Assembly: GCF_013001025.1 (NCBI RefSeq) | Contig: NZ_CP053021.1 | Span: forward strand, 2,880,001-2,944,000 | Direction of reading: 5' to 3' | Source: Sphingobium yanoikuyae | GTDB taxonomy: Bacteria; Pseudomonadota; Alphaproteobacteria; Sphingomonadales; Sphingomonadaceae | Length of the DNA stretch: 64,000 nt | Part shown: piece by piece, positions 1 through 64,000 of the stretch | Numbering within the stretch: the first letter of the stretch is position 1 | How the letters are laid out: the number at the start of each line of letters is the position of its first letter | Position numbers and translations under genes: made by a program | The notes under the pieces: model-generated | The model's database searches: none | What the model was told of the DNA's origin: nothing | Seen by the model: the letters and a program-made list of their open reading frames with translations, nothing else

Positions 1-1413
1 CTCTCGGGGCGCCGGACGCGCCTTCTTGCGCAGGCGCGGGCTGGAGGCATAGGGCAGCGTCAGCGTCCATCCCATGCCCTCGGCGCCGTAATGGGGCTGG
101 GCACTGCCGCCGTCGGAACGCAGGCTGCGCTCGATCAGCGCGGTGCCGAAGCCGCGACGGCTGGGCGGCGCAACCGGCGGACCGCCGCGTTCGCGCCAAT
201 CCAGAACCAGTTGGTCATTGGTCAGACGCCATTCCAGCTCGACACGGCCGGCCGGCGCCGACAGCGCTCCATATTTATGGGCGTTGGTCACCAGTTCGTG
301 CAGCACCAGCGCCAGGTGCAGCGCCGGTTCGGGGCGCAGATCGACCTCCGGCCCGTTCCAATGGAAACGCTCACCGTCGATCGCGCCGATCGTCACCTGC
401 CCCTCGATCAGATCCCCCAGCCGCGCGGCCTGCCAGGTTTCGCCGCTCAGCAGCGAATGGGCGCTGGCCAGCGCGTGGATGCGACCGATGAAGGTCGGGG
501 CGAAATCGGACGGGCCGGACGAATGGCGCAAGGTCTGGGTGGCGATCGCCTGGACCGACGCCAGCGTGTTCTTCACCCGGTGGTTGAGCTCGCCGATCAG
601 CAGCTTCTGCGTTGCCTCCGCCCGCTTGCGTTCGGTCACGTCGAGGATCTGCAGGCTGATCGAGAAGAGCCGGCCGGCGGCATCGCGCAGCGCCGAGCAA
701 TAGCATTCGCAATCGAGGGTCAGCCCCTCGGCCGTGTGGAAGCGCAGCAGGCGGTTGGTGCGCGGCACGGTGCCGGCGATCATTTCGTCCATCAGGCCGG
801 CAAAATCGCCACGCTGGCTGTCGTCCAGCCATTTGAGTTCGGACGCGCCAAAACCCGCCACCTCTGCCGCACGCCAGCCGAACAGCCGCTCCGCTCCCTT
901 GGACCAGGCAACGACATGGCGCTGGGCATCGATTTCGACGATCGCCAACGGGCTGTTGTCGCCATGGGCCTGGATGCGGGCCAAGGCCGCGGCATGGCTG
1001 TCGCGCTCCCGCGCCAATTCCTGCCGCTGCTGGAACAGTTCGACGAACAAGGCGACCTTGTGCCGCAGGATATGGGGGTCGACCGGCTTGAACAGATAGT
1101 CGATCGCACCGCTTTCATAGCCGCGAAACTGGCGTCGCTCGTCGGTCGCCACGGCGGTCAGGAAGATGATCGGCACGCGCCGGGTCCGTTCCGTGCCGCG
1201 CATCAGTTCGGCCAGCTCGAACCCGTCCATGCCTGGCATCTGCACGTCGAGCAGCGCCAGCGCGACATCCTCCACCAGCAGCAGTTCGAGCGCCTGCATG
1301 CCCGATCGCGCCTTGATGAGGGTCACGCCCTCGTCCGCCAGCAGCGCTTCAAGCGCGGTCAGATTTTCCTCGACATCGTCGACCGCCAGGATCTTGGTGG
1401 GCTCAGGCTGCAT
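1..1413 (-). CDS. Receiver-PAS-HWE histidine kinase (3' end cut by window)
   Basis: Cytoplasmic two-component sensor with an N-terminal receiver. The frame is open from the ATG at 1413 to base 1, so the C-terminus lies just outside the window. Reading the minus strand gives a receiver domain (about residues 5-125, acidic pocket VDD and phospho-acceptor in LLDVQMPGMDG), a PAS domain (about 150-265), then an HWE/HisKA_2-type kinase with ELNHRVKNT as the histidine box and LVLHELVTNAHKYGAL as the N box of the ATPase. HWE kinases typically signal through partner receivers in light, stress or chemosensory-like pathways. The start overlaps the cheR stop by 11 bp, indicating translational coupling in a cheR-containing signalling operon. 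No DNA-binding output domain is visible. Domain order is clear; the stimulus is unknown. Confidence 0.88.
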   Translation of the reverse strand, partial: MQPEPTKILAVDDVEENLTALEALLADEGVTLIKARSGMQALELLLVEDVALALLDVQMPGMDGFELAELMRGTERTRRVPIIFLTAVATDERRQFRGYESGAIDYLFKPVDPHILRHKVALFVELFQQRQELARERDSHAAALARIQAHGDNSPLAIVEIDAQRHVVAWSKGAERLFGWRAAEVAGFGASELKWLDDSQRGDFAGLMDEMIAGTVPRTNRLLRFHTAEGLTLDCECYCSALRDAAGRLFSISLQILDVTERKRAEATQKLLIGELNHRVKNTLASVQAIATQTLRHSSGPSDFAPTFIGRIHALASAHSLLSGETWQAARLGDLIEGQVTIGAIDGERFHWNGPEVDLRPEPALHLALVLHELVTNAHKYGALSAPAGRVELEWRLTNDQLVLDWRERGGPPVAPPSRRGFGTALIERSLRSDGGSAQPHYGAEGMGWTLTLPYASSPRLRKKARPAPRE

Positions 1414-2278
1414 GGTCGAGCGCCTTCAGATCCTGCAGGTTGCGGCGATAGATTTTCTCGCCCTCGTCGAAATCGGCAAAGCCATCGGAATAGCGCGAGA
1501 AGCGCAGCGTTTCCTTCGAGCCCAGCCCGAGGAAGCCACCGCGGACCAGCGATTCCCCGAACAGGCCAAGCGCGCGGTCCTGCAATTCGCGATCGAAATA
1601 GATGAGCACATTACGGCTGGACACCAGCTGTACCTCCCCGAAGACCTGGTCGCTCGCCAGATTATGTTGTGCAAAGACCGCGCGGCGACGCAGCGTCTTG
1701 TCGAAGACGGCGGCGCCATAGGCGGCAGTATAATAATCGGACAGCGAGGCCTTCCCGCCCGCGAGCCGATGATTTTCGCTGAATTGCGGCAGACGATCGA
1801 TCGCGTAGATGCCCGCTTCCGCCTTTTCGAGCGCGGCCGGACTGATGTCGGTGCAGTAGAAGATCGTGCGATCCTCCAGCCCTTCCTCGCGGAACAGGAT
1901 CGCGAGCGAGTAGAATTCCTCGCCATTGGCGCAGCCGGCGATCCACACCTTGAGCGAGGGATAGGTCTTGAGATGCGGCACGACCTGCTCGCGCAATGCC
2001 CGGAAATAGGCGGGATCACGGAACATCTCGCTCACCTGGATGGTGAGGAAGCCCATCAGGTCGGCGAACACGGCGGGATCGCGCAGCAGCAGATGCTGGA
2101 GCTGGGACAGGCTGTCGCAGCCATGCTGATGCTGGGCACGAGCCAGTCGGCGATGCAGCGATCCGCGCGAATAGCCGCGGAAGTCGTAATGATAATGGCG
2201 GAAGATCGCTTCGAGCAGCAGGTCAAGCTCCAGCTCGTCCCGCGGCCCGAAATGTTCTTCCATCAGCGCGGCATCCAT
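1403..2278 (-). CDS. cheR: CheR-type protein-glutamate O-methyltransferase
   Basis: SAM-dependent methyltransferase of the CheR family (291 aa), which methylates glutamates on chemoreceptor-type proteins. The N-terminal helical CheR_N domain (about residues 15-70) precedes the Rossmann domain with the SAM-binding segment VWIAGCANGEE (about 115-125) and the family signature SSRNVLIYFD near residue 220. The gene overlaps the upstream hybrid kinase by 16 bp and the downstream HWE kinase by 11 bp, so the three are probably co-translated. No cheA, cheW or methyl-accepting protein is nearby. This is an alternative, non-flagellar chemosensory-like arrangement in which CheR may modify or scaffold the adjacent kinases. 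An internal ATG at codon 6 is an alternative start. Confidence 0.9.
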   Translation of the reverse strand: MDAALMEEHFGPRDELELDLLLEAIFRHYHYDFRGYSRGSLHRRLARAQHQHGCDSLSQLQHLLLRDPAVFADLMGFLTIQVSEMFRDPAYFRALREQVVPHLKTYPSLKVWIAGCANGEEFYSLAILFREEGLEDRTIFYCTDISPAALEKAEAGIYAIDRLPQFSENHRLAGGKASLSDYYTAAYGAAVFDKTLRRRAVFAQHNLASDQVFGEVQLVSSRNVLIYFDRELQDRALGLFGESLVRGGFLGLGSKETLRFSRYSDGFADFDEGEKIYRRNLQDLKALDHAA

Positions 2279-5200
2279 ACACGCACCAGGCTGAGCAACT
2301 TGTCGACGTCAAGCGGCTTGGCGAGATAATCGTTGGCACCGGCGGCCAGGCATTCCTGCTGGTCCTGTGCCATCGCCTTGGCCGTGAGCGCGATGATCGG
2401 CAGGCCCACGCCCCAGCCCTGCTTGCGGATTTCGCGCATCGCGGTCAGCCCATCCATTTCGGGCATCATCACGTCCATCAGCACAAGATCGATCTTGGGC
2501 GCCTCGGCGCGCGCAGCCTCTTCGAGCGCGACAAGCGCCTCGCGGCCATTGCGTGCGATACCGACATGAACCCCATGGGGTTCGAAAATGCTCGTGAGGG
2601 CATAAACGTTCCGTATATCGTCCTCGACAACCAGAATATTTTTGCCTTCCAGCGCCTCATCGCGGCTGAGCGAACGGGCGATGAGCTGCTGCTGGGGTTC
2701 GGGCAATTCCGACACCACCTGATGCAGGAACAGCGTCACTTCATCGAGCAGCCGTTCGGGCGACTTGGCGCCCTTGACGATGATCGACTTGGAATAGCGG
2801 CGCAGGCGCAGTTCCTCCTCCGCGCCAAGGTCGCGGCCGGTATAGACGATGACCGGCGGGAAGCCGACGCTGTCGTCCGCGCTCAGCCGTTCGAGCAGAT
2901 CGAAACCGGACGCATCGGGCAGGTTGAGATCGAGCACCATGCAGTCGAAGGTCTCGCGGCCCAGCATCTCGAAACATTGGGCGGCCGAATGGGCCTCCAG
3001 CGTCTCCACCTCGCGCGAGGCGAGCAGCAGCTTGATGCTCTCGGCCTGCTGGGCGTCATCCTCGACCACCAGAACCCGGCGCATGCGCTGGGCCATGCGC
3101 GCCTCCAGCCCTTCGAGCATGTCGATCAGCGCATCGCGCTTCACCGGCTTGAACAGATAGCCGATCGCGCCGCTGGCCAGCGCCGCCTGGCTGTCATCAT
3201 CAACCGACACGACATGGACCGGGATGTGGCGGGTGCGCATGTCGCGCTTGATCCGGTCGAGCACCGACAGGCCGGTATGGTCGGGCAGGTTCATGTCGAG
3301 GATGACGGCATGGGGCAGATATTGCCGAGCCATCAGCGCGCCTTCGTCGGCGGTGCCGGCGATCAGGCACTGGAAGCCCTGTTCATGCGCGATGTCGCAC
3401 AGGATTCGGGCGAAGACCGGATCATCCTCCACGATCAGGATCAGGCGCGAATCCCCGGACAGGGTTTCGCGATCATCCTGGGTATCGACCAGGCTGGCGA
3501 CACGCTGGCGCGCGGGCGCCACCGGCTGGGGGCGCGGCGCTTCGGCCAGGCTGATCGAAGGCAGATGACTGAGCGCGGGATCGAAGCGATCGGGCAGCAG
3601 CAGCGAGAAGGCACTGCCCTCACCCGGCTGGCTTTCGACGCGCAGTTCGCCGCCCAACAGCCGCGCCAGTTCGCGCGAGATGGAGAGGCCAAGACCAGTG
3701 CCGCCATATTTGCGGCTGATCGTGCCATCGGCCTGGCGGAAAGGTTCGAAGATCAGCTTCTGCTGCGCTTCCGCAATGCCGACGCCGCTGTCCTGCACGG
3801 TGAAGGCGACCCGGCCGTCCGCATGCCGACCAACGGTCAGCGCGACCTCGCCCCGATCGGTAAACTTGATCGCATTGGACAGGAAATTCTTCAGCACCTG
3901 CTCGACGCGCTGCGGATCGGTTTCGATCTCGACCGGATCGGCGCCGGCGGCGAGGCGGAAGGACAGGCCCTTGGCCTGGGCCGAAGGCGCGAAGATCGCC
4001 TGCAGCTTGTCCAGCATCGGCGCGATCCGCACCGAACGCGGCTGCAATTCCAGCTTGCCCGCCTCGATCTTGGAAATGTCGAGAATGTCGTTGATCAGGG
4101 TCAGCAGGTCATTGCCCGACGTCTCGATCGTCTCGGCATGACGCACCTGATCGGCGCTGAGATTGCCGGCACGATTTTCCGCCAGCAGGCGTGCCATGAT
4201 GAGCAGCGAGTTGAGCGGCGTGCGCAGCTCATGGCTCATATTGGCGAGGAATTCGGATTTGTAGCGGCTGGCCTGATCCAGCTCGGCGGCCTGTTGCTGG
4301 AGCGACAGCTGGGCACGGGCGAGATCGTCGCGCTGCGCCTGCATGTGGCGGGCCTGCTCCTCCAGCTGGACATTGGTCTGTTCCAGTTCGCTCTGCTGCG
4401 CCTCCAGGCGGGAGGCGGAGTCCTGAAGCTGGCGGCTCTGGGTTTCCAGCTCGTCATTATTGGCGCGCAGTTCCTCGCCCTGGGCCTGCAATTCCTCGGC
4501 CTGGCGCTGGGTTTCCTCCAGCGCGTCCTGCAACCGGGCGCGGAAACGGGCCGAACGCAGTGCGATGCCCATGCCGGCGCTCGCTTCCTCCAACAGTTCG
4601 AGCACACGGTCATCGACCGGATCGAAGGCGCCCAGTTCCAGCACCGCATTGACGATGCCGTCGGTCACGGTCGGCACGATCAGCAGATGGCGGGGACGAT
4701 CGCGGCCAAAGGCCGAGCCGATCGTCAGATAATGATCGGGCACGTCATGCAGCAGCTGCGCCCGCCCTTCGGCCGCGACCTGACCCAGCAGGCCTTCCTT
4801 GGCGACGAAGCGCTGCGGCATGTCGGCGTCGGCCGGCACTCCGAGCGTCGCGACGCGGTTGAACTGGCCATCCTCGCCCTTGAACAGGGCACCGCCCTGG
4901 AAGCCGAGATAGCGTGCGAGGAAGGCGAGGATCGCCTCCCCCAGTTGCTCGACGCTCTGGTCGCCACGCATGGCGTCGGCCAGCCCCAGATGCCCCGCCT
5001 GCAACCAGGCCTGGCGCGCGCGCGCCTTGCTGTTGCGGCGTACCAGCAGATAGACGGCGATGGTCAGCACCACGCCCAGAAGGCCGGTGACGAGGCCCGA
5101 CATGATCGCGGTCTGCGAGGCAGATGCCATGTCGGCGAGGCGGATTTCCCGCAGTCGCAATTCCTCACGCGCCATCGTGTCGAGCTGGGCCCGGACGGCG

Positions 5201-5676
5201 TCCATTTCCTGCTTGCCGCGGCCGGTGGTAACGATCGTCAGTGCCTGGATGATGCTCTGGTTGCGCCGCGCCTCGATCGTTTCCCTGAGTTCGGCAAGCT
5301 TGGCATCGACATGACGCCGCAGGCGGGCGAGATTATTCTGCTGGGTCGGGTTGTCGCGGGTCAGCCTGGCCAGCGCATCGAGCCGGCCGGGCATGGTCGC
5401 CACCGCATTCTCATAGGGCTCCAGATAGCCGCGGTCGCTCGTCAGCAGATAGCCGCGCTGGCCAGTCTCGGCATCCTGCGCGGTCGAAAGCAGTTCGTCG
5501 AGCGCAATCAGCACATTATGGGTATGGCGGATCGCCCGGTCGCTCTCGCCCAGGCCCTGGATATTGAGATAGGCGACAGCGCCGCTTACCAGGAAGAAGG
5601 CAATCCCGAGGAACAGGCCCAGCGCCGCCCATGCATCCGTGCGCCCGCTGACGGAGCCAAATTTCGCCTTGCCCAT
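2263..5676 (-). CDS. CHASE3-GAF hybrid histidine kinase with three receivers
   Basis: Membrane-bound hybrid kinase of about 1137 aa. Visible order: TM helix (about 15-37), periplasmic CHASE3 domain with the characteristic ETGQRGYLLT segment (40-180), second TM helix (190-212), GAF domain (225-385), long Gln/Glu-rich coiled coil (390-475), HisKA with SEFLANMSHELRTPLNS (His about 481), HATPase_c (590-705, GGTGLGLSIS), and three receivers with acceptor Asp near 793 (VILDMNLPDH), 913 (MVLDLNLPDA) and 1066 (VLMDVMMPEMD). The start at 5676 is chosen because AGGA lies 5 nt upstream and the first TM helix follows directly; longer in-frame starts add a low-complexity basic tail and run into the divergent gene. 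Three receivers suggest a phosphorelay with internal branching. The coupled cheR and HWE kinase are the probable partners. Confidence 0.93.
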   Translation of the reverse strand: MGKAKFGSVSGRTDAWAALGLFLGIAFFLVSGAVAYLNIQGLGESDRAIRHTHNVLIALDELLSTAQDAETGQRGYLLTSDRGYLEPYENAVATMPGRLDALARLTRDNPTQQNNLARLRRHVDAKLAELRETIEARRNQSIIQALTIVTTGRGKQEMDAVRAQLDTMAREELRLREIRLADMASASQTAIMSGLVTGLLGVVLTIAVYLLVRRNSKARARQAWLQAGHLGLADAMRGDQSVEQLGEAILAFLARYLGFQGGALFKGEDGQFNRVATLGVPADADMPQRFVAKEGLLGQVAAEGRAQLLHDVPDHYLTIGSAFGRDRPRHLLIVPTVTDGIVNAVLELGAFDPVDDRVLELLEEASAGMGIALRSARFRARLQDALEETQRQAEELQAQGEELRANNDELETQSRQLQDSASRLEAQQSELEQTNVQLEEQARHMQAQRDDLARAQLSLQQQAAELDQASRYKSEFLANMSHELRTPLNSLLIMARLLAENRAGNLSADQVRHAETIETSGNDLLTLINDILDISKIEAGKLELQPRSVRIAPMLDKLQAIFAPSAQAKGLSFRLAAGADPVEIETDPQRVEQVLKNFLSNAIKFTDRGEVALTVGRHADGRVAFTVQDSGVGIAEAQQKLIFEPFRQADGTISRKYGGTGLGLSISRELARLLGGELRVESQPGEGSAFSLLLPDRFDPALSHLPSISLAEAPRPQPVAPARQRVASLVDTQDDRETLSGDSRLILIVEDDPVFARILCDIAHEQGFQCLIAGTADEGALMARQYLPHAVILDMNLPDHTGLSVLDRIKRDMRTRHIPVHVVSVDDDSQAALASGAIGYLFKPVKRDALIDMLEGLEARMAQRMRRVLVVEDDAQQAESIKLLLASREVETLEAHSAAQCFEMLGRETFDCMVLDLNLPDASGFDLLERLSADDSVGFPPVIVYTGRDLGAEEELRLRRYSKSIIVKGAKSPERLLDEVTLFLHQVVSELPEPQQQLIARSLSRDEALEGKNILVVEDDIRNVYALTSIFEPHGVHVGIARNGREALVALEEAARAEAPKIDLVLMDVMMPEMDGLTAMREIRKQGWGVGLPIIALTAKAMAQDQQECLAAGANDYLAKPLDVDKLLSLVRVWMPR

Positions 5677-5881
5677 TATCATCCTGTTGTCGTTGCCGTG
5701 ACGGAGGTGCCGACTAAGGGGCATTTCCGCACGAAAGCAAGCGCCACCTTGCGCCGGAGCGCCAGGGCTGATCGAGATCAACCTATTGATGCGCCTGATC
5801 GCATCCCGAGCACCCGCGACCATTGCGCACAGGCTGCACCATCGCCATCATCGCGCGACACGGAGTGGCGGGAGGCCGGGG

Positions 5882-7495
5882 ATGGAGACGATCGGGCGCG
5901 ATCTTCGCGAGATGCAGCGTGTACCACTGACGGCCGAGCATGTCGCGGTGCTGCGCGCAGAAGGAAGCGAGGCGGTCTATCCCGCCGGCACCTATATCGT
6001 CCGGCCCGGCGACCCGGTCGACCGCTTCATCTATGTCGAGGATGGCGAGATCGAGGTGGTCAATCCGTTCGGCGAGGAACGGCATGTCCCCTCCACCATC
6101 GGCCCGACCCAGTTCATGGGCGAGATATCCTTCCTGGGCGGCGGCAGCTGGTCGATCCCGATGCGCGCGGCACGCGATACCCGCGTACTGGAAGTGCCGC
6201 GCCCGACGATGCTGCGGCTGATGGCGGCGATCCCGGAAATGTCGGACATCATCATCACCGTTCTGGCGGCGCGGCGCCGGCGGCAGCTCGACATGGGCGA
6301 CAGCACCCTGGTGCTGATCGGCGAGGATGAGGATCGGGCGGTGCGCTGCATCGCCGAATTCGCCAGCCGCAACCGCCTGCCCTACACATCTCATGCGCTG
6401 GGCAGCGACGACGCCCGCCGGGTTGCCGCCAGTTGCGGGGCGCAGGCGGACCGGCCCGCCGTGATCTTCGGGCGCGACAATGTCGTTGCCGATCCCACGC
6501 CCGAGAAGGTCGCCCGGCTGTTCGGCCTGGATCGTGGCTTTACCGAGAATGAGACCGTCGACCTGCTGATCGTGGGCGGCGGGCCGGCCGGCGTGGCGGC
6601 GGCCGTCTATGCCGGGGCCGAAGGGCTCAATGCGCTGGTGGTGGAGGATATCGCGATCGGCGGTCAGGCCGGCACATCGAGCCGGATCGAAAATTATATG
6701 GGCTTTCCCACCGGGATTTCGGGCGCCGACCTGGTCTGGCGCGGCGAGGTGCAGGCGATGAAATTCGGCACCCGCTTCCTGATGCCGCGCCGGGTGACGG
6801 CGCTGGAGGAAACCGGCCACGGCCATTATTGCGGCGTGTTCGACAATGGCCAGCGCATCTGCGCGCGCGCGGTGCTGGTCGCGACCGGCGTGGAATATCG
6901 CCGCCTGCCGATCGCGCGGCTCGCCGAACTGGAAGGTGCCGGCATCTATTATGCTGCGACCGAGAATGAGGCCCGCTATTGCCGCCAGGCCGAAGCGGTG
7001 GTGGTCGGCGGCGGCAACAGCGCCGGCCAGGCGGCGATGTTCCTCAGCCGCAGCGCGCGCCATGTCCATCTGCTGGTGCGCGGCCCCTCGCTCGCCTTGT
7101 CGATGTCCAGTTACCTGTCGAGCCGGCTGGAGGCCGACCCGGCGATCACCATCCATTATGACACCGAAATTGACACATTGCATGGCGATGCGCAGCTCGA
7201 CGCGGTAACCATTCGCACGGCCGACGGCAGCCAGCGCCAGATCGCCTGCTGCGCCCTGTTCATCATGGTCGGCGCGGCGCCCAATACCGGCTGGCTGTCG
7301 GGACTGGTGGCGCTGGATGACAAGGGGTTCGTGCTGACCGGCGATGCGGTCGAGGCCCCCTCCCCCTATGAAACCTCACGCGCCGGCATCTTCGCGGTCG
7401 GCGACGTGCGTGCCGGATCGGTGAAGCGCGTCGCCTCTGCCGTGGGCGAAGGATCGGTCGTGATCTCGCGCATCTGGAGTCATGTGAATGGGTGA
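5882..7495 (+). CDS. Cyclic-nucleotide-binding, thioredoxin-reductase-like FAD oxidoreductase
   Basis: A 537-aa fusion: a CAP-type cyclic-nucleotide-binding domain (about residues 10-130, PGDPVDRFIYVEDGEIEV and FMGEISFLGGG), a glutaredoxin-like middle domain (about 145-220), and a pyridine nucleotide-disulfide oxidoreductase domain (about 230-530) with FAD motif LLIVGGGPAGVAAA, NADPH motif VVVGGGNSAGQAAMFL and C-terminal GIFAVGDVRAG. The ATG at 5882 has GGAGG upstream. Thioredoxin reductases carry a CxxC just before the NADPH domain; here the equivalent position reads YYAATENEARYC, so the redox disulfide is absent and classical thioredoxin reduction is unlikely. It is divergent from the hybrid kinase, leaving 205 bp between starts, which suggests a shared control region. 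Electron acceptor unknown. Confidence 0.85.
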   Translation: METIGRDLREMQRVPLTAEHVAVLRAEGSEAVYPAGTYIVRPGDPVDRFIYVEDGEIEVVNPFGEERHVPSTIGPTQFMGEISFLGGGSWSIPMRAARDTRVLEVPRPTMLRLMAAIPEMSDIIITVLAARRRRQLDMGDSTLVLIGEDEDRAVRCIAEFASRNRLPYTSHALGSDDARRVAASCGAQADRPAVIFGRDNVVADPTPEKVARLFGLDRGFTENETVDLLIVGGGPAGVAAAVYAGAEGLNALVVEDIAIGGQAGTSSRIENYMGFPTGISGADLVWRGEVQAMKFGTRFLMPRRVTALEETGHGHYCGVFDNGQRICARAVLVATGVEYRRLPIARLAELEGAGIYYAATENEARYCRQAEAVVVGGGNSAGQAAMFLSRSARHVHLLVRGPSLALSMSSYLSSRLEADPAITIHYDTEIDTLHGDAQLDAVTIRTADGSQRQIACCALFIMVGAAPNTGWLSGLVALDDKGFVLTGDAVEAPSPYETSRAGIFAVGDVRAGSVKRVASAVGEGSVVISRIWSHVNG

Positions 7496-7498
7496 AGC

Positions 7499-8182
7499 AT
7501 GAAGGCAGTGCTTCTTTTCCTGCAGGCCGCCACCGGCGCCATCGTCCCGACCCCGACGATGGACGCCATGCGCCAGCAGGTGACCGATGCCTATCGCCAG
7601 GAGGAGGCGCGACAGGCCGCATTGCCACCGGCGAAGGACGATGCCGAGAAGATCATCCGGCTGGGCACGCTGGATCAGGTCGGTCGCATCACCATGATGA
7701 AACTGGACTGGTCATCGGTGCCCGCCGACCAGCAACCGGTATGGCGCGGCGCCATATTGGCCGAGATCAGTCGCCATGACAGGCTGAATCAGGAACGGCT
7801 GAAGGCGATGATCCCGAAAGAAGGATGGTTCCGGATCAGCGTCTACGGCAAGGAAGCGGCCCGCGCCGCCTTCCTGATCGTCCAGCATGCCGTCGACGAT
7901 CCGGCGCTGATGCGCGGGACACTGAACCGGATGGAGGCCTTGCTGCCGGACGGCGAGGCCGAGGGCCAGGCCTATGCGATGCTCTATGATCGGGTGGCGA
8001 TGACATTCGACAAGAAGCCGCAGCGCTATGGCACCCAGGTCAATTGTGTCGACGGCCGATGGCAGCCGACCGACCTGGAAGCCCCCGATGCGGTGAATAC
8101 GCGCCGCCAGGCGGTCGGCATGACGCAGACGATCGAGCAATATCTGGCGATGTTCGACAACGCCCAGTGCCCCAAGGCATAG
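7499..8182 (+). CDS. DUF6624-like hypothetical protein
   Basis: Protein of 227 aa beginning 3 bp after the flavoprotein stop, so probably in the same transcript. The N-terminus (MKAVLLFLQAATGAIVP) could be a weak signal peptide. The central AAFLIVQHAVDD, then AYAMLYDRVAM and RYGTQVNCVDGRW resemble the DUF6624 pattern in which a YGTQ motif follows a conserved LYDR segment; this is recalled from the family and was not searched. No catalytic motif of a known enzyme is visible. Function unknown; co-transcription with the flavoprotein is only suggested by spacing. Confidence 0.72.
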   Translation: MKAVLLFLQAATGAIVPTPTMDAMRQQVTDAYRQEEARQAALPPAKDDAEKIIRLGTLDQVGRITMMKLDWSSVPADQQPVWRGAILAEISRHDRLNQERLKAMIPKEGWFRISVYGKEAARAAFLIVQHAVDDPALMRGTLNRMEALLPDGEAEGQAYAMLYDRVAMTFDKKPQRYGTQVNCVDGRWQPTDLEAPDAVNTRRQAVGMTQTIEQYLAMFDNAQCPKA

Positions 8183-8191
8183 CGCGCCCGA

Positions 8192-8656
8192 TCAGGCCGC
8201 CCGCTGCAGCTTCTCCCGCAGCGTTACCAGCGACTGGTTGAGCGCGGCGATTTCCTCGATCGAGATGCCGACGGCCTCCATCAGTTCGGCCGGGACGCAG
8301 GTTGATACGTCCTGCGCCACCGACTGGCCCTGCTGCGTCAGGCGCACGCGGACCACCCGCTCATCCTTGGTGTCGCGCTGGCGGGTGACGAGGGCCGCCG
8401 CCTCCAGCCGCTTGATCAGCGGGGTCAGCGTATTGGATTCGAGGAAGAGCTGGCCGCCCAGTTCGCCGACCGTCTGGTCGTCGCGCCGGGCCAGCGCCAC
8501 CATCACCAGATATTGGGGATAGGTGAGGCCGTAGCGATCGAGCAGCGGCTTGTAGAGCCGGTTGAAGGCAAGCCCGGTCGAATAGACGCCGAAGCAGAGA
8601 AAATCGTCGAGCGCGCCGCGCGCGGTATCTTGGGCAGTCATGGCGGGGGTGGTCAT
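8192..8656 (-). CDS. ohrR: OhrR, MarR-family organic hydroperoxide sensor-repressor
   Basis: MarR-type winged-helix repressor (154 aa) that senses organic peroxides by cysteine oxidation and controls ohr. The OhrR signature is visible: the reactive Cys at residue 21 in LDDFLCFGVY, then LYKPLLDRYGLTYPQYLVM, with the conserved tyrosines. A second Cys at residue 120 (DVSTCVPAEL) matches the two-Cys class that forms an intersubunit disulfide. The recognition region around LESNTLTPLIKRLE is the usual MarR recognition helix. AAGGAG precedes the ATG. It is divergent from ohr, and two copies of a 12-bp palindrome lie between them. Confidence 0.95.
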   Translation of the reverse strand: MTTPAMTAQDTARGALDDFLCFGVYSTGLAFNRLYKPLLDRYGLTYPQYLVMVALARRDDQTVGELGGQLFLESNTLTPLIKRLEAAALVTRQRDTKDERVVRVRLTQQGQSVAQDVSTCVPAELMEAVGISIEEIAALNQSLVTLREKLQRAA

Positions 8657-8683
8657 GGCGATACTCCTTGCCCGGAAATATAA

Positions 8684-8695
8684 ATCGCACGCGAT
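8684..8695. promoter_or_regulatory. Candidate OhrR operator 1
   Basis: ATCGCACGCGAT, a perfect inverted repeat ATCGC/GCGAT with a 2-bp spacer, 28 bp before the ohrR start. It is followed by TATGATCGCA, repeating the half-site. The identical 12-mer recurs at 8739. Position and duplication support autoregulation by OhrR; binding is inferred. Confidence 0.7.
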
Positions 8696-8708
8696 ATGAT
8701 CGCAAGGG

Positions 8709-8739
8709 TTGACGACTCAGATCGGCAGGCACATATAGA
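8709..8739 (+). promoter_or_regulatory. Candidate ohr promoter
   Basis: TTGACG at 8709-8714 is a near-consensus -35. CATATA at 8732 (17-bp spacer) or TATAGA at 8734 (19-bp spacer) could be the -10. The -10 runs directly into the second palindrome, so a bound repressor would block polymerase. Confidence 0.5.
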
Positions 8740-8750
8740 TCGCACGCGAT
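8739..8750. promoter_or_regulatory. Candidate OhrR operator 2
   Basis: A second exact copy of ATCGCACGCGAT, followed by TTAATCGCA, lying on the likely -10 of ohr and 35 bp before its start codon. The two copies are 55 bp apart start to start and share flanking ATA/TTA bases, consistent with one regulator controlling both divergent genes. Confidence 0.7.
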
Positions 8751-8784
8751 TTAATCGCAGATGATTAAATGAAAGGACCGATCG

Positions 8785-9213
8785 ATGAGCAGCAAGATCC
8801 TCTATTCCACCAGCGCGACCGCAACCGGCGGCCGCGACGGCAAGGCCGCAACCACCGATGGCAGCTTCGCCGTGACGCTGGGCACACCCAAGGAACTGGG
8901 CGGCAATGGCCAGGGCAATAATCCCGAACAGCTGTTCGCGTCGGGCTATGCCGCCTGCTTCCTGGGCGCGATGAAGTTCGCCGCCAGCCAGGACAAGGAT
9001 CTGCCCCGCGTGCCCGCCGACGCCAGCGTCACCGCCACGGTCGGCATCGGCCCGCGCAGCGACAAGGGCTTTGGCCTGGACGTCGCGCTGGAAATCAGCC
9101 TGCCGGGCGTCGACAAGGGTGCTGCCGAGGCGCTGGTCGCCGAAGCGGACACGATCTGCCCCTATTCGCACGCCACGCGCGGCAATATCGACGTGCGCCT
9201 GAGCGTCGCCTGA
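8785..9213 (+). CDS. ohr: Ohr organic hydroperoxide resistance protein
   Basis: Thiol-dependent peroxidase of the Ohr/OsmC family (142 aa) that reduces fatty-acid and other organic hydroperoxides, usually with lipoylated partners. The two catalytic cysteines are present: Cys58 in GYAACFLGAM and Cys125 in DTICPYSHAT, the order and context of Ohr rather than OsmC. Start supported by AAAGGA 8 nt upstream. Divergent from ohrR and followed by a strong bidirectional terminator shared with putA. Confidence 0.95.
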   Translation: MSSKILYSTSATATGGRDGKAATTDGSFAVTLGTPKELGGNGQGNNPEQLFASGYAACFLGAMKFAASQDKDLPRVPADASVTATVGIGPRSDKGFGLDVALEISLPGVDKGAAEALVAEADTICPYSHATRGNIDVRLSVA

Positions 9214-9240
9214 CGCCTGGCAATCCGCCACAAAGAAAAA

Positions 9241-9266
9241 GGGCGGCCTTTGCGGGCCGCCCTTTT
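9241..9266. terminator. Bidirectional terminator between ohr and putA
   Basis: GGGCGGCC (9241-9248), 6-nt loop, GGCCGCCC (9255-9262), with an A run before and TTTT after. The symmetry lets it stop both the ohr and the convergent putA transcript. Confidence 0.88.
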
Positions 9267-9271
9267 CATTA

Positions 9272-12200
9272 TCAGCCGATCATCATCAGGCTGGCATTGC
9301 CGCCCGCGGCGGTCGTGTTGATGGAGGTCGACACCTCCTCCAGCAGCCAGTCGAGATGCCAGGCGCGCTCGTCGCCGGGCGCGGCTGCGTGGACGGTGAC
9401 GATCGGCCCATCCAGTTCGGCCACCGCCTGGGTTGCGGCGAGGATCTGGTCGGCGTCGCCCTCCACCAGCATCGCGGCAAAGGGCGCGTCGGGCTGGACG
9501 AGGAAATGGGCGGCGACGCTGGCGGGCAGGCCCTGCGGCAGCGGAGCGCCCTCGATCACGGCGCGATTGCCGGTCGCCAGCACGGCGGCCATCTGCGCGA
9601 GCAGGCCGCGCCGCGTGCCCGGACGCAGCAACAGCAAGCCACGCGGATGCAGCGCATAGAGGTTGGTCTCGCCGACCGGGCCGGGCAACGCCAGTTCGAC
9701 GCCGAGCGCCGACGCATCGCCATAATGGCGCGCGACCGCCGCCGCTTCATGATCGTCCTGCGCTTCCAGCCAGCTGACGAAATCATGGATTGGCGAGGCG
9801 AGATAGCCGACCCGCTCGGCAAAGACAGGCGCGGTGCGGGTCAGGCGGCCAAGATAGAGCGGTCCGCCCGCCTTGGGTCCGGTGCCCGACAGGCCGCGCC
9901 CGCCGAACGGCTGAACCCCAACGATCGCGCCGATGACATTGCGGTTCACATAGATATTGCCGGCCTTCACCCGCGCGGTGACGCGCGCCACCGTCTCGTC
10001 GAGACGGGTGTGCAGGCCGAAGGTCAGGCCATAGCCGGTGGCGTTGATCGCATCGACCAGCGCATCCATCCGCTCGCGGCGGAAGCGGATGACGTGCAGC
10101 ACCGGGCCGAATATCTCGCGGCTGAGGTCCGCGATGCTGTCCAGTTCGATGATGGTCGGCGCGACGAAGGTGCCGTGCGCCGCCTCTTCGGGCAGTTCCT
10201 GCTGCTCGACCTTGCGGCCGAGCGCGCGCATCGACGCGATATGCTGTTCGATGCCCGCCTTCGCCTCGGCGGTGATGACCGGGCCGGTATCGACCGCGAG
10301 CCGATCGGTGCGGCCGATGCGCAATTCCCTGAGCGCGCCCTTCAGCATGGTGAGGGTGCGATCGGCGACATCCTCCTGCAGGCACAATATGCGCAGCGCC
10401 GAGCAGCGCTGGCCGGCGCTGTCGAAGGCGGAGGCGATGACGTCGGCCACCACCTGTTCCGCCAGCGCCGAACTGTCGACGATCATCGCATTCTGGCCGC
10501 CGGTTTCGGCGATCAGCGGGATCGGCTTGCCCGCGGGCGACAGGCGGGTGGCGAGCTGGCGCTGGATCAGCCGGGCGACCTCGGTCGAGCCGGTGAACAT
10601 GACGCCTGCCGTTTCCGGCGCAGCGACCAGCGCGGCGCCGATCCGGCCGTCGCCGGGCAGCAGTTGCAGCGCATCGCCGGGCACGCCGGCTTCATGCAGC
10701 AGGCGCACGGCTTCGGCCGCGATCAGCGGGGTTTCCTCGGCGGGCTTGGCCAGCACCGGATTGCCGGCGACCAGTGCCGCCGCGACCTGTCCGGTGAAGA
10801 TGGCGAGCGGGAAGTTCCACGGGCTGATGCAGACAATCGGCCCCAGCGGCGCCTGATCCGGGCCGAAGGTGCCGCGTGCCTGCGCCGCATAATAGCGCAG
10901 GAAGTCGATCGCCTCGCGCACTTCGGCGATGGCGTTGGGCAGCGACTTGCCCGCTTCGCGCATGATGAGGCCGAGCAGCACCGGCATCCGGTCCTGCATC
11001 GCGTCGGCCGCCCGCTCCAGCAGGACGGCACGATCGGCGACGGCCGTGTTGGGCCAGCAGGCGTTGGCGGCGCGGATCGCAGCGGCACGGGCGTGGTCGG
11101 CGCTCGCTTCCCAGACGGTGCCGACAATGTCGCGATGGTCGGCGGGGTTGCAGACCGGGCGGGCTTCCCCTTCCCCGCCTTCGGGCCCTTCCCCGCCCTC
11201 GGGCGCGGCGGTCCAGGCGATGGTGGCGCTGTGCTGCAGCGCCTGTGTCAGCTTAGCTAGCGCGCCTTCATCGCTGAGGTCGATGCCATCGGAATTTCGG
11301 CGATCGGGATAGAGGCCGGCGGGCGCGGCGATCTGGTCGTGCCGGGCGCCGGGATGCGGCATGGCGCGGACGATCTCGACCGGGTCGGCGATCATCTCCT
11401 CGATCGAGACATCGGGATCGGCGATGCGGTTGACGAAGCTGCTGTTCGCGCCATTTTCCAGCAGGCGGCGGACGAGATAGGCGAGCAATGTCTCATGCGT
11501 GCCGACCGGCGCATAGATGCGGCACGGGCGGTCCAGCTTGTCCTTGCCGACGACCTGTTCATAGAGCGGCTCGCCCATGCCGTGCAGGCACTGGAACTCA
11601 TATTGGCCGATCGCGAAGTCCGGCCCGGCCATCTGGTAGATGGTGGCGAGCGTCTGGGCATTATGGGTCGCGAATTGCGGGAAGACGGCGTCGGGCGCGG
11701 CCAGCAGCTTTTTCGCGCAGGCGACATAGGCGACGTCGGTATGGACCTTGCGGGTATAGACCGGAAAATCGGCGAGGCCATCGACCTGCGCGCGCTTGAT
11801 CTCCGCATCCCAATAGGCGCCCTTGACCAGACGCACCATCATCCGGCGATTGGCGCGACGGGCGAGGTCGATGATCCAGTCGATGACGAAGGGGCAGCGC
11901 TTGCCATAGCCCTGGACGACGAAGCCCAGGCCATCCCAGCCGGCAAGGTCGGGATCAAGCGCCAGGCTTTCGAGCAGGTCGAGCGAGAGTTCGAGGCGAT
12001 CCGCCTCCTCCGCGTCGATGTTGAGGCCGATGTCGTAGCGCTTCGACAGCAGCGCGAGTTGCTTAACCGCCGGCAGCAATTCGCCCATCACCCGGTCGGC
12101 CTGCGCGCGAACGTAGCGCGGATGGAGCGCCGACAGCTTGATCGAGATGCCGGGGCCGGCATAGATGCCGCGCCCGGCCGACGCCTTGCCGATGGCGTGG

Positions 12201-12898
12201 ATCGCCTTTTCATAATCGGCATAATAGCGTGCGGCGTCGGCGGCGGTGGTCGCCGCCTCGCCCAGCATGTCATAGCTGTAGGCGAAGCCCTTGGCCTCCA
12301 GTTCCTTGGCGCGCTTGACCGCTTCCTTGATCGTCTCGCCGGTGACAAACTGTTCGCCCATCATCCGCATGGCGAGATCGACGCCGCGCCGGATCACCGG
12401 CTCGCCGGCGCGGGCGACCAGACGGGCGAGCGCCGCCGCCAGGCCGCGATCGTCGACGCTGCCGACCAGCTTGCCGGTGACGACCAGGCCCCAGGTCGCG
12501 GCATTGACGAACAAAGACTTGCCGCCGCCCAGATGCGAACTCCAGTCGCCGTCGGCGATCTTGTCGCGAATGAGGGCGTCGCGCGTGTCGTTGTCGGGAA
12601 TGCGCAGCAGCGCTTCGGCAAGGCACATCAGCGCCACGCCCTCCTGACTGGAGAGCGAATATTCCTGGACCAGCCCTTCGACCCCGGTGCCCTTGTGATT
12701 GGCGCGCAGGGTGGTGACCAGATGGCGCGCCGTGTCCGCCACGGCGGCGCGGGTGGCGCCGGGCAGGGTCGCCGCGTCGAGCAGCGGGGCAAGGCATTCA
12801 GCCTCGTCGCGGCGATAGGCGGCGGTGATCGCCCGGCGCAGCGGCGACTGGTCGCGGATGGCGGGGGCGAAGGCGGCAAAGGGATGCTGGTCGGTCAT
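9272..12898 (-). CDS. putA: PutA bifunctional proline dehydrogenase / glutamate semialdehyde dehydrogenase
   Basis: Oxidizes proline to glutamate in two coupled steps at FAD and NAD sites. The 1208-aa protein starts directly with the PutA arm region and has no N-terminal ribbon-helix-helix, so unlike E. coli PutA it should not be its own repressor. The proline dehydrogenase barrel spans about residues 200-500, with LVKGAYWDAEIKRAQ near 360. The aldehyde dehydrogenase domain (about 590-1050) shows ISPWNFPLAIFTGQVAAAL, MFTGSTEVARLIQ, the general base Glu in IAETGGQNAMIVDSSAL (about 799) and nucleophile Cys in SAGQRCSALR (about 832). About 150 residues beyond form the C-terminal domain of long PutAs. 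Divergent from an Lrp-family gene, the usual alphaproteobacterial PutR arrangement. Confidence 0.96.
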   Translation of the reverse strand: MTDQHPFAAFAPAIRDQSPLRRAITAAYRRDEAECLAPLLDAATLPGATRAAVADTARHLVTTLRANHKGTGVEGLVQEYSLSSQEGVALMCLAEALLRIPDNDTRDALIRDKIADGDWSSHLGGGKSLFVNAATWGLVVTGKLVGSVDDRGLAAALARLVARAGEPVIRRGVDLAMRMMGEQFVTGETIKEAVKRAKELEAKGFAYSYDMLGEAATTAADAARYYADYEKAIHAIGKASAGRGIYAGPGISIKLSALHPRYVRAQADRVMGELLPAVKQLALLSKRYDIGLNIDAEEADRLELSLDLLESLALDPDLAGWDGLGFVVQGYGKRCPFVIDWIIDLARRANRRMMVRLVKGAYWDAEIKRAQVDGLADFPVYTRKVHTDVAYVACAKKLLAAPDAVFPQFATHNAQTLATIYQMAGPDFAIGQYEFQCLHGMGEPLYEQVVGKDKLDRPCRIYAPVGTHETLLAYLVRRLLENGANSSFVNRIADPDVSIEEMIADPVEIVRAMPHPGARHDQIAAPAGLYPDRRNSDGIDLSDEGALAKLTQALQHSATIAWTAAPEGGEGPEGGEGEARPVCNPADHRDIVGTVWEASADHARAAAIRAANACWPNTAVADRAVLLERAADAMQDRMPVLLGLIMREAGKSLPNAIAEVREAIDFLRYYAAQARGTFGPDQAPLGPIVCISPWNFPLAIFTGQVAAALVAGNPVLAKPAEETPLIAAEAVRLLHEAGVPGDALQLLPGDGRIGAALVAAPETAGVMFTGSTEVARLIQRQLATRLSPAGKPIPLIAETGGQNAMIVDSSALAEQVVADVIASAFDSAGQRCSALRILCLQEDVADRTLTMLKGALRELRIGRTDRLAVDTGPVITAEAKAGIEQHIASMRALGRKVEQQELPEEAAHGTFVAPTIIELDSIADLSREIFGPVLHVIRFRRERMDALVDAINATGYGLTFGLHTRLDETVARVTARVKAGNIYVNRNVIGAIVGVQPFGGRGLSGTGPKAGGPLYLGRLTRTAPVFAERVGYLASPIHDFVSWLEAQDDHEAAAVARHYGDASALGVELALPGPVGETNLYALHPRGLLLLRPGTRRGLLAQMAAVLATGNRAVIEGAPLPQGLPASVAAHFLVQPDAPFAAMLVEGDADQILAATQAVAELDGPIVTVHAAAPGDERAWHLDWLLEEVSTSINTTAAGGNASLMMIG

Positions 12899-12920
12899 GC
12901 GACCAGAATATCCGATTGGC

Positions 12921-12945
12921 GCATTTCATTCCGTCTTATGAATGC
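12921..12945. promoter_or_regulatory. Possible PutR (Lrp-type) binding site
   Basis: In the 98-bp AT-rich gap between putA and its divergent regulator, GCATTTCAT (12921-12929) and ATGAATGC (12938-12945) form an imperfect inverted repeat (GCATT-CAT arms, one extra T). Lrp sites are degenerate, so this is only a candidate. Confidence 0.35.
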
Positions 12946-12996
12946 CCCGATAAATGTCAAAGTGACTTATTAATGGCAGCATGATAGGCAAATTGC

Positions 12997-13482
12997 ATGA
13001 GCAACAAGCCCGCTATGGTCGAAATGGATGAGTTCGACCGGCGTATCATCGCCGCGCTGGTCGAGGATGGCCGCATGACCGTGACCGATCTGGCCGCCAG
13101 CGTCGGCCTGTCCAAGACACCCTGCCAGGTGCGGTTGAAGCGATTGCAGGAGAGCGGCGTCATTCGCGGTTTTCGCGCGATCGTCGATCCGGCCAAGCTG
13201 GGGATGGACCATGTCGCCTTTACCGAGGTGAAGCTGAGCGACACGCGGGAGAGCGCGTTGCGGGAGTTCAATGCGGCGGTGCGGCGCATCCCGGAGGTCG
13301 AAGAATGCCATATGCTGGCGAGCAATTTCGACTATCTGCTGAAGGTCCGCACGTCCGACATTCGCCGCTATCGCATGGTGCTGGGCGAGAAGATTTCCGC
13401 CCTGCCCCACGTCGCCAGCACATCGACCTTCGTGGCAATGGAGACGGTGCTGGAATCCGGCAGCAAGCGGCCGCGCCGTTAA
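12997..13482 (+). CDS. putR: Lrp/AsnC-family regulator, probable PutR
   Basis: Transcriptional regulator of 161 aa with an N-terminal AsnC-type winged helix (MDEFDRRIIAALVEDGRMT, recognition helix near VGLSKTPCQVRLKRL) and a C-terminal RAM/ligand domain (about 70-150, IPEVEECHMLASNFDYLLKV). In alphaproteobacteria a divergent Lrp homologue activates putA when proline is present; the head-to-head arrangement with a putA lacking its own DNA-binding domain supports that role. The starting ATG follows an AT-rich promoter region without a strong Shine-Dalgarno; the ATG at codon 7 is an alternative. Confidence 0.88.
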   Translation: MSNKPAMVEMDEFDRRIIAALVEDGRMTVTDLAASVGLSKTPCQVRLKRLQESGVIRGFRAIVDPAKLGMDHVAFTEVKLSDTRESALREFNAAVRRIPEVEECHMLASNFDYLLKVRTSDIRRYRMVLGEKISALPHVASTSTFVAMETVLESGSKRPRR

Positions 13483-13682
13483 CGCGGGACCGAAGGCCCT
13501 TCTATCCGGATGCCGCGCCGCTGAAGCTCGGCCCGCGCCGCCTTCTGATGCGGGGTCAGGCGCTGATAGTCGGTGGTCGAACGCCAGATCTCCAGCACGT
13601 CCTGATCGCTGCGGATAGCAACATCCGCCTCTGCATTGGCATAGTCCTGCAGACGATATTTCCTCGGCGCTTTTTCGATCAC
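13479..13682 (-). CDS. Small hypothetical protein (67 aa)
   Basis: Charged 67-aa ORF ending inside the last codon of the Lrp-type gene (4-bp convergent overlap). It reads like a folded small protein: MIEKAPRKYRLQDYANAEAD, then a WRSTTDYQRLTPHQKAARAE segment. AAGGGA lies about 10 nt before the ATG. No domain recognised. It could be spurious, but composition and the ribosome site favour a real gene. Confidence 0.5.
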   Translation of the reverse strand: MIEKAPRKYRLQDYANAEADVAIRSDQDVLEIWRSTTDYQRLTPHQKAARAELQRRGIRIEGPSVPR

Positions 13683-13758
13683 CCGTCATCCCTTTCGCGG
13701 GAGACGTAGCGGATTTTACGTAAAATCCGCGTGATCGGGATCACGCGGTTAAGGCATG

Positions 13759-15000
13759 TTAATCAAACAGGGCCAGCGGCACGGCATCGCCCATGGCGCG
13801 ATAGCCGGCCGGATTGGGATGGAGCGCGTCACCGCCATCATAAGCGGGCAGCAGCCGGTCGGGCCGCGCAGGATCGCGGGTGGCACGGTCGAAATCGACC
13901 AGCCCGTCGAAATGGCCCGGCGTGCGTATCCAGGCATTGACCGCCTGCCGGTCCGCCTCATTCTGGGCATCGGCATGATAATAATCATTGCCGACAAAGG
14001 GCATGATGGTGGCGCCAATCACCTTGATCCCGCGCGCATGGGCGCGGGCGATGATCTGGCGATAGGCGCCGATGATGCGGGCGACATGGGCCTTGTGATC
14101 CTCGACACTGACGGGGGCATCGCGAGTGAGGGTGCCAAGATCATTGACCCCTTCCAGCAGGACCAGATGCGTGACGCCGGGCTGGGCCAGCACATCGCGG
14201 TCGAGCCGGGCCAGCGCATTGGGGCCAAGCCCGTCGTTCAGCAGCCGGTTGCCGCCGATCCCCTGATTGACGACGGCGATGTCGCGGCGCTTGGGGTCCG
14301 CCTGCAACCGCTGGGCAAGCCGGTCGGTCCAGCGATCATTGCCGTTGGTGGTCGATCCCTTGCCATCGGTGATGGAGTCGCCGAGCGCCACAACCAGCCG
14401 TGCGGGCGCGCAGCGCTCGACCTCCAGCGCGGCGAGATTGAACCAATGGTCGAACGAGGCGGCGCCCGCCATCGCCGTGTCGGTCAGGTGATCGCCGGGC
14501 ATATGCCAGGAAGTGGCGCGCGAGCCGGGATGCGAAGTCTGTTCCGGTTCGCCCTGATAGCGGATGGTGACGGCGATCGTGTCAAGCGCGGCGACCGGCA
14601 GCGATACCGGGTCGGACAGATAATCGGCACCGGCGGGCACGATCAGGTCCGGGCTGCCATCGAAGCGCAGCGAAATGAGCGTGCCGGGATCGATCGCCGG
14701 CGATGTGCTGGCAGGGGCGCGGGCGATGCTGACGCCGGCGATATGGAGCGGCGCGGTGCCGGCGAGGTTGGAGATGCGCACCCGCACCCGGTCGCCGGCG
14801 ATCGAGGGGCGGACGATCTGGCGCAGCGACTGGTCCTTGAGCGTGCCGGCGGGTAGCGCAGCGTCGCCGGTCGGGCGGAATTGCGAGGAGGCCCAGCCCG
14901 ACACCCAGGTCGGCGTGCAGGTCTTTGCCGTGACGGGCTGGGACAGCAGCAGGGACAGCAGCAGGGACAGCGGCAGGCTGGCGAGCAAGGGACGGATCAT
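13759..15000 (-). CDS. Secreted SGNH/GDSL hydrolase
   Basis: Extracytoplasmic esterase-type enzyme (413 aa). The start at 15000 has AAAGGAAG upstream and gives a clean signal peptide (MIRPLLASLPLSLLLSLLLS, cleavage after about residue 25). An N-terminal beta-rich domain (about 30-190) precedes the SGNH fold: block I LVVALGDSITDGKGS, block II Gly in NQGIGGNRLL, block III GVNDLG, and block V DALHPNPAGYRAMG with the catalytic Asp and His. The lineage includes carbohydrate and sialate esterases; lying next to the xylan locus it might remove acetyl groups from xylan, but that is inference from context. The signal peptide contains a short tandem DNA repeat. Confidence 0.88.
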   Translation of the reverse strand: MIRPLLASLPLSLLLSLLLSQPVTAKTCTPTWVSGWASSQFRPTGDAALPAGTLKDQSLRQIVRPSIAGDRVRVRISNLAGTAPLHIAGVSIARAPASTSPAIDPGTLISLRFDGSPDLIVPAGADYLSDPVSLPVAALDTIAVTIRYQGEPEQTSHPGSRATSWHMPGDHLTDTAMAGAASFDHWFNLAALEVERCAPARLVVALGDSITDGKGSTTNGNDRWTDRLAQRLQADPKRRDIAVVNQGIGGNRLLNDGLGPNALARLDRDVLAQPGVTHLVLLEGVNDLGTLTRDAPVSVEDHKAHVARIIGAYRQIIARAHARGIKVIGATIMPFVGNDYYHADAQNEADRQAVNAWIRTPGHFDGLVDFDRATRDPARPDRLLPAYDGGDALHPNPAGYRAMGDAVPLALFD

Positions 15001-15345
15001 CGGCTTCCTTTCGGTCGGGGATGGCGGGCGGCGCGTCCCCAAAATGGGCATATGAGGATCACGGTATCGAAGTTCACAGTGTCGTGCGGCAGGCGTTGAC
15101 GCATTTCCGCGCCTTTCCGGGCCGGCCGCGACCTGCAACGCGCCGGTGACGCGACACCTGGGTCACCGCCACGCCCCAGTGACGCGCCCATGAGGCAACA
15201 GGGACGCGACGACCGGGTCACGACAAGGTCATGGCAAAGGCGTCCGCGAAGACGGGTTCATGGCCAAGGGTAGACCAAATATCCTCCAACATTGGAAGGC
15301 CCCTGCCCTATGCCAAGCCGCGGTCCCAACGACTTCCAAGAAAAA
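15001..15345. other. Intergenic region upstream of the SGNH hydrolase gene
   Basis: No convincing gene. The stretch contains repeated GTGACGCG and GGGTCAC elements, including the inverted pair GGTGAC (15145-15150) / GTCACC (15162-15167). It holds the promoter of the SGNH hydrolase gene and, at its right edge, the terminator of the TonB receptor gene. Confidence 0.5.
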
Positions 15346-15367
15346 GGGCCGGCGTTGCCGCCGGCCC
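15346..15367 (-). terminator. Terminator of the TonB receptor gene
   Basis: GGGCCGGCG (15346-15354), loop TTGC, CGCCGGCCC (15359-15367); on the minus strand the hairpin is followed by a T run (AAAAA at 15341-15345 on the plus strand). It lies 25 bp past the receptor stop codon. Confidence 0.88.
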
Positions 15368-15391
15368 TGTCAGTGCATCCCTGGGGGAGGA

Positions 15392-18256
15392 TCAGAAGTT
15401 GGCCCGGATACCGGCCAGCACGGTGCGACCGGGATAATAGACCGAATAGGCGGCGTTCGAATATTCGAAGGTGGTGCGGATCGGCTCGTCCGTGATGTTC
15501 AGCACATCGAGCGTCAGGCGCAGCGCCTTGTTGAAGAAGGGCAGCTGATAGCCGGCCGACATGTCGAGCTGGCCACGGGCGTCGGACTTGAGGTCGGCGC
15601 CGTTGATGCCGTTCTGCGGACCGTTCACGGCGATCGCCTCGTCATTCCAGACATAGTTCACGCTGACCGACAGACCGCCATTTTCATAGAAGCCCTGCAG
15701 GTTGTAGCTCCAGGGCGACACGCCGGTCGCGACCAGACCCGAGGAGGAGGACTGCTTCAGGTAAGTGCCGTTGGCCGAGAAGCCGAGGCCCTTCACCAGG
15801 AAGTCGAGCGGCTGCACCCAGGTCGCTTCGATACCCTTGATCTTGAGATCGCGCAGGTTGACCGGACGGTTCACGGTGATCGGCAGCTGAGCGACCGGGA
15901 TGCCGGTCTGGAGCGACCGGTCGTTGAGGGCGTTCTGCTGCGTCGAGATCAGGCTGTCGAACGGAATGTTGAGCGACCCGAAGGCAACCTGTTCGGAGGT
16001 GGTGACGGTGAAGCCCTGGATATTCTTCATGAACAGCGACACGCCGACATAACCGATGCCGCCGGTGTAGATTTCGCCGCCCAGGTCATAATTGTCCGAG
16101 GTGTAGGGCTTGAGGTTCGGATTGCCCGCCGTGGCAGTCAGCGCCGAAGGATCGGAGAAGGTGATGCCCGGCAGGATCGCGCCGGCATCCGGGCGGGTCA
16201 TCGTCCGCGAGGCCGACGCACGCAGCTTCACATTGTCGGCGACATCATAGGTCAGATTGATCGACGGCAGGAAATTCTCGTAGGTCGAGGACGAGGTGAT
16301 GTCGACGATCTCCGTGCCGACCTGGCTCGGTCCGACGACCAGCTGGTCGGTGTGGGCGTAGCGCATGCCGGTGTTGATGTGCAGGTCGCGGCCGGCAATG
16401 GTCGTGACGCCGTTCAGTTCGAAATAGGCACCCCAGACCTTTTCATCCATGTCGCCGGTCGCGCCGCCGGTGACGGCCCCGCGTGCTTCGGGCGCGCTGT
16501 CGCGATAGCTGGCATAGTTGGTGGCCTGCTTGAGCGCATCGAAGTCCGGCACGATGAAGCCGGCGGTCGAGGAACTGCGCAGATACTGAGCGATGGCGCT
16601 GGTCGGCACGGTGCCGGTGGCGCCGGTGCAGCCAGTGCCGCAGACCGACAGCTGATAGGCGGTGCTGTTGTCATAGGCGCGGATCGAACGGGTCGCCTGA
16701 TCATAGGCGCCGCCGACCTTCACGTTGAACATGTCATCGCCATAGGTCACGTCGAGATGCGCGCCCTTGGTCTCGGTCTTGCGACGGACCAGCTGGATAT
16801 TCTGGCGATACCATTGCCAGCTGCCGTTGTTCGGATCGTTGAGGTCGAGATTGCTGGTGATCGACGGATAGTCGCCACCGGTATTGTCATAATAGGTTTC
16901 GACGCCCGACTGCGGCGTGGTCTGGAACGCCCAGGTCGGCTGTTCGCGGAAGAAGCGGCTCTTCGACCAGTTGGCGCTGAGGTCGACCTTCAGATCCTCG
17001 GTCGGCTGCCAGCTGACGCTCGGGTTGACGTTCCAGAATTTGGTCGTCTGCTTGAACAGGCTGGCTTCGAGGAAATAGGAGGAGTTGGCGAAGGTGCCGC
17101 TGGTGACGACGCCATTGTCATCGACGGTCAGGTCGATCGGCACCATGCCACCAGTCGACTGGGCGCTGGTGCCCGGCCCCGAGTTGCGGACCTGCCAATT
17201 CATGTTGACCTTGCTGTAATCACGCTTGGACTTGGCCCAGATGCCGTCCAGGGCGAAATGCAGCTCGTCCGACGGGCGCCATTCGAGCGAGGCCAGCGCC
17301 GAGATGCGCGAGCGATCGCCTTCGGTCAGGCTCTTGCGGCCGAGACGCGGGATCAGCGCGGTGCTGAGCTGGTCGCGGGTCAGGCCAGAAGTGGCGACGA
17401 CATCGACCGGCTGGCCGGCGACCAGGCCATGGCCGGTATTGTTGGGAACGACCGAGGCCCAGGAGAAATTATTGCCGCCGGCGTCGCCGGTGCCGAGATT
17501 ACCGTCGGTCCAGCCGACCGATTCAAAGCCATCTACGCGGGTCTTGGTCTTCACGCCGGCAACGCCGACGAGGATGCCGAACGTGTCAGTGGTGTGGCTG
17601 GCGACGATCGCGCCGCGCGGGCTGAACTTGTCGTTATTGTCGGTATATTGGCCCTGCGCCACGACGGTGACATGGGTGCCTTCCTTGTCGAAGGGACGGG
17701 CATTGCGCAGGTTGACGGTGCCGGCGATGCCGCCTTCAAGCGTCGAGGGCGACGGGCTCTTGGCGAGGTCGAGGCGGGTGAAGAGTTCCGACGGGAAGAA
17801 GTCGAGATCGACTTCGCGGTTGGCGCTGCCGCCGTTGGTGCCGCCATCCGATGCAACCTGAAGCTGCGAACCGTTGAGCAGCACGCGGGTGAAGCTGGGG
17901 CCAAGGCCGCGGATCGCGACCTGGGTGCCTTCACCGTTGATGTCGCGGTTGAGGCGCACGCCGGGCATGCGGTTCAGCGTTTCAGCGAGGTTGGTGGCGG
18001 GCAGCTTGCCGATATCTTCCGCGAAGATCGAGTCGCCAAACGCAACCGCATTCTTCTTGGCGTTGGTGGCGCTTTCCAGCGAGGCGCGGATACCGGTGAC
18101 GACGATGTCGGCGGTTTCGCTGTCCTGCGGCGCGGCGGCGGTTTCGGCCGGTGCAGCAGCATCCTGCGCAGCGGCGGCCTGGGCCAGGCCCAGCGCACCG
18201 AAGGCGGATGCGGCGAACAGGGCCGCACGGATATTATGGTGGCGTGAAACGTTCAT
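15392..18256 (-). CDS. TonB-dependent receptor, probable xylo-oligosaccharide transporter
   Basis: Outer-membrane active transporter of 954 aa. Signal peptide (residues 1-30, ending AQAAAAQ), a TonB-box-like ETADIVVTGIRASL (about 47-60), a plug domain (about 60-190, with LPATNLAETLNRMPGV and IRGLGPSFTRVLLNG), and a 22-strand barrel ending in the YYPGRTVLAGIRANF C-terminus with terminal Phe. The plug style matches the Xanthomonas/Caulobacter carbohydrate receptor group. It stands beside GH2, GH3 and GH67 genes and carries the same 14-bp operator as the xylose operon, so uptake of xylan fragments is the best inference. GGAGAGG precedes the ATG. It has its own promoter rather than depending on the upstream GH2 gene. 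Confidence 0.92.
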   Translation of the reverse strand: MNVSRHHNIRAALFAASAFGALGLAQAAAAQDAAAPAETAAAPQDSETADIVVTGIRASLESATNAKKNAVAFGDSIFAEDIGKLPATNLAETLNRMPGVRLNRDINGEGTQVAIRGLGPSFTRVLLNGSQLQVASDGGTNGGSANREVDLDFFPSELFTRLDLAKSPSPSTLEGGIAGTVNLRNARPFDKEGTHVTVVAQGQYTDNNDKFSPRGAIVASHTTDTFGILVGVAGVKTKTRVDGFESVGWTDGNLGTGDAGGNNFSWASVVPNNTGHGLVAGQPVDVVATSGLTRDQLSTALIPRLGRKSLTEGDRSRISALASLEWRPSDELHFALDGIWAKSKRDYSKVNMNWQVRNSGPGTSAQSTGGMVPIDLTVDDNGVVTSGTFANSSYFLEASLFKQTTKFWNVNPSVSWQPTEDLKVDLSANWSKSRFFREQPTWAFQTTPQSGVETYYDNTGGDYPSITSNLDLNDPNNGSWQWYRQNIQLVRRKTETKGAHLDVTYGDDMFNVKVGGAYDQATRSIRAYDNSTAYQLSVCGTGCTGATGTVPTSAIAQYLRSSSTAGFIVPDFDALKQATNYASYRDSAPEARGAVTGGATGDMDEKVWGAYFELNGVTTIAGRDLHINTGMRYAHTDQLVVGPSQVGTEIVDITSSSTYENFLPSINLTYDVADNVKLRASASRTMTRPDAGAILPGITFSDPSALTATAGNPNLKPYTSDNYDLGGEIYTGGIGYVGVSLFMKNIQGFTVTTSEQVAFGSLNIPFDSLISTQQNALNDRSLQTGIPVAQLPITVNRPVNLRDLKIKGIEATWVQPLDFLVKGLGFSANGTYLKQSSSSGLVATGVSPWSYNLQGFYENGGLSVSVNYVWNDEAIAVNGPQNGINGADLKSDARGQLDMSAGYQLPFFNKALRLTLDVLNITDEPIRTTFEYSNAAYSVYYPGRTVLAGIRANF

Positions 18257-18302
18257 ACAACCTCTCCCCGAGCGCTGCCCCCGACTATCCGGTGGGCGTA
18301 TC

Positions 18303-18316
18303 TGGTAGCGCTATCA
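18303..18316. promoter_or_regulatory. XylR/LacI-type operator, TonB receptor site 1
   Basis: TGGTAGCGCTATCA, near-perfect 14-bp palindrome 47 bp upstream of the receptor ATG. It is identical to the site before xylX at 37364 and nearly identical to the TTAGCGCTACCA operator core I recall for the Caulobacter xylose promoter. It lies downstream of the TTGACA element at 18347-18352 (minus strand). Confidence 0.75.
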
Positions 18317-18334
18317 GATGCAGACCAATAAAGT

Positions 18335-18366
18335 GCCCGTCCCAATTGTCAAGATATGGGACGGGC
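18335..18366 (-). promoter_or_regulatory. Inverted repeat spanning the -35 of the receptor promoter
   Basis: GCCCGTCCCA (18335-18344) and TGGGACGGGC (18357-18366) are a perfect 10-bp inverted repeat. The 12-bp loop contains TTGACA (minus strand, 18352-18347), a consensus -35. The hairpin, followed by ACTTTATT on the minus strand, could be a terminator for the upstream GH2 gene, an operator, or both. Confidence 0.55.
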
Positions 18367-18371
18367 GAAAA

Positions 18372-18385
18372 TGGTAACGTTATTA
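18372..18385. promoter_or_regulatory. XylR/LacI-type operator, TonB receptor site 2
   Basis: TGGTAACGTTATTA, a variant of the 14-mer at 18303 (three differences) sitting between the GH2 stop and the receptor promoter. Its centre is 69 bp from the first site, with the -35 between, which would allow cooperative binding or a small loop. Confidence 0.5.
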
Positions 18386-18389
18386 ATTT

Positions 18390-21071
18390 TCAGCGGACTG
18401 TGGCATTTGTGCTGATGACGGCCTGCGCCGCGGTCAGGCCCGGTGCGCTGGCGCGGACGGTTACCCGCCCCTTCTCGCCCGGCTTGGCCTTCACGATCAC
18501 TAGCGCCAGGCCATTGAAAGCCTTGCGATCTTTCGACGGAAAGGCAGTCAGATCGGTCGGGTCGCCATTGTCGGTGGCAATGATCTCGCCCGGTCCCTCG
18601 ATCGAGAAGCGGATGTCCTGCTTGGCGGCAGGGACGACATTGCCGTCCTTGTCGAGGATCTTGAGCGTCACGAAACTGAGGTCACGACCGTCATCGGCGA
18701 TGGCGGAGCGATCGGCGGTCAGCGACAGTTTCGCCGCCTCGCCCACGGTGCGGATCGTCTCGGTCGCCCAGGGCTGGCCCTTCTTCCAGGTGACGACCTT
18801 CACCTCGCCCGGTTCATAGACGACATAGTCCCAGCGGAAGCGATATTCATAATCGCGCTTCTTGACCTTGCCCTGCGACTTGCCGTTGATGAACAGTTCC
18901 GCCTCGTCGGCCGAGGAGAAGACATGAACCGGCGTGATCTGGCCGACGCGGTCAGGCCAGGTCCAGTGCGGCAGGATATGCGCGAATTTGAGGTCGGGCC
19001 GCCAGCGCGCCTGGTAGAGCCAGAAGCGGTCCTTGGGGAAGCCGGCGAGATCGAGGATGCCGGAATAGGAACTGCGCGACGTGTAATAGGGTGTCGGTTC
19101 GCCCAGATAATCGAAGCCGGTCCAGACGAACTCGCCCGCGACATAGGGATTCTGGTCATCGGCGGCCCAGACCCGATCGGGCGAGGAGCCAAAATCGGCG
19201 GCGTGCATCTCATAGGCGGAGACCTGATGCGTGTCGGGATTGCCGCCCGACCAGGGGCGCACCGGACCGCTGATCGCGCCGGCCACCGGGAACATATATT
19301 CGCCGCGACTGGACAGGGCCGATGCGCTTTCGGTGGACAGGATGACCTTGTCCGGGAATTTCGCGCGGAAGGCGGGATATTGGCCGACGATGCCGCGAAT
19401 GCCGGCGCCCTGATAATTGAGGCTGATGACGTCCACGGTGGTGGGCAGAGCCATGTCCGCCTTGGCATAGTTCATCGCGCTGGTGGCGGGCCGGGTCGGG
19501 TCTTCCTGATGCGCGATGGCGACCAGTTCGCGGCCGATCTTCGCCCCCGCCTCACCATCATATTGTTCGCCGACCTCGTTGCCGATGCTCCAGATGATGA
19601 TCGAGGGATGGTTGCGGTCGCGGCGCAGCATGGCGCGCGCGTCGGCCTCATGCCAATCCGGGAAGATCAGGTGGAAGTCGTGCGGGGTCTTCTTCTTCTC
19701 CCAGCTGTCGAACACCTCGTCCATCACCAGGAAGCCCATGCGGTCGGTGAGTTCGAGCAGTTCGGGCGCGGGCGGATTATGGCTCATGCGCACGGCGTTG
19801 GTGCCCATGTCGCGCAATATTTCGAGCTGGCGCTCGGCCGCGCGGGCGTTGAAGGCTGCGCCGATCGCACCGAGATCATGATGATTGTTGACGCCGCGCA
19901 GGGGGATCTGCTCACCATTGACGATCACGCCCTTGTCGGGATCGAACTTGATGTCGCGCACGCCGAAGCGGGTTTCGTAGCTGTCGATCAGCTTGCCGCC
20001 CTGGGTCACGGTGGAGACGGCGACATAGCGGTTGGGCGCCTGCGTCGGCGGCGGGCCCCAGAGGCGCGGGTTGCTGAGGATCGTGCTGCCCTTCAGCTCC
20101 GCCTTGCCATGGGGGGCGATGCTGGTGGACTGGCGGGCGATGCTGGCGACCGGGCGGCCGATGCGCTTGCCGCTGGCGTCGATCGCATAGAGAGCGGTCG
20201 CGACCTCGACCTGCGCCGGGGTGTCGCCGTCATTGTCGAGGGTGAGGCTCAGGTCCACGCTGGCCTGCGCCTTGCTGACCTGCGGCGTGCGGACGATGCT
20301 GCCCCACTGGCCGACATGGACCTTGTTGGTGGTGGTGAGATAGATGTCGCGATAGAGGCCGCCGCCCGGATACCAGCGCGCCGAAGCCTGGGGATTGTCG
20401 AGGCGGATCACGAGTTGGTTCTGGCCGCCCGGCACCGCATAGGGGGTGAGGTCGAGGCGGAAGCTGTTATAGCCATAGGGCCAGCCGCCGACGAGCTTTC
20501 CATTCAGCCAGACGGCGGCGTAGGACATCGCCCCTTCGACATCGAGGAAGATCGACTTGCCCTTGTCGCTGGCGGGGATGGTCAGCGCCTTGCGATACCA
20601 GCCGATGCCCCAGCTGGGCAGGCGGCCCATGCCGCCATAGGGGCCATCCTTGATGAACGGGCCGGCGATCGCCCAGTCGTGCGGCAGGTCGACATGGGTC
20701 CAGCCGCTGTCGTCGAAGCCGGGCTGGACATAGGATACGGTGCCGCCCGGATTGCCGGCGGGACGGGTGTGATGCCTGGCGGGATCGGCGATGAAGGGAT
20801 TGGCGCTGGGCAATATCCAGGGCTTGAGCACGCGGGCGCCGCTGTCGTCCACCTGCACCGCCGCGTCGGGACGGGCGTCGGCCACCTTGCCGTCGCCGGC
20901 ATCCTCGATCGGCGGACGGACATCATAGCGCAGATCCTCGATCAGGCCGGCGGGATCTCCCTTGGTGAAGCGCCAGTCGCGGCTGATCGAGACGCTGTCG
21001 CGCGGCGCGGCCAGCAAGGTCGCAGGGCTGAGCAGGCAGGAGGCGAGCAGGATGGTGCGCAGGGTCTTCAT
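18390..21071 (-). CDS. Secreted GH2 glycoside hydrolase (beta-galactosidase/beta-glucuronidase type)
   Basis: Extracytoplasmic family 2 hydrolase, 893 aa, with a signal peptide (MKTLRTILLASCLLSPATLLAA). Order: sugar-binding domain (about 30-260, WTHVDLPHDWAIAGP is typical), immunoglobulin-like domain (about 265-385), catalytic barrel (about 390-680) with acid/base Glu in IIWSIGNEVGEQ (about 499) and nucleophile Glu in ILSTESASAL (about 580), then C-terminal beta domains with a Big-type fold. Sequence alone does not separate galactosidase from glucuronidase. Placement 11 bp downstream of uxuB, in the uronate operon, makes glucuronide or galactoside side-chain removal from hemicellulose likely. 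A hairpin follows the stop. Confidence 0.88.
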   Translation of the reverse strand: MKTLRTILLASCLLSPATLLAAPRDSVSISRDWRFTKGDPAGLIEDLRYDVRPPIEDAGDGKVADARPDAAVQVDDSGARVLKPWILPSANPFIADPARHHTRPAGNPGGTVSYVQPGFDDSGWTHVDLPHDWAIAGPFIKDGPYGGMGRLPSWGIGWYRKALTIPASDKGKSIFLDVEGAMSYAAVWLNGKLVGGWPYGYNSFRLDLTPYAVPGGQNQLVIRLDNPQASARWYPGGGLYRDIYLTTTNKVHVGQWGSIVRTPQVSKAQASVDLSLTLDNDGDTPAQVEVATALYAIDASGKRIGRPVASIARQSTSIAPHGKAELKGSTILSNPRLWGPPPTQAPNRYVAVSTVTQGGKLIDSYETRFGVRDIKFDPDKGVIVNGEQIPLRGVNNHHDLGAIGAAFNARAAERQLEILRDMGTNAVRMSHNPPAPELLELTDRMGFLVMDEVFDSWEKKKTPHDFHLIFPDWHEADARAMLRRDRNHPSIIIWSIGNEVGEQYDGEAGAKIGRELVAIAHQEDPTRPATSAMNYAKADMALPTTVDVISLNYQGAGIRGIVGQYPAFRAKFPDKVILSTESASALSSRGEYMFPVAGAISGPVRPWSGGNPDTHQVSAYEMHAADFGSSPDRVWAADDQNPYVAGEFVWTGFDYLGEPTPYYTSRSSYSGILDLAGFPKDRFWLYQARWRPDLKFAHILPHWTWPDRVGQITPVHVFSSADEAELFINGKSQGKVKKRDYEYRFRWDYVVYEPGEVKVVTWKKGQPWATETIRTVGEAAKLSLTADRSAIADDGRDLSFVTLKILDKDGNVVPAAKQDIRFSIEGPGEIIATDNGDPTDLTAFPSKDRKAFNGLALVIVKAKPGEKGRVTVRASAPGLTAAQAVISTNATVR

Positions 21072-21082
21072 CAGGGGCTCCG

Positions 21083-22543
21083 TCAGAGCTGGGCGAGCGC
21101 AGCGCGGGCGCCGTCTGCTTCGAGGATGGCGAGCCAGCGGATCAGCGCGGCGCGGAAGGCGGCGTTGCCGGCAAGGTCGGCGGGCACCACGGCATCGAAG
21201 GCCAGGATCGCGTCGACACGGGCTTGCGTAGAGGATGCGTCGGCCAGCCGGGCGGTGATGGCGGCGGCGAGCGGATCGTCGACGACATGGGCTTCGCCCC
21301 GGTCATCGACGCCGGCCTGCCAGCGGACCCAGGCGGCGACGGCGAGCGACAGGGCATCGATCCCCTGCCCTGCCGACAGCCGCGCGGCGATGGTGGCGAG
21401 CAGGCGCTGGGGCAGCTTTTGCGATCCGTCCATCGCGATCTGGCGGGTGCGATGCTGCAGGGTCGGATTGTCGAAGCGCGCCATCAGCTCGCGGCGATAG
21501 GCGGCGACGTCCAGTTCGGGCGGCGGCGACAGCGTGGTCTGCGCCTCGTCCCACAGACTTTCGACGAAATGCCGGGCTTCGGGCAGCGCGAGCACTTCAT
21601 GGACATGGTCGATGCCGGCGAGGCCGCCGAGATAGGCGATGCCGCTATGCGCGCCGTTGAGCAGGCGCAGCTTCGCCTCCTCCCAGGGGGCAACGGCGGC
21701 GGTGACCTGAACCCCCGCGCCGAAATCCGGGCGCGGGCCGCAGAATTTATCCTCGATCACCCATTGCAGGAAGGGTTCGGTCTTGACCATTGCCTGATCC
21801 TCGACGCCGAGCCGGGCGGCGAGCGCGGCGATGTCGGCGTCGGTGGTGGCGGGGACGATGCGGTCGACCATGGTTTCGGGGAAGGCCCCTTCTGCCGCGA
21901 TCCAGTCGGCCAGTGCCGGGTCGTGCCGGGCAGCGAGCGCCAGCACGGCGTTGCGCAACCGGGTGCCGTTGTGCGGCAGATTGTCGCAACTGATCGCGGT
22001 GAAAGGCGGCAGGCCCGCCGCCTGGCGCACGGCCAGCGCCGCGACGAGGAAGCCGGGCGCAGTCTGCGGCGCGGCGAGCGAGGCAAGGTCTGCGGCGAGT
22101 TGGGGATCGCCCTCGATCAGGGCGCCGGTCGCGGGATCGAGCTTATAGCCCTTCTCGGCCACGGTCAGGGTGACGATATGGGTGTCGGGCGCGGCGAGCG
22201 CGGCGACCAGTGCGGCCGGGTCTTCCGGGGCGACCAATACCTGGCTGACCACGCCGATGATGCGCGCCTGCTCGGCCGAACCATCGCGCACCAGCATGGT
22301 GTAGAGGCAGTCCTGCGGCATCATCTGGTCGCGCACGCCGGGCGAACGCAGCGACGCGGCAATCACGCCCCAGCGCAGGTCGCCGGCGGTCAGGGCATCA
22401 TCGAAGATCACCGCCTGATGCGCGCGGTTGAAGGCACCGATGCCGAGATGGACGACGCCGGGGCGAACCGCCGCGCGATCATAGCCGGGACGGACGATAT
22501 CGGCGGGCAGGCCGGCGAGCGTGGCGGACGATAGACGGGTCAC
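21083..22543 (-). CDS. uxuB: Fructuronate reductase (mannitol dehydrogenase family)
   Basis: NAD-dependent reductase of 486 aa that converts D-fructuronate to D-mannonate, feeding ManD. The N-terminal Rossmann domain begins near residue 28 with VHLGIGAFNRAHQAV, and the C-terminal mannitol-dehydrogenase domain contains the catalytic-lysine region KLRLLNGAHSGIAYLG (about 290-305) with the family K...N...H pattern. Mannitol, altronate and mannonate dehydrogenases share the fold; adjacency to manD and a hexuronate transporter fixes the likely role. The start codon is GTG, 4 bp after the MFS stop, with only a distant GAGG, so coupling to upstream translation is likely. Confidence 0.87.
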   Translation of the reverse strand: MTRLSSATLAGLPADIVRPGYDRAAVRPGVVHLGIGAFNRAHQAVIFDDALTAGDLRWGVIAASLRSPGVRDQMMPQDCLYTMLVRDGSAEQARIIGVVSQVLVAPEDPAALVAALAAPDTHIVTLTVAEKGYKLDPATGALIEGDPQLAADLASLAAPQTAPGFLVAALAVRQAAGLPPFTAISCDNLPHNGTRLRNAVLALAARHDPALADWIAAEGAFPETMVDRIVPATTDADIAALAARLGVEDQAMVKTEPFLQWVIEDKFCGPRPDFGAGVQVTAAVAPWEEAKLRLLNGAHSGIAYLGGLAGIDHVHEVLALPEARHFVESLWDEAQTTLSPPPELDVAAYRRELMARFDNPTLQHRTRQIAMDGSQKLPQRLLATIAARLSAGQGIDALSLAVAAWVRWQAGVDDRGEAHVVDDPLAAAITARLADASSTQARVDAILAFDAVVPADLAGNAAFRAALIRWLAILEADGARAALAQL

Positions 22544-22547
22544 AGGA

Positions 22548-23822
22548 TCAGACAGCCTCTTGCGAGAGAGTCACGGGCACATAGCGCGGGACGATAAGGT
22601 GCAGCACCAGCAGCGCCAGCAGATAGGCACAGGATGCGACGATGAAGATCGGCTGGAAGCTGCCGACGGTTTCCAGGATGATGCCGGCGAACTTGGCCAT
22701 CAGCATGCCGCCGATCGCGCCGGCCAGCCCGCCAAGGCCGACCACTGACCCCGCCATCCAGCGCGGAAAGAGATCGCCCGGCAGCGCATAGACATTGGCC
22801 GAGAAGCCCTGATGCCCGGCGCAGGCGAGGCCGATCAGGCCGACCGCGATCCACATGCTGGGCGCCTGGGCAGCGAACGCGATCGGCAGGGCGCAAAGCC
22901 CGGCGCAGAACATCGCCGTCTTGCGGGCGCGGTTGATGTTCATGCCCCGGCCCATCAGGCGCGACGACAGCCAGCCGCCCGCGACCGAACCGACATCGGC
23001 CAGCAGATAGACGGCGATCAGCGGCGGGCCGAAGTCCAGCATCTTCACGCCATATTGCTTGTTGAAGAAATCGGGCAGCCAGAAGAGGAAGGTCCACCAG
23101 ACCGGATCGATGAGGAAGCGCGAGGTCATATAGGCCCAGGTCTGGCGATAGCGGAACAGGGTGCGCCACTTGACCGGGCGGGCCGGTTCCTGCGGGTCCG
23201 CCTCGATCCAGGCCAGTTCCTCGGCGCTCAGCCCCTTCTTTTCGCGCGGGCGGCGATAGAAGGTCAGCCAGGCGGCGAGCCAGAAGACCGTCAGCAGGCC
23301 GGTGAGGATGAAGGCCCAACGCCAGCCCAGCGTGACCGCAATGACCGGGACGATCAGCGGCGTCAGGATCGCGCCGACATTGGAGCCGGCATTGAAGATG
23401 CCGATGGCGAAGGCGCGTTCCTTCTTGGGAAACCATTCATTGGTGGCGGCGATCGCCGCCGGGAATGTCCCCGCCTCACCAATTGCCAGTGGGATGCGGG
23501 CGAACAGCATGCCGGCGGTCGAGGTGAAGAAGATGTGCATGACATGGCCGACCGTCCACAGGCCGACCGCCAGCGCATAGCCGGCCCGCGCGCCGATCCG
23601 GTCGATCAGGCGGCCGAAGGCGACATAGGCGATGCCGTAACCCGCCTGAAACCAGATGGCGAGATCGGCATAGCCGCTCTCGCTCCAGCCATAGTGGGCC
23701 TGAAGATCGGGCTTGAGCGTCGGCAGGACAAGCCGGTCGATATAGCTCAGCACCACCGCCGCAAAGAGCAGGCCGCAGACGATCCAGCGGACCTTTCCGG
23801 ACGGTTTGGGAATCGTGGTCAT
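22548..23822 (-). CDS. MFS hexuronate transporter (ExuT-like)
   Basis: Inner-membrane transporter of 424 aa, anion:cation symporter group. Twelve hydrophobic segments are visible, the first at about residues 14-32 with the ACS signature SYIDRLVLPTLKPDL. GRLIDRIGARAGYALAVGLW is the loop 2-3 MFS motif and GEAGTFPAAIAATNEWFPKKER is typical of glucuronate/galacturonate carriers. Between uxuB and manD, so import of glucuronate or small aldouronates is the expected substrate. The start at 23822 is chosen over a longer frame whose N-terminus would read through a repeat element. Confidence 0.88.
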   Translation of the reverse strand: MTTIPKPSGKVRWIVCGLLFAAVVLSYIDRLVLPTLKPDLQAHYGWSESGYADLAIWFQAGYGIAYVAFGRLIDRIGARAGYALAVGLWTVGHVMHIFFTSTAGMLFARIPLAIGEAGTFPAAIAATNEWFPKKERAFAIGIFNAGSNVGAILTPLIVPVIAVTLGWRWAFILTGLLTVFWLAAWLTFYRRPREKKGLSAEELAWIEADPQEPARPVKWRTLFRYRQTWAYMTSRFLIDPVWWTFLFWLPDFFNKQYGVKMLDFGPPLIAVYLLADVGSVAGGWLSSRLMGRGMNINRARKTAMFCAGLCALPIAFAAQAPSMWIAVGLIGLACAGHQGFSANVYALPGDLFPRWMAGSVVGLGGLAGAIGGMLMAKFAGIILETVGSFQPIFIVASCAYLLALLVLHLIVPRYVPVTLSQEAV

Positions 23823-23842
23823 TGGCCACTCCGACAATGTTT

Positions 23843-23931
23843 CGTCATTCCCGCGAGCGCGGGAATCCACCTCCGGACCTCGCGATTGGGGCTATGGCAG
23901 GAGATGGATCCCCGCTTTCGCGGGGATGACG
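23843..23931. repeat. REP-type intergenic repeat pair (ATTCCCGCG family)
   Basis: Two palindromes, ATTCCCGCGAGCGCGGGAAT (23847-23866) and ATCCCCGCTTTCGCGGGGAT (23908-23927), bounded by CGTCAT and ATGACG, form one large inverted repeat between manD and the transporter gene. It could form a stable RNA structure inside the operon and set differential expression. Confidence 0.8.
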
Positions 23932-23960
23932 GCGTGGAGTGGCCAAAGCAGGTCAAGCGA

Positions 23961-25172
23961 TCACCAGTTGAACATGGTGCCGTCTTCGAGCCGGTTCACC
24001 GGCAGGAATGCGCGATTATATTCATATTTGGCGGCCAGTTCCTCGTCGATGTCGACGCCCAGGCCCGGCTTGTCGCCTGGATGCATGGCGCCGTTTTCGA
24101 ACGTATAGGCATGGGGGAAGACGGCATCGGTCTCGGGCGTGTGGCGCATATATTCCTGCACCCCGAAATTGGGCACCGACAGGTCGAAGTGGAGCGCGGC
24201 GGCCATGCAGACCGGCGACAGGTCGGTCGCGCCGTGGCAGCCGGTGCGGACCTGATAGAGATCGGCGAGGTTCGCGATCTTGCGCAGATGGCTGATGCCG
24301 CCGGCATGGACCACGGTGGCGCGGATATAGTCGATCAGCTGGTTCTGGATCAGCTCGCGGCAATCATGGATCGAGTTGAAAATCTCGCCCACGGCCAGCG
24401 GCGTGGTGGTGTGCTGGCGGATCAGCTTGAACGCGTCCTGATTTTCAGCAGGCGTCGCATCTTCCAGCCAGAAGGGGCGATATTGTTCCAGATCCTTGCC
24501 CAGACGCCCGGCCTCGATCGGGGTCAGGCGATGATGGATGTCGTGCAGCAGATGCACGTCCCAGCCCAGCGCCTCGCGGGCGGCCTTGAACAGTTCGGGG
24601 ACGATGCGGAGATATTTGCTGGTGTTCCAGACATTTTCGGTCGGCAGGTCGGCGTCGGCGGGTTCGTAGAAATATTTGTCCTTCGACACGCCATAGGTCG
24701 ACGCCATGCCAGGGACGCCGCACTGGATGCGGATCGCCTTGTAACCCTGTGCCTGATATTCCAGCGCGACCTTGACCGTGTCCTCGATCGTCGTGCCATT
24801 GGCATGGCCATAGACCATGACGCTTTCACGGCTGGCGCCGCCGAGCAGCTGGTAGACCGGCAGGCCGGCAATCTTGCCCTTGATGTCCCAGAGCGCGGTA
24901 TCGACGGCGGCGATGGCCGACATCGTCACCGGGCCGCGGCGCCAATAGGCGCCCTTGTAGAGATATTGCCAGATATCCTCGATCTGGTGCGCATCCCGGC
25001 CGATCAGGCAGGGAATGACATGGTCCTGCAGATAGGAGGCGACGGACAGTTCGCGGCCGTTGAGGGTCGCATCGCCCAGACCATAGACGCCCTCTTCGGT
25101 CTCGATCTTGAGGGTGACGAAATTGCGACCAGGGCAGGTAACGATGACCTTGGCGCCGGTAATCTTGGGCAT
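23961..25172 (-). CDS. manD: D-mannonate dehydratase (enolase superfamily, ManD)
   Basis: Mg-dependent dehydratase (403 aa) converting D-mannonate to 2-keto-3-deoxygluconate. It aligns throughout with the characterised Novosphingobium aromaticivorans ManD as I recall it: [39 protein letters not shown], the YWRRGPVTM loop, metal ligands in the [24 protein letters not shown] and LAVGEIFN segments, the [10 protein letters not shown] region and the C-terminal LEDGTMFNW. The start at 25172 has AGGGGAG upstream; a longer frame begins inside the control region. Adjacent to uxuB and a hexuronate carrier, it defines a glucuronate-to-KDG route. Confidence 0.94.
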
Positions 25173-25189
25173 GGATGCTCCCCTAAAAC

Positions 25190-25200
25190 TGGTATGACCA
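25190..25200. promoter_or_regulatory. Candidate GntR/UxuR-type operator before manD
   Basis: TGGTATGACCA, arms TGGT/ACCA, 17 bp upstream of the manD start. TGGTnnnACCA is the core recognised by FCD-type GntR regulators, including UxuR/ExuR and FadR. No gntR gene is in the window. Confidence 0.55.
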
Positions 25201-25239
25201 ATCATGGCCATAGGCGATAATCAATTTGCCTTCAACGAT

Positions 25240-25259
25240 ATTGGTCAGGCCAATACCAT
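25240..25259. promoter_or_regulatory. Second GntR-type motif before manD
   Basis: ATTGGTCAGGCCAAT (25240-25254) is a perfect 5-bp-arm inverted repeat, and the overlapping TGGTCAGGCCAATACCA gives further TGGT/ACCA arms. It fills the gap right after the GH3 stop, about 50 bp from the first motif. Confidence 0.5.
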
Positions 25260-27637
25260 CAGGCGATCTCCAATGTAACCGTCTGAAGCGTGGCGCTGTC
25301 CGGCCCGACCATGATGTCGAACAGGCCCGGCTCGACCACTTCGCGCATGTCGAGATTCCACAGCGCGACTGCTTCCGGGCCGATGGTCAGACGCACGGTG
25401 CGGCTTTCGCCGGGCGCCAGCGCGATCCGTTCGAAGCCCTTCAATTCCTTGAGCGGGCGCGTGACCGAGGCGGTCTGGTCATGGACATAGAGCTGCACCA
25501 CTTCCTCGCCCGCGACAGTGCCGACATTGCGGACATCGACCTCCACCGTGACTTCGCCGCCCACGCCGATGCGGCTGGCCGACAGGCGCGGCGGACCGAA
25601 GGCGAATTTGGTGTAGCTGAGGCCGAAGCCGAACGGGAAAAGCGGGCTGGCATCGGCGAAGAGATAGCCGCGCCGCGAGGATGGCTTGCGGTTGTAGAAG
25701 ATCGGGATCTGGCCCGCGTCGCGCGCGACGGTGACGGGCAGCTTGGCCCCCGGATTGACGTCTCCGAACAATATGTCGGCCATGGCCGTGCCGCCCTCCT
25801 GCCCCGGATACCAGCATTCGATCAGCGCATTGGCGCCATCGACCACGGCGGGATAGCTGGGCGGGCGACCGTTGATGGCGCACACCACCACCGGCTTTCC
25901 GGTCGCCTTCATCGCGGCGAACAGGTCATTCTGCTCACCGACCAGATCGAGGCTGGTGCGATCGCCCAGATGGTTTTTGGCAAAGCCTTCGCGGCTGGTC
26001 TGTTCCGTGTCGCCGATGGCGAGCAGGATGATGTCGGCGGTCTTTGCGACCTCGACCGCTTCGGCGATCAGCTGGCGGTTCTTCGCCGGGTCGGCCAGCA
26101 GCACTTCGTCCACCGAGCGGTCCTCACTCTGGGTGATGAAGACGCCCTGGGCATGGACGATGTCCGCCCGGTTGCCGAGCTTCGCCTTCACCCCATCCAG
26201 CAGCGAGACCGCCTGGCGCGGGATCGAGGAATAGCCGCCCAGCCGCGCGACCGCGGCATTGGGCCCGATAACCGCGACCTTGCGATGGGCGCCGGGCTTG
26301 AGCGGCAAGGTGCCGTCATTCTTGAGCAAGACGATCGACTTGTGCGCCGCCTTGAGCGCCAGCGCGCGCGCCTCCGCATTGCCGGTGAGCGCATCATAGT
26401 CGGCGCGCGGCCAGGGATTTTCGAACAGGCCCGCGCGGAACTTGAGCGTCAACATCCGCGTGCAGGCGAGGTTGACGGCCTCAAGGGGCACTTTTCCGGC
26501 GCGGACCTGTTCGACGAGCGTGCGATAGGCCAGGCCATCGGGCAGCTCGCAATCGACCCCGGCGCGGAGCGCGGCACGGGCCGTCGCCTCCAGGTCGGGC
26601 TGGACATGGTGAATGGTGTCGAGTTCGGGGACGGCGCCATAATCGCTGACCACGGCGCCATCGAAATGCCATTCGCCGCGCAGGATATCGCCGAGCAGCC
26701 ACTTGTTCTGATGGCTGGGGACGCCGTCGATCTCGTTATAGCTGGGCATGACGGCGGCGATGCCGGTGCGCTTGACCACCTGACGGAAGGGCGGGAAGAA
26801 ATTCTCGCGCAGTTCGCGCTCGCTGATCGGCGCGGGCGCGATATTCTCGCCCGCCTGCGGCTGGCCATGGCCGGTCATATGCTTGAGCGTGGCCATGACC
26901 TTGTCCGGGCCGATCTGCTTGCCCTCCCCCTGCAGGCCCAGCACGGCAGCAACGCCCATCTCGCCGCAGAGATAGGGGTCTTCGCCAAAGGTTTCCTCGA
27001 TCCGGCCCCAGCGCGGGTCGCGGGCGATGTCGACCACCGGCGAAAGCGCGAGATGGACGCCGCGCGCACGGACTTCCCGAGCAATAACCGACTGGACATC
27101 GGTCATGAGCTGGCGATCGAAACTGCCGGCAAGGCCGATCGCCATCGGGAACATGGTGGCGTCGGTCGCCATGTAGCCGTGGAGCGATTCCTCATGGAAG
27201 AGGATCGGGATGCCGAGGCGGGTCTCTTCCACCGCCCATTTCTGGACGGCGTTGATGAAGGCGACGGTATCGGCCGGGGTGCGCCAGCGCGCGCCGACGC
27301 CGCCGGCCTGGGTCGATCCATTGGGCGCGCCGCGCCGGTCGGACGGGCGGGTAATCTGGCCGAAGCTCGCCGGATAAGCCTTGCTCGCCTTGGCCGGCGA
27401 GAAGGTGAGATCATCCATGATGTCGGCCTTGGTCGCCCAGAGCGCGATGATCTGGCCGACCTTTTCCTCCAGAGTCATGCGGCCGAGCAGGTCGCGCACG
27501 CGCAGGTCGATCGGTGCGGTCGCATCCTTGTAGAGCGGACCGCCCTTCCCCTTCGCCGCCAGCGGGGCGGCAGCAAGCGCGGAAGTGGAGGCGAGCAGGC
27601 CAAGGGCCTGGCGGCGGGCGAAGCGGGTCGTCATCAT
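25259..27637 (-). CDS. Secreted GH3 beta-xylosidase/beta-glucosidase A
   Basis: Family 3 glycoside hydrolase (792 aa) of the BglX/xylosidase type, likely releasing xylose or glucose from oligosaccharides in the periplasm. The N-terminus TTRFARRQALGLLASTSALAAA looks like a Tat-type signal with a twin Arg. Catalytic barrel about 35-390 with RDPRWGRIEETFGEDP, KHMTGHGQPQ and the nucleophile Asp in GAVVSDYGAVPE (about 331). The second alpha/beta domain (about 410-640) and the fibronectin-III-like domain (about 690-780, GEEVVQLYVHD) are complete. It begins right after its paralogue and precedes manD, so one transcript can carry both GH3 genes and the uronate genes. Confidence 0.92.
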   Translation of the reverse strand: MMTTRFARRQALGLLASTSALAAAPLAAKGKGGPLYKDATAPIDLRVRDLLGRMTLEEKVGQIIALWATKADIMDDLTFSPAKASKAYPASFGQITRPSDRRGAPNGSTQAGGVGARWRTPADTVAFINAVQKWAVEETRLGIPILFHEESLHGYMATDATMFPMAIGLAGSFDRQLMTDVQSVIAREVRARGVHLALSPVVDIARDPRWGRIEETFGEDPYLCGEMGVAAVLGLQGEGKQIGPDKVMATLKHMTGHGQPQAGENIAPAPISERELRENFFPPFRQVVKRTGIAAVMPSYNEIDGVPSHQNKWLLGDILRGEWHFDGAVVSDYGAVPELDTIHHVQPDLEATARAALRAGVDCELPDGLAYRTLVEQVRAGKVPLEAVNLACTRMLTLKFRAGLFENPWPRADYDALTGNAEARALALKAAHKSIVLLKNDGTLPLKPGAHRKVAVIGPNAAVARLGGYSSIPRQAVSLLDGVKAKLGNRADIVHAQGVFITQSEDRSVDEVLLADPAKNRQLIAEAVEVAKTADIILLAIGDTEQTSREGFAKNHLGDRTSLDLVGEQNDLFAAMKATGKPVVVCAINGRPPSYPAVVDGANALIECWYPGQEGGTAMADILFGDVNPGAKLPVTVARDAGQIPIFYNRKPSSRRGYLFADASPLFPFGFGLSYTKFAFGPPRLSASRIGVGGEVTVEVDVRNVGTVAGEEVVQLYVHDQTASVTRPLKELKGFERIALAPGESRTVRLTIGPEAVALWNLDMREVVEPGLFDIMVGPDSATLQTVTLEIA

Positions 27638-27640
27638 GGC

Positions 27641-30016
27641 TTATTGCACCGTCAGGGTGGTGGACTGGAGCGCGACCGAGCTGTTGCCGGTCATGATCTC
27701 GAAATCGCCGGGTTCGACGACGCGGTGCATCTGGTCGTTCCACATCTGCAGCGCTTCGGGACCGACGGTGAAGGTGATGGTGCGGCTCTCGCCGGGTTTC
27801 AGCGTGACGCGCTGGAAGCCCTTCAGCTCCTTGACCGGGCGGGTGACCGAGCTGACCTTGTCGCGGATATAGAGCTGGACGACCTCGTCCCCTTCGCGCG
27901 CGCCGGTATTGCGGACATCGACCGAGACGCTGGTCTTGCCGCCGGTGCCGATCTTGGTGGCGGAGAGGCGCGGCGCCGACAGGCTGAAGCTGGTGTAACT
28001 GAGGCCGAAGCCGAAGGGATAGAGCGGGTCGGTGGTGTCGAACAGATAGCCGCGCCGGGCCGAGGGCTTCATATTGTAGAAGAGCGGCAACTGGCCGGCC
28101 GAGCGCGGGACGGTGACGGGCAGCTTGCCGCCCGGATTGACATCGCCGAACAGGATGTCGGCCACGGCATTGCCGCCCTGCTCGCCCAGATACCAGCCTT
28201 CCAGGATGGCATTGGCCTGTTCGCTGACCTTGACCGTGGAGGCCGGACGACCGTTGATGAGGACGACGGTGATCGGCTTGCCCAGCGCCTTCAATGCATC
28301 GAACAGTTCCTGCTGCTCGCCGACCAGGTCGAGGCTGGGGCGGTCGCCCAGATGATTGTCGGCCCAGCCCTCGCGGCTCGACTGTTCGGTGTCGCCCAAG
28401 GTCAGGATGATGCGGTCGACATTGCGCGCCGCCTCGACCGCCTGCGCGATCAGCTTGCGATTTTCGGCCGGGTCCGACTTGGTGACGCTGTCGGCCCACC
28501 AGTCGTCATCCTCGGTGATCTTGACGCCCTGGGCGAAGACGATGTTCGCCTTGGTGCCGACCCGCGCCTTGATCCCTTCTAGGATGGAGACGCTGTGCGG
28601 CGGCTGGCCATAATAGCCGCCCAGCCGCGCGACCGCCGCGCTGGGGCCGATCACCGCGATCGTGCCTTCGGGCTTCAAGGGCAGCATGCCGTCATTCTTG
28701 AGGAGGGTGATGGAGCGCTGGGCCGCGGTGCGGGCGAGCGCGCGGGCCTCTTCATTATTGGTGATCGCGGCCGCCGCATTGGCGTCGGCATAGGGATTTT
28801 CGAACAGGCCGGCGCGGAACTTCAGCTCCAGCATGCGCCGCACGGCGAGATCGACCTTCGCCTCGCTGACCTTGCCCTCGCGCACCAGCTTGCCGAGCGT
28901 GGCGTAGGACAGGCCCTCGGGCAGGTCCGCGTCCACGCCGGCATCGAGCGCACGCGTCGCCGCCTCTTCCAGATTGGCGGCGATATGGTGGATGCTCATC
29001 AGCTGGTCGACGGCCGAATAATCGGAGACGACGGCGCCGCGAAAGCCCCACTCTTCCCGCAGGATATTTTCCAGCAGCCAGCGATTGGCGTGGCTAGGCA
29101 CGCCGTCAATCTCGTTATAGCTGGCCATCACCGCCTCGATGCCGGTGCGTTTCACCACCTGTTCGAAGGGCGGGAAGAAATTCTCGCGCAGTTCGCGTTC
29201 CGACACCGGCGCCGGGCCGATATTGGTGCCGCTTTCGGGCTGGCCATGGCCGGTCAGATGCTTGAGCGTGGCGAAGACATGATTGGGCTGGAGCATGCGC
29301 GAACGGCCAACACCCTGAAGCCCCTCCACCGCCGCAACGCCCATTTCGCCGACCAGATAGGGATCCTCGCCATAGGTTTCCTCGATCCGGCCCCAGCGCG
29401 GGTCGCGGGCGATGTCGACCACGGGCGAGAGCACCATCGGCACGCCCCGCGCGCGGATTTCGCGGGCGATCACCTGATTGACCTGGCGCAGCATGGCCGG
29501 ATCCCAGCTCGACGCCATGGCGATCGACTGGGGGAAGCTGGTGGCGCCGACGGCGGCATAGCCGTGCAGTCCTTCCTCATGGAACAGGATCGGGATGCCG
29601 AGGCGCGTCTGCGTCATCGCCCATTTCTGCAAGCCGTTGACCAGTGCCACGGTGCGGCGCGGATCGCGGCCGGGCACGACGCGCGGGCTGAAACTGCCAC
29701 GACCGTCCGACGGACGGGTGAAATGGCCGATGCCGTTGGGGAAGGTCGGGCTGAGCTTGCCGGGGTCCAGTTCGCCCTGCGCGTCCAGCAGCTTCACCTT
29801 GTCGGTCCAGACGGTGGTGATCTGGGCGATCTTTTCATCCAGCGTCATGCGCGCCAGCAGATCATCGACGCGCGCCTCGATCGGGGCGGACGCATCCTTG
29901 TAGAGCGGGCGGGCCGACTGGCCGGTTGCCGGCGCCGCTATAACGGGCGTGAGCGGCGCCGCCATCACCAGCGACAGCGCTGATGCTGCGCACAAAAACT
30001 GAACTGACCGGATCAC
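27641..30016 (-). CDS. Secreted GH3 beta-xylosidase/beta-glucosidase B
   Basis: Second family 3 hydrolase (791 aa), colinear with its downstream neighbour over the whole length but clearly diverged. Shared motifs: RIGEET-type block RDPRWGRIEETYGEDP, KHLTGHGQPESG, nucleophile Asp in GAVVSDYSAVDQ (about 331), FNIII block GDEVVQLYIRDK. The start is a GTG at 30016 preceded by GGAGAGGGG, giving a Sec signal peptide (VIRSVQFLCAASALSLVMAA, cleaved near AIAAP-like ..VIAAPA). The frame stays open far upstream, but that extension lies antisense within the GH67 gene. It is divergent from GH67 with a shared operator. Confidence 0.92.
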   Translation of the reverse strand: MIRSVQFLCAASALSLVMAAPLTPVIAAPATGQSARPLYKDASAPIEARVDDLLARMTLDEKIAQITTVWTDKVKLLDAQGELDPGKLSPTFPNGIGHFTRPSDGRGSFSPRVVPGRDPRRTVALVNGLQKWAMTQTRLGIPILFHEEGLHGYAAVGATSFPQSIAMASSWDPAMLRQVNQVIAREIRARGVPMVLSPVVDIARDPRWGRIEETYGEDPYLVGEMGVAAVEGLQGVGRSRMLQPNHVFATLKHLTGHGQPESGTNIGPAPVSERELRENFFPPFEQVVKRTGIEAVMASYNEIDGVPSHANRWLLENILREEWGFRGAVVSDYSAVDQLMSIHHIAANLEEAATRALDAGVDADLPEGLSYATLGKLVREGKVSEAKVDLAVRRMLELKFRAGLFENPYADANAAAAITNNEEARALARTAAQRSITLLKNDGMLPLKPEGTIAVIGPSAAVARLGGYYGQPPHSVSILEGIKARVGTKANIVFAQGVKITEDDDWWADSVTKSDPAENRKLIAQAVEAARNVDRIILTLGDTEQSSREGWADNHLGDRPSLDLVGEQQELFDALKALGKPITVVLINGRPASTVKVSEQANAILEGWYLGEQGGNAVADILFGDVNPGGKLPVTVPRSAGQLPLFYNMKPSARRGYLFDTTDPLYPFGFGLSYTSFSLSAPRLSATKIGTGGKTSVSVDVRNTGAREGDEVVQLYIRDKVSSVTRPVKELKGFQRVTLKPGESRTITFTVGPEALQMWNDQMHRVVEPGDFEIMTGNSSVALQSTTLTVQ

Positions 30017-30070
30017 GACGCCCCTCTCCAATTTTGTCGCGGCTTTCCTTTTTGCTTGCCGCCGATCAAC

Positions 30071-30084
30071 TGATAGCGTTACCA
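30071..30084. promoter_or_regulatory. XylR/LacI-type operator between GH3 and GH67
   Basis: TGATAGCGTTACCA, which on the other strand is TGGTAACGCTATCA, one base from the sites at 18303 and 37364. On the minus strand it begins 25 bp after the first base of TTGACA (30109-30104), overlapping the expected -10 of the GH3 promoter. Confidence 0.68.
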
Positions 30085-30109
30085 TCACAACCCAAGAGCT
30101 GCTTGTCAA

Positions 30110-30123
30110 TGCCACCGTTGGCA
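30110..30123. promoter_or_regulatory. Second palindrome in the GH3/GH67 divergent region
   Basis: TGCCACCGTTGGCA, arms TGCCA/TGGCA around CCGT, 44 bp before the GH67 ATG and close to the minus-strand TTGACA. It resembles other LacI-family sites but not the TAGCGCTA motif; regulator unknown. Confidence 0.4.
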
Positions 30124-30166
30124 ATGCACCAAAAAATTGCCTGCGGGCAAAGGGGGAGAGGACCGA

Positions 30167-32311
30167 ATGTTTGCGCGCCTGTTTTGCTGGATCATGGCCA
30201 GCGTCCTGCTGATCGGCGCGCCGCGCGCCTGGGCCGAGGATGGCTATGATCTGTGGCTGCGCAACGTGCCGGCCGATCCAGCCGCTGCCCAACAAATTGG
30301 GGCCAACGCGCGCAGCATTGTCGGCGGGGCCAGCCCTACCCTGATGATCGCCCGGCGGGAATTGCAGCGCGGCATTGCCGGGCTGACCGGCGTCACCGTG
30401 CCCCTGACAGCAACAGTGCAGCAAGGTGCGATCCTGCTGCAGTCGGCCGCGCGGCAGGACAAGCCATCGGTGCCGACCGACGGGCTGGGCGCTGACGGCT
30501 ATGCGATTCGCACCATGACGGTCGCGGGCAAGCCGGTGACGGTGATTGCCGGCGCGACCGATGTCGGCGTGCTGCACGGCGCCTATGCTTGGCTGCGCCT
30601 TGCCCGCACCGGCGCGGCGCTCGACCGGATCGATATGCGCAGCGCGCCGCGCATCGGCCTGCGCCTGCTCAACCATTGGGACAATCTGGATGGCACGGTG
30701 GAGCGCGGCTATGCCGGCCAGTCGATCTGGGACTGGTGGCGCCTGCCCGATTATAAGGGGCCGCGCTATACCGACTATGCCCGCGCCAACGCGTCGCTGG
30801 GCATCAATGGCACGGTGCTCAATAATGTGAATGCCAAGTCGGACAGCCTGACAGCCGCCTATATCGCCAAGGCGGCGGCGCTGGCCGACCTGTTCCGCCC
30901 CTATGGCATCAAGGTCTATCTGTCGGTCAAATGGACCGCGCCGATGGAACTGGATGGCCTGAAAAGCGCCGATCCGCTCGATCCGGCGGTTGCCGCCTGG
31001 TGGAAGGCCAAGGCCGACGAAATCTACAAGGCGATCCCCGATTTCGGCGGTTTCCTGGTGAAGGCGAACAGCGAGGGCCAGCCCGGCCCGCAGGATTACA
31101 AGCGCACCCATGCCGACGGCGCCAACATGCTGGCGGCCGCGGTCAAGCCGCATGGCGGCATCGTGATGTGGCGCGCCTTCGTCTATGCCCATGACAATCC
31201 CGACGATCGCGCCAAGCAGGCCTATAGCGACTTCAAGCCGCTCGACGGCCAGTTTGCCGACAATGTCATCGTCCAGGTGAAGAATGGCGCGATCGACTTC
31301 CAGCCGCGCGAACCCTTCCACCCGCTGTTCGGCGCGATGCCCAAGACGCCGCTGATGATGGAATTCCAGATCACCAAGGAATATCTGGGCCAGTCGACCC
31401 ACCTTACCTATCTGGGCACGCTGTTCGAGGAGGTGCTGAAGAGCGATACGCTGGCCAAAGGCAAGGGATCGACCGTCGCCAAGGTGATCGACGGATCGCT
31501 GGAAGGCCACAAGCTGACCGGCATCGCCGGGGTCGCCAATATCGGCGTCGACCGCGACTGGAGCGGGTCGATCTTCAACCAGGCGGACTGGTATGCGTTC
31601 GGTCGCATGGCGTGGGACACCGACCTGACCGCCGAGGCTGTCGCGCGCGAATGGGCGGCGCAGACCTTCTCGCCCGATCCCAGGGTGGTGACGCCGATCG
31701 TCGCGATGATGATGGGATCGCGCGAGGCGGCGGTCGACTATATGACGCCGCTGGGCCTAGCCCATATCATGGGCACTGGCCATCATTATGGCCCCGCCCC
31801 CTGGGTGTCCGAACTGGCGCGGCCCGAATGGAACCCGGTCTATTATCACAAGGCCGACAGGCAGGGCATCGGCTTTGACCGGACCAGGACGGGCAGCAAT
31901 GCCACCGGCCAATATGCGCCGGCGCTGGCGAAGCAACTGGACAATCCGAAGACCACGCCGGAGCGCGAGCTGCTGTGGTTCCACCATCTGCCCTGGGACT
32001 ATCGCCTGGCGTCTGGCGAGACGCTGTGGGACGGGCTGATCCATCATTATGACCGGGGCGTCGAAACGGTGGCGGCGATGCAGCGGGACTGGGCCAAGCT
32101 GAAGCCCCAGGTCGATGCCGAGCGCTTTGCGCAGGTCGAGACCTTCCTGGCGATCCAGCATCGCGAAGCCCAATGGTGGCGCGACGCCTGCATCGCCTAT
32201 TTCCAGTCGGTGTCCGGCCGCCCCCTGCCCGCCGGCAGCGCGGCGCCCGCCCATCCGCTCGACTGGTACAAGGCGCTGAGCTTCCCCTATGCGCCGGGGC
32301 ACCCGAAATGA
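30167..32311 (+). CDS. aguA: GH67 alpha-glucuronidase
   Basis: Removes 4-O-methyl-D-glucuronic acid from the non-reducing end of xylo-oligosaccharides. 714 aa with a signal peptide (MFARLFCWIMASVLLIGAPRAWA). Domains: N-terminal beta domain (about 30-150), TIM barrel (about 155-480), helical C-terminal domain. Family hallmarks are RLLNHWDNLDGTVERGYAG, the acid Glu in VKANSEGQPGP (about 301), and EFQITKEYLGQSTHL in the barrel. GGGGAGAGG precedes the ATG. It is divergent from the GH3 pair and 74 bp upstream of the LacI gene. The signal peptide suggests periplasmic action on imported oligosaccharides, whereas some GH67 enzymes are intracellular. Confidence 0.93.
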   Translation: MFARLFCWIMASVLLIGAPRAWAEDGYDLWLRNVPADPAAAQQIGANARSIVGGASPTLMIARRELQRGIAGLTGVTVPLTATVQQGAILLQSAARQDKPSVPTDGLGADGYAIRTMTVAGKPVTVIAGATDVGVLHGAYAWLRLARTGAALDRIDMRSAPRIGLRLLNHWDNLDGTVERGYAGQSIWDWWRLPDYKGPRYTDYARANASLGINGTVLNNVNAKSDSLTAAYIAKAAALADLFRPYGIKVYLSVKWTAPMELDGLKSADPLDPAVAAWWKAKADEIYKAIPDFGGFLVKANSEGQPGPQDYKRTHADGANMLAAAVKPHGGIVMWRAFVYAHDNPDDRAKQAYSDFKPLDGQFADNVIVQVKNGAIDFQPREPFHPLFGAMPKTPLMMEFQITKEYLGQSTHLTYLGTLFEEVLKSDTLAKGKGSTVAKVIDGSLEGHKLTGIAGVANIGVDRDWSGSIFNQADWYAFGRMAWDTDLTAEAVAREWAAQTFSPDPRVVTPIVAMMMGSREAAVDYMTPLGLAHIMGTGHHYGPAPWVSELARPEWNPVYYHKADRQGIGFDRTRTGSNATGQYAPALAKQLDNPKTTPERELLWFHHLPWDYRLASGETLWDGLIHHYDRGVETVAAMQRDWAKLKPQVDAERFAQVETFLAIQHREAQWWRDACIAYFQSVSGRPLPAGSAAPAHPLDWYKALSFPYAPGHPK

Positions 32312-32362
32312 GATTTTACTTAAGCTTGCGCAATGATCCCGCTAGCAGAGAGGTTTAGTCCC

Positions 32363-32386
32363 ATGTCGAAGGCCCCGAAAAACTGA
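32363..32386 (+). CDS. Seven-codon leader ORF before lacI
   Basis: ATG at 32363 encodes MSKAPKN and stops in the TGATG overlap with the lacI start at 32386. The only good Shine-Dalgarno (AGAGAGG) is positioned for this ORF, while lacI has none of its own. It could enforce coupled, low-level repressor synthesis, or be the former N-terminus of the repressor separated by an indel. Confidence 0.4.
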   Translation: MSKAPKN

Positions 32387-33459
32387 TGGAAGCCAGAAGT
32401 TCCCGCCGCCAGCGCAACGCGCCCACCATCAACGATGTGGCGAAACATGCCGGCGTGTCGCCGATGACGGTGTCGCGGGTGATCAATGGCGAACAGGTGG
32501 TGCGGGCGGCAACCAAGGAGAAGGTGGAGGCGGCGATCGCCGCGCTCAACTACTCCCCCAGCGCCGCCGCGCGCAGCCTGGCGGGCGGCGACGAGACGCG
32601 GATCGGCCTGCTCTATTCCAACCCGTCCGCCTCCTATCTGTCGGAATTCCTGGTCGGGAGCCTCGACCAGTCGAGCCGCGCCGGCATCGACCTGGTCGTC
32701 GAGAAATGGGACGAGCAGACCGCGATCAAGGCGGTGGTCGACCATCTGGTGCGCGGCCGGATCGACGGCGTCGTGCTGCCGCCGCCGCTGTGCGACCATG
32801 AAGCGATGATCGATGCCCTGCGCGAGGCGGGCATCCCCGCCGTCGTGGTGGCGACCGGCCATGCGCCCGCCAGCCTGGCCGCGGTCAGCATCGACGACCG
32901 GGGCGCGGCCTATGAAATGACCCGGCACCTGATTGGCCTTGGCCATAACCGCATCGGCTTCATCAAGGGGCATCCGAACCTGAGCGCGAGCGAGGAACGC
33001 TATCAGGGCTATATCCGGGCGCTGGGCGAAGCCGGCATCGCGCTGGACGATGCGCTGGTGGAACAGGGTTTCTTCACCTACCGATCCGGTCTGGACGCGG
33101 CCGAGCATATATTGGCGCGGGACAATCCGCCGACCGCCATCTTCGCCAGCAATGACGACATGGCCGCCGCGACGGTGGCGATCGCCCATCGCAACGGACT
33201 GGACGTGCCGGGCGACCTTACCGTCTGCGGCTTCGACGACACCTCGCTCGCCACCACCATCTGGCCGGAACTCACCACCATCCGCCAGCCGATCAGCGCC
33301 ATGTCGCGGGCGGCGGTCGACCTGCTGGTGCGCCACATCAAGGGGCGCCGCGCCCAGAGCGAGGATGGCCCGCCGCACATGCTGCTGGACTATGAACTGG
33401 TCCGCCGCCAGTCCGACGCGGCGCCGCGGCTGCGCCCCAAGCACAAGGGCAGAAAATAG
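32386..33459 (+). CDS. xylR: LacI-family regulator, probable xylose-responsive repressor
   Basis: Repressor of 357 aa: N-terminal HTH and hinge (residues 12-62, TINDVAKHAGVSPMTVSRVI, with PSAAARSLAGG hinge helix) and a periplasmic-binding-like effector domain (about 68-335, including AVVVATGHAPAS and TVCGFDDTSLATTIWPELTT). It lies downstream of GH67 in the glucuronoxylan locus. LacI-type palindromes in this window (18303, 18372, 30071, 37364) match the operator described for the Caulobacter LacI-type XylR, so it is the best candidate to bind them. The gene symbol is by analogy; no effector test is possible from sequence. Translation appears coupled to a short upstream ORF. Confidence 0.8.
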   Translation: MEARSSRRQRNAPTINDVAKHAGVSPMTVSRVINGEQVVRAATKEKVEAAIAALNYSPSAAARSLAGGDETRIGLLYSNPSASYLSEFLVGSLDQSSRAGIDLVVEKWDEQTAIKAVVDHLVRGRIDGVVLPPPLCDHEAMIDALREAGIPAVVVATGHAPASLAAVSIDDRGAAYEMTRHLIGLGHNRIGFIKGHPNLSASEERYQGYIRALGEAGIALDDALVEQGFFTYRSGLDAAEHILARDNPPTAIFASNDDMAAATVAIAHRNGLDVPGDLTVCGFDDTSLATTIWPELTTIRQPISAMSRAAVDLLVRHIKGRRAQSEDGPPHMLLDYELVRRQSDAAPRLRPKHKGRK

Positions 33460-33728
33460 GATCGACCGCGCTTAACTTCGCATATTTCCCGCACATTGTG
33501 ACATTTTCGTGCGCGCATTGGAAATCTTCATGCGAGGATGGAGGGTGGGCGGACGATGGGAATGAGCCTTGGCCCGGTGTAGCAGGGTGGGCGGGGTGTA
33601 GGACAGGTTTGGGTGGGTTTGAGACGGTCTGCTTTTGGAGAGATGACAAGCGATAGCCGACGATGCGCGGAAAAGTCGTTCGGCAATAATCACTTTGTTG
33701 CGGACATCGGCAACTCAAGTGTATCAAA
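33460..33728. other. Intergenic G-rich stretch
   Basis: 269 bp without a supported gene. Between 33538 and 33630 the plus strand is unusually rich in GGG/GGTGGG runs (for example GGGTGGGCGGGG near 33585), which might form a G-quadruplex. The right end turns AT-rich, providing the promoter of the following low-GC gene. Confidence 0.4.
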
Positions 33729-34352
33729 ATGCACATGTGCCGATATCGCTTAGCCCGTTTCATTTCGTTCATATTGAGCATCGCTGCGCTTTTTTTCTAT
33801 GCGCCTTTTATATCAAAGGCGTTTGAAGAGATTGGCTTTTTGCGCTTCTTGCCGATTGGGATATGCCTCATTGTCGGTTTCGTCTTTACGCTGAGATGGA
33901 TTGAAGACAGCATTGAGGGGAAGCGAAATGCGTCACGAGAGGTGCATAACTCGAATTTTCCTGTGCCCTCAGTGCGCGCCTCTGGGTGGGGCGATACCCT
34001 GATCGCATCTGAGACATCTATTGATGAAGCCTTTGAAACCACAAAGGGACGTAGGGACGGCATCATTGGTGTGGTCGATGAGGATCGCAATCAACTTATC
34101 CTTCAATGGAACAAGAAGGGTTGGGGTATAGAGTTAATTCCCAACGGAGAGCGCGTTCGCAAAATCGCTGTTAAGACTAATAATAAATTTTCGGGCAAAG
34201 AGATGGGGGTTACTGGTTTTCTTGGGGCTATTTTCAAAAGCCCTTCTGGAGATTCATTTGACCATCAAACGGCGCAGGATGTCGTCCGATCTTTTTTTGG
34301 ATGGGGCAAAATGCCGCGCAATATCGCGTGGTCCACTGTAATATATAATTAA
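33729..34352 (+). CDS. Low-GC orphan membrane-anchored hypothetical protein
   Basis: 207-aa ORF of unknown function. Two hydrophobic helices lie near the N-terminus (about residues 8-27 and 40-57), followed by a soluble domain containing GWGDTLIASETSIDEAFE and LILQWNKKGWGIELIPNGE, a pattern of beta strands. GC content and codon use (AAA, AAT, ATT, TTT frequent) differ strongly from all neighbours, which points to recent acquisition. No phage or transposase gene accompanies it. A second in-frame ATG two codons downstream is an alternative start; no strong Shine-Dalgarno is visible. Confidence 0.6.
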   Translation: MHMCRYRLARFISFILSIAALFFYAPFISKAFEEIGFLRFLPIGICLIVGFVFTLRWIEDSIEGKRNASREVHNSNFPVPSVRASGWGDTLIASETSIDEAFETTKGRRDGIIGVVDEDRNQLILQWNKKGWGIELIPNGERVRKIAVKTNNKFSGKEMGVTGFLGAIFKSPSGDSFDHQTAQDVVRSFFGWGKMPRNIAWSTVIYN

Positions 34353-34601
34353 ATATTTCTAGGCGCTGCTGTGATCGGCGGACGTCCGCTCTCCAACAGA
34401 TTTCGCCATTCAGCCTTCTTCGTGCCTCTTGAATGAATGGCCGGTTTCAAGGATCAGGATTATCTGACGGAACGGCCAAAAATGGTCGTGTCGCGCCGGG
34501 CAGCTTTTCCGGCCATAAGCGGACAGGCCGCTGCGGGGAGCGCTTTGTAGCGATCGGCTCTGTGGACAGCGATCGAGGGTGGGTTGCGGCCATTCCACCT
34601 A
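34353..34601. other. Intergenic region downstream of the orphan gene
   Basis: No gene or clear structure supported. It contains GCGGACGTCCGC (34378-34389) and GAATGAATGGCCG-type tracts (34432 on) that resemble decayed sphingomonad intergenic repeats. It leads into the repeat pair at 34602. Confidence 0.3.
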
Positions 34602-34693
34602 CGTCATGCTGAACTTTTTTTCAGCATCTATCAAGCCTAACAAGCCATTGGTCTATTGGGAGGAATGGACCCTGAAACAAGTTCAGGGTGACG
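34602..34693. repeat. REP-type intergenic repeat pair (GTCATGCTGAAC family)
   Basis: CGTCATGCTGAACTTTTTTC... at 34602-34627 and GGACCCTGAAACAAGTTC... at 34667-34693 are inverted with respect to each other (outer arms CGTCA/TGACG), each itself a short palindrome. This mosaic type differs from the repeats at 23843 and 45463. Confidence 0.75.
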
Positions 34694-34770
34694 AAGATAG
34701 AGCGGGCAGCATTGGGTCGTCAGCGGTCAAAACCCGTTATCGTCATGACTTCGCCATGCTCGCAGGGACG

Positions 34771-34803
34771 AAAAAGGGCGCCGGACCGGGTGGTCGGGCG
34801 CCC
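34771..34803 (-). terminator. purB terminator
   Basis: GGGCGCC (34776-34782) pairs with GGCGCCC (34797-34803), with an inner GACC/GGTC stem; the minus strand continues with TTTTT. It sits 38 bp beyond the purB stop. Confidence 0.88.
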
Positions 34804-34841
34804 TCTTCTTTACTGTCGCGCGGCGCTGTTCGCGCGTCGGG

Positions 34842-36158
34842 TCAGGCTTCGCCGAAGACGCGGGCGAAGATGGTGTCGACCTGGCGGAAATGATAGTCGA
34901 GGTTGAACTTGTCCTCGATTTCCTGGGCGCTCAATGCCTTGGCGACATCTTCGTCGGCCTTGAGCAGTTCGAGCAGCGAAAGCTGGCCGTCGGATTCCCA
35001 GACCTTCATCGCGTTGCGCTGGACATAGCGATAGCTGTCTTCGCGGCTGACGCCGGCCTGTGTCAGGGCCAGCAGCACGCGCTGCGAGTGGACGAGGCCG
35101 CCCATCTTGTCGAGATTCTTCATCATCCGCTCGGGGTAGACGAGCAGCTTGTCGATCACGCCGGTCAGGCGGCCGAGCGCGAAGTCGAGGGTGATGGTGG
35201 CGTCGGGGCCGATATAGCGCTCGACCGAAGAGTGCGAGATGTCGCGCTCATGCCAGAGCGCCACATTTTCCATGGCGGGTAGCGCGTAGCTGCGCACCAT
35301 GCGGGCGAGGCCGGTGAGATTTTCGGTGAGGACCGGATTGCGCTTGTGCGGCATGGCCGACGAGCCCTTCTGGCCGGGCGAGAAATATTCCTCGGCCTCC
35401 AGCACTTCGGTGCGCTGCAGGTGGCGGACCTCGACGGCGAGGCGCTCGATCGAGGAGGCGATGACGCCCAGGGTCGCGAAGAACATGGCGTGGCGATCGC
35501 GCGGGATCACCTGGGTCGAGACCGGCTCGATCGCGAGGCCGAGCTTTTGCGCGACATGTTCCTCGACGCGCGGATCGATATTGGCGAAGGTGCCGACCGC
35601 GCCCGAAATGGCGCAAGTGGCGACTTCCTCGCGGGCCGCGATCAGGCGGGTCTTGCAGCGCGAAAATTCGGCATAGGCTTCGGCCATCTTGAGGCCGAAG
35701 GTGACCGGTTCGGCATGGATGCCGTGGCTGCGGCCGATGGTCGGGGTCAGCTTATGCTCGAAGGCGCGGCGCTTGATGACGTCGAGCAGCTTGTCGAGAT
35801 CCTCGATCAGCAGGTCGGCGGCGCGGGTCAGTTGCACGGCCAGGCAGGTGTCGAGCACGTCGGAGCTGGTCATGCCCTGGTGCATGAAGCGGGCTTCGTC
35901 GCCCACCTGTTCGGCAACCCAAGTCAGGAAGGCGATGACGTCATGCTTGGTGACGGCTTCGATCGCGTCGATCGCGGGCACGTCGATCGCGGGGTTGGTG
36001 GCCCACCAGTCCCACAGCGCCTTGGCGGCCGACGGCGGGACGACGCCCAGTTCGCCCAGCTTCTCGGTCGCGTGCGCCTCGATCTCGAACCAGATCTTGA
36101 AGCGGGCTTCCGGCTCCCAGAGGGCGGTCATTGCGGGACGGGAATAGCGGGGGACCAT
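34842..36158 (-). CDS. purB: Adenylosuccinate lyase
   Basis: Cytoplasmic homotetramer acting twice in purine synthesis: SAICAR to AICAR plus fumarate, and adenylosuccinate to AMP plus fumarate. 438 aa, with fumarase/aspartase-superfamily signatures: MTSSDVLDTCLAVQLTRAAD, TIGRSHGIHAEPVTFGLKMA with the catalytic His, and the mobile signature loop GSSAMPHKRNPVLTENL with the catalytic Ser. The ATG at 36158 (MVPRYSRPAM) is chosen because AGGA precedes it at suitable spacing and family members start with this sequence; a longer open frame upstream is untranslated leader. Single gene with its own terminator. Confidence 0.97.
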   Translation of the reverse strand: MVPRYSRPAMTALWEPEARFKIWFEIEAHATEKLGELGVVPPSAAKALWDWWATNPAIDVPAIDAIEAVTKHDVIAFLTWVAEQVGDEARFMHQGMTSSDVLDTCLAVQLTRAADLLIEDLDKLLDVIKRRAFEHKLTPTIGRSHGIHAEPVTFGLKMAEAYAEFSRCKTRLIAAREEVATCAISGAVGTFANIDPRVEEHVAQKLGLAIEPVSTQVIPRDRHAMFFATLGVIASSIERLAVEVRHLQRTEVLEAEEYFSPGQKGSSAMPHKRNPVLTENLTGLARMVRSYALPAMENVALWHERDISHSSVERYIGPDATITLDFALGRLTGVIDKLLVYPERMMKNLDKMGGLVHSQRVLLALTQAGVSREDSYRYVQRNAMKVWESDGQLSLLELLKADEDVAKALSAQEIEDKFNLDYHFRQVDTIFARVFGEA

Positions 36159-36445
36159 GGGCGAATCCTGCGGCTGGAGGGTGGATATTGCCGCGCCGCC
36201 TAGCAGCCCGCGCCCTTTGGAGCAATTGAGGAGGCTCCCCTGCCCCGCGCGCGCCTCATCCGGCCGCAATTATCCAAGCAAAGACAGTCGAACCGAAGCA
36301 TTTCATAAGTCCAAATGCGTAGATGAACCGATGTTCAGGAACTTTTCCTAGTCTTCATGTATTATGTGATGGCAATTAAGGCATGAAGCCAAAGCAGGCG
36401 CCCAATGCAGGCCCTGCGCGTTTCAATGATATAAAGGATGTCGCC
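36159..36445. other. Divergent promoter region of purB and the EF-hand gene
   Basis: 287 bp, increasingly AT-rich toward 36290-36380. It must contain promoters for both divergent genes, but no purine-repressor-like palindrome or riboswitch-like fold was recognised. Confidence 0.4.
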
Positions 36446-36859
36446 ATGATCCGCACCTTGCTTCTGACGAGCGCCATGCTGGTCGCAGCGCCCGCATTGG
36501 CGCAGCAGGCTGCGCCGGCCGATCCGGCAGCGCAGGCCGCACAACCGGCAGCGCCCGCGAGCCCGGCCGAACCGCAGGCCGCGCAGCCGGCAAACCCGGC
36601 CAATTCGGTCGCCGCGATCGTCGAGTCGGAATTCCCGGCCTATGACACGAACAAGGACGGACAGCTGGACCAGGGCGAGTTTTCGCGCTGGATGGTGGCC
36701 CTCAAGGATCAGGAGATGAAGGCCACCGGCAAGACGCTGCCGCCGGCCGAAGTCACCGCCTGGGCCAGCGGCGCCTTCACCACTGCCGATGCCGACAAGA
36801 GCATATCGGTCAGCAAGCCCGAACTGATCAGCTATCTGAGCGGCAGCGCGGGCGCATAA
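36446..36859 (+). CDS. Secreted EF-hand calcium-binding protein
   Basis: Small exported protein, 137 aa. Signal peptide MIRTLLLTSAMLVAAPALAQ, then a Pro/Ala/Gln-rich linker (about 21-55), then two EF-hands. The first loop DTNKDGQLDQGE (about 75-86) has all canonical Ca ligands. The second, DADKSISVSKPE (about 114-125), fits more loosely but keeps D-x-D-x-S and a terminal Glu. The ATG at 36446 follows AAAGGA at good spacing. Sphingomonads often carry such periplasmic EF-hand proteins; a calcium buffer or sensor role is inferred. Confidence 0.88.
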   Translation: MIRTLLLTSAMLVAAPALAQQAAPADPAAQAAQPAAPASPAEPQAAQPANPANSVAAIVESEFPAYDTNKDGQLDQGEFSRWMVALKDQEMKATGKTLPPAEVTAWASGAFTTADADKSISVSKPELISYLSGSAGA

Positions 36860-36919
36860 ATATTTCCCTTCCCGTCACGAAGGCAGGGAAAATACAGAAC
36901 CCCAAGCGGGTCGCACCGG

Positions 36920-36955
36920 GGCGGCATGTCACAGAACATGCCGCCTCTTTTTTTT
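36920..36955 (+). terminator. Terminator of the EF-hand gene
   Basis: GGCGGCATGT (36920-36929), loop CACAGA, ACATGCCGCC (36936-36945), then TCTTTTTTTT. A textbook intrinsic terminator. Confidence 0.93.
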
Positions 36956-36996
36956 ATGGCGGATGGCCGCGGTGCCGGGAACAGGCCCCGACCGGT

Positions 36997-37182
36997 TCAG
37001 CGACGCTTCTTGGTATAGAGCAGGGCGGCGACGATCGCGGCCGAGCCAATGCCCACGGCCGTGCCCATCCACACGGCCTTTCCGGCGGACTTGCGCGCCG
37101 CATCGGCGAGATCGGGGGCATTATCCTCTGGCTGGAGGGCTTCTGCGCCGGCGTCCGGCACGCTCTCTTGGTTCTTCTTCAT
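36997..37182 (-). CDS. Small single-pass membrane protein (61 aa)
   Basis: MKKNQESVPDAGAEAL and a further acidic segment precede one TM helix (about residues 37-56, VWMGTAVGIGSAAIVAALLY) and a basic tail TKKRR. AGGGGGA is 6 nt before the ATG at 37182. The longer open frame upstream has no leader features and is ignored. No family recognised; charge pattern suggests the N-terminus is outside or periplasmic. Function unknown. Confidence 0.65.
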   Translation of the reverse strand: MKKNQESVPDAGAEALQPEDNAPDLADAARKSAGKAVWMGTAVGIGSAAIVAALLYTKKRR

Positions 37183-37339
37183 AGTCCCCCTTCTATGCCG
37201 CAGCCCGGCGGGACTGAAAAGGGCTGACGTAGCGGCAAGGCCGGAAATTCGCCGTGCCATGCGCACGCCATGACGCCTGGCCCGCGGCCAGCAAAGCCCC
37301 GACGCCCCGCCCCTGCGAGCGATTTTCATCAGGGGGGTC

Positions 37340-37363
37340 TTGACTTGCACCGCCCTTCCATGT
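37340..37363 (+). promoter_or_regulatory. Candidate xylX promoter -35 and spacer
   Basis: TTGACT at 37340-37345 is a good -35. The operator begins 24 bp downstream of its first base, so the -10 (about 37363-37368) is inside the operator. The same spacing of TTGACA to operator is seen at the GH3 promoter. Confidence 0.5.
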
Positions 37364-37377
37364 TGGTAGCGCTATCA
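37364..37377. promoter_or_regulatory. XylR/LacI-type operator before the xylose operon
   Basis: TGGTAGCGCTATCA, identical over 14 bp to the TonB receptor site at 18303, 27 bp before the first xylX ATG. It matches the LacI-type operator core (TAGCGCTA) recalled for the Caulobacter xylX promoter. Confidence 0.78.
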
Positions 37378-37406
37378 ATCAACAACCAGGTGCATAGGAG
37401 AAGATG

Positions 37407-38555
37407 ATGCCGGGGGATACCGCCTTGCTTGACTGTCTGCCGCATGACTGGCGGACCGGGCTTTTCCTGGGCCGCATCCAGACGAACGCGGGCCCGAGCC
37501 CGATCCTGGTGTCGCAGGGCGTCGTTTACGACATGAGCGCGATCGCGCCGACCAGCGCCCAGCTGGTCGAGAAGCTGCCCTTCGTCGCCGCCACCGATGG
37601 CGAGAAGATCGGCGATCTGGACGCGATCGAAGCGGCCCTGCTGAGTCCGGTCGACCTGCAATGCGTCAAGGCATGCGGCGTGACCTTTGCCCTGTCGGCG
37701 CTGGAGCGCGTAATCGAGGAACGGGCGCGCGGCGATGCCGGCGCTGCCGCCGAAATCCGTGGCCGCCTGGAAGAGCGGGTCGGCGGATCGATCCGCGCCG
37801 TGGTGCCGGGCACCGAGGAAGCCGCTGCGCTCAAGGCCGCGCTGATCGAGGACGGCCTGTGGTCGCAATATCTGGAGGTCGCGATCGGCCCGGATGCGGA
37901 AGTCTTCACCAAGGCACCGGTGCTGGCGACGGTCGGCCCGATGGCGGAAATCGGCATCCGGTCCGATTCCACCTGGAACAATCCCGAGCCAGAGGTCGTG
38001 CTGCTGGTCAATGCCGATGGCCAGGCCGTGGGCGCGACGCTAGGCAATGACGTCAATCTGCGCGATTTCGAAGGGCGCTCCGCCCTGCTGCTGGGCAAGG
38101 CGAAGGACAATAATGCGTCCTGCTCGCTCGGCCCGCTCGTTCGCCTGTTCGACGGCGATTTCACCATCGACGATGTGCGCAATGCCGAAGTCGGCCTGAC
38201 CATCGAGGGGCCGGAAGGCTATATGCTCGAAGGCACGAGCCGGATGGACCAGATCAGCCGCGATCCACTGGAACTGGTGCGCCAGACCCTGTCGGAACAT
38301 CAATATCCCGATGGCTTCGCCCTGTTCCTGGGCACGCTGTTCGCGCCCGTGCAGGACCGTGACGAGGAAGGCCGCGGCTTTACGCACAAGGTCGGTGACA
38401 TCGTTGCCATCTCCACCCCGCGCCTGGGCAAGCTGATCAACCCGGTGGTGACGTCGAAGGACGCCGCACCCTGGACCTTCGGCCTGACCGCGCTGATGAC
38501 CAATCTTGCCGGGCGCGGTCTGCTCTCGGCCGTCGACCAGAAAGAAACTGCATGA
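37407..38555 (+). CDS. xylX: 2-keto-3-deoxy-D-xylonate dehydratase (FAH superfamily)
   Basis: Weimberg-pathway enzyme converting 2-keto-3-deoxyxylonate to alpha-ketoglutarate semialdehyde. 382 aa, resembling Caulobacter XylX segment by segment: DWRTGLFLGRI, LLSPVDLQCVKACGVTFALS, ERVIEERARGDAGAAAEIR, DGLWSQYLEVAIGPDAE, SDSTWNNPEPEVVLLV with Mg ligands, GNDVNLRDFEGRSALLLGKA, YPDGFALFLGTLFAP and GFTHKVGDIVAISTPRLG. Two ATGs are in tandem at 37404 and 37407; AGGAG at 37396-37400 is better spaced for the second. The stop overlaps xylB as ATGA. This is the first gene of the xylose operon, directly behind the operator. Confidence 0.92.
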   Translation: MPGDTALLDCLPHDWRTGLFLGRIQTNAGPSPILVSQGVVYDMSAIAPTSAQLVEKLPFVAATDGEKIGDLDAIEAALLSPVDLQCVKACGVTFALSALERVIEERARGDAGAAAEIRGRLEERVGGSIRAVVPGTEEAAALKAALIEDGLWSQYLEVAIGPDAEVFTKAPVLATVGPMAEIGIRSDSTWNNPEPEVVLLVNADGQAVGATLGNDVNLRDFEGRSALLLGKAKDNNASCSLGPLVRLFDGDFTIDDVRNAEVGLTIEGPEGYMLEGTSRMDQISRDPLELVRQTLSEHQYPDGFALFLGTLFAPVQDRDEEGRGFTHKVGDIVAISTPRLGKLINPVVTSKDAAPWTFGLTALMTNLAGRGLLSAVDQKETA

Positions 38556-39310
38556 GCCGCGCCATCTACCCGAGCCTGAAGGGCAAGCGGGTCTTCATCA
38601 GCGGCGGCGGCAGCGGCATCGGCGAAGGGCTGGTCGAAGCCTATGCGATGCAGGGCGCGCATGTCGCCTTCTGCGACATCGCCATCCCCGAGAGCGAGGC
38701 CCTGGCCGCACGGCTGAGCGGCTGCGCCTTCACCCCGATCTTCCACGCCTGCGACCTGCGCGACATCGACGCGCTGCAGGCGATGATGGCGCGGGTCGAG
38801 GCGGAACTGGGCGGGATCGACATCCTGATCAACAACGCCGCCAATGACGATCGCCACGTGATCGAGGACGTGACCCAGGCCTATTGGGACGAGCGGATGG
38901 CGGTCAATCTGCGCCACCAGTTCTTCGCGGCGCAGGCGGCGATCCCGGCGATGAAGCGCGCGGGCGGCGGCGTGATCCTGAACTTCGGTTCGATCAGCTG
39001 GCACCTGGCCCTGCCCGACCTCATCCTCTACCAGACCGCCAAGGCGGCGATCGAGGGGCTGACGCGCAGCCTGGCCCGCGACCTTGGCCGCGACAATATC
39101 CGCGTCAACACCATCATTCCGGGCAATGTGAAGACGCTGCGCCAGGAAAAATGGTACACGCCCGAAGGCGAGGCCGAGATCGTCGCGGCCCAGTGCCTGG
39201 ACGGCCGCATCCTGCCGGTCGATGTCGCCGCGCTGGCCATGTTCCTGTCGTCGGACGATGCGCGCTATTGCACCGGCCATGACTATTTCATCGACGCCGG
39301 CTGGCGCTGA
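38552..39310 (+). CDS. xylB: D-xylose 1-dehydrogenase (SDR)
   Basis: NAD-dependent short-chain dehydrogenase (252 aa) oxidizing D-xylose to xylonolactone. Rossmann motif SGGGSGIGEG (about residues 17-26), NNAAND motif (about 90), catalytic Ser in FGSISWHL (about 149) and the YQTAK Tyr/Lys pair. Caulobacter XylB landmarks are all present: the start SRAIYPSLKGKRV, NDDRH, RQEKWYTPEGEAEIVAAQCL and the terminal YFIDAGWR. The ATGA overlap with xylX shows coupling. L-arabinose dehydrogenases share the fold; the XylX and XylC neighbours fix the substrate as xylose. Confidence 0.93.
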   Translation: MSRAIYPSLKGKRVFISGGGSGIGEGLVEAYAMQGAHVAFCDIAIPESEALAARLSGCAFTPIFHACDLRDIDALQAMMARVEAELGGIDILINNAANDDRHVIEDVTQAYWDERMAVNLRHQFFAAQAAIPAMKRAGGGVILNFGSISWHLALPDLILYQTAKAAIEGLTRSLARDLGRDNIRVNTIIPGNVKTLRQEKWYTPEGEAEIVAAQCLDGRILPVDVAALAMFLSSDDARYCTGHDYFIDAGWR

Positions 39311-39311
39311 G

Positions 39312-40187
39312 ATGAGCGACGCCGCACCGCGCAGCGTCCTGTCGGTCGGGGCGATACTGGGCGAAGGGCCGATCTGGGTCGAACGCGAGGCGGCCCTGTG
39401 GTTCGTCGACATCAAGGGCCATGCGATCCACCGCTTCGACCCGGCGCTGGACGTGTCCAAGAGCTGGACCACGCCGGGCCAGGTCGGCTGGATCGTGCCG
39501 ACCGACGACGGGCTGTTCGCGGTCGGCCTGCAATCGGGCGTGCATCGCTTCGATCCCAGGAGCGGCGCCTTCACCCTGCTCCACGCGCCCGAAGCGCATC
39601 GACCGGGCAACCGGCTGAACGACGCCACGGTGGCGCCCGGCGGCGCCCTGTGGTTCGGGTCGATGGACGATGCCGAGGCAGAGGAAAGCGGCCGTTTCTA
39701 CCGGCTGCATCGCGGCGACCTGGTCGAGAGCGGGCTGGCCGCCGTGTCGATCACCAACGGCCCTGCCCTCTCGCCCGACGGGCGCATCCTCTATCATACC
39801 GACACGCTGGGCCGCGCCATCTGGCAATGCCCGGTCGATGCCGATGGCGTCGCCGGCGCCGCCACCCTGTTCACCCGGATCGAGGATGGCGCGGGCTATC
39901 CCGATGGCCCCACGGTCGATGCCGAAGGCTGCCTGTGGACCGGCCTGTTCGGCGGATGGGCGGTGCGCCGCTATGACCCGGCCGGGCGGCTGATGCGGGA
40001 AATCCGCTTCCCCGTCGCCAACATCACCAAGATCGCCTTTGGCGGCCCGGACCTGATGACGGCCTATGCCACGACGGCGCGCAAGGGACTGGATGTGACA
40101 GCGTTGACAGAACAGCCCCTGGCAGGCGATCTGTTCGCCTTCGACGCCGGCGTCGCGGGGCTGCCGGGCCATGTCGCCACGATATAG
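39312..40187 (+). CDS. xylC: Xylono-1,4-lactonase (SMP-30/gluconolactonase family)
   Basis: Hydrolyses xylonolactone to xylonate. 291 aa, six-bladed propeller of the SMP-30 type: metal ligand Glu in LGEGPIWVE (about 18), NRLNDATVAPGGALWFGSMDD (ligand Asn), ITNGPALSPDGRILYHTDT (about 144-160) and DGYPDG-like GAGYPDGPTVDAEG (ligand Asp). It matches Caulobacter XylC in these blocks and in TTARKGL near the C-terminus. The ATG at 39312 lies one base past the xylB stop. An upstream in-frame start would overlap xylB by about 90 bp and is less likely. Confidence 0.9.
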   Translation: MSDAAPRSVLSVGAILGEGPIWVEREAALWFVDIKGHAIHRFDPALDVSKSWTTPGQVGWIVPTDDGLFAVGLQSGVHRFDPRSGAFTLLHAPEAHRPGNRLNDATVAPGGALWFGSMDDAEAEESGRFYRLHRGDLVESGLAAVSITNGPALSPDGRILYHTDTLGRAIWQCPVDADGVAGAATLFTRIEDGAGYPDGPTVDAEGCLWTGLFGGWAVRRYDPAGRLMREIRFPVANITKIAFGGPDLMTAYATTARKGLDVTALTEQPLAGDLFAFDAGVAGLPGHVATI

Positions 40188-40216
40188 AAGAAATAGAGAG
40201 CTGGAAGGACAAGCAG

Positions 40217-41629
40217 ATGAGTGAGGGGAGCGCCGGGAAGGTCAATATGGCCTTCATCGCAGCGATCGTGGCCGTCGCCACGATCGGCGGTTTCATGTTC
40301 GGTTATGATTCGGGCGTCATCAACGGCACCCAGAAGGGGCTGGAAGCCGCCTTCGACCTGGGCAAGCTGGGCATCGGCGTCAATGTCGGCGCGATCCTGG
40401 TCGGATCGTCGATCGGCGCGTTCGGCGCGGGCCGCATGGCCGACATCATCGGCCGTCGCGGCGTGATGATGCTGGCGGCGATCCTGTTCCTGGTGAGCGC
40501 ACTGCTGGCCGGTGCCGCCGGTTCCTCCGCCATCTTCATCATTGCCCGCATCATCGGCGGCCTGGGCGTGGGCGCGGCGAGCGTCATCTCGCCGGTCTAT
40601 ATCTCCGAAGTCACCCCCGCCTCGATCCGCGGCCGGCTGTCGAGCGTGCAGCAGGTGATGATCATTTCCGGCCTCACCGGCGCCTTCGTCGCCAATTTCG
40701 TGCTGGCCCGCTATGCCGGCGGTTCGACCGCGCCGCTGTGGCTCGACTTCCCGGCCTGGCGCTGGATGTTCTGGCTGCAGGCGATCCCGGCCGCCATCTA
40801 TTTCCTGGCGCTGCTGGTGATCCCGGAAAGCCCCCGCTATCTGGTCGCGCGCGGCCAGGACGAACGCGCCCGCGCGGTCCTGACCAAGCTGTTCGGGGCC
40901 GAGGAAGCCAATCGCAAGGTCGGCGAGATCCGCGCCAGCCTGGCCGCCGATCATCACCGCCCCAAGCTCAGCGACCTGATCGACAAGGCCAGCGGCAAGG
41001 TGCGCCCGATCGTGTGGGCCGGCATTGGTCTGGCCGTGTTCCAGCAGCTGGTCGGCATCAACGTCGTCTTCTATTATGGCGCCACCCTGTGGGAAGCCGT
41101 CGGCTTTTCCGAGGATAATGCGCTGCAGATCAACATCCTGTCGGGCGTGCTGTCGATCGGCGCGTGCCTGGGCACGATCATGCTGGTCGACAAGATCGGC
41201 CGCAAGCCGCTGCTGCTGATCGGTTCGGCGGGCATGGCGGTGACGCTGGCGATCGTTGCCTATGCCTTCTCCACCGCCGTCACCGGCGCGGATGGCGGCG
41301 TGGTGCTGCCGGGCCATAACGGCCTGATGGCGCTGATCGCGGCGAACCTCTACGTGATCTTCTTCAACCTGAGCTGGGGTCCGATCATGTGGGTGATGCT
41401 GGGCGAGATGTTCCCCAACCAGATCCGTGGTTCGGGCCTGGCCGTCGCCGGCTTTGCCCAGTGGATCGCCAATGCGGCGATCTCGGTCAGCTTCCCCTCG
41501 CTCGCCGTGTCGCCGGGCCTGGTCATGACCTATACCGGCTACGCCCTGTTTGCCGCCATTTCCTTCTTCTTCGTGCGCGCCATGGTCCATGAGACCAAGG
41601 GCCGCGAGCTTGAGGACATGGTCGGCTGA
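40217..41629 (+). CDS. MFS sugar (xylose) proton symporter, XylE-like
   Basis: Inner-membrane sugar porter of 470 aa with 12 TM segments. Sugar-porter signatures: GGFMFGYDSGVINGT in TM1, GRMADIIGRRGVMM after TM2, PVYISEVTPASIRGRLSSVQQ, PESPRYLVARGQDERA after TM6, QQLVGINVVFYYGATLW in TM7, and ETKGRELEDM at the C-terminus. GGAAGGA precedes the ATG. Fourth gene in the xylose operon, so D-xylose is the expected substrate; XylE, GalP and arabinose carriers cannot be separated by sequence alone. Confidence 0.92.
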   Translation: MSEGSAGKVNMAFIAAIVAVATIGGFMFGYDSGVINGTQKGLEAAFDLGKLGIGVNVGAILVGSSIGAFGAGRMADIIGRRGVMMLAAILFLVSALLAGAAGSSAIFIIARIIGGLGVGAASVISPVYISEVTPASIRGRLSSVQQVMIISGLTGAFVANFVLARYAGGSTAPLWLDFPAWRWMFWLQAIPAAIYFLALLVIPESPRYLVARGQDERARAVLTKLFGAEEANRKVGEIRASLAADHHRPKLSDLIDKASGKVRPIVWAGIGLAVFQQLVGINVVFYYGATLWEAVGFSEDNALQINILSGVLSIGACLGTIMLVDKIGRKPLLLIGSAGMAVTLAIVAYAFSTAVTGADGGVVLPGHNGLMALIAANLYVIFFNLSWGPIMWVMLGEMFPNQIRGSGLAVAGFAQWIANAAISVSFPSLAVSPGLVMTYTGYALFAAISFFFVRAMVHETKGRELEDMVG

Positions 41630-42483
41630 GCAAGATCGTCACCCTGAAGGCGGGCGCGCTCAGCTGCGCGCTCGCCCCTGACATTGGCGGGTCGATCCTG
41701 TCCTTCGATCGCGACGGCGTGGCCCTGCTGCGCCGCGCGCCGCAGGACAGCCATGATCCGCTGGACATGGCCAGCTTCCCGCTGGTGCCTTATGCCAACC
41801 GCATCGCCCATGGGCGCTATAGCGTGGACGGGCAAAGCTATCAGTTGCCGCTCAATTTCGGCGATCATCCCCACAGCATCCATGGCTTTGGCTGGCAGCG
41901 GCCCTGGCAGGTGCTGGAACAGTCGGGCCATCACGTCAGGCTGGAACAGACGCATGACGGCGATGCGGGCTGGCCCTGGGCCTGGCGCGCGCAGCAGCAT
42001 GTCCGCCTGAGCGAGGATGCGCTGGAAGTCACGCTGCTGGTGCAGAATCTGGGCGACAGCCCGATGCCCTGCGGCCTTGGCTTCCATCCCTATTTCGCGC
42101 TGGACGGCGACACGATGCTGCGCTTCCACGCCGACACGCTCTGGCTCTCCTCCCCCGACATGCTGCCCGAACGGGAAGTGCCGGCCGATGCGCTGGGCGA
42201 CTGGTCGCAGGGCGCGCGCGTGACCGGCGACAGCCTGATCGACAATGTCCATGGCGGCTGGGATCATGTGGCGGTGGTCGACCGGGGCGACGGCATCCGC
42301 CTGACCTTGACGGCGCAGGGTGCGGACTGGCTGCATGTCTTCCGCCCGCCCGCTGGCGACTTCTTCTGCCTGGAGCCGGTCAGCCATATGCCGGACGCGA
42401 TCAACGGACCTGAAGGCATGGCGATGCTGGCGCCGGGCGCCACGCAAACGCTGTCGATGATGGTCGCCGTCCGCGAAATCTGA
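41626..42483 (+). CDS. galM: Aldose 1-epimerase (galactose mutarotase), apparent CTG start
   Basis: Interconverts alpha and beta anomers of aldoses; here it would supply the anomer used by XylB. About 285 aa in the mutarotase fold: PLNFGDHPHSIHGFGWQRPW with the substrate His, GFHPYFALDGDTMLRFHA with the catalytic His, and FCLEPVSHMPDAINGP with the catalytic Glu. The first strand (KIVTLKAGALSCALAPDIGG) must be translated, but no ATG, GTG or TTG precedes it between an in-frame stop at 41611 and codon 31. CTG at 41626, overlapping the MFS stop as CTGA with GAGGA 9 nt upstream, is the only plausible start. The alternative GTG at 41719 would delete the first 30 residues. Confidence 0.82.
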   Translation: MSKIVTLKAGALSCALAPDIGGSILSFDRDGVALLRRAPQDSHDPLDMASFPLVPYANRIAHGRYSVDGQSYQLPLNFGDHPHSIHGFGWQRPWQVLEQSGHHVRLEQTHDGDAGWPWAWRAQQHVRLSEDALEVTLLVQNLGDSPMPCGLGFHPYFALDGDTMLRFHADTLWLSSPDMLPEREVPADALGDWSQGARVTGDSLIDNVHGGWDHVAVVDRGDGIRLTLTAQGADWLHVFRPPAGDFFCLEPVSHMPDAINGPEGMAMLAPGATQTLSMMVAVREI

Positions 42484-42551
42484 ACAGGCGCTTTCGCCTT
42501 TCGCCAAAATCGCCTAGGCTGACCGCCCTATCAGCAGCGAGAGGATCGCCG

Positions 42552-42890
42552 ATGCAATTTCTGCGGACTGCCTTCTGGGTCGTCATCGCCGTCGCCCTCG
42601 CCTTCTTCTGCATGGCGAACTATGTCCCCGTGACCGTGCGCCTGTGGGGCGACATGGTGATGGAAACCAAATTGCCGGTGCTTCTGATCGGCGCATTCCT
42701 GCTGGGCGCCATGCCCTTCTGGATCATGGCCCGCGCGACGCGCTGGCGCATGAAGCGCCGGCTGGAGAGCACCGAGCGTGCGCTGGTCGCCGCGACCGCT
42801 TCCGCCGCCCCGGCCACGCCTGCGACGGTGACAACCCCGATCTTGCCCGACGCCACGCCGTCGCCCCTTACCCCTACAGGACAAGCATGA
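42552..42890 (+). CDS. lapA: LapA-domain (DUF1049) membrane protein
   Basis: Small inner-membrane protein, 112 aa, related to LapA, which takes part in lipopolysaccharide assembly control in enterobacteria. Two TM helices (about residues 5-24 and 40-60) flank ANYVPVTVRLWGDMVMETK, then a coiled basic segment and a Pro/Thr-rich tail. GAGAGGA precedes the ATG. ATGA overlap with pyrF; a lapA-pyrF pair is common in alphaproteobacteria. Function in this group is not established. Confidence 0.82.
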   Translation: MQFLRTAFWVVIAVALAFFCMANYVPVTVRLWGDMVMETKLPVLLIGAFLLGAMPFWIMARATRWRMKRRLESTERALVAATASAAPATPATVTTPILPDATPSPLTPTGQA

Positions 42891-43561
42891 GCAGCCCGAT
42901 CTATGTCGCCATCGACACGCCCGACCTTGCCAAGGCCCAGCATCTGGCCGGGCAGGTCCGCAACCATGTCGGCGGGCTAAAGCTGGGGCTGGAGTTCTTC
43001 TGCGCCAATGGCCATCATGGCGTGCATGAAATGATGAAGTTCGGCCTGCCGATCTTCCTCGACCTCAAGCTGCACGACATTCCCAATACGGTGGCGAAGG
43101 CGGTGCAGGCGCTGCACGGGCTGGAACCGGCGGTGCTGACGGTCCATGCGGCCGGCGGCCGGGCGATGCTGGAGGATGCGAAAGCGGCGGCCGGCACCAA
43201 GACCAAGGTGGTGGCGGTGACGGTACTCACCAGCCTCGACAATGGCGACCTTAATGACATTGGCGTCAATGGCGCCGCCGAGGAACAGGTGACGCGGCTC
43301 GCCGAACTGGCGCGCGACGCCGGCCTGGACGGCATCGTCTGTTCCGGCGAGGAGGTCGCGCTGGTCAAGAAGATCTGGCCCGACGGCTATTTCGTCGTGC
43401 CCGGTGTCCGCCCGGCGGGCGGCGCGATGGGCGACCAGAAGCGCGCCGTGACCCCGCGCGAGGCGCTGGACCGGGGCGCGTCGATGCTGGTGATCGGTCG
43501 CCCGATCAGCCAGGCCGAAGATCCTGACCAGGCGGCGCGCGCGATCGAAGCGACGCTGTAA
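42887..43561 (+). CDS. pyrF: Orotidine-5'-phosphate decarboxylase
   Basis: Last step of UMP synthesis. TIM-barrel enzyme of 224 aa with the catalytic Lys/Asp signature FLDLKLHDIPNTVAKAVQ (about 59-76), then VTVLTSLD and PGVRPAGGAMGDQKRAVTP, the phosphate-binding loop, and MLVIGRPI. ATG at 42887 overlaps the lapA stop (ATGA), with AGGA just upstream; a longer open frame inside lapA is a shadow. In some relatives trp genes follow; here a convergent GH43 gene does. Confidence 0.97.
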   Translation: MSSPIYVAIDTPDLAKAQHLAGQVRNHVGGLKLGLEFFCANGHHGVHEMMKFGLPIFLDLKLHDIPNTVAKAVQALHGLEPAVLTVHAAGGRAMLEDAKAAAGTKTKVVAVTVLTSLDNGDLNDIGVNGAAEEQVTRLAELARDAGLDGIVCSGEEVALVKKIWPDGYFVVPGVRPAGGAMGDQKRAVTPREALDRGASMLVIGRPISQAEDPDQAARAIEATL

Positions 43562-43568
43562 GGATGGT

Positions 43569-43607
43569 GGATCGCAACGGCGGCGCTGCGCCGATCCGGT
43601 GCGATCC
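43569..43607. terminator. Hairpin between convergent pyrF and GH43 genes
   Basis: GGATCGCA (43569-43576) pairs with TGCGATCC (43600-43607), with an inner GGCG/CGCC stem. There is no T run, so termination efficiency is uncertain. Confidence 0.45.
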
Positions 43608-43618
43608 TCCCCTGCCCC

Positions 43619-44737
43619 TTATTTCCGGAAATAGGTTTTCAGCCGCTCCGCTTCTGCCGGGGTGATCGGGATGACGGCGCCGTGCTTGGGCTGGGTGAAG
43701 TTGGTCGCCTTCATCGGCGATCCCGGCGCGTTGAAATGGCCGATGTCGCGGAAATGGACGAAATCCTCCGTCTCCGAAAAGCCCATATTGTTGACCGGCT
43801 TGGCGCCGAACACATCATACATCAGCACATAGGTGTCAGTGCCGTGGCGCCGCCACAGGTTGGGCGCTTCGGTACCGACCGTTTCCGGGTCAATCTTGGC
43901 CGGATCGAAGACATAGCCGCCATCCATGCGCGATGAGGTGGCCTGACGCAGATGGCCGGGCTTGTCATGGGCGACATAGAAGAGGCGGTAGCGATCGCCG
44001 ACCTTGGTGATATCGCCGTCGATCGTGCCGGTGCCGGCCTTGGGATAGGTGAACAGGTCGCGCGGTTCGCTGGTCAGCGTGGTGAAGGCGTCGTCCGCAT
44101 AGGCATAGACCATATGGTCGGTCTCCTTGCCGTTGCGGGTGCTGAAATAGACCATGATCTTGCGCTTGTCGGGATCGTAGATCATTTCCGGCGCCCAGGC
44201 GGTGCCGGCATTGGCGGTCGACTTGAACAATTGATCGATGGTCACGGACGCCAGCGTCCAGTGGGTGAGATCATAGGATTTCATGAAGAGCATCGAGCGG
44301 TTATTGCCCCAGCCATAGCTGTCGGTCGGCCGCTGCCAGTCGGTATCGCGCAGCCCTTCGCGCTTGGCGAAAATATGCAGATCGGTCATGGCGAGGTAGA
44401 AGGCATTGTCGGGACCGCGCATGATATAGGGATCGCGGATGCCCTTCTGTTCGGCGACATCGCGGCCATTGAGGACCGGCGCACCGTCATTGACGTCGGT
44501 AAAGCTGTAGCCATCCGCCGAGGTCGCGAAATGCAGCGAGTGGGTCTCGTCCTTGAAATAGACGAGGAGATAGGACGTCCGGGCGCTGGCTTCGTCCTTC
44601 GCCTCCGGCTTGGCCTTGACGATGCTTTTGACGATGTCGAGCTGGCGCGGCGGCGTGGCGGGGGCCGCGATCGCCATGGTGGCGCTGCCCAGCAGCAGGC
44701 CAAAACCCAGATATGTCATTCCCGACGGCCACCGCAT
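43619..44737 (-). CDS. Secreted GH43-type glycoside hydrolase
   Basis: Five-bladed beta-propeller hydrolase of the GH43 clan, 372 aa, probably arabinofuranosidase- or xylosidase-like. Signal peptide about residues 1-24. The three catalytic carboxylates have recognisable contexts: the early Asp in KGIRDPYIMRG, the acid Glu in GTAWAPEMIYDP and the pKa-modulating Asp in GTIDGDITKVG. The ATG at 44737 follows GGAGAGGG at 6 nt; an ATG six codons upstream lies within the Shine-Dalgarno region. It is separate from the main xylan locus, but the fold suggests a role on arabinoxylan. A LacI-like palindrome lies 137 bp upstream. Confidence 0.82.
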   Translation of the reverse strand: MRWPSGMTYLGFGLLLGSATMAIAAPATPPRQLDIVKSIVKAKPEAKDEASARTSYLLVYFKDETHSLHFATSADGYSFTDVNDGAPVLNGRDVAEQKGIRDPYIMRGPDNAFYLAMTDLHIFAKREGLRDTDWQRPTDSYGWGNNRSMLFMKSYDLTHWTLASVTIDQLFKSTANAGTAWAPEMIYDPDKRKIMVYFSTRNGKETDHMVYAYADDAFTTLTSEPRDLFTYPKAGTGTIDGDITKVGDRYRLFYVAHDKPGHLRQATSSRMDGGYVFDPAKIDPETVGTEAPNLWRRHGTDTYVLMYDVFGAKPVNNMGFSETEDFVHFRDIGHFNAPGSPMKATNFTQPKHGAVIPITPAEAERLKTYFRK

Positions 44738-44873
44738 CAACGCCCTCTCCCTCATCCATCGGGCGAGCGCATGATGATCGACAGACGCGCTTCGCCGACA
44801 GGGCCGCAGCGGACGGCGCGCTTCGCCGCCCCGTCACCGGCCCTTTATTTGTCGGACTAATGCAAACATCCGG

Positions 44874-44898
44874 GCGTGGGTCAAGCGCGTTCCCACGC
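44874..44898. promoter_or_regulatory. Candidate LacI-type operator before the GH43 gene
   Basis: GCGTGGG (44874-44880) and CCCACGC (44892-44898) are perfect arms around TCAAGCGCGTT, which contains a LacI-like AACGCGCTT core on the minus strand. TTGACC (minus, from 44882) within it could be a -35. The motif differs from the TAGCGCTA family. Confidence 0.45.
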
Positions 44899-44925
44899 TG
44901 CAACCCTGCCATTCATGGGGTGGGA

Positions 44926-45354
44926 TCAGTCGGCGGTGGAGCCGCTGTCGTCGGGCGCGAAGAAATGCTGCATCACTTCGCGGGCGATGCGGGCCGGGCG
45001 CAGGGTGGAGGAGTCGACGCAGCACCAGCTCGACTTGACTTCGGCCAGCACTTCCTCGCCACGGCGGATCACGGTTTCATAGAAGGCACGGGCGCCCTGC
45101 ACCTTTTCGAGGAGGACGGTGGCGATCACCTCATCATCCAGGAAGGTGGGCTTGCGGTAGGTGATCTCATGCTTGAGCGCGACCCAGAGATGCTGGGCCA
45201 CCGCCTCGGCCGGGGCGAGCGCGCGCCAATGGTCGAGCACGGCATCCTGCACCCACTTCAGATAGCTGGCATTGTTGACATGACCCATGAAGTCGATGTC
45301 GTCGGGCTGGATGCCAACCGGGTACAGGTGGGGAATCGCGTTACTCACAGCCAT
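44926..45354 (-). CDS. Acyl-CoA thioesterase (hotdog fold, 4HBT type)
   Basis: Small cytosolic thioesterase, 142 aa, resembling YbgC/4-hydroxybenzoyl-CoA thioesterases. Signature DIDFMGHVNNASYLKWVQDA (about 20-40) contains the catalytic Asp and the hotdog helix; ITYRKPTFLDDEVIATVLL follows. The ATG at 45354 is chosen because homologues begin close to IPHLYPVGIQPDDIDF. Substrate unknown. It is monocistronic, between the terminator of the outer-membrane protein gene and the GH43 control region. Confidence 0.85.
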   Translation of the reverse strand: MAVSNAIPHLYPVGIQPDDIDFMGHVNNASYLKWVQDAVLDHWRALAPAEAVAQHLWVALKHEITYRKPTFLDDEVIATVLLEKVQGARAFYETVIRRGEEVLAEVKSSWCCVDSSTLRPARIAREVMQHFFAPDDSGSTAD

Positions 45355-45411
45355 GTAAGTAACATCCCCGCAGGGCGGCTGATAGAGGCTATGGGCGGAT
45401 GCTGCAAAAAA

Positions 45412-45434
45412 GGGGCCGATCGGTGACCGGCCCC
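45412..45434 (-). terminator. Terminator of the outer membrane protein gene
   Basis: GGGGCCG (45412-45418) and CGGCCCC (45428-45434); on the minus strand the hairpin is followed by TTTTTT. It lies about 120 bp past the omp stop, beyond a repeat element. Confidence 0.75.
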
Positions 45435-45462
45435 CTGTTTTCTGTATCGAACGCCCCCTCCC

Positions 45463-45530
45463 CCGTTCGTTTCGAGCTTGTCGAGAAACGCCTGTGCATC
45501 GCACTTCTCGACTTCGCTCGAAGCGAACGG
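45463..45530. repeat. REP-type intergenic repeat pair (TTCGAGC/CTCGAAG family)
   Basis: CCGTTCG (45463-45469) and CGAACGG (45524-45530) are the outer arms of two inverted palindromes, TTTCGAGCTTGTCGAGAAA-like and TTCTCGACTTCGCTCGAA. Third repeat family in the window, lying between the omp stop and its terminator. Confidence 0.75.
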
Positions 45531-45552
45531 ATGGGGAGGATGTTCTGACGTC

Positions 45553-46206
45553 TTAGAAGCGCCAGCCGACCGAGGCGACGACCTGATGGCGGTCGGTGTC
45601 GACGTCGAATTCGCTGCTGGTCGAGCCATCCATGAAGTCGATATGGGCGCTGTCATATTTGGAGTAGCGATATTCGATCTTGGCGAAGGTGTTGGCGTTG
45701 AGCGCGCGCTCCACGCCGCCGCCGACGCGCCAGCCATCCAGCTTGAACGAGGTGTCGGTGACCTGATTGGTGTCGCCGGCCAGCACGCCCAGCTTGGTGT
45801 TGGTGTAGCCACCCTTCACATAGATGAGGGTCGAGGGATCGGCGAGGATACCCGCGCGGGCACCGATATAGAGATCGCGGCCCTGCTTGACGCGGCCATA
45901 GCCGAACTGGTCGGTGAAGTCGTTGCGGCTGCTCTTGGCGGTGGAGTCGGTGAACTCGCCCTCGACGCCGACGACGGCGCCGCCGACATTCACGTCATAG
46001 CCCGCGCCGACACCATAGAGCAGGCCGTCGATCTTCTGATCGTCGCTGCCATTGTCATTGTCGATCGAGCTGCCGGCCCCGGTATGGTCATAGCCCAGGA
46101 TCGCTTCGACACGCGGGCCGGTGAAGGTCGGGGTGGCATCCTGTGCGAGCGCCGGCGCGGCAACTGCACCACCGGCCAGCAAAGTGGCGACCATCAACTT
46201 ACGCAT
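45553..46206 (-). CDS. Outer membrane beta-barrel protein (OmpA/opacity-like)
   Basis: Eight-stranded beta-barrel protein of 217 aa. Signal peptide MRKLMVATLLAGGAVAAPALAQ. Alternating amphipathic strands follow: VEAILGYDH, LLYGVGAGYDVNVGGAVVGV, LYIGARAGILAD, TLIYVKGGYTNTKLG, GWRVGGGVERALN, TFAKIEYRYSKYD, HQVVASVGWRF. The terminal Phe is the usual BAM signal. The ATG at 46206 has GGAG 8 nt upstream; ATG at 46212 is too close. Homologues are abundant surface proteins of unknown precise role in sphingomonads. Confidence 0.88.
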   Translation of the reverse strand: MRKLMVATLLAGGAVAAPALAQDATPTFTGPRVEAILGYDHTGAGSSIDNDNGSDDQKIDGLLYGVGAGYDVNVGGAVVGVEGEFTDSTAKSSRNDFTDQFGYGRVKQGRDLYIGARAGILADPSTLIYVKGGYTNTKLGVLAGDTNQVTDTSFKLDGWRVGGGVERALNANTFAKIEYRYSKYDSAHIDFMDGSTSSEFDVDTDRHQVVASVGWRF

Positions 46207-46383
46207 AAACATCACTCCGTTGTCTTTCTCTTCCCCTTGGGGGTGAGACGCTCAAGCCGGAGCGGTCATATTTGTTTCATGAACCTCAGATAAACAGCTG
46301 ATAATGTGGTATTAATGCCACGAAAGCCGCTCAGTTCGGCGCGTTCCCGTGGGCCGGGAGCGACGAAATGAGGCGACCTTCCT

Positions 46384-47778
<1,395 letters not shown>

Positions 47779-47779
47779 G

Positions 47780-50700
47780 TCAATAATCCTTGGAAATACG
47801 CAGGTTGGCGCTCTGGCGGCCGAGGGTGGAAATGGCGCCTAGCAGGGACAGCCAGCGTGTCACCTGATATTCCATCCGGGTGGCGCTATAGCCCTGCCCG
47901 TCGCTGATCAGTTCGACATAGGTCTTGCGGGTCAGATATTTGCCGGCGGCAAGCGAGGTGCCCTGCCCCTGGGTCGGATCGGCCGCGATGATGCGCAGAC
48001 GATCCAGGCCCGCCGCCTTGCGCACTGCATTGATCGGATCAAGCCCGCCCTCGCCCTGAAGCGAGCCGACCGCCGAGGCGAGCTGGAGCGCTTCGGGCGC
48101 GGACAGGTTGGTGATCGAGGTGCCGAACAGGATGCGCGAGAGCAGTTCGTCCTGCGGCAGCGAGGGCACGGAGTTGAAGCTGATGTCGGGCTTGAGGCCG
48201 GTGCCGCCGACATGGATGGTGGCGGTGAGATCGCTGACGTCCGCCTCCGCATCGATGTCGAGGGTCGGGTTGACCGGGGTCTTGCCGTCGAACTGGATGC
48301 GCCCTTCGCGCAGTTCGAAGCGGCGGCCGGCAAATTCATAATTGCCGCGCACCAGTTCGGCCCGGCCAGCGATCGCCGGATTGGTGACGGTGCCACCAAT
48401 GTTGAGATCGGCGCGCCATTCGCTGTCGAGGCCAAGGCCGGTCACGGTCAGACGATTGCGCGCCCGCGCCTTGACCGCCATGGTCCAGGGCTCGGCCGCG
48501 CGGGGGCGTTCGATCTCCTCGCCGCGCCGGTTGATCTCGATCACCTTGAGTTCGGGGATCTGGGCGACGGCGGCAGCGCGGCCCATGGTGAAGCGGCTCC
48601 TGTTGAGGGTGACGTCGCCGCCAATCTCGCCGCCCTTGCCGTCGGAGCGGATGGTGAGCGGGCCGGTGACGGTGGCGGCGATATCGTCACGCTCCAGCAG
48701 CGCGGCATTGTCCGCCTGGAAGGCGAGGTCCATGCCGACGCCGCCAATGCCGTTGAACGTAAAATTGCCGGTGCCGGTCACGCTGCCGCCATTCTGGGCA
48801 TTGGCGGTGAAGCTGGAGAAGACCAGTTGCGCCCCGGCGAAACGGGCGCGCGCCTTGACGTTGCGCAGGCGCATGCCGGTGACCGGACTGTTGAGCGCGG
48901 CATTGTCGGTCGCGAGCGAACCGGTGATGACCGGATCGGCAAGCGTGCCATGCGCGTCGGCGGTGACGCTGACAGGGCCGGCAATATCGACAATCTCCAC
49001 GCCGGTCAGGCGCCAGAGCGTGTCGGCGGTGCCGTTGAAGCGAAGCTGCGCGATCAGCGGCGCACCGTTGAGCCGTTCGACCAGGCTGCCGGTCGAGATG
49101 AGCGGGGTGAGCAGCGCCTGGCCGCGGCCGATGGTCTGGCCATCGGCGACGAAGACCATGCGGGTGGCAAGCCGGTCGAGGGTCAGCACGGCGTTGACGC
49201 CGACATCGACCGGGCGGGAACTCAAAGACAGGCCCGAGCGGGACAGGCCACGGATGCGCAGTTCCGCCTTGCCGGTCGGCAGGCCGCCGCGCGGGCGGCT
49301 GTAGCTCAGCGTGCCGGTGGCCATGCCGCCCAGCCCCAAATTGTCATAGGCGATGTCGAGCAGGGCGAGCGGCATCTTCTGCGCGCGCGCCTCGATCCGG
49401 GTGGTTTCGCCGCCCAGTTCGCCCGCCAATTGCAGCGTGCCGCCGGCATAGCTGATGGTCGCAGGCGACAGGCGCCAGCCATCCTCGGCGCGGGTGAAGA
49501 GCGCCGCGCGGGTCAGACGGATCGGCCGCTTGTCGATCGTGCCGCTGGCCGACAGGCGGACGCGGTCGAGATCGACCTGCGCCTCGCCCTTGAGGTCGAA
49601 CAGGCGGCCGCGCTGGCCCGAGAGATTGCCCGAGACCTTGCCGCGCCCATCGACCAGCGCAGCAGTGGCATCGAGCCGACCGAGCAGCATGCCGCCGACG
49701 CGAAGGCCGCGTGCCTGGGCCGTGGCGTTGATCGAGGTGCCGTCGGGATCGAGCAGGATGGTAGCGTCGAGCGAGCCGCGCCGCACGGCGATGGTCGAAG
49801 GGCCGTCGAAGCTGGCGTCATTGGCGTCGAGATCGAGCTTCAACTGCTGGATGCCGCCGACCGGCTGGAAGCCGATCGTGCCGCTGACCGGGCCGGCGAC
49901 CAGCAACTGGCCGTCGAGCCCGCCGGTGACGGGGCGGATGTCGCCGCTGGCGGTGACGCCCGAGACCGCGATGCGCGCGACGCGGACCACCGCCTGACCG
50001 CCGGGCGGCAGCAAGATGCGGCCTTCTCCGGTGAACGGGCCGAGCGTCGATCCGCCATTGGCGGTGAAGCTGTAATTGCCATCGGCGCCGGGCAGAAATT
50101 CGCCGCGCACGTCGCGCAGGCCGAGCGCATCCATCGGCCGCGCAAGCTGGACATGGACGATCGGCCGGTCGATCTTGCCATCGAGCACGACATTGACCGG
50201 GCCATATTGCTTGTGGCTGCCATTGCCTTCGAGATGGACGCTGCCGTCGCGGTGGCGCACGCCCTTGGCATTGAGGCTGATGAGCGGCGCGTCGAGCTTC
50301 ATGTTGGAGAAGCCGATCTCGCCGCCCGGCAGCAGCGCCAGCGCGCTGCGGACCGTGGGCAGGCCGCCGCCCAGCCCCCTGAGAAAGGCATTATCGAGCC
50401 GGCGGACCTTGGCCACGGCATTGCCCGACAGGCCGAAGGCGCCATTGGCGCCGGGGGCCGCACGCAGTTTCGAGTCCAGATCGACGATGCCGAGGCCGCG
50501 GATGAAGAGGCCGCTGATCCGGCCGTCGATGCCGACATCATAGCGGCCGCTCTTGAGGTCGGCCATGACCAGCAGCTTGCCGTTCAGACGGTCCGACCGG
50601 AAGGGCATGGGGTTGCTGACGATCTGCTGCCCCTTGAGCTGCAGCACGCCGTCGAGCGCGAAATTGCGGACGATGCCGGCAACCAGATCGCCCTGCCCGT

Positions 50701-51982
50701 CAAGGCTGCGGGCGCGCAGCCGGACCGGTAGCAGCACCGGCCCGCTTTTCGCCTGACGCCCCTTGCCGTCGATGCGGACATCGTTGATCTGGGTCTTGCC
50801 GAAGGCGAGCTGGCGCGCGGTGAGCAGATATTCATAGCCAAAGCCAGCGAACGGACCGTCGAGCCGGACCTTCGCCACCACGTCGCGGCCGCGCATATCC
50901 TTGAGCAGCGCTTCAGGCCGAGCGAGGTTCATGTCGAGGCGCAGATTGTCGAAGGCGTTGTTGCGCAGGTCGATGGCGCCGTCGGCGACCATGTCGATCG
51001 CAGCCGAGCGCAGCGTGAGCCTGCCATCGACCACCCGGTCGGCCAGCGTACCCTGCGCGCCGATGGTCAGGCGCGGTGAGGCGAGGCGCGGCAGCAGGCC
51101 CTTGCCGGGAATGGCGCTGCCCTCGATCGTGCCCTGGATGGTGTAGGCGCCGCTGCGCGCACCGAGCTTCAGGTCGGCGACGGGATTGCCGGCCAGCGTG
51201 GCGGCGAGGCGCCCATCCCATCGGGTCCAGCGCCCCTTGCCACTGATGCGCAGATTGCCGTCCTGATTGAGGCCGGCCACCGCCGCCAGCACGCCACCCC
51301 TGGGCGCGTTGACGGTGACCGCCAGGTTGAATCGGTCATCGTCGGGCCGGCTGTCGAGCGTAAGGTTCAGGGCATCCTCCGCGCCGATGACGCGGGCCGA
51401 CAAGTCGATGATCGCGCGGCCGCCACGAATGTCCGCATCACCCGACAGGGTCGCCAGTTCGACCTTGCCGGTGACGGCGGGCGCGACGGTCAGCCGATCG
51501 ACCGAGAACTGCATCAGGCGGATGTCGAAGCCCGGCAGGATCGGCCCCTGCCGCTCGCTGGGATTGAGCTTGGGCAGTTTGTGCAGGGTCGCCTGCGGGA
51601 TCAGCAGCCGGTCGATGTCGAGCCGGTTGGAGAGCCAGGCGAAGGGCCACCAGTCCAGTTCCACCCGCGGCGCGTCGAAGAAGCGGCCCTTGGGATCGGA
51701 CAGGACGAGGCCGCGCAGCACCGCCTTGCGATAAATGCTGCCCTCGATCCGGTCGACATGGATGCGCAGGCCCGAGGGCGGGCTGACGGCGGCGATGCGC
51801 GAGACGAGGAAGCGGTGTCCGGGCGCGCTGTCGAGCCAGGCCAGCGTCGCCACCACGACCAGCAGCGCGAGCGCCAGTGCGCCCGCCAGCCAGCGCTGCC
51901 AGCGCCCGTCCCAGGCGCGGCGGCGCGGCGCGGCCGGGGGCGGCGGCACGGGCGGCTGGCTATCGGGCGGCGGCATGGCCAT
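47780..51982 (-). CDS. tamB: TamB, inner-membrane component of the translocation and assembly module
   Basis: Large bridging protein, 1400 aa, that spans the periplasm with TamA and is linked to outer-membrane protein insertion and lipid transport. N-terminal TM anchor (about residues 32-52, [18 protein letters not shown]) and then a long repetitive beta-helix. The C-terminal TamB/DUF490 domain (about 1050-1400) shows [46 protein letters not shown] and [24 protein letters not shown]. It overlaps tamA by one base (ATGA) and precedes sdaA by one base. Confidence 0.94.
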
Positions 51983-54066
51983 CAGAAGGCCTGCCCCAGC
52001 GAGACATAGACGGCGACCTTGGCATCGCCCGGCTGCGGATTGATCGGCGTGCCGACATCGACGCGGATCGGGCCGAAGCTGCTATAATAGCGCACGCCAA
52101 GCCCGGTGCCGACCCGCAGGTCGCGGAAGCGCGGCAGGAAGGTGGTGGAGATATTGCCCGCGTCGAGGAAGGGCACGACGCCGAAATTGCCGAAGCGGAT
52201 GCGCGCCTCGGCCGAAAATTCGATCAGGCTCTTGCCGCCGACCGGATCATCATCCGGGCCGTAGCGCGGGCCGATCGCCTGATAGCCATAGCCGCGCACC
52301 GACGCGCCGCCGCCGGCATAGAAGCGCCGCGACGGCGCGATGCGATCGACCGTGGAGCCGAGGATGGTGCCGAGCCGGGTCCGCCCGGCGAGCACGACAC
52401 GATCATTGATCGGCTGATAGGCGCTGGCGTCGACCTGCGCCTTGGCATAGCCGAAGGTCGACCCCTGAAAGGAGAGTTCGGGGCTGAGGCGGCCGCCGAG
52501 GCGGAAGCCCTTGCTGGGGTTGAGCAGGTCGTCGCTGCCATCATAGGTCAGGCTGAGCGGCACCGCGCCGATGAAGAAGGTACGGCGGCTGCCGCCGGAA
52601 AAGGCGTCCGCTTCGTCCGAGGCGATGAGTTCGGCGCCGACGCGCCAGACCCAATGTTTCTGGAACAGGATGTTGGTCTGCCGCTCCAGCCCGCCCGACA
52701 GGGTGATGGTGCGCGCGTCATAGGCGTCGCGGCGGATATTGCTGTAGGAGACGAGGCCCGTCAGCACATGGTCGCGCTCGCGGAAATTGTTGCGGCGATA
52801 GGTGGCCTGCGCCGTCTGTTCCTGGGTGCCGAGCACGCCGCGCAGAGTGAGCGATCCTTCGGGCGGGAAAAGATTGCGATGCTGCCAACTGACCTCCGCG
52901 CGATAACCTTCGCCCGTACCATAGCCCAGTTCGCCCGCAATGGTGCGCATCGGCGCCGGGCGCAGATCGACATCCAGGTCGACATGCTCGCCATCGCCCG
53001 CGTCCTTCGGCGTCAGCGTGACGGACGAGACGAGGCCGGTGGTGACGATAGCGCGGCGCAGATCCTCCACATCGGTGGCGCGGTAGGTTTCGCCGGGTTC
53101 GAACCGGGCCATGCGCTGGAGATGGCGGGCGCTGAACACATCATCATTGTCGAGCAATATCTGGCCGAAGCTGCGATAACCGCCGGGCGTGACGATGATG
53201 TCGAGATCGCCGTTGCGCGCTTCATGGTCGATCCGCACTTCGGGTTCGTCCACCCTGGCAAAGGGATAGCCATTTTCGCCCAGCGCCGTCGCCAGCGCGG
53301 TCTGCCCCGCAAGGATGCGGTCGGCGTTGATCGGATCGCCCGACTTCATCGTGAAGGCGCCGCGCAGCGTCTCCTCCCGCGGGCCGGTTTCGGCGAGACC
53401 GGCAATCTCCACCGTGTCGAGGACATAAAGCGGCCCCGGCGTGACATCAAAGATGACCGACAGCTTGTCGCTGCCGGCGGGCGGCGGCGCGACGCTGCCG
53501 CGCACCCGCGCGGCATAATAGCCGTCGGCGCGCAGCAGCCGGTCGAGCAGGTCGCTGTCCTCCTTCACCCGGCGGTTGATCTGGGCAAGGTTGGCGGCCT
53601 TCCCCTCCCCCTGGTGCAATATCGACAGGCTGTCGAAACGGGGCGCGACCTGATTGTCGCCGATCGCGTCGATACCGCGCAGGGTGACGCCATATTTGCG
53701 CTCCTCCCCGGCGTCGGTGAAGGTGACGACCTCCTCGGCCGGGCCGGTATCGGCGGCGGCGTCGGCCTGCTGCGCCGGCTGGTCGGGGGTGTCGGGTTCG
53801 CTGGCCGCAACCGGATCCTCCGGCAGTGGGGCGACCGTATCGGGCTGGCCCATGTCGGGCCAGTCGATGCCGATGTCGGGCATGGCATCGAGCGATGCGG
53901 AGGGATCGACCGGCGGGCTGGCGGGATCGGCAGCGGGATCAGGCGCAGGCTGGGCCGCCTGCGCGAACGCAGTGCCGGCGGTGCAGAACGCCAGGGACAA
54001 GAGACATAGCCCTGCGGCGCGCGGATCAACGGGAAAGCGGCGCCCTGTCCGCAAGCCATGGGTCAT
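51982..54066 (-). CDS. tamA: TamA, outer-membrane BamA-family assembly protein
   Basis: Omp85-family protein, 694 aa. Signal peptide (about residues 1-36), a Pro/Asp-rich linker unusual in length (about 37-110), three POTRA-like repeats (about 125-370, e.g. YGVTLRGIDAIGDNQVAP, PLYVLDTVEIAGL), and a 16-strand barrel with the lid-loop motif ASVRGYGYQAIGP and the C-terminal strand VAVYVSLGQAF ending in Phe. Adjacent and coupled to tamB, the standard pairing. No convincing Shine-Dalgarno; the ATG at 54066 gives a plausible leader. Confidence 0.93.
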   Translation of the reverse strand: MTHGLRTGRRFPVDPRAAGLCLLSLAFCTAGTAFAQAAQPAPDPAADPASPPVDPSASLDAMPDIGIDWPDMGQPDTVAPLPEDPVAASEPDTPDQPAQQADAAADTGPAEEVVTFTDAGEERKYGVTLRGIDAIGDNQVAPRFDSLSILHQGEGKAANLAQINRRVKEDSDLLDRLLRADGYYAARVRGSVAPPPAGSDKLSVIFDVTPGPLYVLDTVEIAGLAETGPREETLRGAFTMKSGDPINADRILAGQTALATALGENGYPFARVDEPEVRIDHEARNGDLDIIVTPGGYRSFGQILLDNDDVFSARHLQRMARFEPGETYRATDVEDLRRAIVTTGLVSSVTLTPKDAGDGEHVDLDVDLRPAPMRTIAGELGYGTGEGYRAEVSWQHRNLFPPEGSLTLRGVLGTQEQTAQATYRRNNFRERDHVLTGLVSYSNIRRDAYDARTITLSGGLERQTNILFQKHWVWRVGAELIASDEADAFSGGSRRTFFIGAVPLSLTYDGSDDLLNPSKGFRLGGRLSPELSFQGSTFGYAKAQVDASAYQPINDRVVLAGRTRLGTILGSTVDRIAPSRRFYAGGGASVRGYGYQAIGPRYGPDDDPVGGKSLIEFSAEARIRFGNFGVVPFLDAGNISTTFLPRFRDLRVGTGLGVRYYSSFGPIRVDVGTPINPQPGDAKVAVYVSLGQAF

Positions 54067-54128
54067 GCGACCGGTCTAGACCAAGTCGGGGCGATTATGC
54101 CAGCCAAGAGATGGCGATGGCCCAATGG

Positions 54129-54614
54129 TCAGAAGGCGGTGTTGAGCCGATCCATGAGTGCGCGGGCCGGACTGTCGGCCAGCGGCGCGTCCGGCGACAG
54201 CATCCGTTTTTCCAGCCGCGCGACCCGACCATAAAGCTCCTGGCTCGCCTCGATCAGCGAACGGGCGGCGAAGGGGAAGTCGCCGGCAATGCCCGGATCG
54301 GTGGCGGTGGCGCGGCCGAGCCGATATTTCTCATCGGCCACGTCCGCATCGCTAATTTCGCCACGCTGCCAGGCGCGCTGGCTGAGCAGCCAGGCGATGA
54401 TGTGCATCAGCCGGGTCGTGACCTTGAGCGATTCACAGGCGAAGGACACGCGGCGCAGGGGATCGTCGGCGGCAAACTGCCCGGCCTCGTCCGCGTCGAA
54501 ATAGGAGCGCGCCTCATCCGCCATCACCATCGCCTCCATATAGAGGCCATCGACAAGGCGGCGATGAAGACCGGGATCAAGGGCGGCTGCGTTGCGCATA
54601 GGCCTAGCTGACAT
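54129..54614 (-). CDS. DUF1465 family protein
   Basis: Conserved alphaproteobacterial protein, 161 aa, all-helical and soluble. The segment FACESLKVTTRLMHIIAWLLSQRAW (split here as two helices) is the family's hallmark, and it ends in a helix VARLEKRMLS. Function not established. It neighbours DUF465 genes, a frequent arrangement in the group. ATG codons at 54614 and 54599 are both possible starts. Confidence 0.78.
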   Translation of the reverse strand: MSARPMRNAAALDPGLHRRLVDGLYMEAMVMADEARSYFDADEAGQFAADDPLRRVSFACESLKVTTRLMHIIAWLLSQRAWQRGEISDADVADEKYRLGRATATDPGIAGDFPFAARSLIEASQELYGRVARLEKRMLSPDAPLADSPARALMDRLNTAF

Positions 54615-54719
54615 ATCGCGGTGCGATTGTCAGGGCCGTGGATGGCGCCGGAAGCCCGCCTGTCCCATTTGGGATCGCTTTACGCCGCAGTCCCGCAATT
54701 TTGCGACGCGGCGGACGCA

Positions 54720-54944
54720 TCAGGCGATGATGTCCGGGACCAGCGCATCTTCGAGCGCGACGATCTCGTCCCGCAGCCGCAGCTTGCGTTTCTTGAGGCG
54801 CGCGACCTGCATCTGGTCACCCACCCCGCCGTCGACCAGCGCCGCGATCGCGGCATCGAGATCGCGATGCTCGACCCGCAGCAGCTCCAACCGGCGCATA
54901 ATGTCTTCGCGGCTCACCAAGCCCCCGCCTTCCGAACCCAACAT
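54720..54944 (-). CDS. DUF465 (YdcH-like) helical hairpin protein
   Basis: 74-aa two-helix protein. EHRDLDAAIAALVDGG and LKKRKLRLRDEIVALE are the DUF465 pattern, with the LKKxKLxLKDE core near the C-terminus. GGGAGAGG precedes the ATG. Divergent from a second DUF465 gene 141 bp away. Function unknown. Confidence 0.83.
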   Translation of the reverse strand: MLGSEGGGLVSREDIMRRLELLRVEHRDLDAAIAALVDGGVGDQMQVARLKKRKLRLRDEIVALEDALVPDIIA

Positions 54945-55085
54945 AGCCTCTCCCGATAGCCCGGCGCAGGCGCGCGGGCCATCGCAATTTTACCGACGGC
55001 CCATCGCAAAGCGCGAATCATCGCGAGACAGGTCCGCCGAATCATGATCTACTTCGTCATCCATCACCCTCGTAAGGAGAATGTC

Positions 55086-55244
55086 ATGGAAAATTCCCAC
55101 GTTTCAGCTCTTTCCGCAAAGCATGCCGGGCTTGAAGCCCGGATCAAGGCCGAGTCGAGTCGGCCGATGCCCGACGACATTCTCGTCGCCTCGCTGAAGA
55201 AGCAGAAATTGCGGGTCAAGGAAGAGATGCAGGGCCGACATTAA
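55086..55244 (+). CDS. DUF465 (YdcH-like) small protein (52 aa)
   Basis: Second DUF465 member. HVSALSAKHAGLEARIKAES and LKKQKLRVKEEMQG match the family. The ATG at 55086 follows AAGGAG. A longer frame from 55044 lacks a ribosome site. It may be a paralogue of its divergent neighbour, with which it shares the LKKxKL core. Confidence 0.83.
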   Translation: MENSHVSALSAKHAGLEARIKAESSRPMPDDILVASLKKQKLRVKEEMQGRH

Positions 55245-55263
55245 GCCCGTTCCGCACGGAAAA

Positions 55264-55295
55264 GGCCGGGGCCGGATCACCGGACCGGCCATTTT
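55264..55295 (+). terminator. Terminator of the 52-aa DUF465 gene
   Basis: GGCCGG...GCCGG ATCA CCGG.A.CCGGCC hairpin at 55264-55290, followed by ATTTT, 19 bp past the stop. Confidence 0.75.
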
Positions 55296-55483
55296 CCTGC
55301 CAGCGGGACGCAGAGCATCGATCCAGCCGGAAACCCGGCCAGATTTTCGACATAGTGCAGCGGATGACGCCTAGCCGGGGAAGATGACCTGGCGATGACA
55401 GGCGTTGGGCATGACAGCCTTCGCCTAACGCTCGCCCCAAGTGGAGGCGTCGCGGCGGCATGGAACAGGTCGCATATGAAAAA

Positions 55484-55512
55484 GCCCCGCGCGGCGAACC
55501 GGCGGGGCCTTT
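55484..55512 (-). terminator. Terminator of the PilZ gene
   Basis: GCCCCGC (55484-55490) and GCGGGGC (55502-55508) with an inner CGG/CCG stem; flanked by an A run on the left (T run on the minus strand) and CTTTT on the right, so it may act in both directions. Confidence 0.78.
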
Positions 55513-55537
55513 TGCCAACCCATTTATATCATCGGTA

Positions 55538-55906
55538 TCAGCGGCGCGTGATCGTCGCGGAACGCAGATAGTCCGGCAGGGCCTGCCGCGACACGCCATT
55601 GGCGACCGGCTTGCGCGCCAGTTGCGGATCGATCGGCGCGTCGAAGGCGAAGCCGATCTTGTCATCGCGCGACCAGGCGACAGCCCCCTCGACCAGGCCA
55701 ACACCGCGCAGTTCGAGACGCAGCCGCGTGCCGGCGGGAATGGCGCGTTCGCAATCCGCCATCAGGCCGGTGGCCGACAGATTGCGCACGCGCGCCTTGC
55801 CCAGATCGACGCCATCCAGCGTGCTGAGGCTGGTGAGCAGGAACAGGCTGTCGCGCGGCGCGGAACGAGCCGGTCCCCGATCAGAATTTCCCGTTTCCTT
55901 ATCCAT
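55538..55906 (-). CDS. PilZ-domain protein
   Basis: Single-domain PilZ protein of 122 aa, a family that binds cyclic-di-GMP. The motif expected for ligand binding, RxxxR...(D/N)xSxxG, is partly visible as ARSAPRDS and VRNLSATGLMADC, and AVAWSRDDKIGFAFDAPI is the typical C-terminal strand pair. Without a clean RxxxR, ligand binding is not certain. The ATG at 55906 gives the compact form. Monocistronic; target unknown. Confidence 0.8.
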   Translation of the reverse strand: MDKETGNSDRGPARSAPRDSLFLLTSLSTLDGVDLGKARVRNLSATGLMADCERAIPAGTRLRLELRGVGLVEGAVAWSRDDKIGFAFDAPIDPQLARKPVANGVSRQALPDYLRSATITRR

Positions 55907-55982
55907 GACTATTCCCGCAAAATGACACTTGGCCAACAGGATAGTCATGCGACGTGGAGAAAGGGTTAACCGCCGCAGGGGG

Positions 55983-56447
55983 TTAATCGTCGCGGGAGAC
56001 TTTTTCCTGACGCTCGTGCCGCTCCTGCGCCTCGACCGTCATGGTCGCGATCGGACGGGCTTCCAGCCGGCCCAGCGAGATCGGCTCGCCGGTGACTTCG
56101 CAATAGCCATATTCGCCTTCGTCGATACGGCGGAGCGCCGCGTCGATCTTGGAGATCAGCTTGCGCTGGCGGTCGCGGGTGCGCAGTTCGATCGACCAGT
56201 CGGTCTCGCTCGATGCGCGGTCGTTGAGGTCGGGTTCGCGCAGCGGTTCATTCTGCAGCACAGCGAGCGTGCCTTCCGCTTCCGACAGGATCTGTTTCTT
56301 CCAGTCCCAGAGACGCTGCCGGAAATATTCCTGCTGCAGGGGGTTCATGAATTCTTCGTCAGCCGACGGACGATAATCGTCCGGGAGTGTTACGGTCGAT
56401 TTTGGCGGCTTCACACCGTCTTTATCGGAATTCAGTACCGATGCCAT
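55983..56447 (-). CDS. dksA: DksA-family RNA polymerase-binding regulator
   Basis: Stringent-response cofactor, 154 aa, which enters the RNA polymerase secondary channel and acts with ppGpp. Coiled-coil region LQQEYFRQRLWDWKKQI and a DxxDxA-type tip LNDRASSETDWSI. The globular C-terminal domain YGYCEVTGEPISLGRL keeps one of the four zinc cysteines of E. coli DksA, the alphaproteobacterial variant that does not need a C4 zinc finger. The start at 56447 is preceded by GGAGAG. Promoters for it and the opposite gene lie in a region containing CtrA-like half-sites. Confidence 0.93.
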   Translation of the reverse strand: MASVLNSDKDGVKPPKSTVTLPDDYRPSADEEFMNPLQQEYFRQRLWDWKKQILSEAEGTLAVLQNEPLREPDLNDRASSETDWSIELRTRDRQRKLISKIDAALRRIDEGEYGYCEVTGEPISLGRLEARPIATMTVEAQERHERQEKVSRDD

Positions 56448-56683
56448 CTGGCTCTCCGACTCGAGAGGCCCCGGCGCTGTAAGTTCCGGGCGCCCATGAC
56501 TTTTGTTTGAGCGGGCCTCATAGCCATCGCGACGAGGCGATACAAGCGGACAATGCGCACTCCGGCGCATCCCCTAGGCCAGCTGACGCACCCGGAACGG
56601 ACAGCGCGACTCCATCAGGGTTTTCCCCGATCTCGCCATCCGGATGTTCATGCAGCCCATCCTTAACGTTCCACAATGACACG

Positions 56684-56691
56684 TTAACCAT
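56684..56691 (+). promoter_or_regulatory. CtrA-like half-site 1
   Basis: TTAACCAT, the consensus half-site I associate with the cell-cycle regulator CtrA, within CACGTTAACCATCGC. A further TTAACG lies 20 bp upstream. Functional only if CtrA acts here. Confidence 0.4.
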
Positions 56692-56739
56692 CGCGATTGA
56701 CTCAAACGCCCGGTTTTTCGGACCTTTTACGACGCAAAG

Positions 56740-56747
56740 ATGGTTAA
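56740..56747 (-). promoter_or_regulatory. CtrA-like half-site 2
   Basis: ATGGTTAA, the reverse orientation of the same half-site, 56 bp from the first and followed by GTTAACGC at 56758. Two opposed sites flank the presumed promoter of the gene at 56861. Confidence 0.4.
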
Positions 56748-56860
56748 TGCCCTTGCAGTTAACGCTTTATTTTGCGTTGGTATGCAGTAGGGAATGGCAG
56801 GGTTCACGCTACGGAAGGCACCGATGGCGCGAATGGGTAAACAGGACTAGAGAAGATCCT

Positions 56861-57751
56861 ATGTCGGTTCGGATGGCTTTGGCAAAATTGTGCGCCTGCA
56901 CTTGTGGCGGCGCCATCATTGGCGGAGGCGCCGTCCATGTGGCGGAAAATGCGCGTCCGGCAACGGTCTACAGCACCAAGAGTGTGAAGGCCAAGCCGCG
57001 CCAGCGCGTCCTGGCCACGGCCAAGCGCCCGCCGGCCAAGAAGCCCGCCCCGATCCGCTTGACCGTGACCACGCCGTCGCCGCCCATCCCGCTGCCCCCG
57101 CCGCCGGTGCAGGCCGCTTTGCCGCTGATGGCTGGCGGGCCGACCCCGACCGCAGCGCCGATCGGCGGTAGCAGCGGCTTTGGCGGCAGCAGCGGTTTCA
57201 TCGGCGGCTTCTTTGGTGGCGGCAGCAGCGGTGGCGGCACGGTGGTGATCTCCACCACCGGTTCGACGGGCTCGAGCGGCTCCAACTCGCCCACGCCGCC
57301 GACATCGACGACCAGCGGTTCGGATTCGCCGACACCGCCGACGTCGACCTCCAGCGGTACGACGTCGACCACGACGACCTCGACGTCGACCTCCACATCG
57401 ACTTCGACCTCTACGTCCACATCGACCTCTTCCTCGTCGGGCGCGACATCGACCTCGACGTCCAGTTCGACCTCGACCGGATCGTCGAGCTTCGGCAGCA
57501 CGTCGTCGAGCAGCTCGACCAGCAGTTCCACGTCGACCTCGACATCGTCGGGCACCTCTTCGGGCACGCCGCCGCCTCCCGCGCCGCCGCCGCCGACCGA
57601 TGTGCCGGCGCCGCCGATGGTGCTGCTGTTCGGCGCCGGTGCCGCCGCGCTGCTGATGCGCAAGCGCCTGGCCGATCGCAATACGGAGCTGTCGATCGAG
57701 GGCCATGGCCCGGCCAAGCCTATCCCGATCATCCGCACCGGCGACATCTGA
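56861..57751 (+). CDS. Ser/Thr-rich PEP-CTERM surface protein
   Basis: Exported protein of 296 aa with a C-terminal PEP-CTERM-type sorting signal, VPAPPMVLLFGAGAAALLMR followed by basic residues. Such tails direct proteins to exosortase and are linked to exopolysaccharide-rich surfaces. The N-terminus (MSVRMALAKLCACTCGGAIIGGG) could be a leader. Middle: basic linker, Pro-rich stretch, Gly/Ser loop, then about 75 residues of Thr-Ser repeats (57340-57560), a possible O-glycosylated stalk. The ATG at 56861 is used; upstream in-frame codons belong to the control region. No exosortase gene is in the window. Confidence 0.8.
   Translation: MSVRMALAKLCACTCGGAIIGGGAVHVAENARPATVYSTKSVKAKPRQRVLATAKRPPAKKPAPIRLTVTTPSPPIPLPPPPVQAALPLMAGGPTPTAAPIGGSSGFGGSSGFIGGFFGGGSSGGGTVVISTTGSTGSSGSNSPTPPTSTTSGSDSPTPPTSTSSGTTSTTTTSTSTSTSTSTSTSTSTSSSSGATSTSTSSSTSTGSSSFGSTSSSSSTSSSTSTSTSSGTSSGTPPPPAPPPPTDVPAPPMVLLFGAGAAALLMRKRLADRNTELSIEGHGPAKPIPIIRTGDI
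57340..57560 (+). repeat. Low-complexity Thr/Ser codon repeat
   Basis: Tandem TCGACC/TCCACC/TCGACG hexamer-type units coding TSTSTS, inside the PEP-CTERM gene. Slippage-prone and likely to vary in length between strains. Confidence 0.8.
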
Positions 57752-57776
57752 GCCGGCACTGTCCGAGAACCAAAAA

Positions 57777-57800
57777 GGGCGGCCCTGGGGCCGCCCTTTT
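57777..57800. terminator. Bidirectional terminator
   Basis: GGGCGGCC (57777-57784), loop CTGG, GGCCGCCC (57789-57796), preceded by AAAAA and followed by TTTT. It serves the PEP-CTERM gene and the convergent host-attachment gene. Confidence 0.9.
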
Positions 57801-57823
57801 CTTTTACCGACAGGATTTCCCGC

Positions 57824-59765
<1,942 letters not shown>

Positions 59766-59793
59766 GAAAAGGCCTCAAGCAAGGAAACGGGCG

Positions 59794-60558
59794 ATGCGCA
59801 TCCTCCTCACCAATGACGATGGCGTCCATGCGCCGGGGCTGAAGGTGCTGGAGGCGATCGCCCGCACCCTGTCCGACGATATCTGGATCGTTGCGCCCAG
59901 CGAGGAACAGTCCGGCGCAGGCCACAGCCTGACGCTGACCCGGCCGCTGCGCATCCGCAAGCATGGCGACAAACATTATAGCGTCACCGGCACGCCGACC
60001 GATGCGGTGATGATGGCGGTCGGCCATCTGATGAAGGACGCGAAACCGGACCTGGTCCTGTCGGGCGTCAATCGCGGGGCCAACCTGGCCGAGGACGTCA
60101 CCTATTCGGGCACCGTCGCCGCCGCGATGGAGGGTGCGATTTCCGGCATCAAGTCGATCGCGCTGAGCCAGGTCTATGCCCGTGAGGCGATGGGCGACGC
60201 GGTACCCTTTGCTGCCGCCGAAGCCTGGGGCGAGCGGGTGCTGCGCCCGCTGATCGCCATGCCGGCCAGCCCGCGCCTGCTGTTCAACGTCAATTTCCCC
60301 GCGATCGCCCCGGACAGGATCAAGGGCGTGCGCGTGGTGCGGCAGGGCTTCCATGACATCGACCGGACGAAGATCATCGAGGGCACCGATCCGCGCGGCT
60401 ATCGCTATTACTGGTTTGGCCTGGGGCGGAGCGATTCCGCGCCCGAGGGAACCGATCTGGCGGCCATCGCAGATGAGTATATCGCGGTGACGCCGCTTCA
60501 TTATGACCTGACGCAGGATGGCGCGCTGGCGGCGACGGCGCAGGCATTTTCGGACTGA
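59794..60558 (+). CDS. surE: 5'-nucleotidase SurE
   Basis: Metal-dependent nucleoside monophosphatase, 254 aa, linked to stationary-phase survival. Signature MRILLTNDDGVHAPGL with the two metal Asp, then VAPSEEQSGAGHSLTLTRPL, GTPTDAVMMA and LVLSGVNRGANLAEDVTYSGTV with Ser/Asn ligands. It follows serS by 28 bp and precedes the NlpD-like lipoprotein gene. In many proteobacteria surE is next to pcm and nlpD; pcm is missing here, so serS-surE-nlpD is the local order, common in alphaproteobacteria. Confidence 0.96.
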   Translation: MRILLTNDDGVHAPGLKVLEAIARTLSDDIWIVAPSEEQSGAGHSLTLTRPLRIRKHGDKHYSVTGTPTDAVMMAVGHLMKDAKPDLVLSGVNRGANLAEDVTYSGTVAAAMEGAISGIKSIALSQVYAREAMGDAVPFAAAEAWGERVLRPLIAMPASPRLLFNVNFPAIAPDRIKGVRVVRQGFHDIDRTKIIEGTDPRGYRYYWFGLGRSDSAPEGTDLAAIADEYIAVTPLHYDLTQDGALAATAQAFSD

Positions 60559-60581
60559 CTGACGCTCCGGGGGGAGACCAT

Positions 60582-61712
60582 ATGGCTGGACATCTGAGGG
60601 GGCGGCGCTGGCTGCCCATGGCGCCGCTGCCGCTGCTGCTGGCGGGTTGCATCCCTGCCCCGGTGCAGGACAGCGCCCCCTATGCCGCCCCCCTGCCCCC
60701 GGCCCAGCCGGCGCCCGCCATTCCGCCATCGCCCAGCATGCCGCCGCAACCGGTCAAGCCCGAACCGCAGATGATCGAGCGCAAACCGGTCTGGACGGCG
60801 CAGCAGGTGACGGCGAATGCGCGGACGGTGGCCGCCAGCCTCTACAGCGTGCAGCCGGGCGACACGCTGCGCGGCATCGGCAACCGCACCGGCGCGGGAT
60901 CGGACGCGATCGCACGGGCCAACGGACTGGCCCCGCCCTATGCGCTGCGGCCGGGGCAGAGCCTGTCGATCCCCAGCGGGCGTTATCATGCGGTGGCAGA
61001 GGGGGAGACCGGCATCGCCATCGCCGTGGCCTATGGCGTGCGGTGGAGCGACATTGTCGACATCAATGGCCTGACCGAACCCTATGTACTGCGGCGCGGG
61101 CAGCGACTGCTGCTGCCCGGTGGCGAGATGCCGGCCGCCCCGGTGGCGGCGCAGCCGGTCCGGGCGCCCGCATCCAGCCTGGAACAGCGCGCCGCCGCCT
61201 TCCGCATCGACATTGACGATGTGCTGACCGGCGGCCAGCCTGCCGTCGCGGAGGAGAAGCCGCGCACGGTGGCCAAGGCGCAGCCCCGCCCCCTGCCCTC
61301 CAATGTGCCGATCGCCCAGCCTGGCGGCTTTTCCGGCCAATTCGCCTGGCCGCTCAAGGGCAATATCCTCTCGCGCTTCGGCCCCGGCGAAAGCGGCGCC
61401 AAGAATAACGGCATCGACATTGCCGCGCCGATCGGCACGCCGATCCGCGCGGCGGCTGATGGAGTCGTCGCCTATGCCGGCGACAGCATCGCGGTGTTCG
61501 GCGGCCTCATCCTCATCACCCATGGTAGCGGCTGGGTCAGCGCCTATGGCCATGCCAACCGGATCGACGTGGTTCGCGGGCAGAAGGTGACTAAGGGCCA
61601 GGTGATTGGCCTCAGCGGTGACACAGGCTATGCCAGCAAGCCGAAGCTGCATTTCGAGCTGCGCAAGGACCGAGTGCCGATCAATCCCATGACCCAATTG
61701 CCCACCCCATGA
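60582..61712 (+). CDS. NlpD-like LysM/LytM lipoprotein
   Basis: Envelope lipoprotein, 376 aa. Lipobox LLLAGC (Cys about 24), Pro-rich linker, LysM domain (about 88-132, YSVQPGDTLRGIGNRTGAG), second LysM-like repeat (about 133-180), and a C-terminal LytM/M23 domain (about 250-370). In the M23 domain the first zinc histidine is replaced: NNGIDIAAPIGTP instead of HxGxDIAAP, while YGHAN and LHFELR are kept. This matches NlpD/EnvC-type inactive activators that switch on amidases during cell division. Coupled to the channel gene by an ATGA overlap. Confidence 0.9.
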   Translation: MAGHLRGRRWLPMAPLPLLLAGCIPAPVQDSAPYAAPLPPAQPAPAIPPSPSMPPQPVKPEPQMIERKPVWTAQQVTANARTVAASLYSVQPGDTLRGIGNRTGAGSDAIARANGLAPPYALRPGQSLSIPSGRYHAVAEGETGIAIAVAYGVRWSDIVDINGLTEPYVLRRGQRLLLPGGEMPAAPVAAQPVRAPASSLEQRAAAFRIDIDDVLTGGQPAVAEEKPRTVAKAQPRPLPSNVPIAQPGGFSGQFAWPLKGNILSRFGPGESGAKNNGIDIAAPIGTPIRAAADGVVAYAGDSIAVFGGLILITHGSGWVSAYGHANRIDVVRGQKVTKGQVIGLSGDTGYASKPKLHFELRKDRVPINPMTQLPTP

Positions 61713-62767
61713 AGATCGCGCCGCCGCCTTCGGCATCGCCCATGGCCGGCTTTCTGCGGCGGCGATCGGCGCTGCCGGTCTGGGCGGACCTCGCCTGGCG
61801 GGTGGTGCTGGTCTTTGGCCTGATCGCGATCGTGCTGGCGCTCCACTGGTTCGGGCGCGACGGTCTCAAGGACAATTATGACGACCAGATCAGCTTCATC
61901 GACGTGCTCTATTTCACCACGGTCACCGTCACCACGGTCGGCTATGGCGATATCGTGCCGGTCTCGCCCGAAGCGCGCCTGTTCGAATCCATCTTCGTCA
62001 CGCCGATCCGGCTGTTCGTCTGGATCATCTTTCTGGGCACGGCCTATAATCTCTTCTTCCGCAACATCCTCTACAGGTGGCGCATGGCACGCATTCAGGC
62101 CGATCTGCACAATCATATCGTCGTCACCGGTTTCGGCACCAGCGGCCAGGAGGCGGTGAACGAGCTGCTGGCGCGTGGCACCGACCCGCGCGAGATCGTG
62201 GTGATCGACGGCAGCGAGAAAGCGCTGGACCATGCCGAGGCGCTGGGCTGCAACGTGCTGTGCGGCGACAGCACCCGCGACAAGACGCTGAAGGACGTGG
62301 CCATCCACCGTGCCCGCACGATGATCGTGTCGGCGGGACGCGACGACACGTCGATTCTGATTACGCTCACTGCGCGCCATCTGGCCCCGCGCCTGCCGAT
62401 CAGCATCGTCGTGCGCAACGAGGATAATGAAGTGCCCGCGCGCCAGGCGGGCGCCACCACGGTCATCAACCCGGTCAGCTTTGCCGGGCTGCTGCTGGCG
62501 GGCAGCACCAGCGGCAAGCATATTGCCGACTATATGGCCGATCTCGCCGCCTCGGGCGGCCGGGTGAAGCTGCACGAGCGGCCAGTGCTGCCGCAGGAAA
62601 TCGGCCAGCCGCTTTCGGCGATCGGCACGGGCCTGGGCGTGCGCATCTATCGCGGCGACCATCCGATCGGCTTCTGGGAGGAAGGCGCGCGAGCGCTCCA
62701 GACCGGCGACTGCATCATCGAGATCGTGGAAGAAACCGGCGCCATGCCTCGCCCTGACGATCAATAG
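61709..62767 (+). CDS. Potassium channel with RCK (TrkA-N) domain
   Basis: Inner-membrane ion channel, 352 aa. TM1 (about 29-48), a pore helix and the K+ selectivity filter TVTTVGYGD (about 72-80), TM2 (about 95-115), then a cytoplasmic RCK N-terminal domain starting HIVVTGFGTSGQEAVNELLA (about 135 on) with a Rossmann nucleotide-binding fold, and a TrkA-C-like C-terminus (about 260-345). Resembles Kch/MthK-type channels. ATGA overlap with the lipoprotein gene points to co-expression, an uncommon pairing. Confidence 0.92.
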   Translation: MKIAPPPSASPMAGFLRRRSALPVWADLAWRVVLVFGLIAIVLALHWFGRDGLKDNYDDQISFIDVLYFTTVTVTTVGYGDIVPVSPEARLFESIFVTPIRLFVWIIFLGTAYNLFFRNILYRWRMARIQADLHNHIVVTGFGTSGQEAVNELLARGTDPREIVVIDGSEKALDHAEALGCNVLCGDSTRDKTLKDVAIHRARTMIVSAGRDDTSILITLTARHLAPRLPISIVVRNEDNEVPARQAGATTVINPVSFAGLLLAGSTSGKHIADYMADLAASGGRVKLHERPVLPQEIGQPLSAIGTGLGVRIYRGDHPIGFWEEGARALQTGDCIIEIVEETGAMPRPDDQ

Positions 62768-62920
62768 GTTCAAATCAGCGACAGACTGAACATGTTTGTT
62801 GCGCCACAGCAACATAGAGCAAAATTCGTGCTACCAACGGTGCAGCGCAGCATGCGGCCAATTGCCTTGCTGTCATAGAATGGCAACACTCCCTCAGGTC
62901 TGATTTTTGAGGGGTAGAAT

Positions 62921-64000
62921 ATGCGCTTGAAAAATGTCCTGAAAACCGGCGTCCTGCTGTCCGCCTTCCTTTATAACGCATCGTCTTTCGCCCAATCCGC
63001 CGCGCCGCAGGCCGATGATGCCGGGGCCATCATCGTCACCGGGTCGCGCATCCGCCAGAATCCGCTGGACCAGGACAAGCCGATCGTCACCGTCGATCAG
63101 GAAGCGATCGCGCGGACCGGCCTTTCCTCCATCGCCGACGTGCTGCAGCGCATTCCGAGCGCTGGCGGCGGCCTCAACACCAAGGTCAACAATGCCGGCA
63201 ATATCGGTGGTCCGCCCGACGGCACCGGCGTCAGCTCCGGCTCGGCCGAAATCGACCTGCGTTACCTGGGCGCCAAGCGCACGCTGATCCTGGTCGACGG
63301 CATGCGCTATGTGAACGGCTCGGCCGCCGGCGGCATCCCCGCTTCGGTCGACTTGAACTCCATCCCTGCCAGCATGATCGAACGGGTCGAGGTGCTGCAG
63401 TCGGGCGCCTCCCCGCTCTATGGCTCCGACGCGGTTGCCGGCGTCGTCAACATCATTACCAAGCAGTCGCAGAAGGGCCTCGACCTGTCCGCCCAGTTCG
63501 GCACTTATGAACAAGGCGATGGCGAAACCTATGATCTCAACGCCAGCTATGGCCTGCAGTCCGATAGGGTGTCGATCGTCTTTGGCGGCAATTATGTGAA
63601 GCAGCAGAGCGTCCGCACCGCCGATCGCTCCATCTCCCGCTTCCCCAATCCGGGCCAGACGAGCTGCGCCGACCCGATCGGCGGCTGTTCCGGTGCGACG
63701 CCCAACGGCCGCTTCATGATCGGCGACGAGGATCTGACGCTGATCGCGCCGGTCAGCGGGCGCCCGACCTATCCGGGAGACTTCAAGAATTTCACTTCGG
63801 CCGATCGCTATAATTTCGCGCCGGAAAATTACCTGCTGACGCCGTCGGAACGCTATGGCGGCTTCCTCAACGCCAAGTTCGAATTTTCCGACAATGTCAG
63901 CCTGCGCACGCGGCTGGTCTATCAGCATCGCAGTTCGACCACCCAGGCCGCGCCGCTGCCGCTGTTCGTCGGCCCGGATGCGGGCAATGGCAATCTGCTC
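62921..64000 (+). CDS. TonB-dependent receptor (3' end cut by window)
   Basis: Outer-membrane receptor, first 360 residues only. Signal peptide (MRLKNVLKTGVLLSAFLYNA to about residue 25), then IIVTGSRIRQNP (TonB-box region), a plug domain (about 50-190: SSIADVLQRIPSAGGGLN, LRYLGAKRTLILVDGMRY, ERVEVLQSGASPLYGSDAVAGVVNIITK) and early barrel strands. Plug wording (LILVDGMRYVNG, GSDAVAGVVNI) is typical of the receptor group that takes siderophores, vitamin B12 or diverse nutrients, so substrate is open. GAGGGG lies 8 nt before the ATG. Confidence 0.92.
   Translation, partial: MRLKNVLKTGVLLSAFLYNASSFAQSAAPQADDAGAIIVTGSRIRQNPLDQDKPIVTVDQEAIARTGLSSIADVLQRIPSAGGGLNTKVNNAGNIGGPPDGTGVSSGSAEIDLRYLGAKRTLILVDGMRYVNGSAAGGIPASVDLNSIPASMIERVEVLQSGASPLYGSDAVAGVVNIITKQSQKGLDLSAQFGTYEQGDGETYDLNASYGLQSDRVSIVFGGNYVKQQSVRTADRSISRFPNPGQTSCADPIGGCSGATPNGRFMIGDEDLTLIAPVSGRPTYPGDFKNFTSADRYNFAPENYLLTPSERYGGFLNAKFEFSDNVSLRTRLVYQHRSSTTQAAPLPLFVGPDAGNGNLL

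Follow-up and report, generated by a model that had tools for sequence, protein, structure and literature searches.

The window, a 64,000-nucleotide stretch of the Sphingobium yanoikuyae genome, harbors genes for xylan uptake, xylan hydrolysis and xylose oxidation (Table 1). A leftward gene group led by a GH3 beta-xylosidase-like enzyme, whose start was set at a GTG near 30016 from its ribosome site and signal-peptide-like N-terminus, diverges from a GH67 alpha-glucuronidase gene that is followed by a gene for a LacI-family regulator. This regulator matched the helix-turn-helix (PF00356, 2.7e-19) and sugar-binding (PF13377, 5.3e-34) domains, and its best relatives with solved structures include CcpA, PurR and LacI. 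The gene set is completed by a TonB-dependent receptor (TBDR) and a rightward operon that starts with xylX.

Table 1 Features of the predicted regulon. Positions are those of the window; those prefixed C1 lie outside it.
Feature	Position	Strand	Basis or remark
TBDR, TonB-Xanth-Caul subfamily	15392..18256	-	model match
Main receptor operator (predicted), TGATAGCGCTACCA read towards the receptor gene	18303..18316	-	~46 bp before receptor start
Weak upstream element TAATAACGTTACCA	18372..18385	-	69 bp from main receptor operator
Glycoside hydrolase family 2 (GH2)	18390..21071	-	domain match
Fructuronate-reductase-like dehydrogenase (Mannitol_dh)	21083..22543	-	below curated NCBIfam cut-off
MFS transporter, best NCBIfam match galactonate type	22548..23870	-	below cut-off
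D-mannonate dehydratase ManD	23961..25211	-	above NCBIfam cut-off
GH3 enzyme	25259..27637	-	domain match
GH3 beta-xylosidase-like enzyme	27641..30019	-	below cut-off
Predicted operator between leftward GH3 operon and rightward GH67	30071..30084	.	palindrome match
GH67 alpha-glucuronidase	30137..32311	+	domain match
LacI-family regulator, proposed XylR	32386..33459	+	74 bp after GH67
-35 TTGACT of xylX promoter	37340..37345	+	24 bp before box
Predicted operator of xylX	37364..37377	+	26 bp upstream of xylX start
XylX-like 2-keto-3-deoxyxylonate dehydratase	37404..38555	+	weak FAA hydrolase domain match; named by context
D-xylose 1-dehydrogenase XylB	38552..39310	+	above curated NCBIfam cut-off
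SMP-30/gluconolactonase family, probable xylonolactonase	39222..40187	+	start position provisional
Sugar porter, XylE-like	40217..41629	+	sugar porter model above, XylE model below cut-off
Aldose 1-epimerase	41719..42483	+	domain match
Exact sites in GH43 promoters outside the window	C1:3081181, C1:4696590		

A palindrome at three promoters of the window

The 14-bp palindrome TGGTAGCGCTATCA occurs in two identical copies, at 18303-18316 before the receptor gene and at 37364-37377 before xylX. A pattern search bore out this identity, which had been noted in the original prediction, together with the close variants at 30071-30084 (TGGTAACGCTATCA on the minus strand, one mismatch) and 18372-18385 (TGGTAACGTTATTA, three mismatches). 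Both strands of the window contain 11 matches to the 14-mer with up to three mismatches, as compared to a mean of 3.5 in shuffled sequence and at least 11 in none of 100 shuffles. Taken alone, one 14-mer that is identical at two positions is weak evidence, because 355 distinct 14-mers (five near-palindromic) are present at least twice in the window and a repeated near-palindrome was present in 25 of 200 window shuffles.

At the receptor gene, the box lies downstream of a TTGACA and the T-rich -10 of the promoter. The proposed spacing of 24-25 bp after a TTGAC(A/T) -35 was measured as 24 bp at 37364 and 25 bp at 30071. The TTGACA of the latter region is on the minus strand (30109-30104) and therefore belongs to the promoter of the leftward GH3 operon, not of GH67. 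We regard the variant at 18372 as an additional, weaker element of the receptor promoter. An identical copy exists in S. scionense, and its half, CGTTACCA or CGTTAACA, recurs 68-70 bp upstream in five other receptor promoters.

Placement of the box in the genome

The consensus TGRTARCGYTAYCA has five exact sites in the 5.94-Mb genome, with about 0.11 expected from composition. Three are the window promoters (TBDR, GH3/GH67, xylX) and two lie directly before distant GH43 genes, which provides the further regulon members that had been anticipated. A GH43/GH10 cluster with imperfect sites on the second contig may be added less surely. Matrix (bit) scores were computed on fetched stretches, while the genome as a whole was covered by pattern searches. 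The LacI gene itself has no site of its own scoring at least 7 bits.

The raw genome counts are not impressive next to those of the reversed pattern, with five exact sites of the wider motif TGNTARCGYTANCA versus four, and 74 sites of the narrower motif at up to two mismatches versus 229; the weight of the evidence comes from the placement of the exact sites and from other genomes. These counts, along with the many repeated 14-mers of the window, are what could be expected of a chance repeat or of a general LacI-family half-site motif without a specific role. This explanation is nonetheless scarcely credible, as all five exact sites (two of them placed by hand) precede xylan or xylose genes, all four reversed-pattern sites are inside called ORFs, and a near-fixed site distance is conserved in relatives. 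Over-long calls by the same ORF caller likewise enclose 30071 and C1:3081181, which belong to the five real sites; both were placed by hand before the true starts, based on ribosome site, signal peptide and homologues.

Sites with one mismatch are mostly due to chance (seven found, about 4.7 expected) and were rejected as a class of regulon members. One of them, C1:2745970, falls within a rhamnogalacturonan-lyase gene, and a reading of the ORF list revealed no obvious xylan gene adjoining those at 166696, 2855143, 3528711 and 4368178. The neighbor of site 3528711, the only one scanned against Pfam among these four sites, encodes an IclR protein. The imperfect sites C2:26302 and 18372 were retained for context alone.

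Conservation of the box and co-occurrence with the LacI regulator

The position of the box is near-fixed relative to the genes in relatives. It occupies the GH3/GH67 divergent position in nine of the ten closest loci (L038-L047), and of the 22 xylX promoters that carry an exact box, 21 have a TTGAC 21-26 bp ahead of it. The 80 best loci of LacI relatives together contain 47 boxes, of which 21 belong to xylX, 16 to GH67 and four to the GH3 gene diverging from it. This share of 41 is partly favored by the choice of loci, which are centered on LacI genes and often within xylan clusters; four further boxes are at weaker receptor, GH3 or lacI neighbors and two at none. The exact box was absent from the fetched DNA of 48 of these 80 loci, including Massilia and some Sphingomonas, and Caulobacterales were represented by MAGs only (L057, L062, L064; 62-66% identity). 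Seven Sphingobium genomes and one Sphingomonadaceae MAG, the eight closest, contain 36 boxes (versus 20 sites of the reversed pattern), and 33 of the boxes lie at GH43 or GH115 genes or at homologues of window genes. A box precedes the receptor homologue in six of these eight genomes as well as in one Novosphingobium, and GH2 homologues on other contigs carry their own box in four of the eight. In relatives, the box also accompanies single genes at other addresses, namely GH2, GH43, GH115 and, in one Novosphingobium, a homologue of the ketoglutarate semialdehyde dehydrogenase (KGSADH)-like gene.

Across 149 genomes of the family, the box is present in 32 of the 34 that encode the window LacI and in 16 of the 115 that do not, with a Fisher p of 2.6e-18 that overstates the evidence, given that the genomes are related and the LacI cut-off (E 1e-100) was chosen after inspection of the list. 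The 34 genomes contain 131 box sites (and 65 of the reversed pattern), versus 21 in the 115. With a looser cut-off (E 1e-60), the box was found in 41 of 76 genomes with and seven of 73 without the LacI. Recognition-helix residues were discarded as a predictor of the box, as SPM occurred in 24 loci with and 26 without it (8 of 80 loci unparsed). A scattering of the 14-mer before unrelated genes, which would speak against the original prediction, is not seen for exact matches in this genome; in some more distant genomes many exact boxes are at genes for which no link to xylan was recognized. The 18 outlying box regions fetched from six more distant genomes comprise six clearly and one weakly associated with xylan or xylose genes, and 11 that are not.

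The genome encodes nine LacI proteins, and it is conceivable, though rather unlikely, that the box is real but common to several paralogues (e.g., C1:4706904 and C2:35721), with the distant GH43/GH10 genes under other repressors in a mosaic regulon. Site C1:4696590 is 10 kb from one paralogue, C2:26302 is 9 kb from another, and the region separating paralogue C2:35721 from a TonB-receptor-like gene contains a two-mismatch box, CGTTAGCGCTATCA. However, at E 1e-95 the paralogues C1:4706904 and C2:35721 occur in only two and four of the 149 genomes, their own included, and their rarity means that they do not explain the box in 48 genomes. Of the eight paralogues, three were profiled, and these either have few relatives or coincide with the window LacI; homologues (65-77%) of the GH43 gene at C1:4696590 are found within 10 kb of window-LacI relatives in six of 80 loci (L049, L054, L055, L056, L081, L097). 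The recognition helix reads SPMTVSRV in the window LacI but SIRTVSRV and SAMTVSNV in these two paralogues, a difference that does not settle specificity. The regulator at 32386 is the best candidate of the nine, as originally proposed, with three of the other eight profiled.

Predicted regulon and its signal

From the positions of the box, its conservation and its co-occurrence with the LacI gene, we infer that the palindrome is very probably the operator (xyl-box) of the 32386 LacI-type repressor and that the xylan and xylose genes form one predicted regulon. The proposal that a LacI/XylR regulon unites xylan uptake, hydrolysis and xylose oxidation is supported by where the box lies in the genome, by its footprints in relatives and by the profile across 149 genomes. 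Briefly, a repressor dimer would sit on the box in the absence of xylose and keep the genes off. It would cover the -10 of the xylX promoter and of the leftward GH3 promoter, and at the TonB-receptor gene it would lie around the start site. Its release by xylose or by a short xylo-oligosaccharide would jointly induce outer-membrane uptake, hydrolysis by GH3, GH67 and GH43 enzymes, the handling of hexuronates and some of the steps of xylose oxidation. The repressor gene comes after GH67 and probably shares its transcript, an arrangement that would produce negative feedback.

It is improbable that the regulon responds to hexuronate or to oligosaccharides of glucuronoxylan instead of xylose. The leftward operon with mannonate dehydratase and a fructuronate-reductase-like gene beside GH67 would fit this alternative, as would the induction of the Xanthomonas xylR locus by xylo-oligosaccharides described in PMC7748154; yet the xylX-xylB operon belongs to the set, and in Caulobacter xylose releases XylR from its box, as stated in PMC10380989.

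Only part of the xylose pathway carries the box. XylX, XylB, the lactonase and the transporter are encoded in the boxed operon, whereas the dehydratase and KGSADH candidates have no box in this genome, contrary to the expectation of hits before xylonate dehydratase and KGSADH genes. The sole xylonate-dehydratase candidate and the adjoining KGSADH-like gene are part of an arabinose-type operon that includes a GntR regulator; the best box score in the 20 kb around this candidate was 0.7 bits. IlvD, Edd, this candidate and two other GH10 genes had no box of at least 7 bits before them in stretches of about 4 kb per gene. We tentatively propose, at somewhat less than an even chance for the combined reading, that XylR governs only the oxidation of xylose, the opening of the lactone and the second dehydration (XylB, the lactonase and XylX), that the dehydratase and the KGSADH-like gene stay with the arabinose-type/GntR operon, and that the half-box 68-70 bp upstream in receptor promoters would allow the repressor to form a loop or a tetramer about the -35. 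If the pathway is split in this way, xylose flux would need two regulators at once, and xylonate or a later intermediate could act as a second signal. The absent dehydratase/KGSADH link poses the question of how one pathway half is common to two sugar circuits. The predicted xyl-box regulon itself offers a likely common switch, a ready xylan gene list for a Sphingobium and a predicted set of xylose-inducible promoters.

Comparison with known systems

The xylose operon of Caulobacter holds all five enzymes together, whereas the dehydratase and KGSADH candidates are located elsewhere and box-free here. XylR of Caulobacter crescentus was reportedly studied by Stephens in 2007. It is described as a LacI-type repressor of xylose genes with a xylose-released operator (PMC10380989); the likeness drawn here is one of regulator type and of release by xylose. 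In LacI-family regulons delineated by comparative genomics, the regulators likewise respond to sugars and use palindromic operators close to the operons they control (PMC4052901), and no word beginning with 'sphingomonad' was found in the main text of that paper. Among the literature matches listed, there was no Sphingobium paper on this regulon, although one may be in print.

The xyl-box of XylR in Xanthomonas campestris and X. citri is TGGTAGCGCTAACA according to PMC7748154 and PMC10380989. The window palindrome, placed before xylan and xylose genes, is close to it: both systems have a LacI-type repressor and 14-bp palindromes that differ from each other by one base, and the regulated set in Xanthomonas also comprises xylan degradation and xylose catabolism genes. 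Xanthomonas, however, employs xylose isomerase, whereas here the box is on an oxidative xylX-xylB operon. In kind, the predicted Sphingobium regulon is not a surprise, being of a type already known from Caulobacter and Xanthomonas.

Gene content and box occurrence

The minus strand carries a TonB receptor, a GH2, a fructuronate-reductase-like enzyme, an MFS carrier, a mannonate dehydratase and two GH3 enzymes, and the plus strand GH67, the LacI-family protein (window LacI), and then xylX, xylB, a lactonase, a XylE-like carrier and an aldose epimerase. This arrangement reads as a glucuronoxylan locus adjoining an oxidative xylose operon. A 207-aa ORF without a Pfam match separates lacI from an adenylosuccinate-lyase gene.

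The original prediction, two identical copies of the 14-mer TGGTAGCGCTATCA with close variants at 30071 and 18372, was borne out for the copies and for 30071, whereas 18372 is a weak variant only. As repeated 14-mers are frequent in the window (355), identity of a 14-mer is by itself weak evidence. Exact matches to TGRTARCGYTAYCA number five in the 5.94-Mb genome (about 0.11 expected from composition), and three of these are window promoters. Controls with the reversed pattern, the motif read backwards, count against this reading, both for the wider motif (five exact matches versus four reversed) and for the narrower motif with up to two mismatches (74 versus 229). All four exact reversed sites fall within called ORFs; over-long ORFs from the same caller likewise enclose two of the five real sites, which were assigned 5' of the true starts on the basis of the ribosome site, the signal peptide and homologues. 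Genome-wide, one-mismatch sites come close to chance expectation (seven observed, about 4.7 expected), and a one-mismatch palindrome within a family 11 rhamnogalacturonan lyase gene was taken as chance.

Coordinates of genes and sites (unprefixed, window; C1 and C2, contigs of the same genome; L, excised loci)
Feature	Position	Strand	Context
TonB receptor	15392..18256	-	
GH67	30137..32311	+	
Window LacI	32386..33459	+	proposed XylR
207-aa ORF	33729-34352		
xylX to aldose epimerase	37404..42483	+	
Identical 14-mers	18303; 37364		
Close variant	30071		
One-mismatch site	18372		in TonB receptor promoter
Exact site	C1:3081181		directly 5' of GH43 gene with beta-xylosidase C-terminal domain
Exact site	C1:4696590		directly 5' of second GH43 gene
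One-mismatch site	C2:26302		other contig, 5' of GH43 - MGH1-like - GH10 series
One-mismatch palindrome	L018:9971		lyase gene
Second xylan cluster	C2; L021:10003 and L021:19266		GH43, MGH1-like, GH10, TonB-receptor-like gene (named by its start)
Arabinose-type operon	L207:9137-15418; C1 ~3.292 Mb		ILVD/EDD dehydratase, aldehyde dehydrogenase, GguC/AraD1 protein, GFO/IDH/MocA oxidoreductase, GntR/FCD regulator

A separate LacI gene belongs to the second xylan cluster, whose boxes are imperfect; one box is situated between this LacI and the receptor-like gene.

Promoter architecture and conservation

An exact box is present in the xylX promoters of the window and 21 relatives; in 21 of these 22, TTGAC begins 21-26 bp 5' of it, and the box lies about 14-48 bp upstream of xylX by extrapolated starts. 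Conserved in receptor promoters are TTGAC and a T-rich stretch, together with the box close to the presumed start site. A second half-box occurs 68-70 bp upstream in the window, in the Sphingobium scionense copy (15.8 bits in both) and in five further receptor promoters; with scores of -4.3 to 10.0 in the latter, against -0.6 bits (95% level) and 5.4 (99%) in shuffled window upstream DNA, the case for these five rests on constant spacing. The best upstream element of the Novosphingobium receptor promoter is at 57 bp.

The 80 loci of the closest LacI relatives, taken within 10 kb of lacI and hence rich in xylan genes, include 47 exact boxes spread over 32 loci; the other 48 lack an exact box. 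The nearest matched gene start is that of xylX (21), GH67 (16), the divergent GH3 (4) or, based on weak homologues or longer distances, another GH3 (1), a receptor (2) or lacI (1); two boxes have none. Five box-less loci (four Sphingomonas, one uncultured bacterium; L048, L051, L052, L053, L083) carry the changed palindrome CGGTACCGCTAACA in place of the box 5' of xylX, and L062 carries TGATACCGGTAACA there. The SPM recognition helix of the window LacI was read in all of these except L083, and the changed palindromes beside SPM-helix relatives may represent operator drift. In Massilia and Telluria (Betaproteobacteria; L071, L080, L085, L115), a LacI 60-61% identical to the window LacI adjoins GH10, GH67, GH3 and xylX-xylB homologues; the exact box was not found in these four loci. 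The xylan/xylose locus thus seems to have crossed classes.

The eight closest genomes (seven Sphingobium, one Sphingomonadaceae MAG) hold 36 boxes versus 20 reversed-control matches. Thirty-three lie at window-set homologues, GH43 or GH115 genes, several of them in over-long ORF calls; the other three (L177, L186, L187) are left unassigned. GH2 homologues with their own box occur on other contigs in four of the eight. More distant genomes are mixed: of 18 outlying box regions from six genomes, 6 are clearly and 1 is weakly placed at xylan/xylose genes and 11 are not, with one of nine outlying boxes at such genes in Sphingomonas populi. In four box-rich family genomes, one represented by four of its nine boxes, 11 of 28 boxes lie at reference-set homologues (at least 45% identity).

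Candidate regulator

The genome encodes nine LacI proteins; the window LacI is 99% identical to that of S. scionense. With the threshold set at E 1e-100 after inspection of the list, it has matches in 34 of 149 family genomes. The box is present in 32 of these 34 versus 16 of the 115 others (131 versus 21 sites; p = 2.6e-18, inflated by kinship of the genomes), with G007, a partial match at 2.9e-92, scored as lacking the orthologue. The reversed pattern has 65 matches in the same 34 genomes. At the search's own cut-off of 1e-60, the box occurs in 41/76 genomes with a match versus 7/73 without.

Three of the eight other LacI proteins were profiled at E 1e-95 across the 149 genomes. The paralogues near the C2 and C1:4706904 clusters occur in two and four genomes, respectively, own included. 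C1:4535900, the last of the three, has matches in 11 genomes; the ten outside the own genome fall at the places of window LacI relatives.

Xylonate dehydratase and KGSADH candidates

Of the three ILVD/EDD proteins in the genome, two resemble IlvD and Edd. The remaining one (NCBIfam dihydroxy-acid dehydratase subfamily), a xylonate/arabonate dehydratase candidate, is the sole xylonate-dehydratase candidate found, and the aldehyde dehydrogenase 3' of it is taken, by context, as KGSADH. Boxes had been predicted 5' of both genes and were not found at this arabinose-type operon (maximum 0.7 bits over 20 kb). Novosphingobium sp. PhB165 does have an exact box upstream of an aldehyde dehydrogenase with 65% identity; the predicted link is therefore present in the clade, though it was not found here.

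Comparison with known systems

That the palindrome is shared is well supported as a real observation, ordinary in kind. Published work gives the Xanthomonas xyl-box as TGGTAGCGCTAACA (PMC10380989, PMC7748154) and describes release of XylR by xylose in Caulobacter and Xanthomonas (PMC10380989). The window box differs from this form of the xyl-box by one base, and the system most likely works like the XylR xyl-box system of Caulobacter and Xanthomonas.
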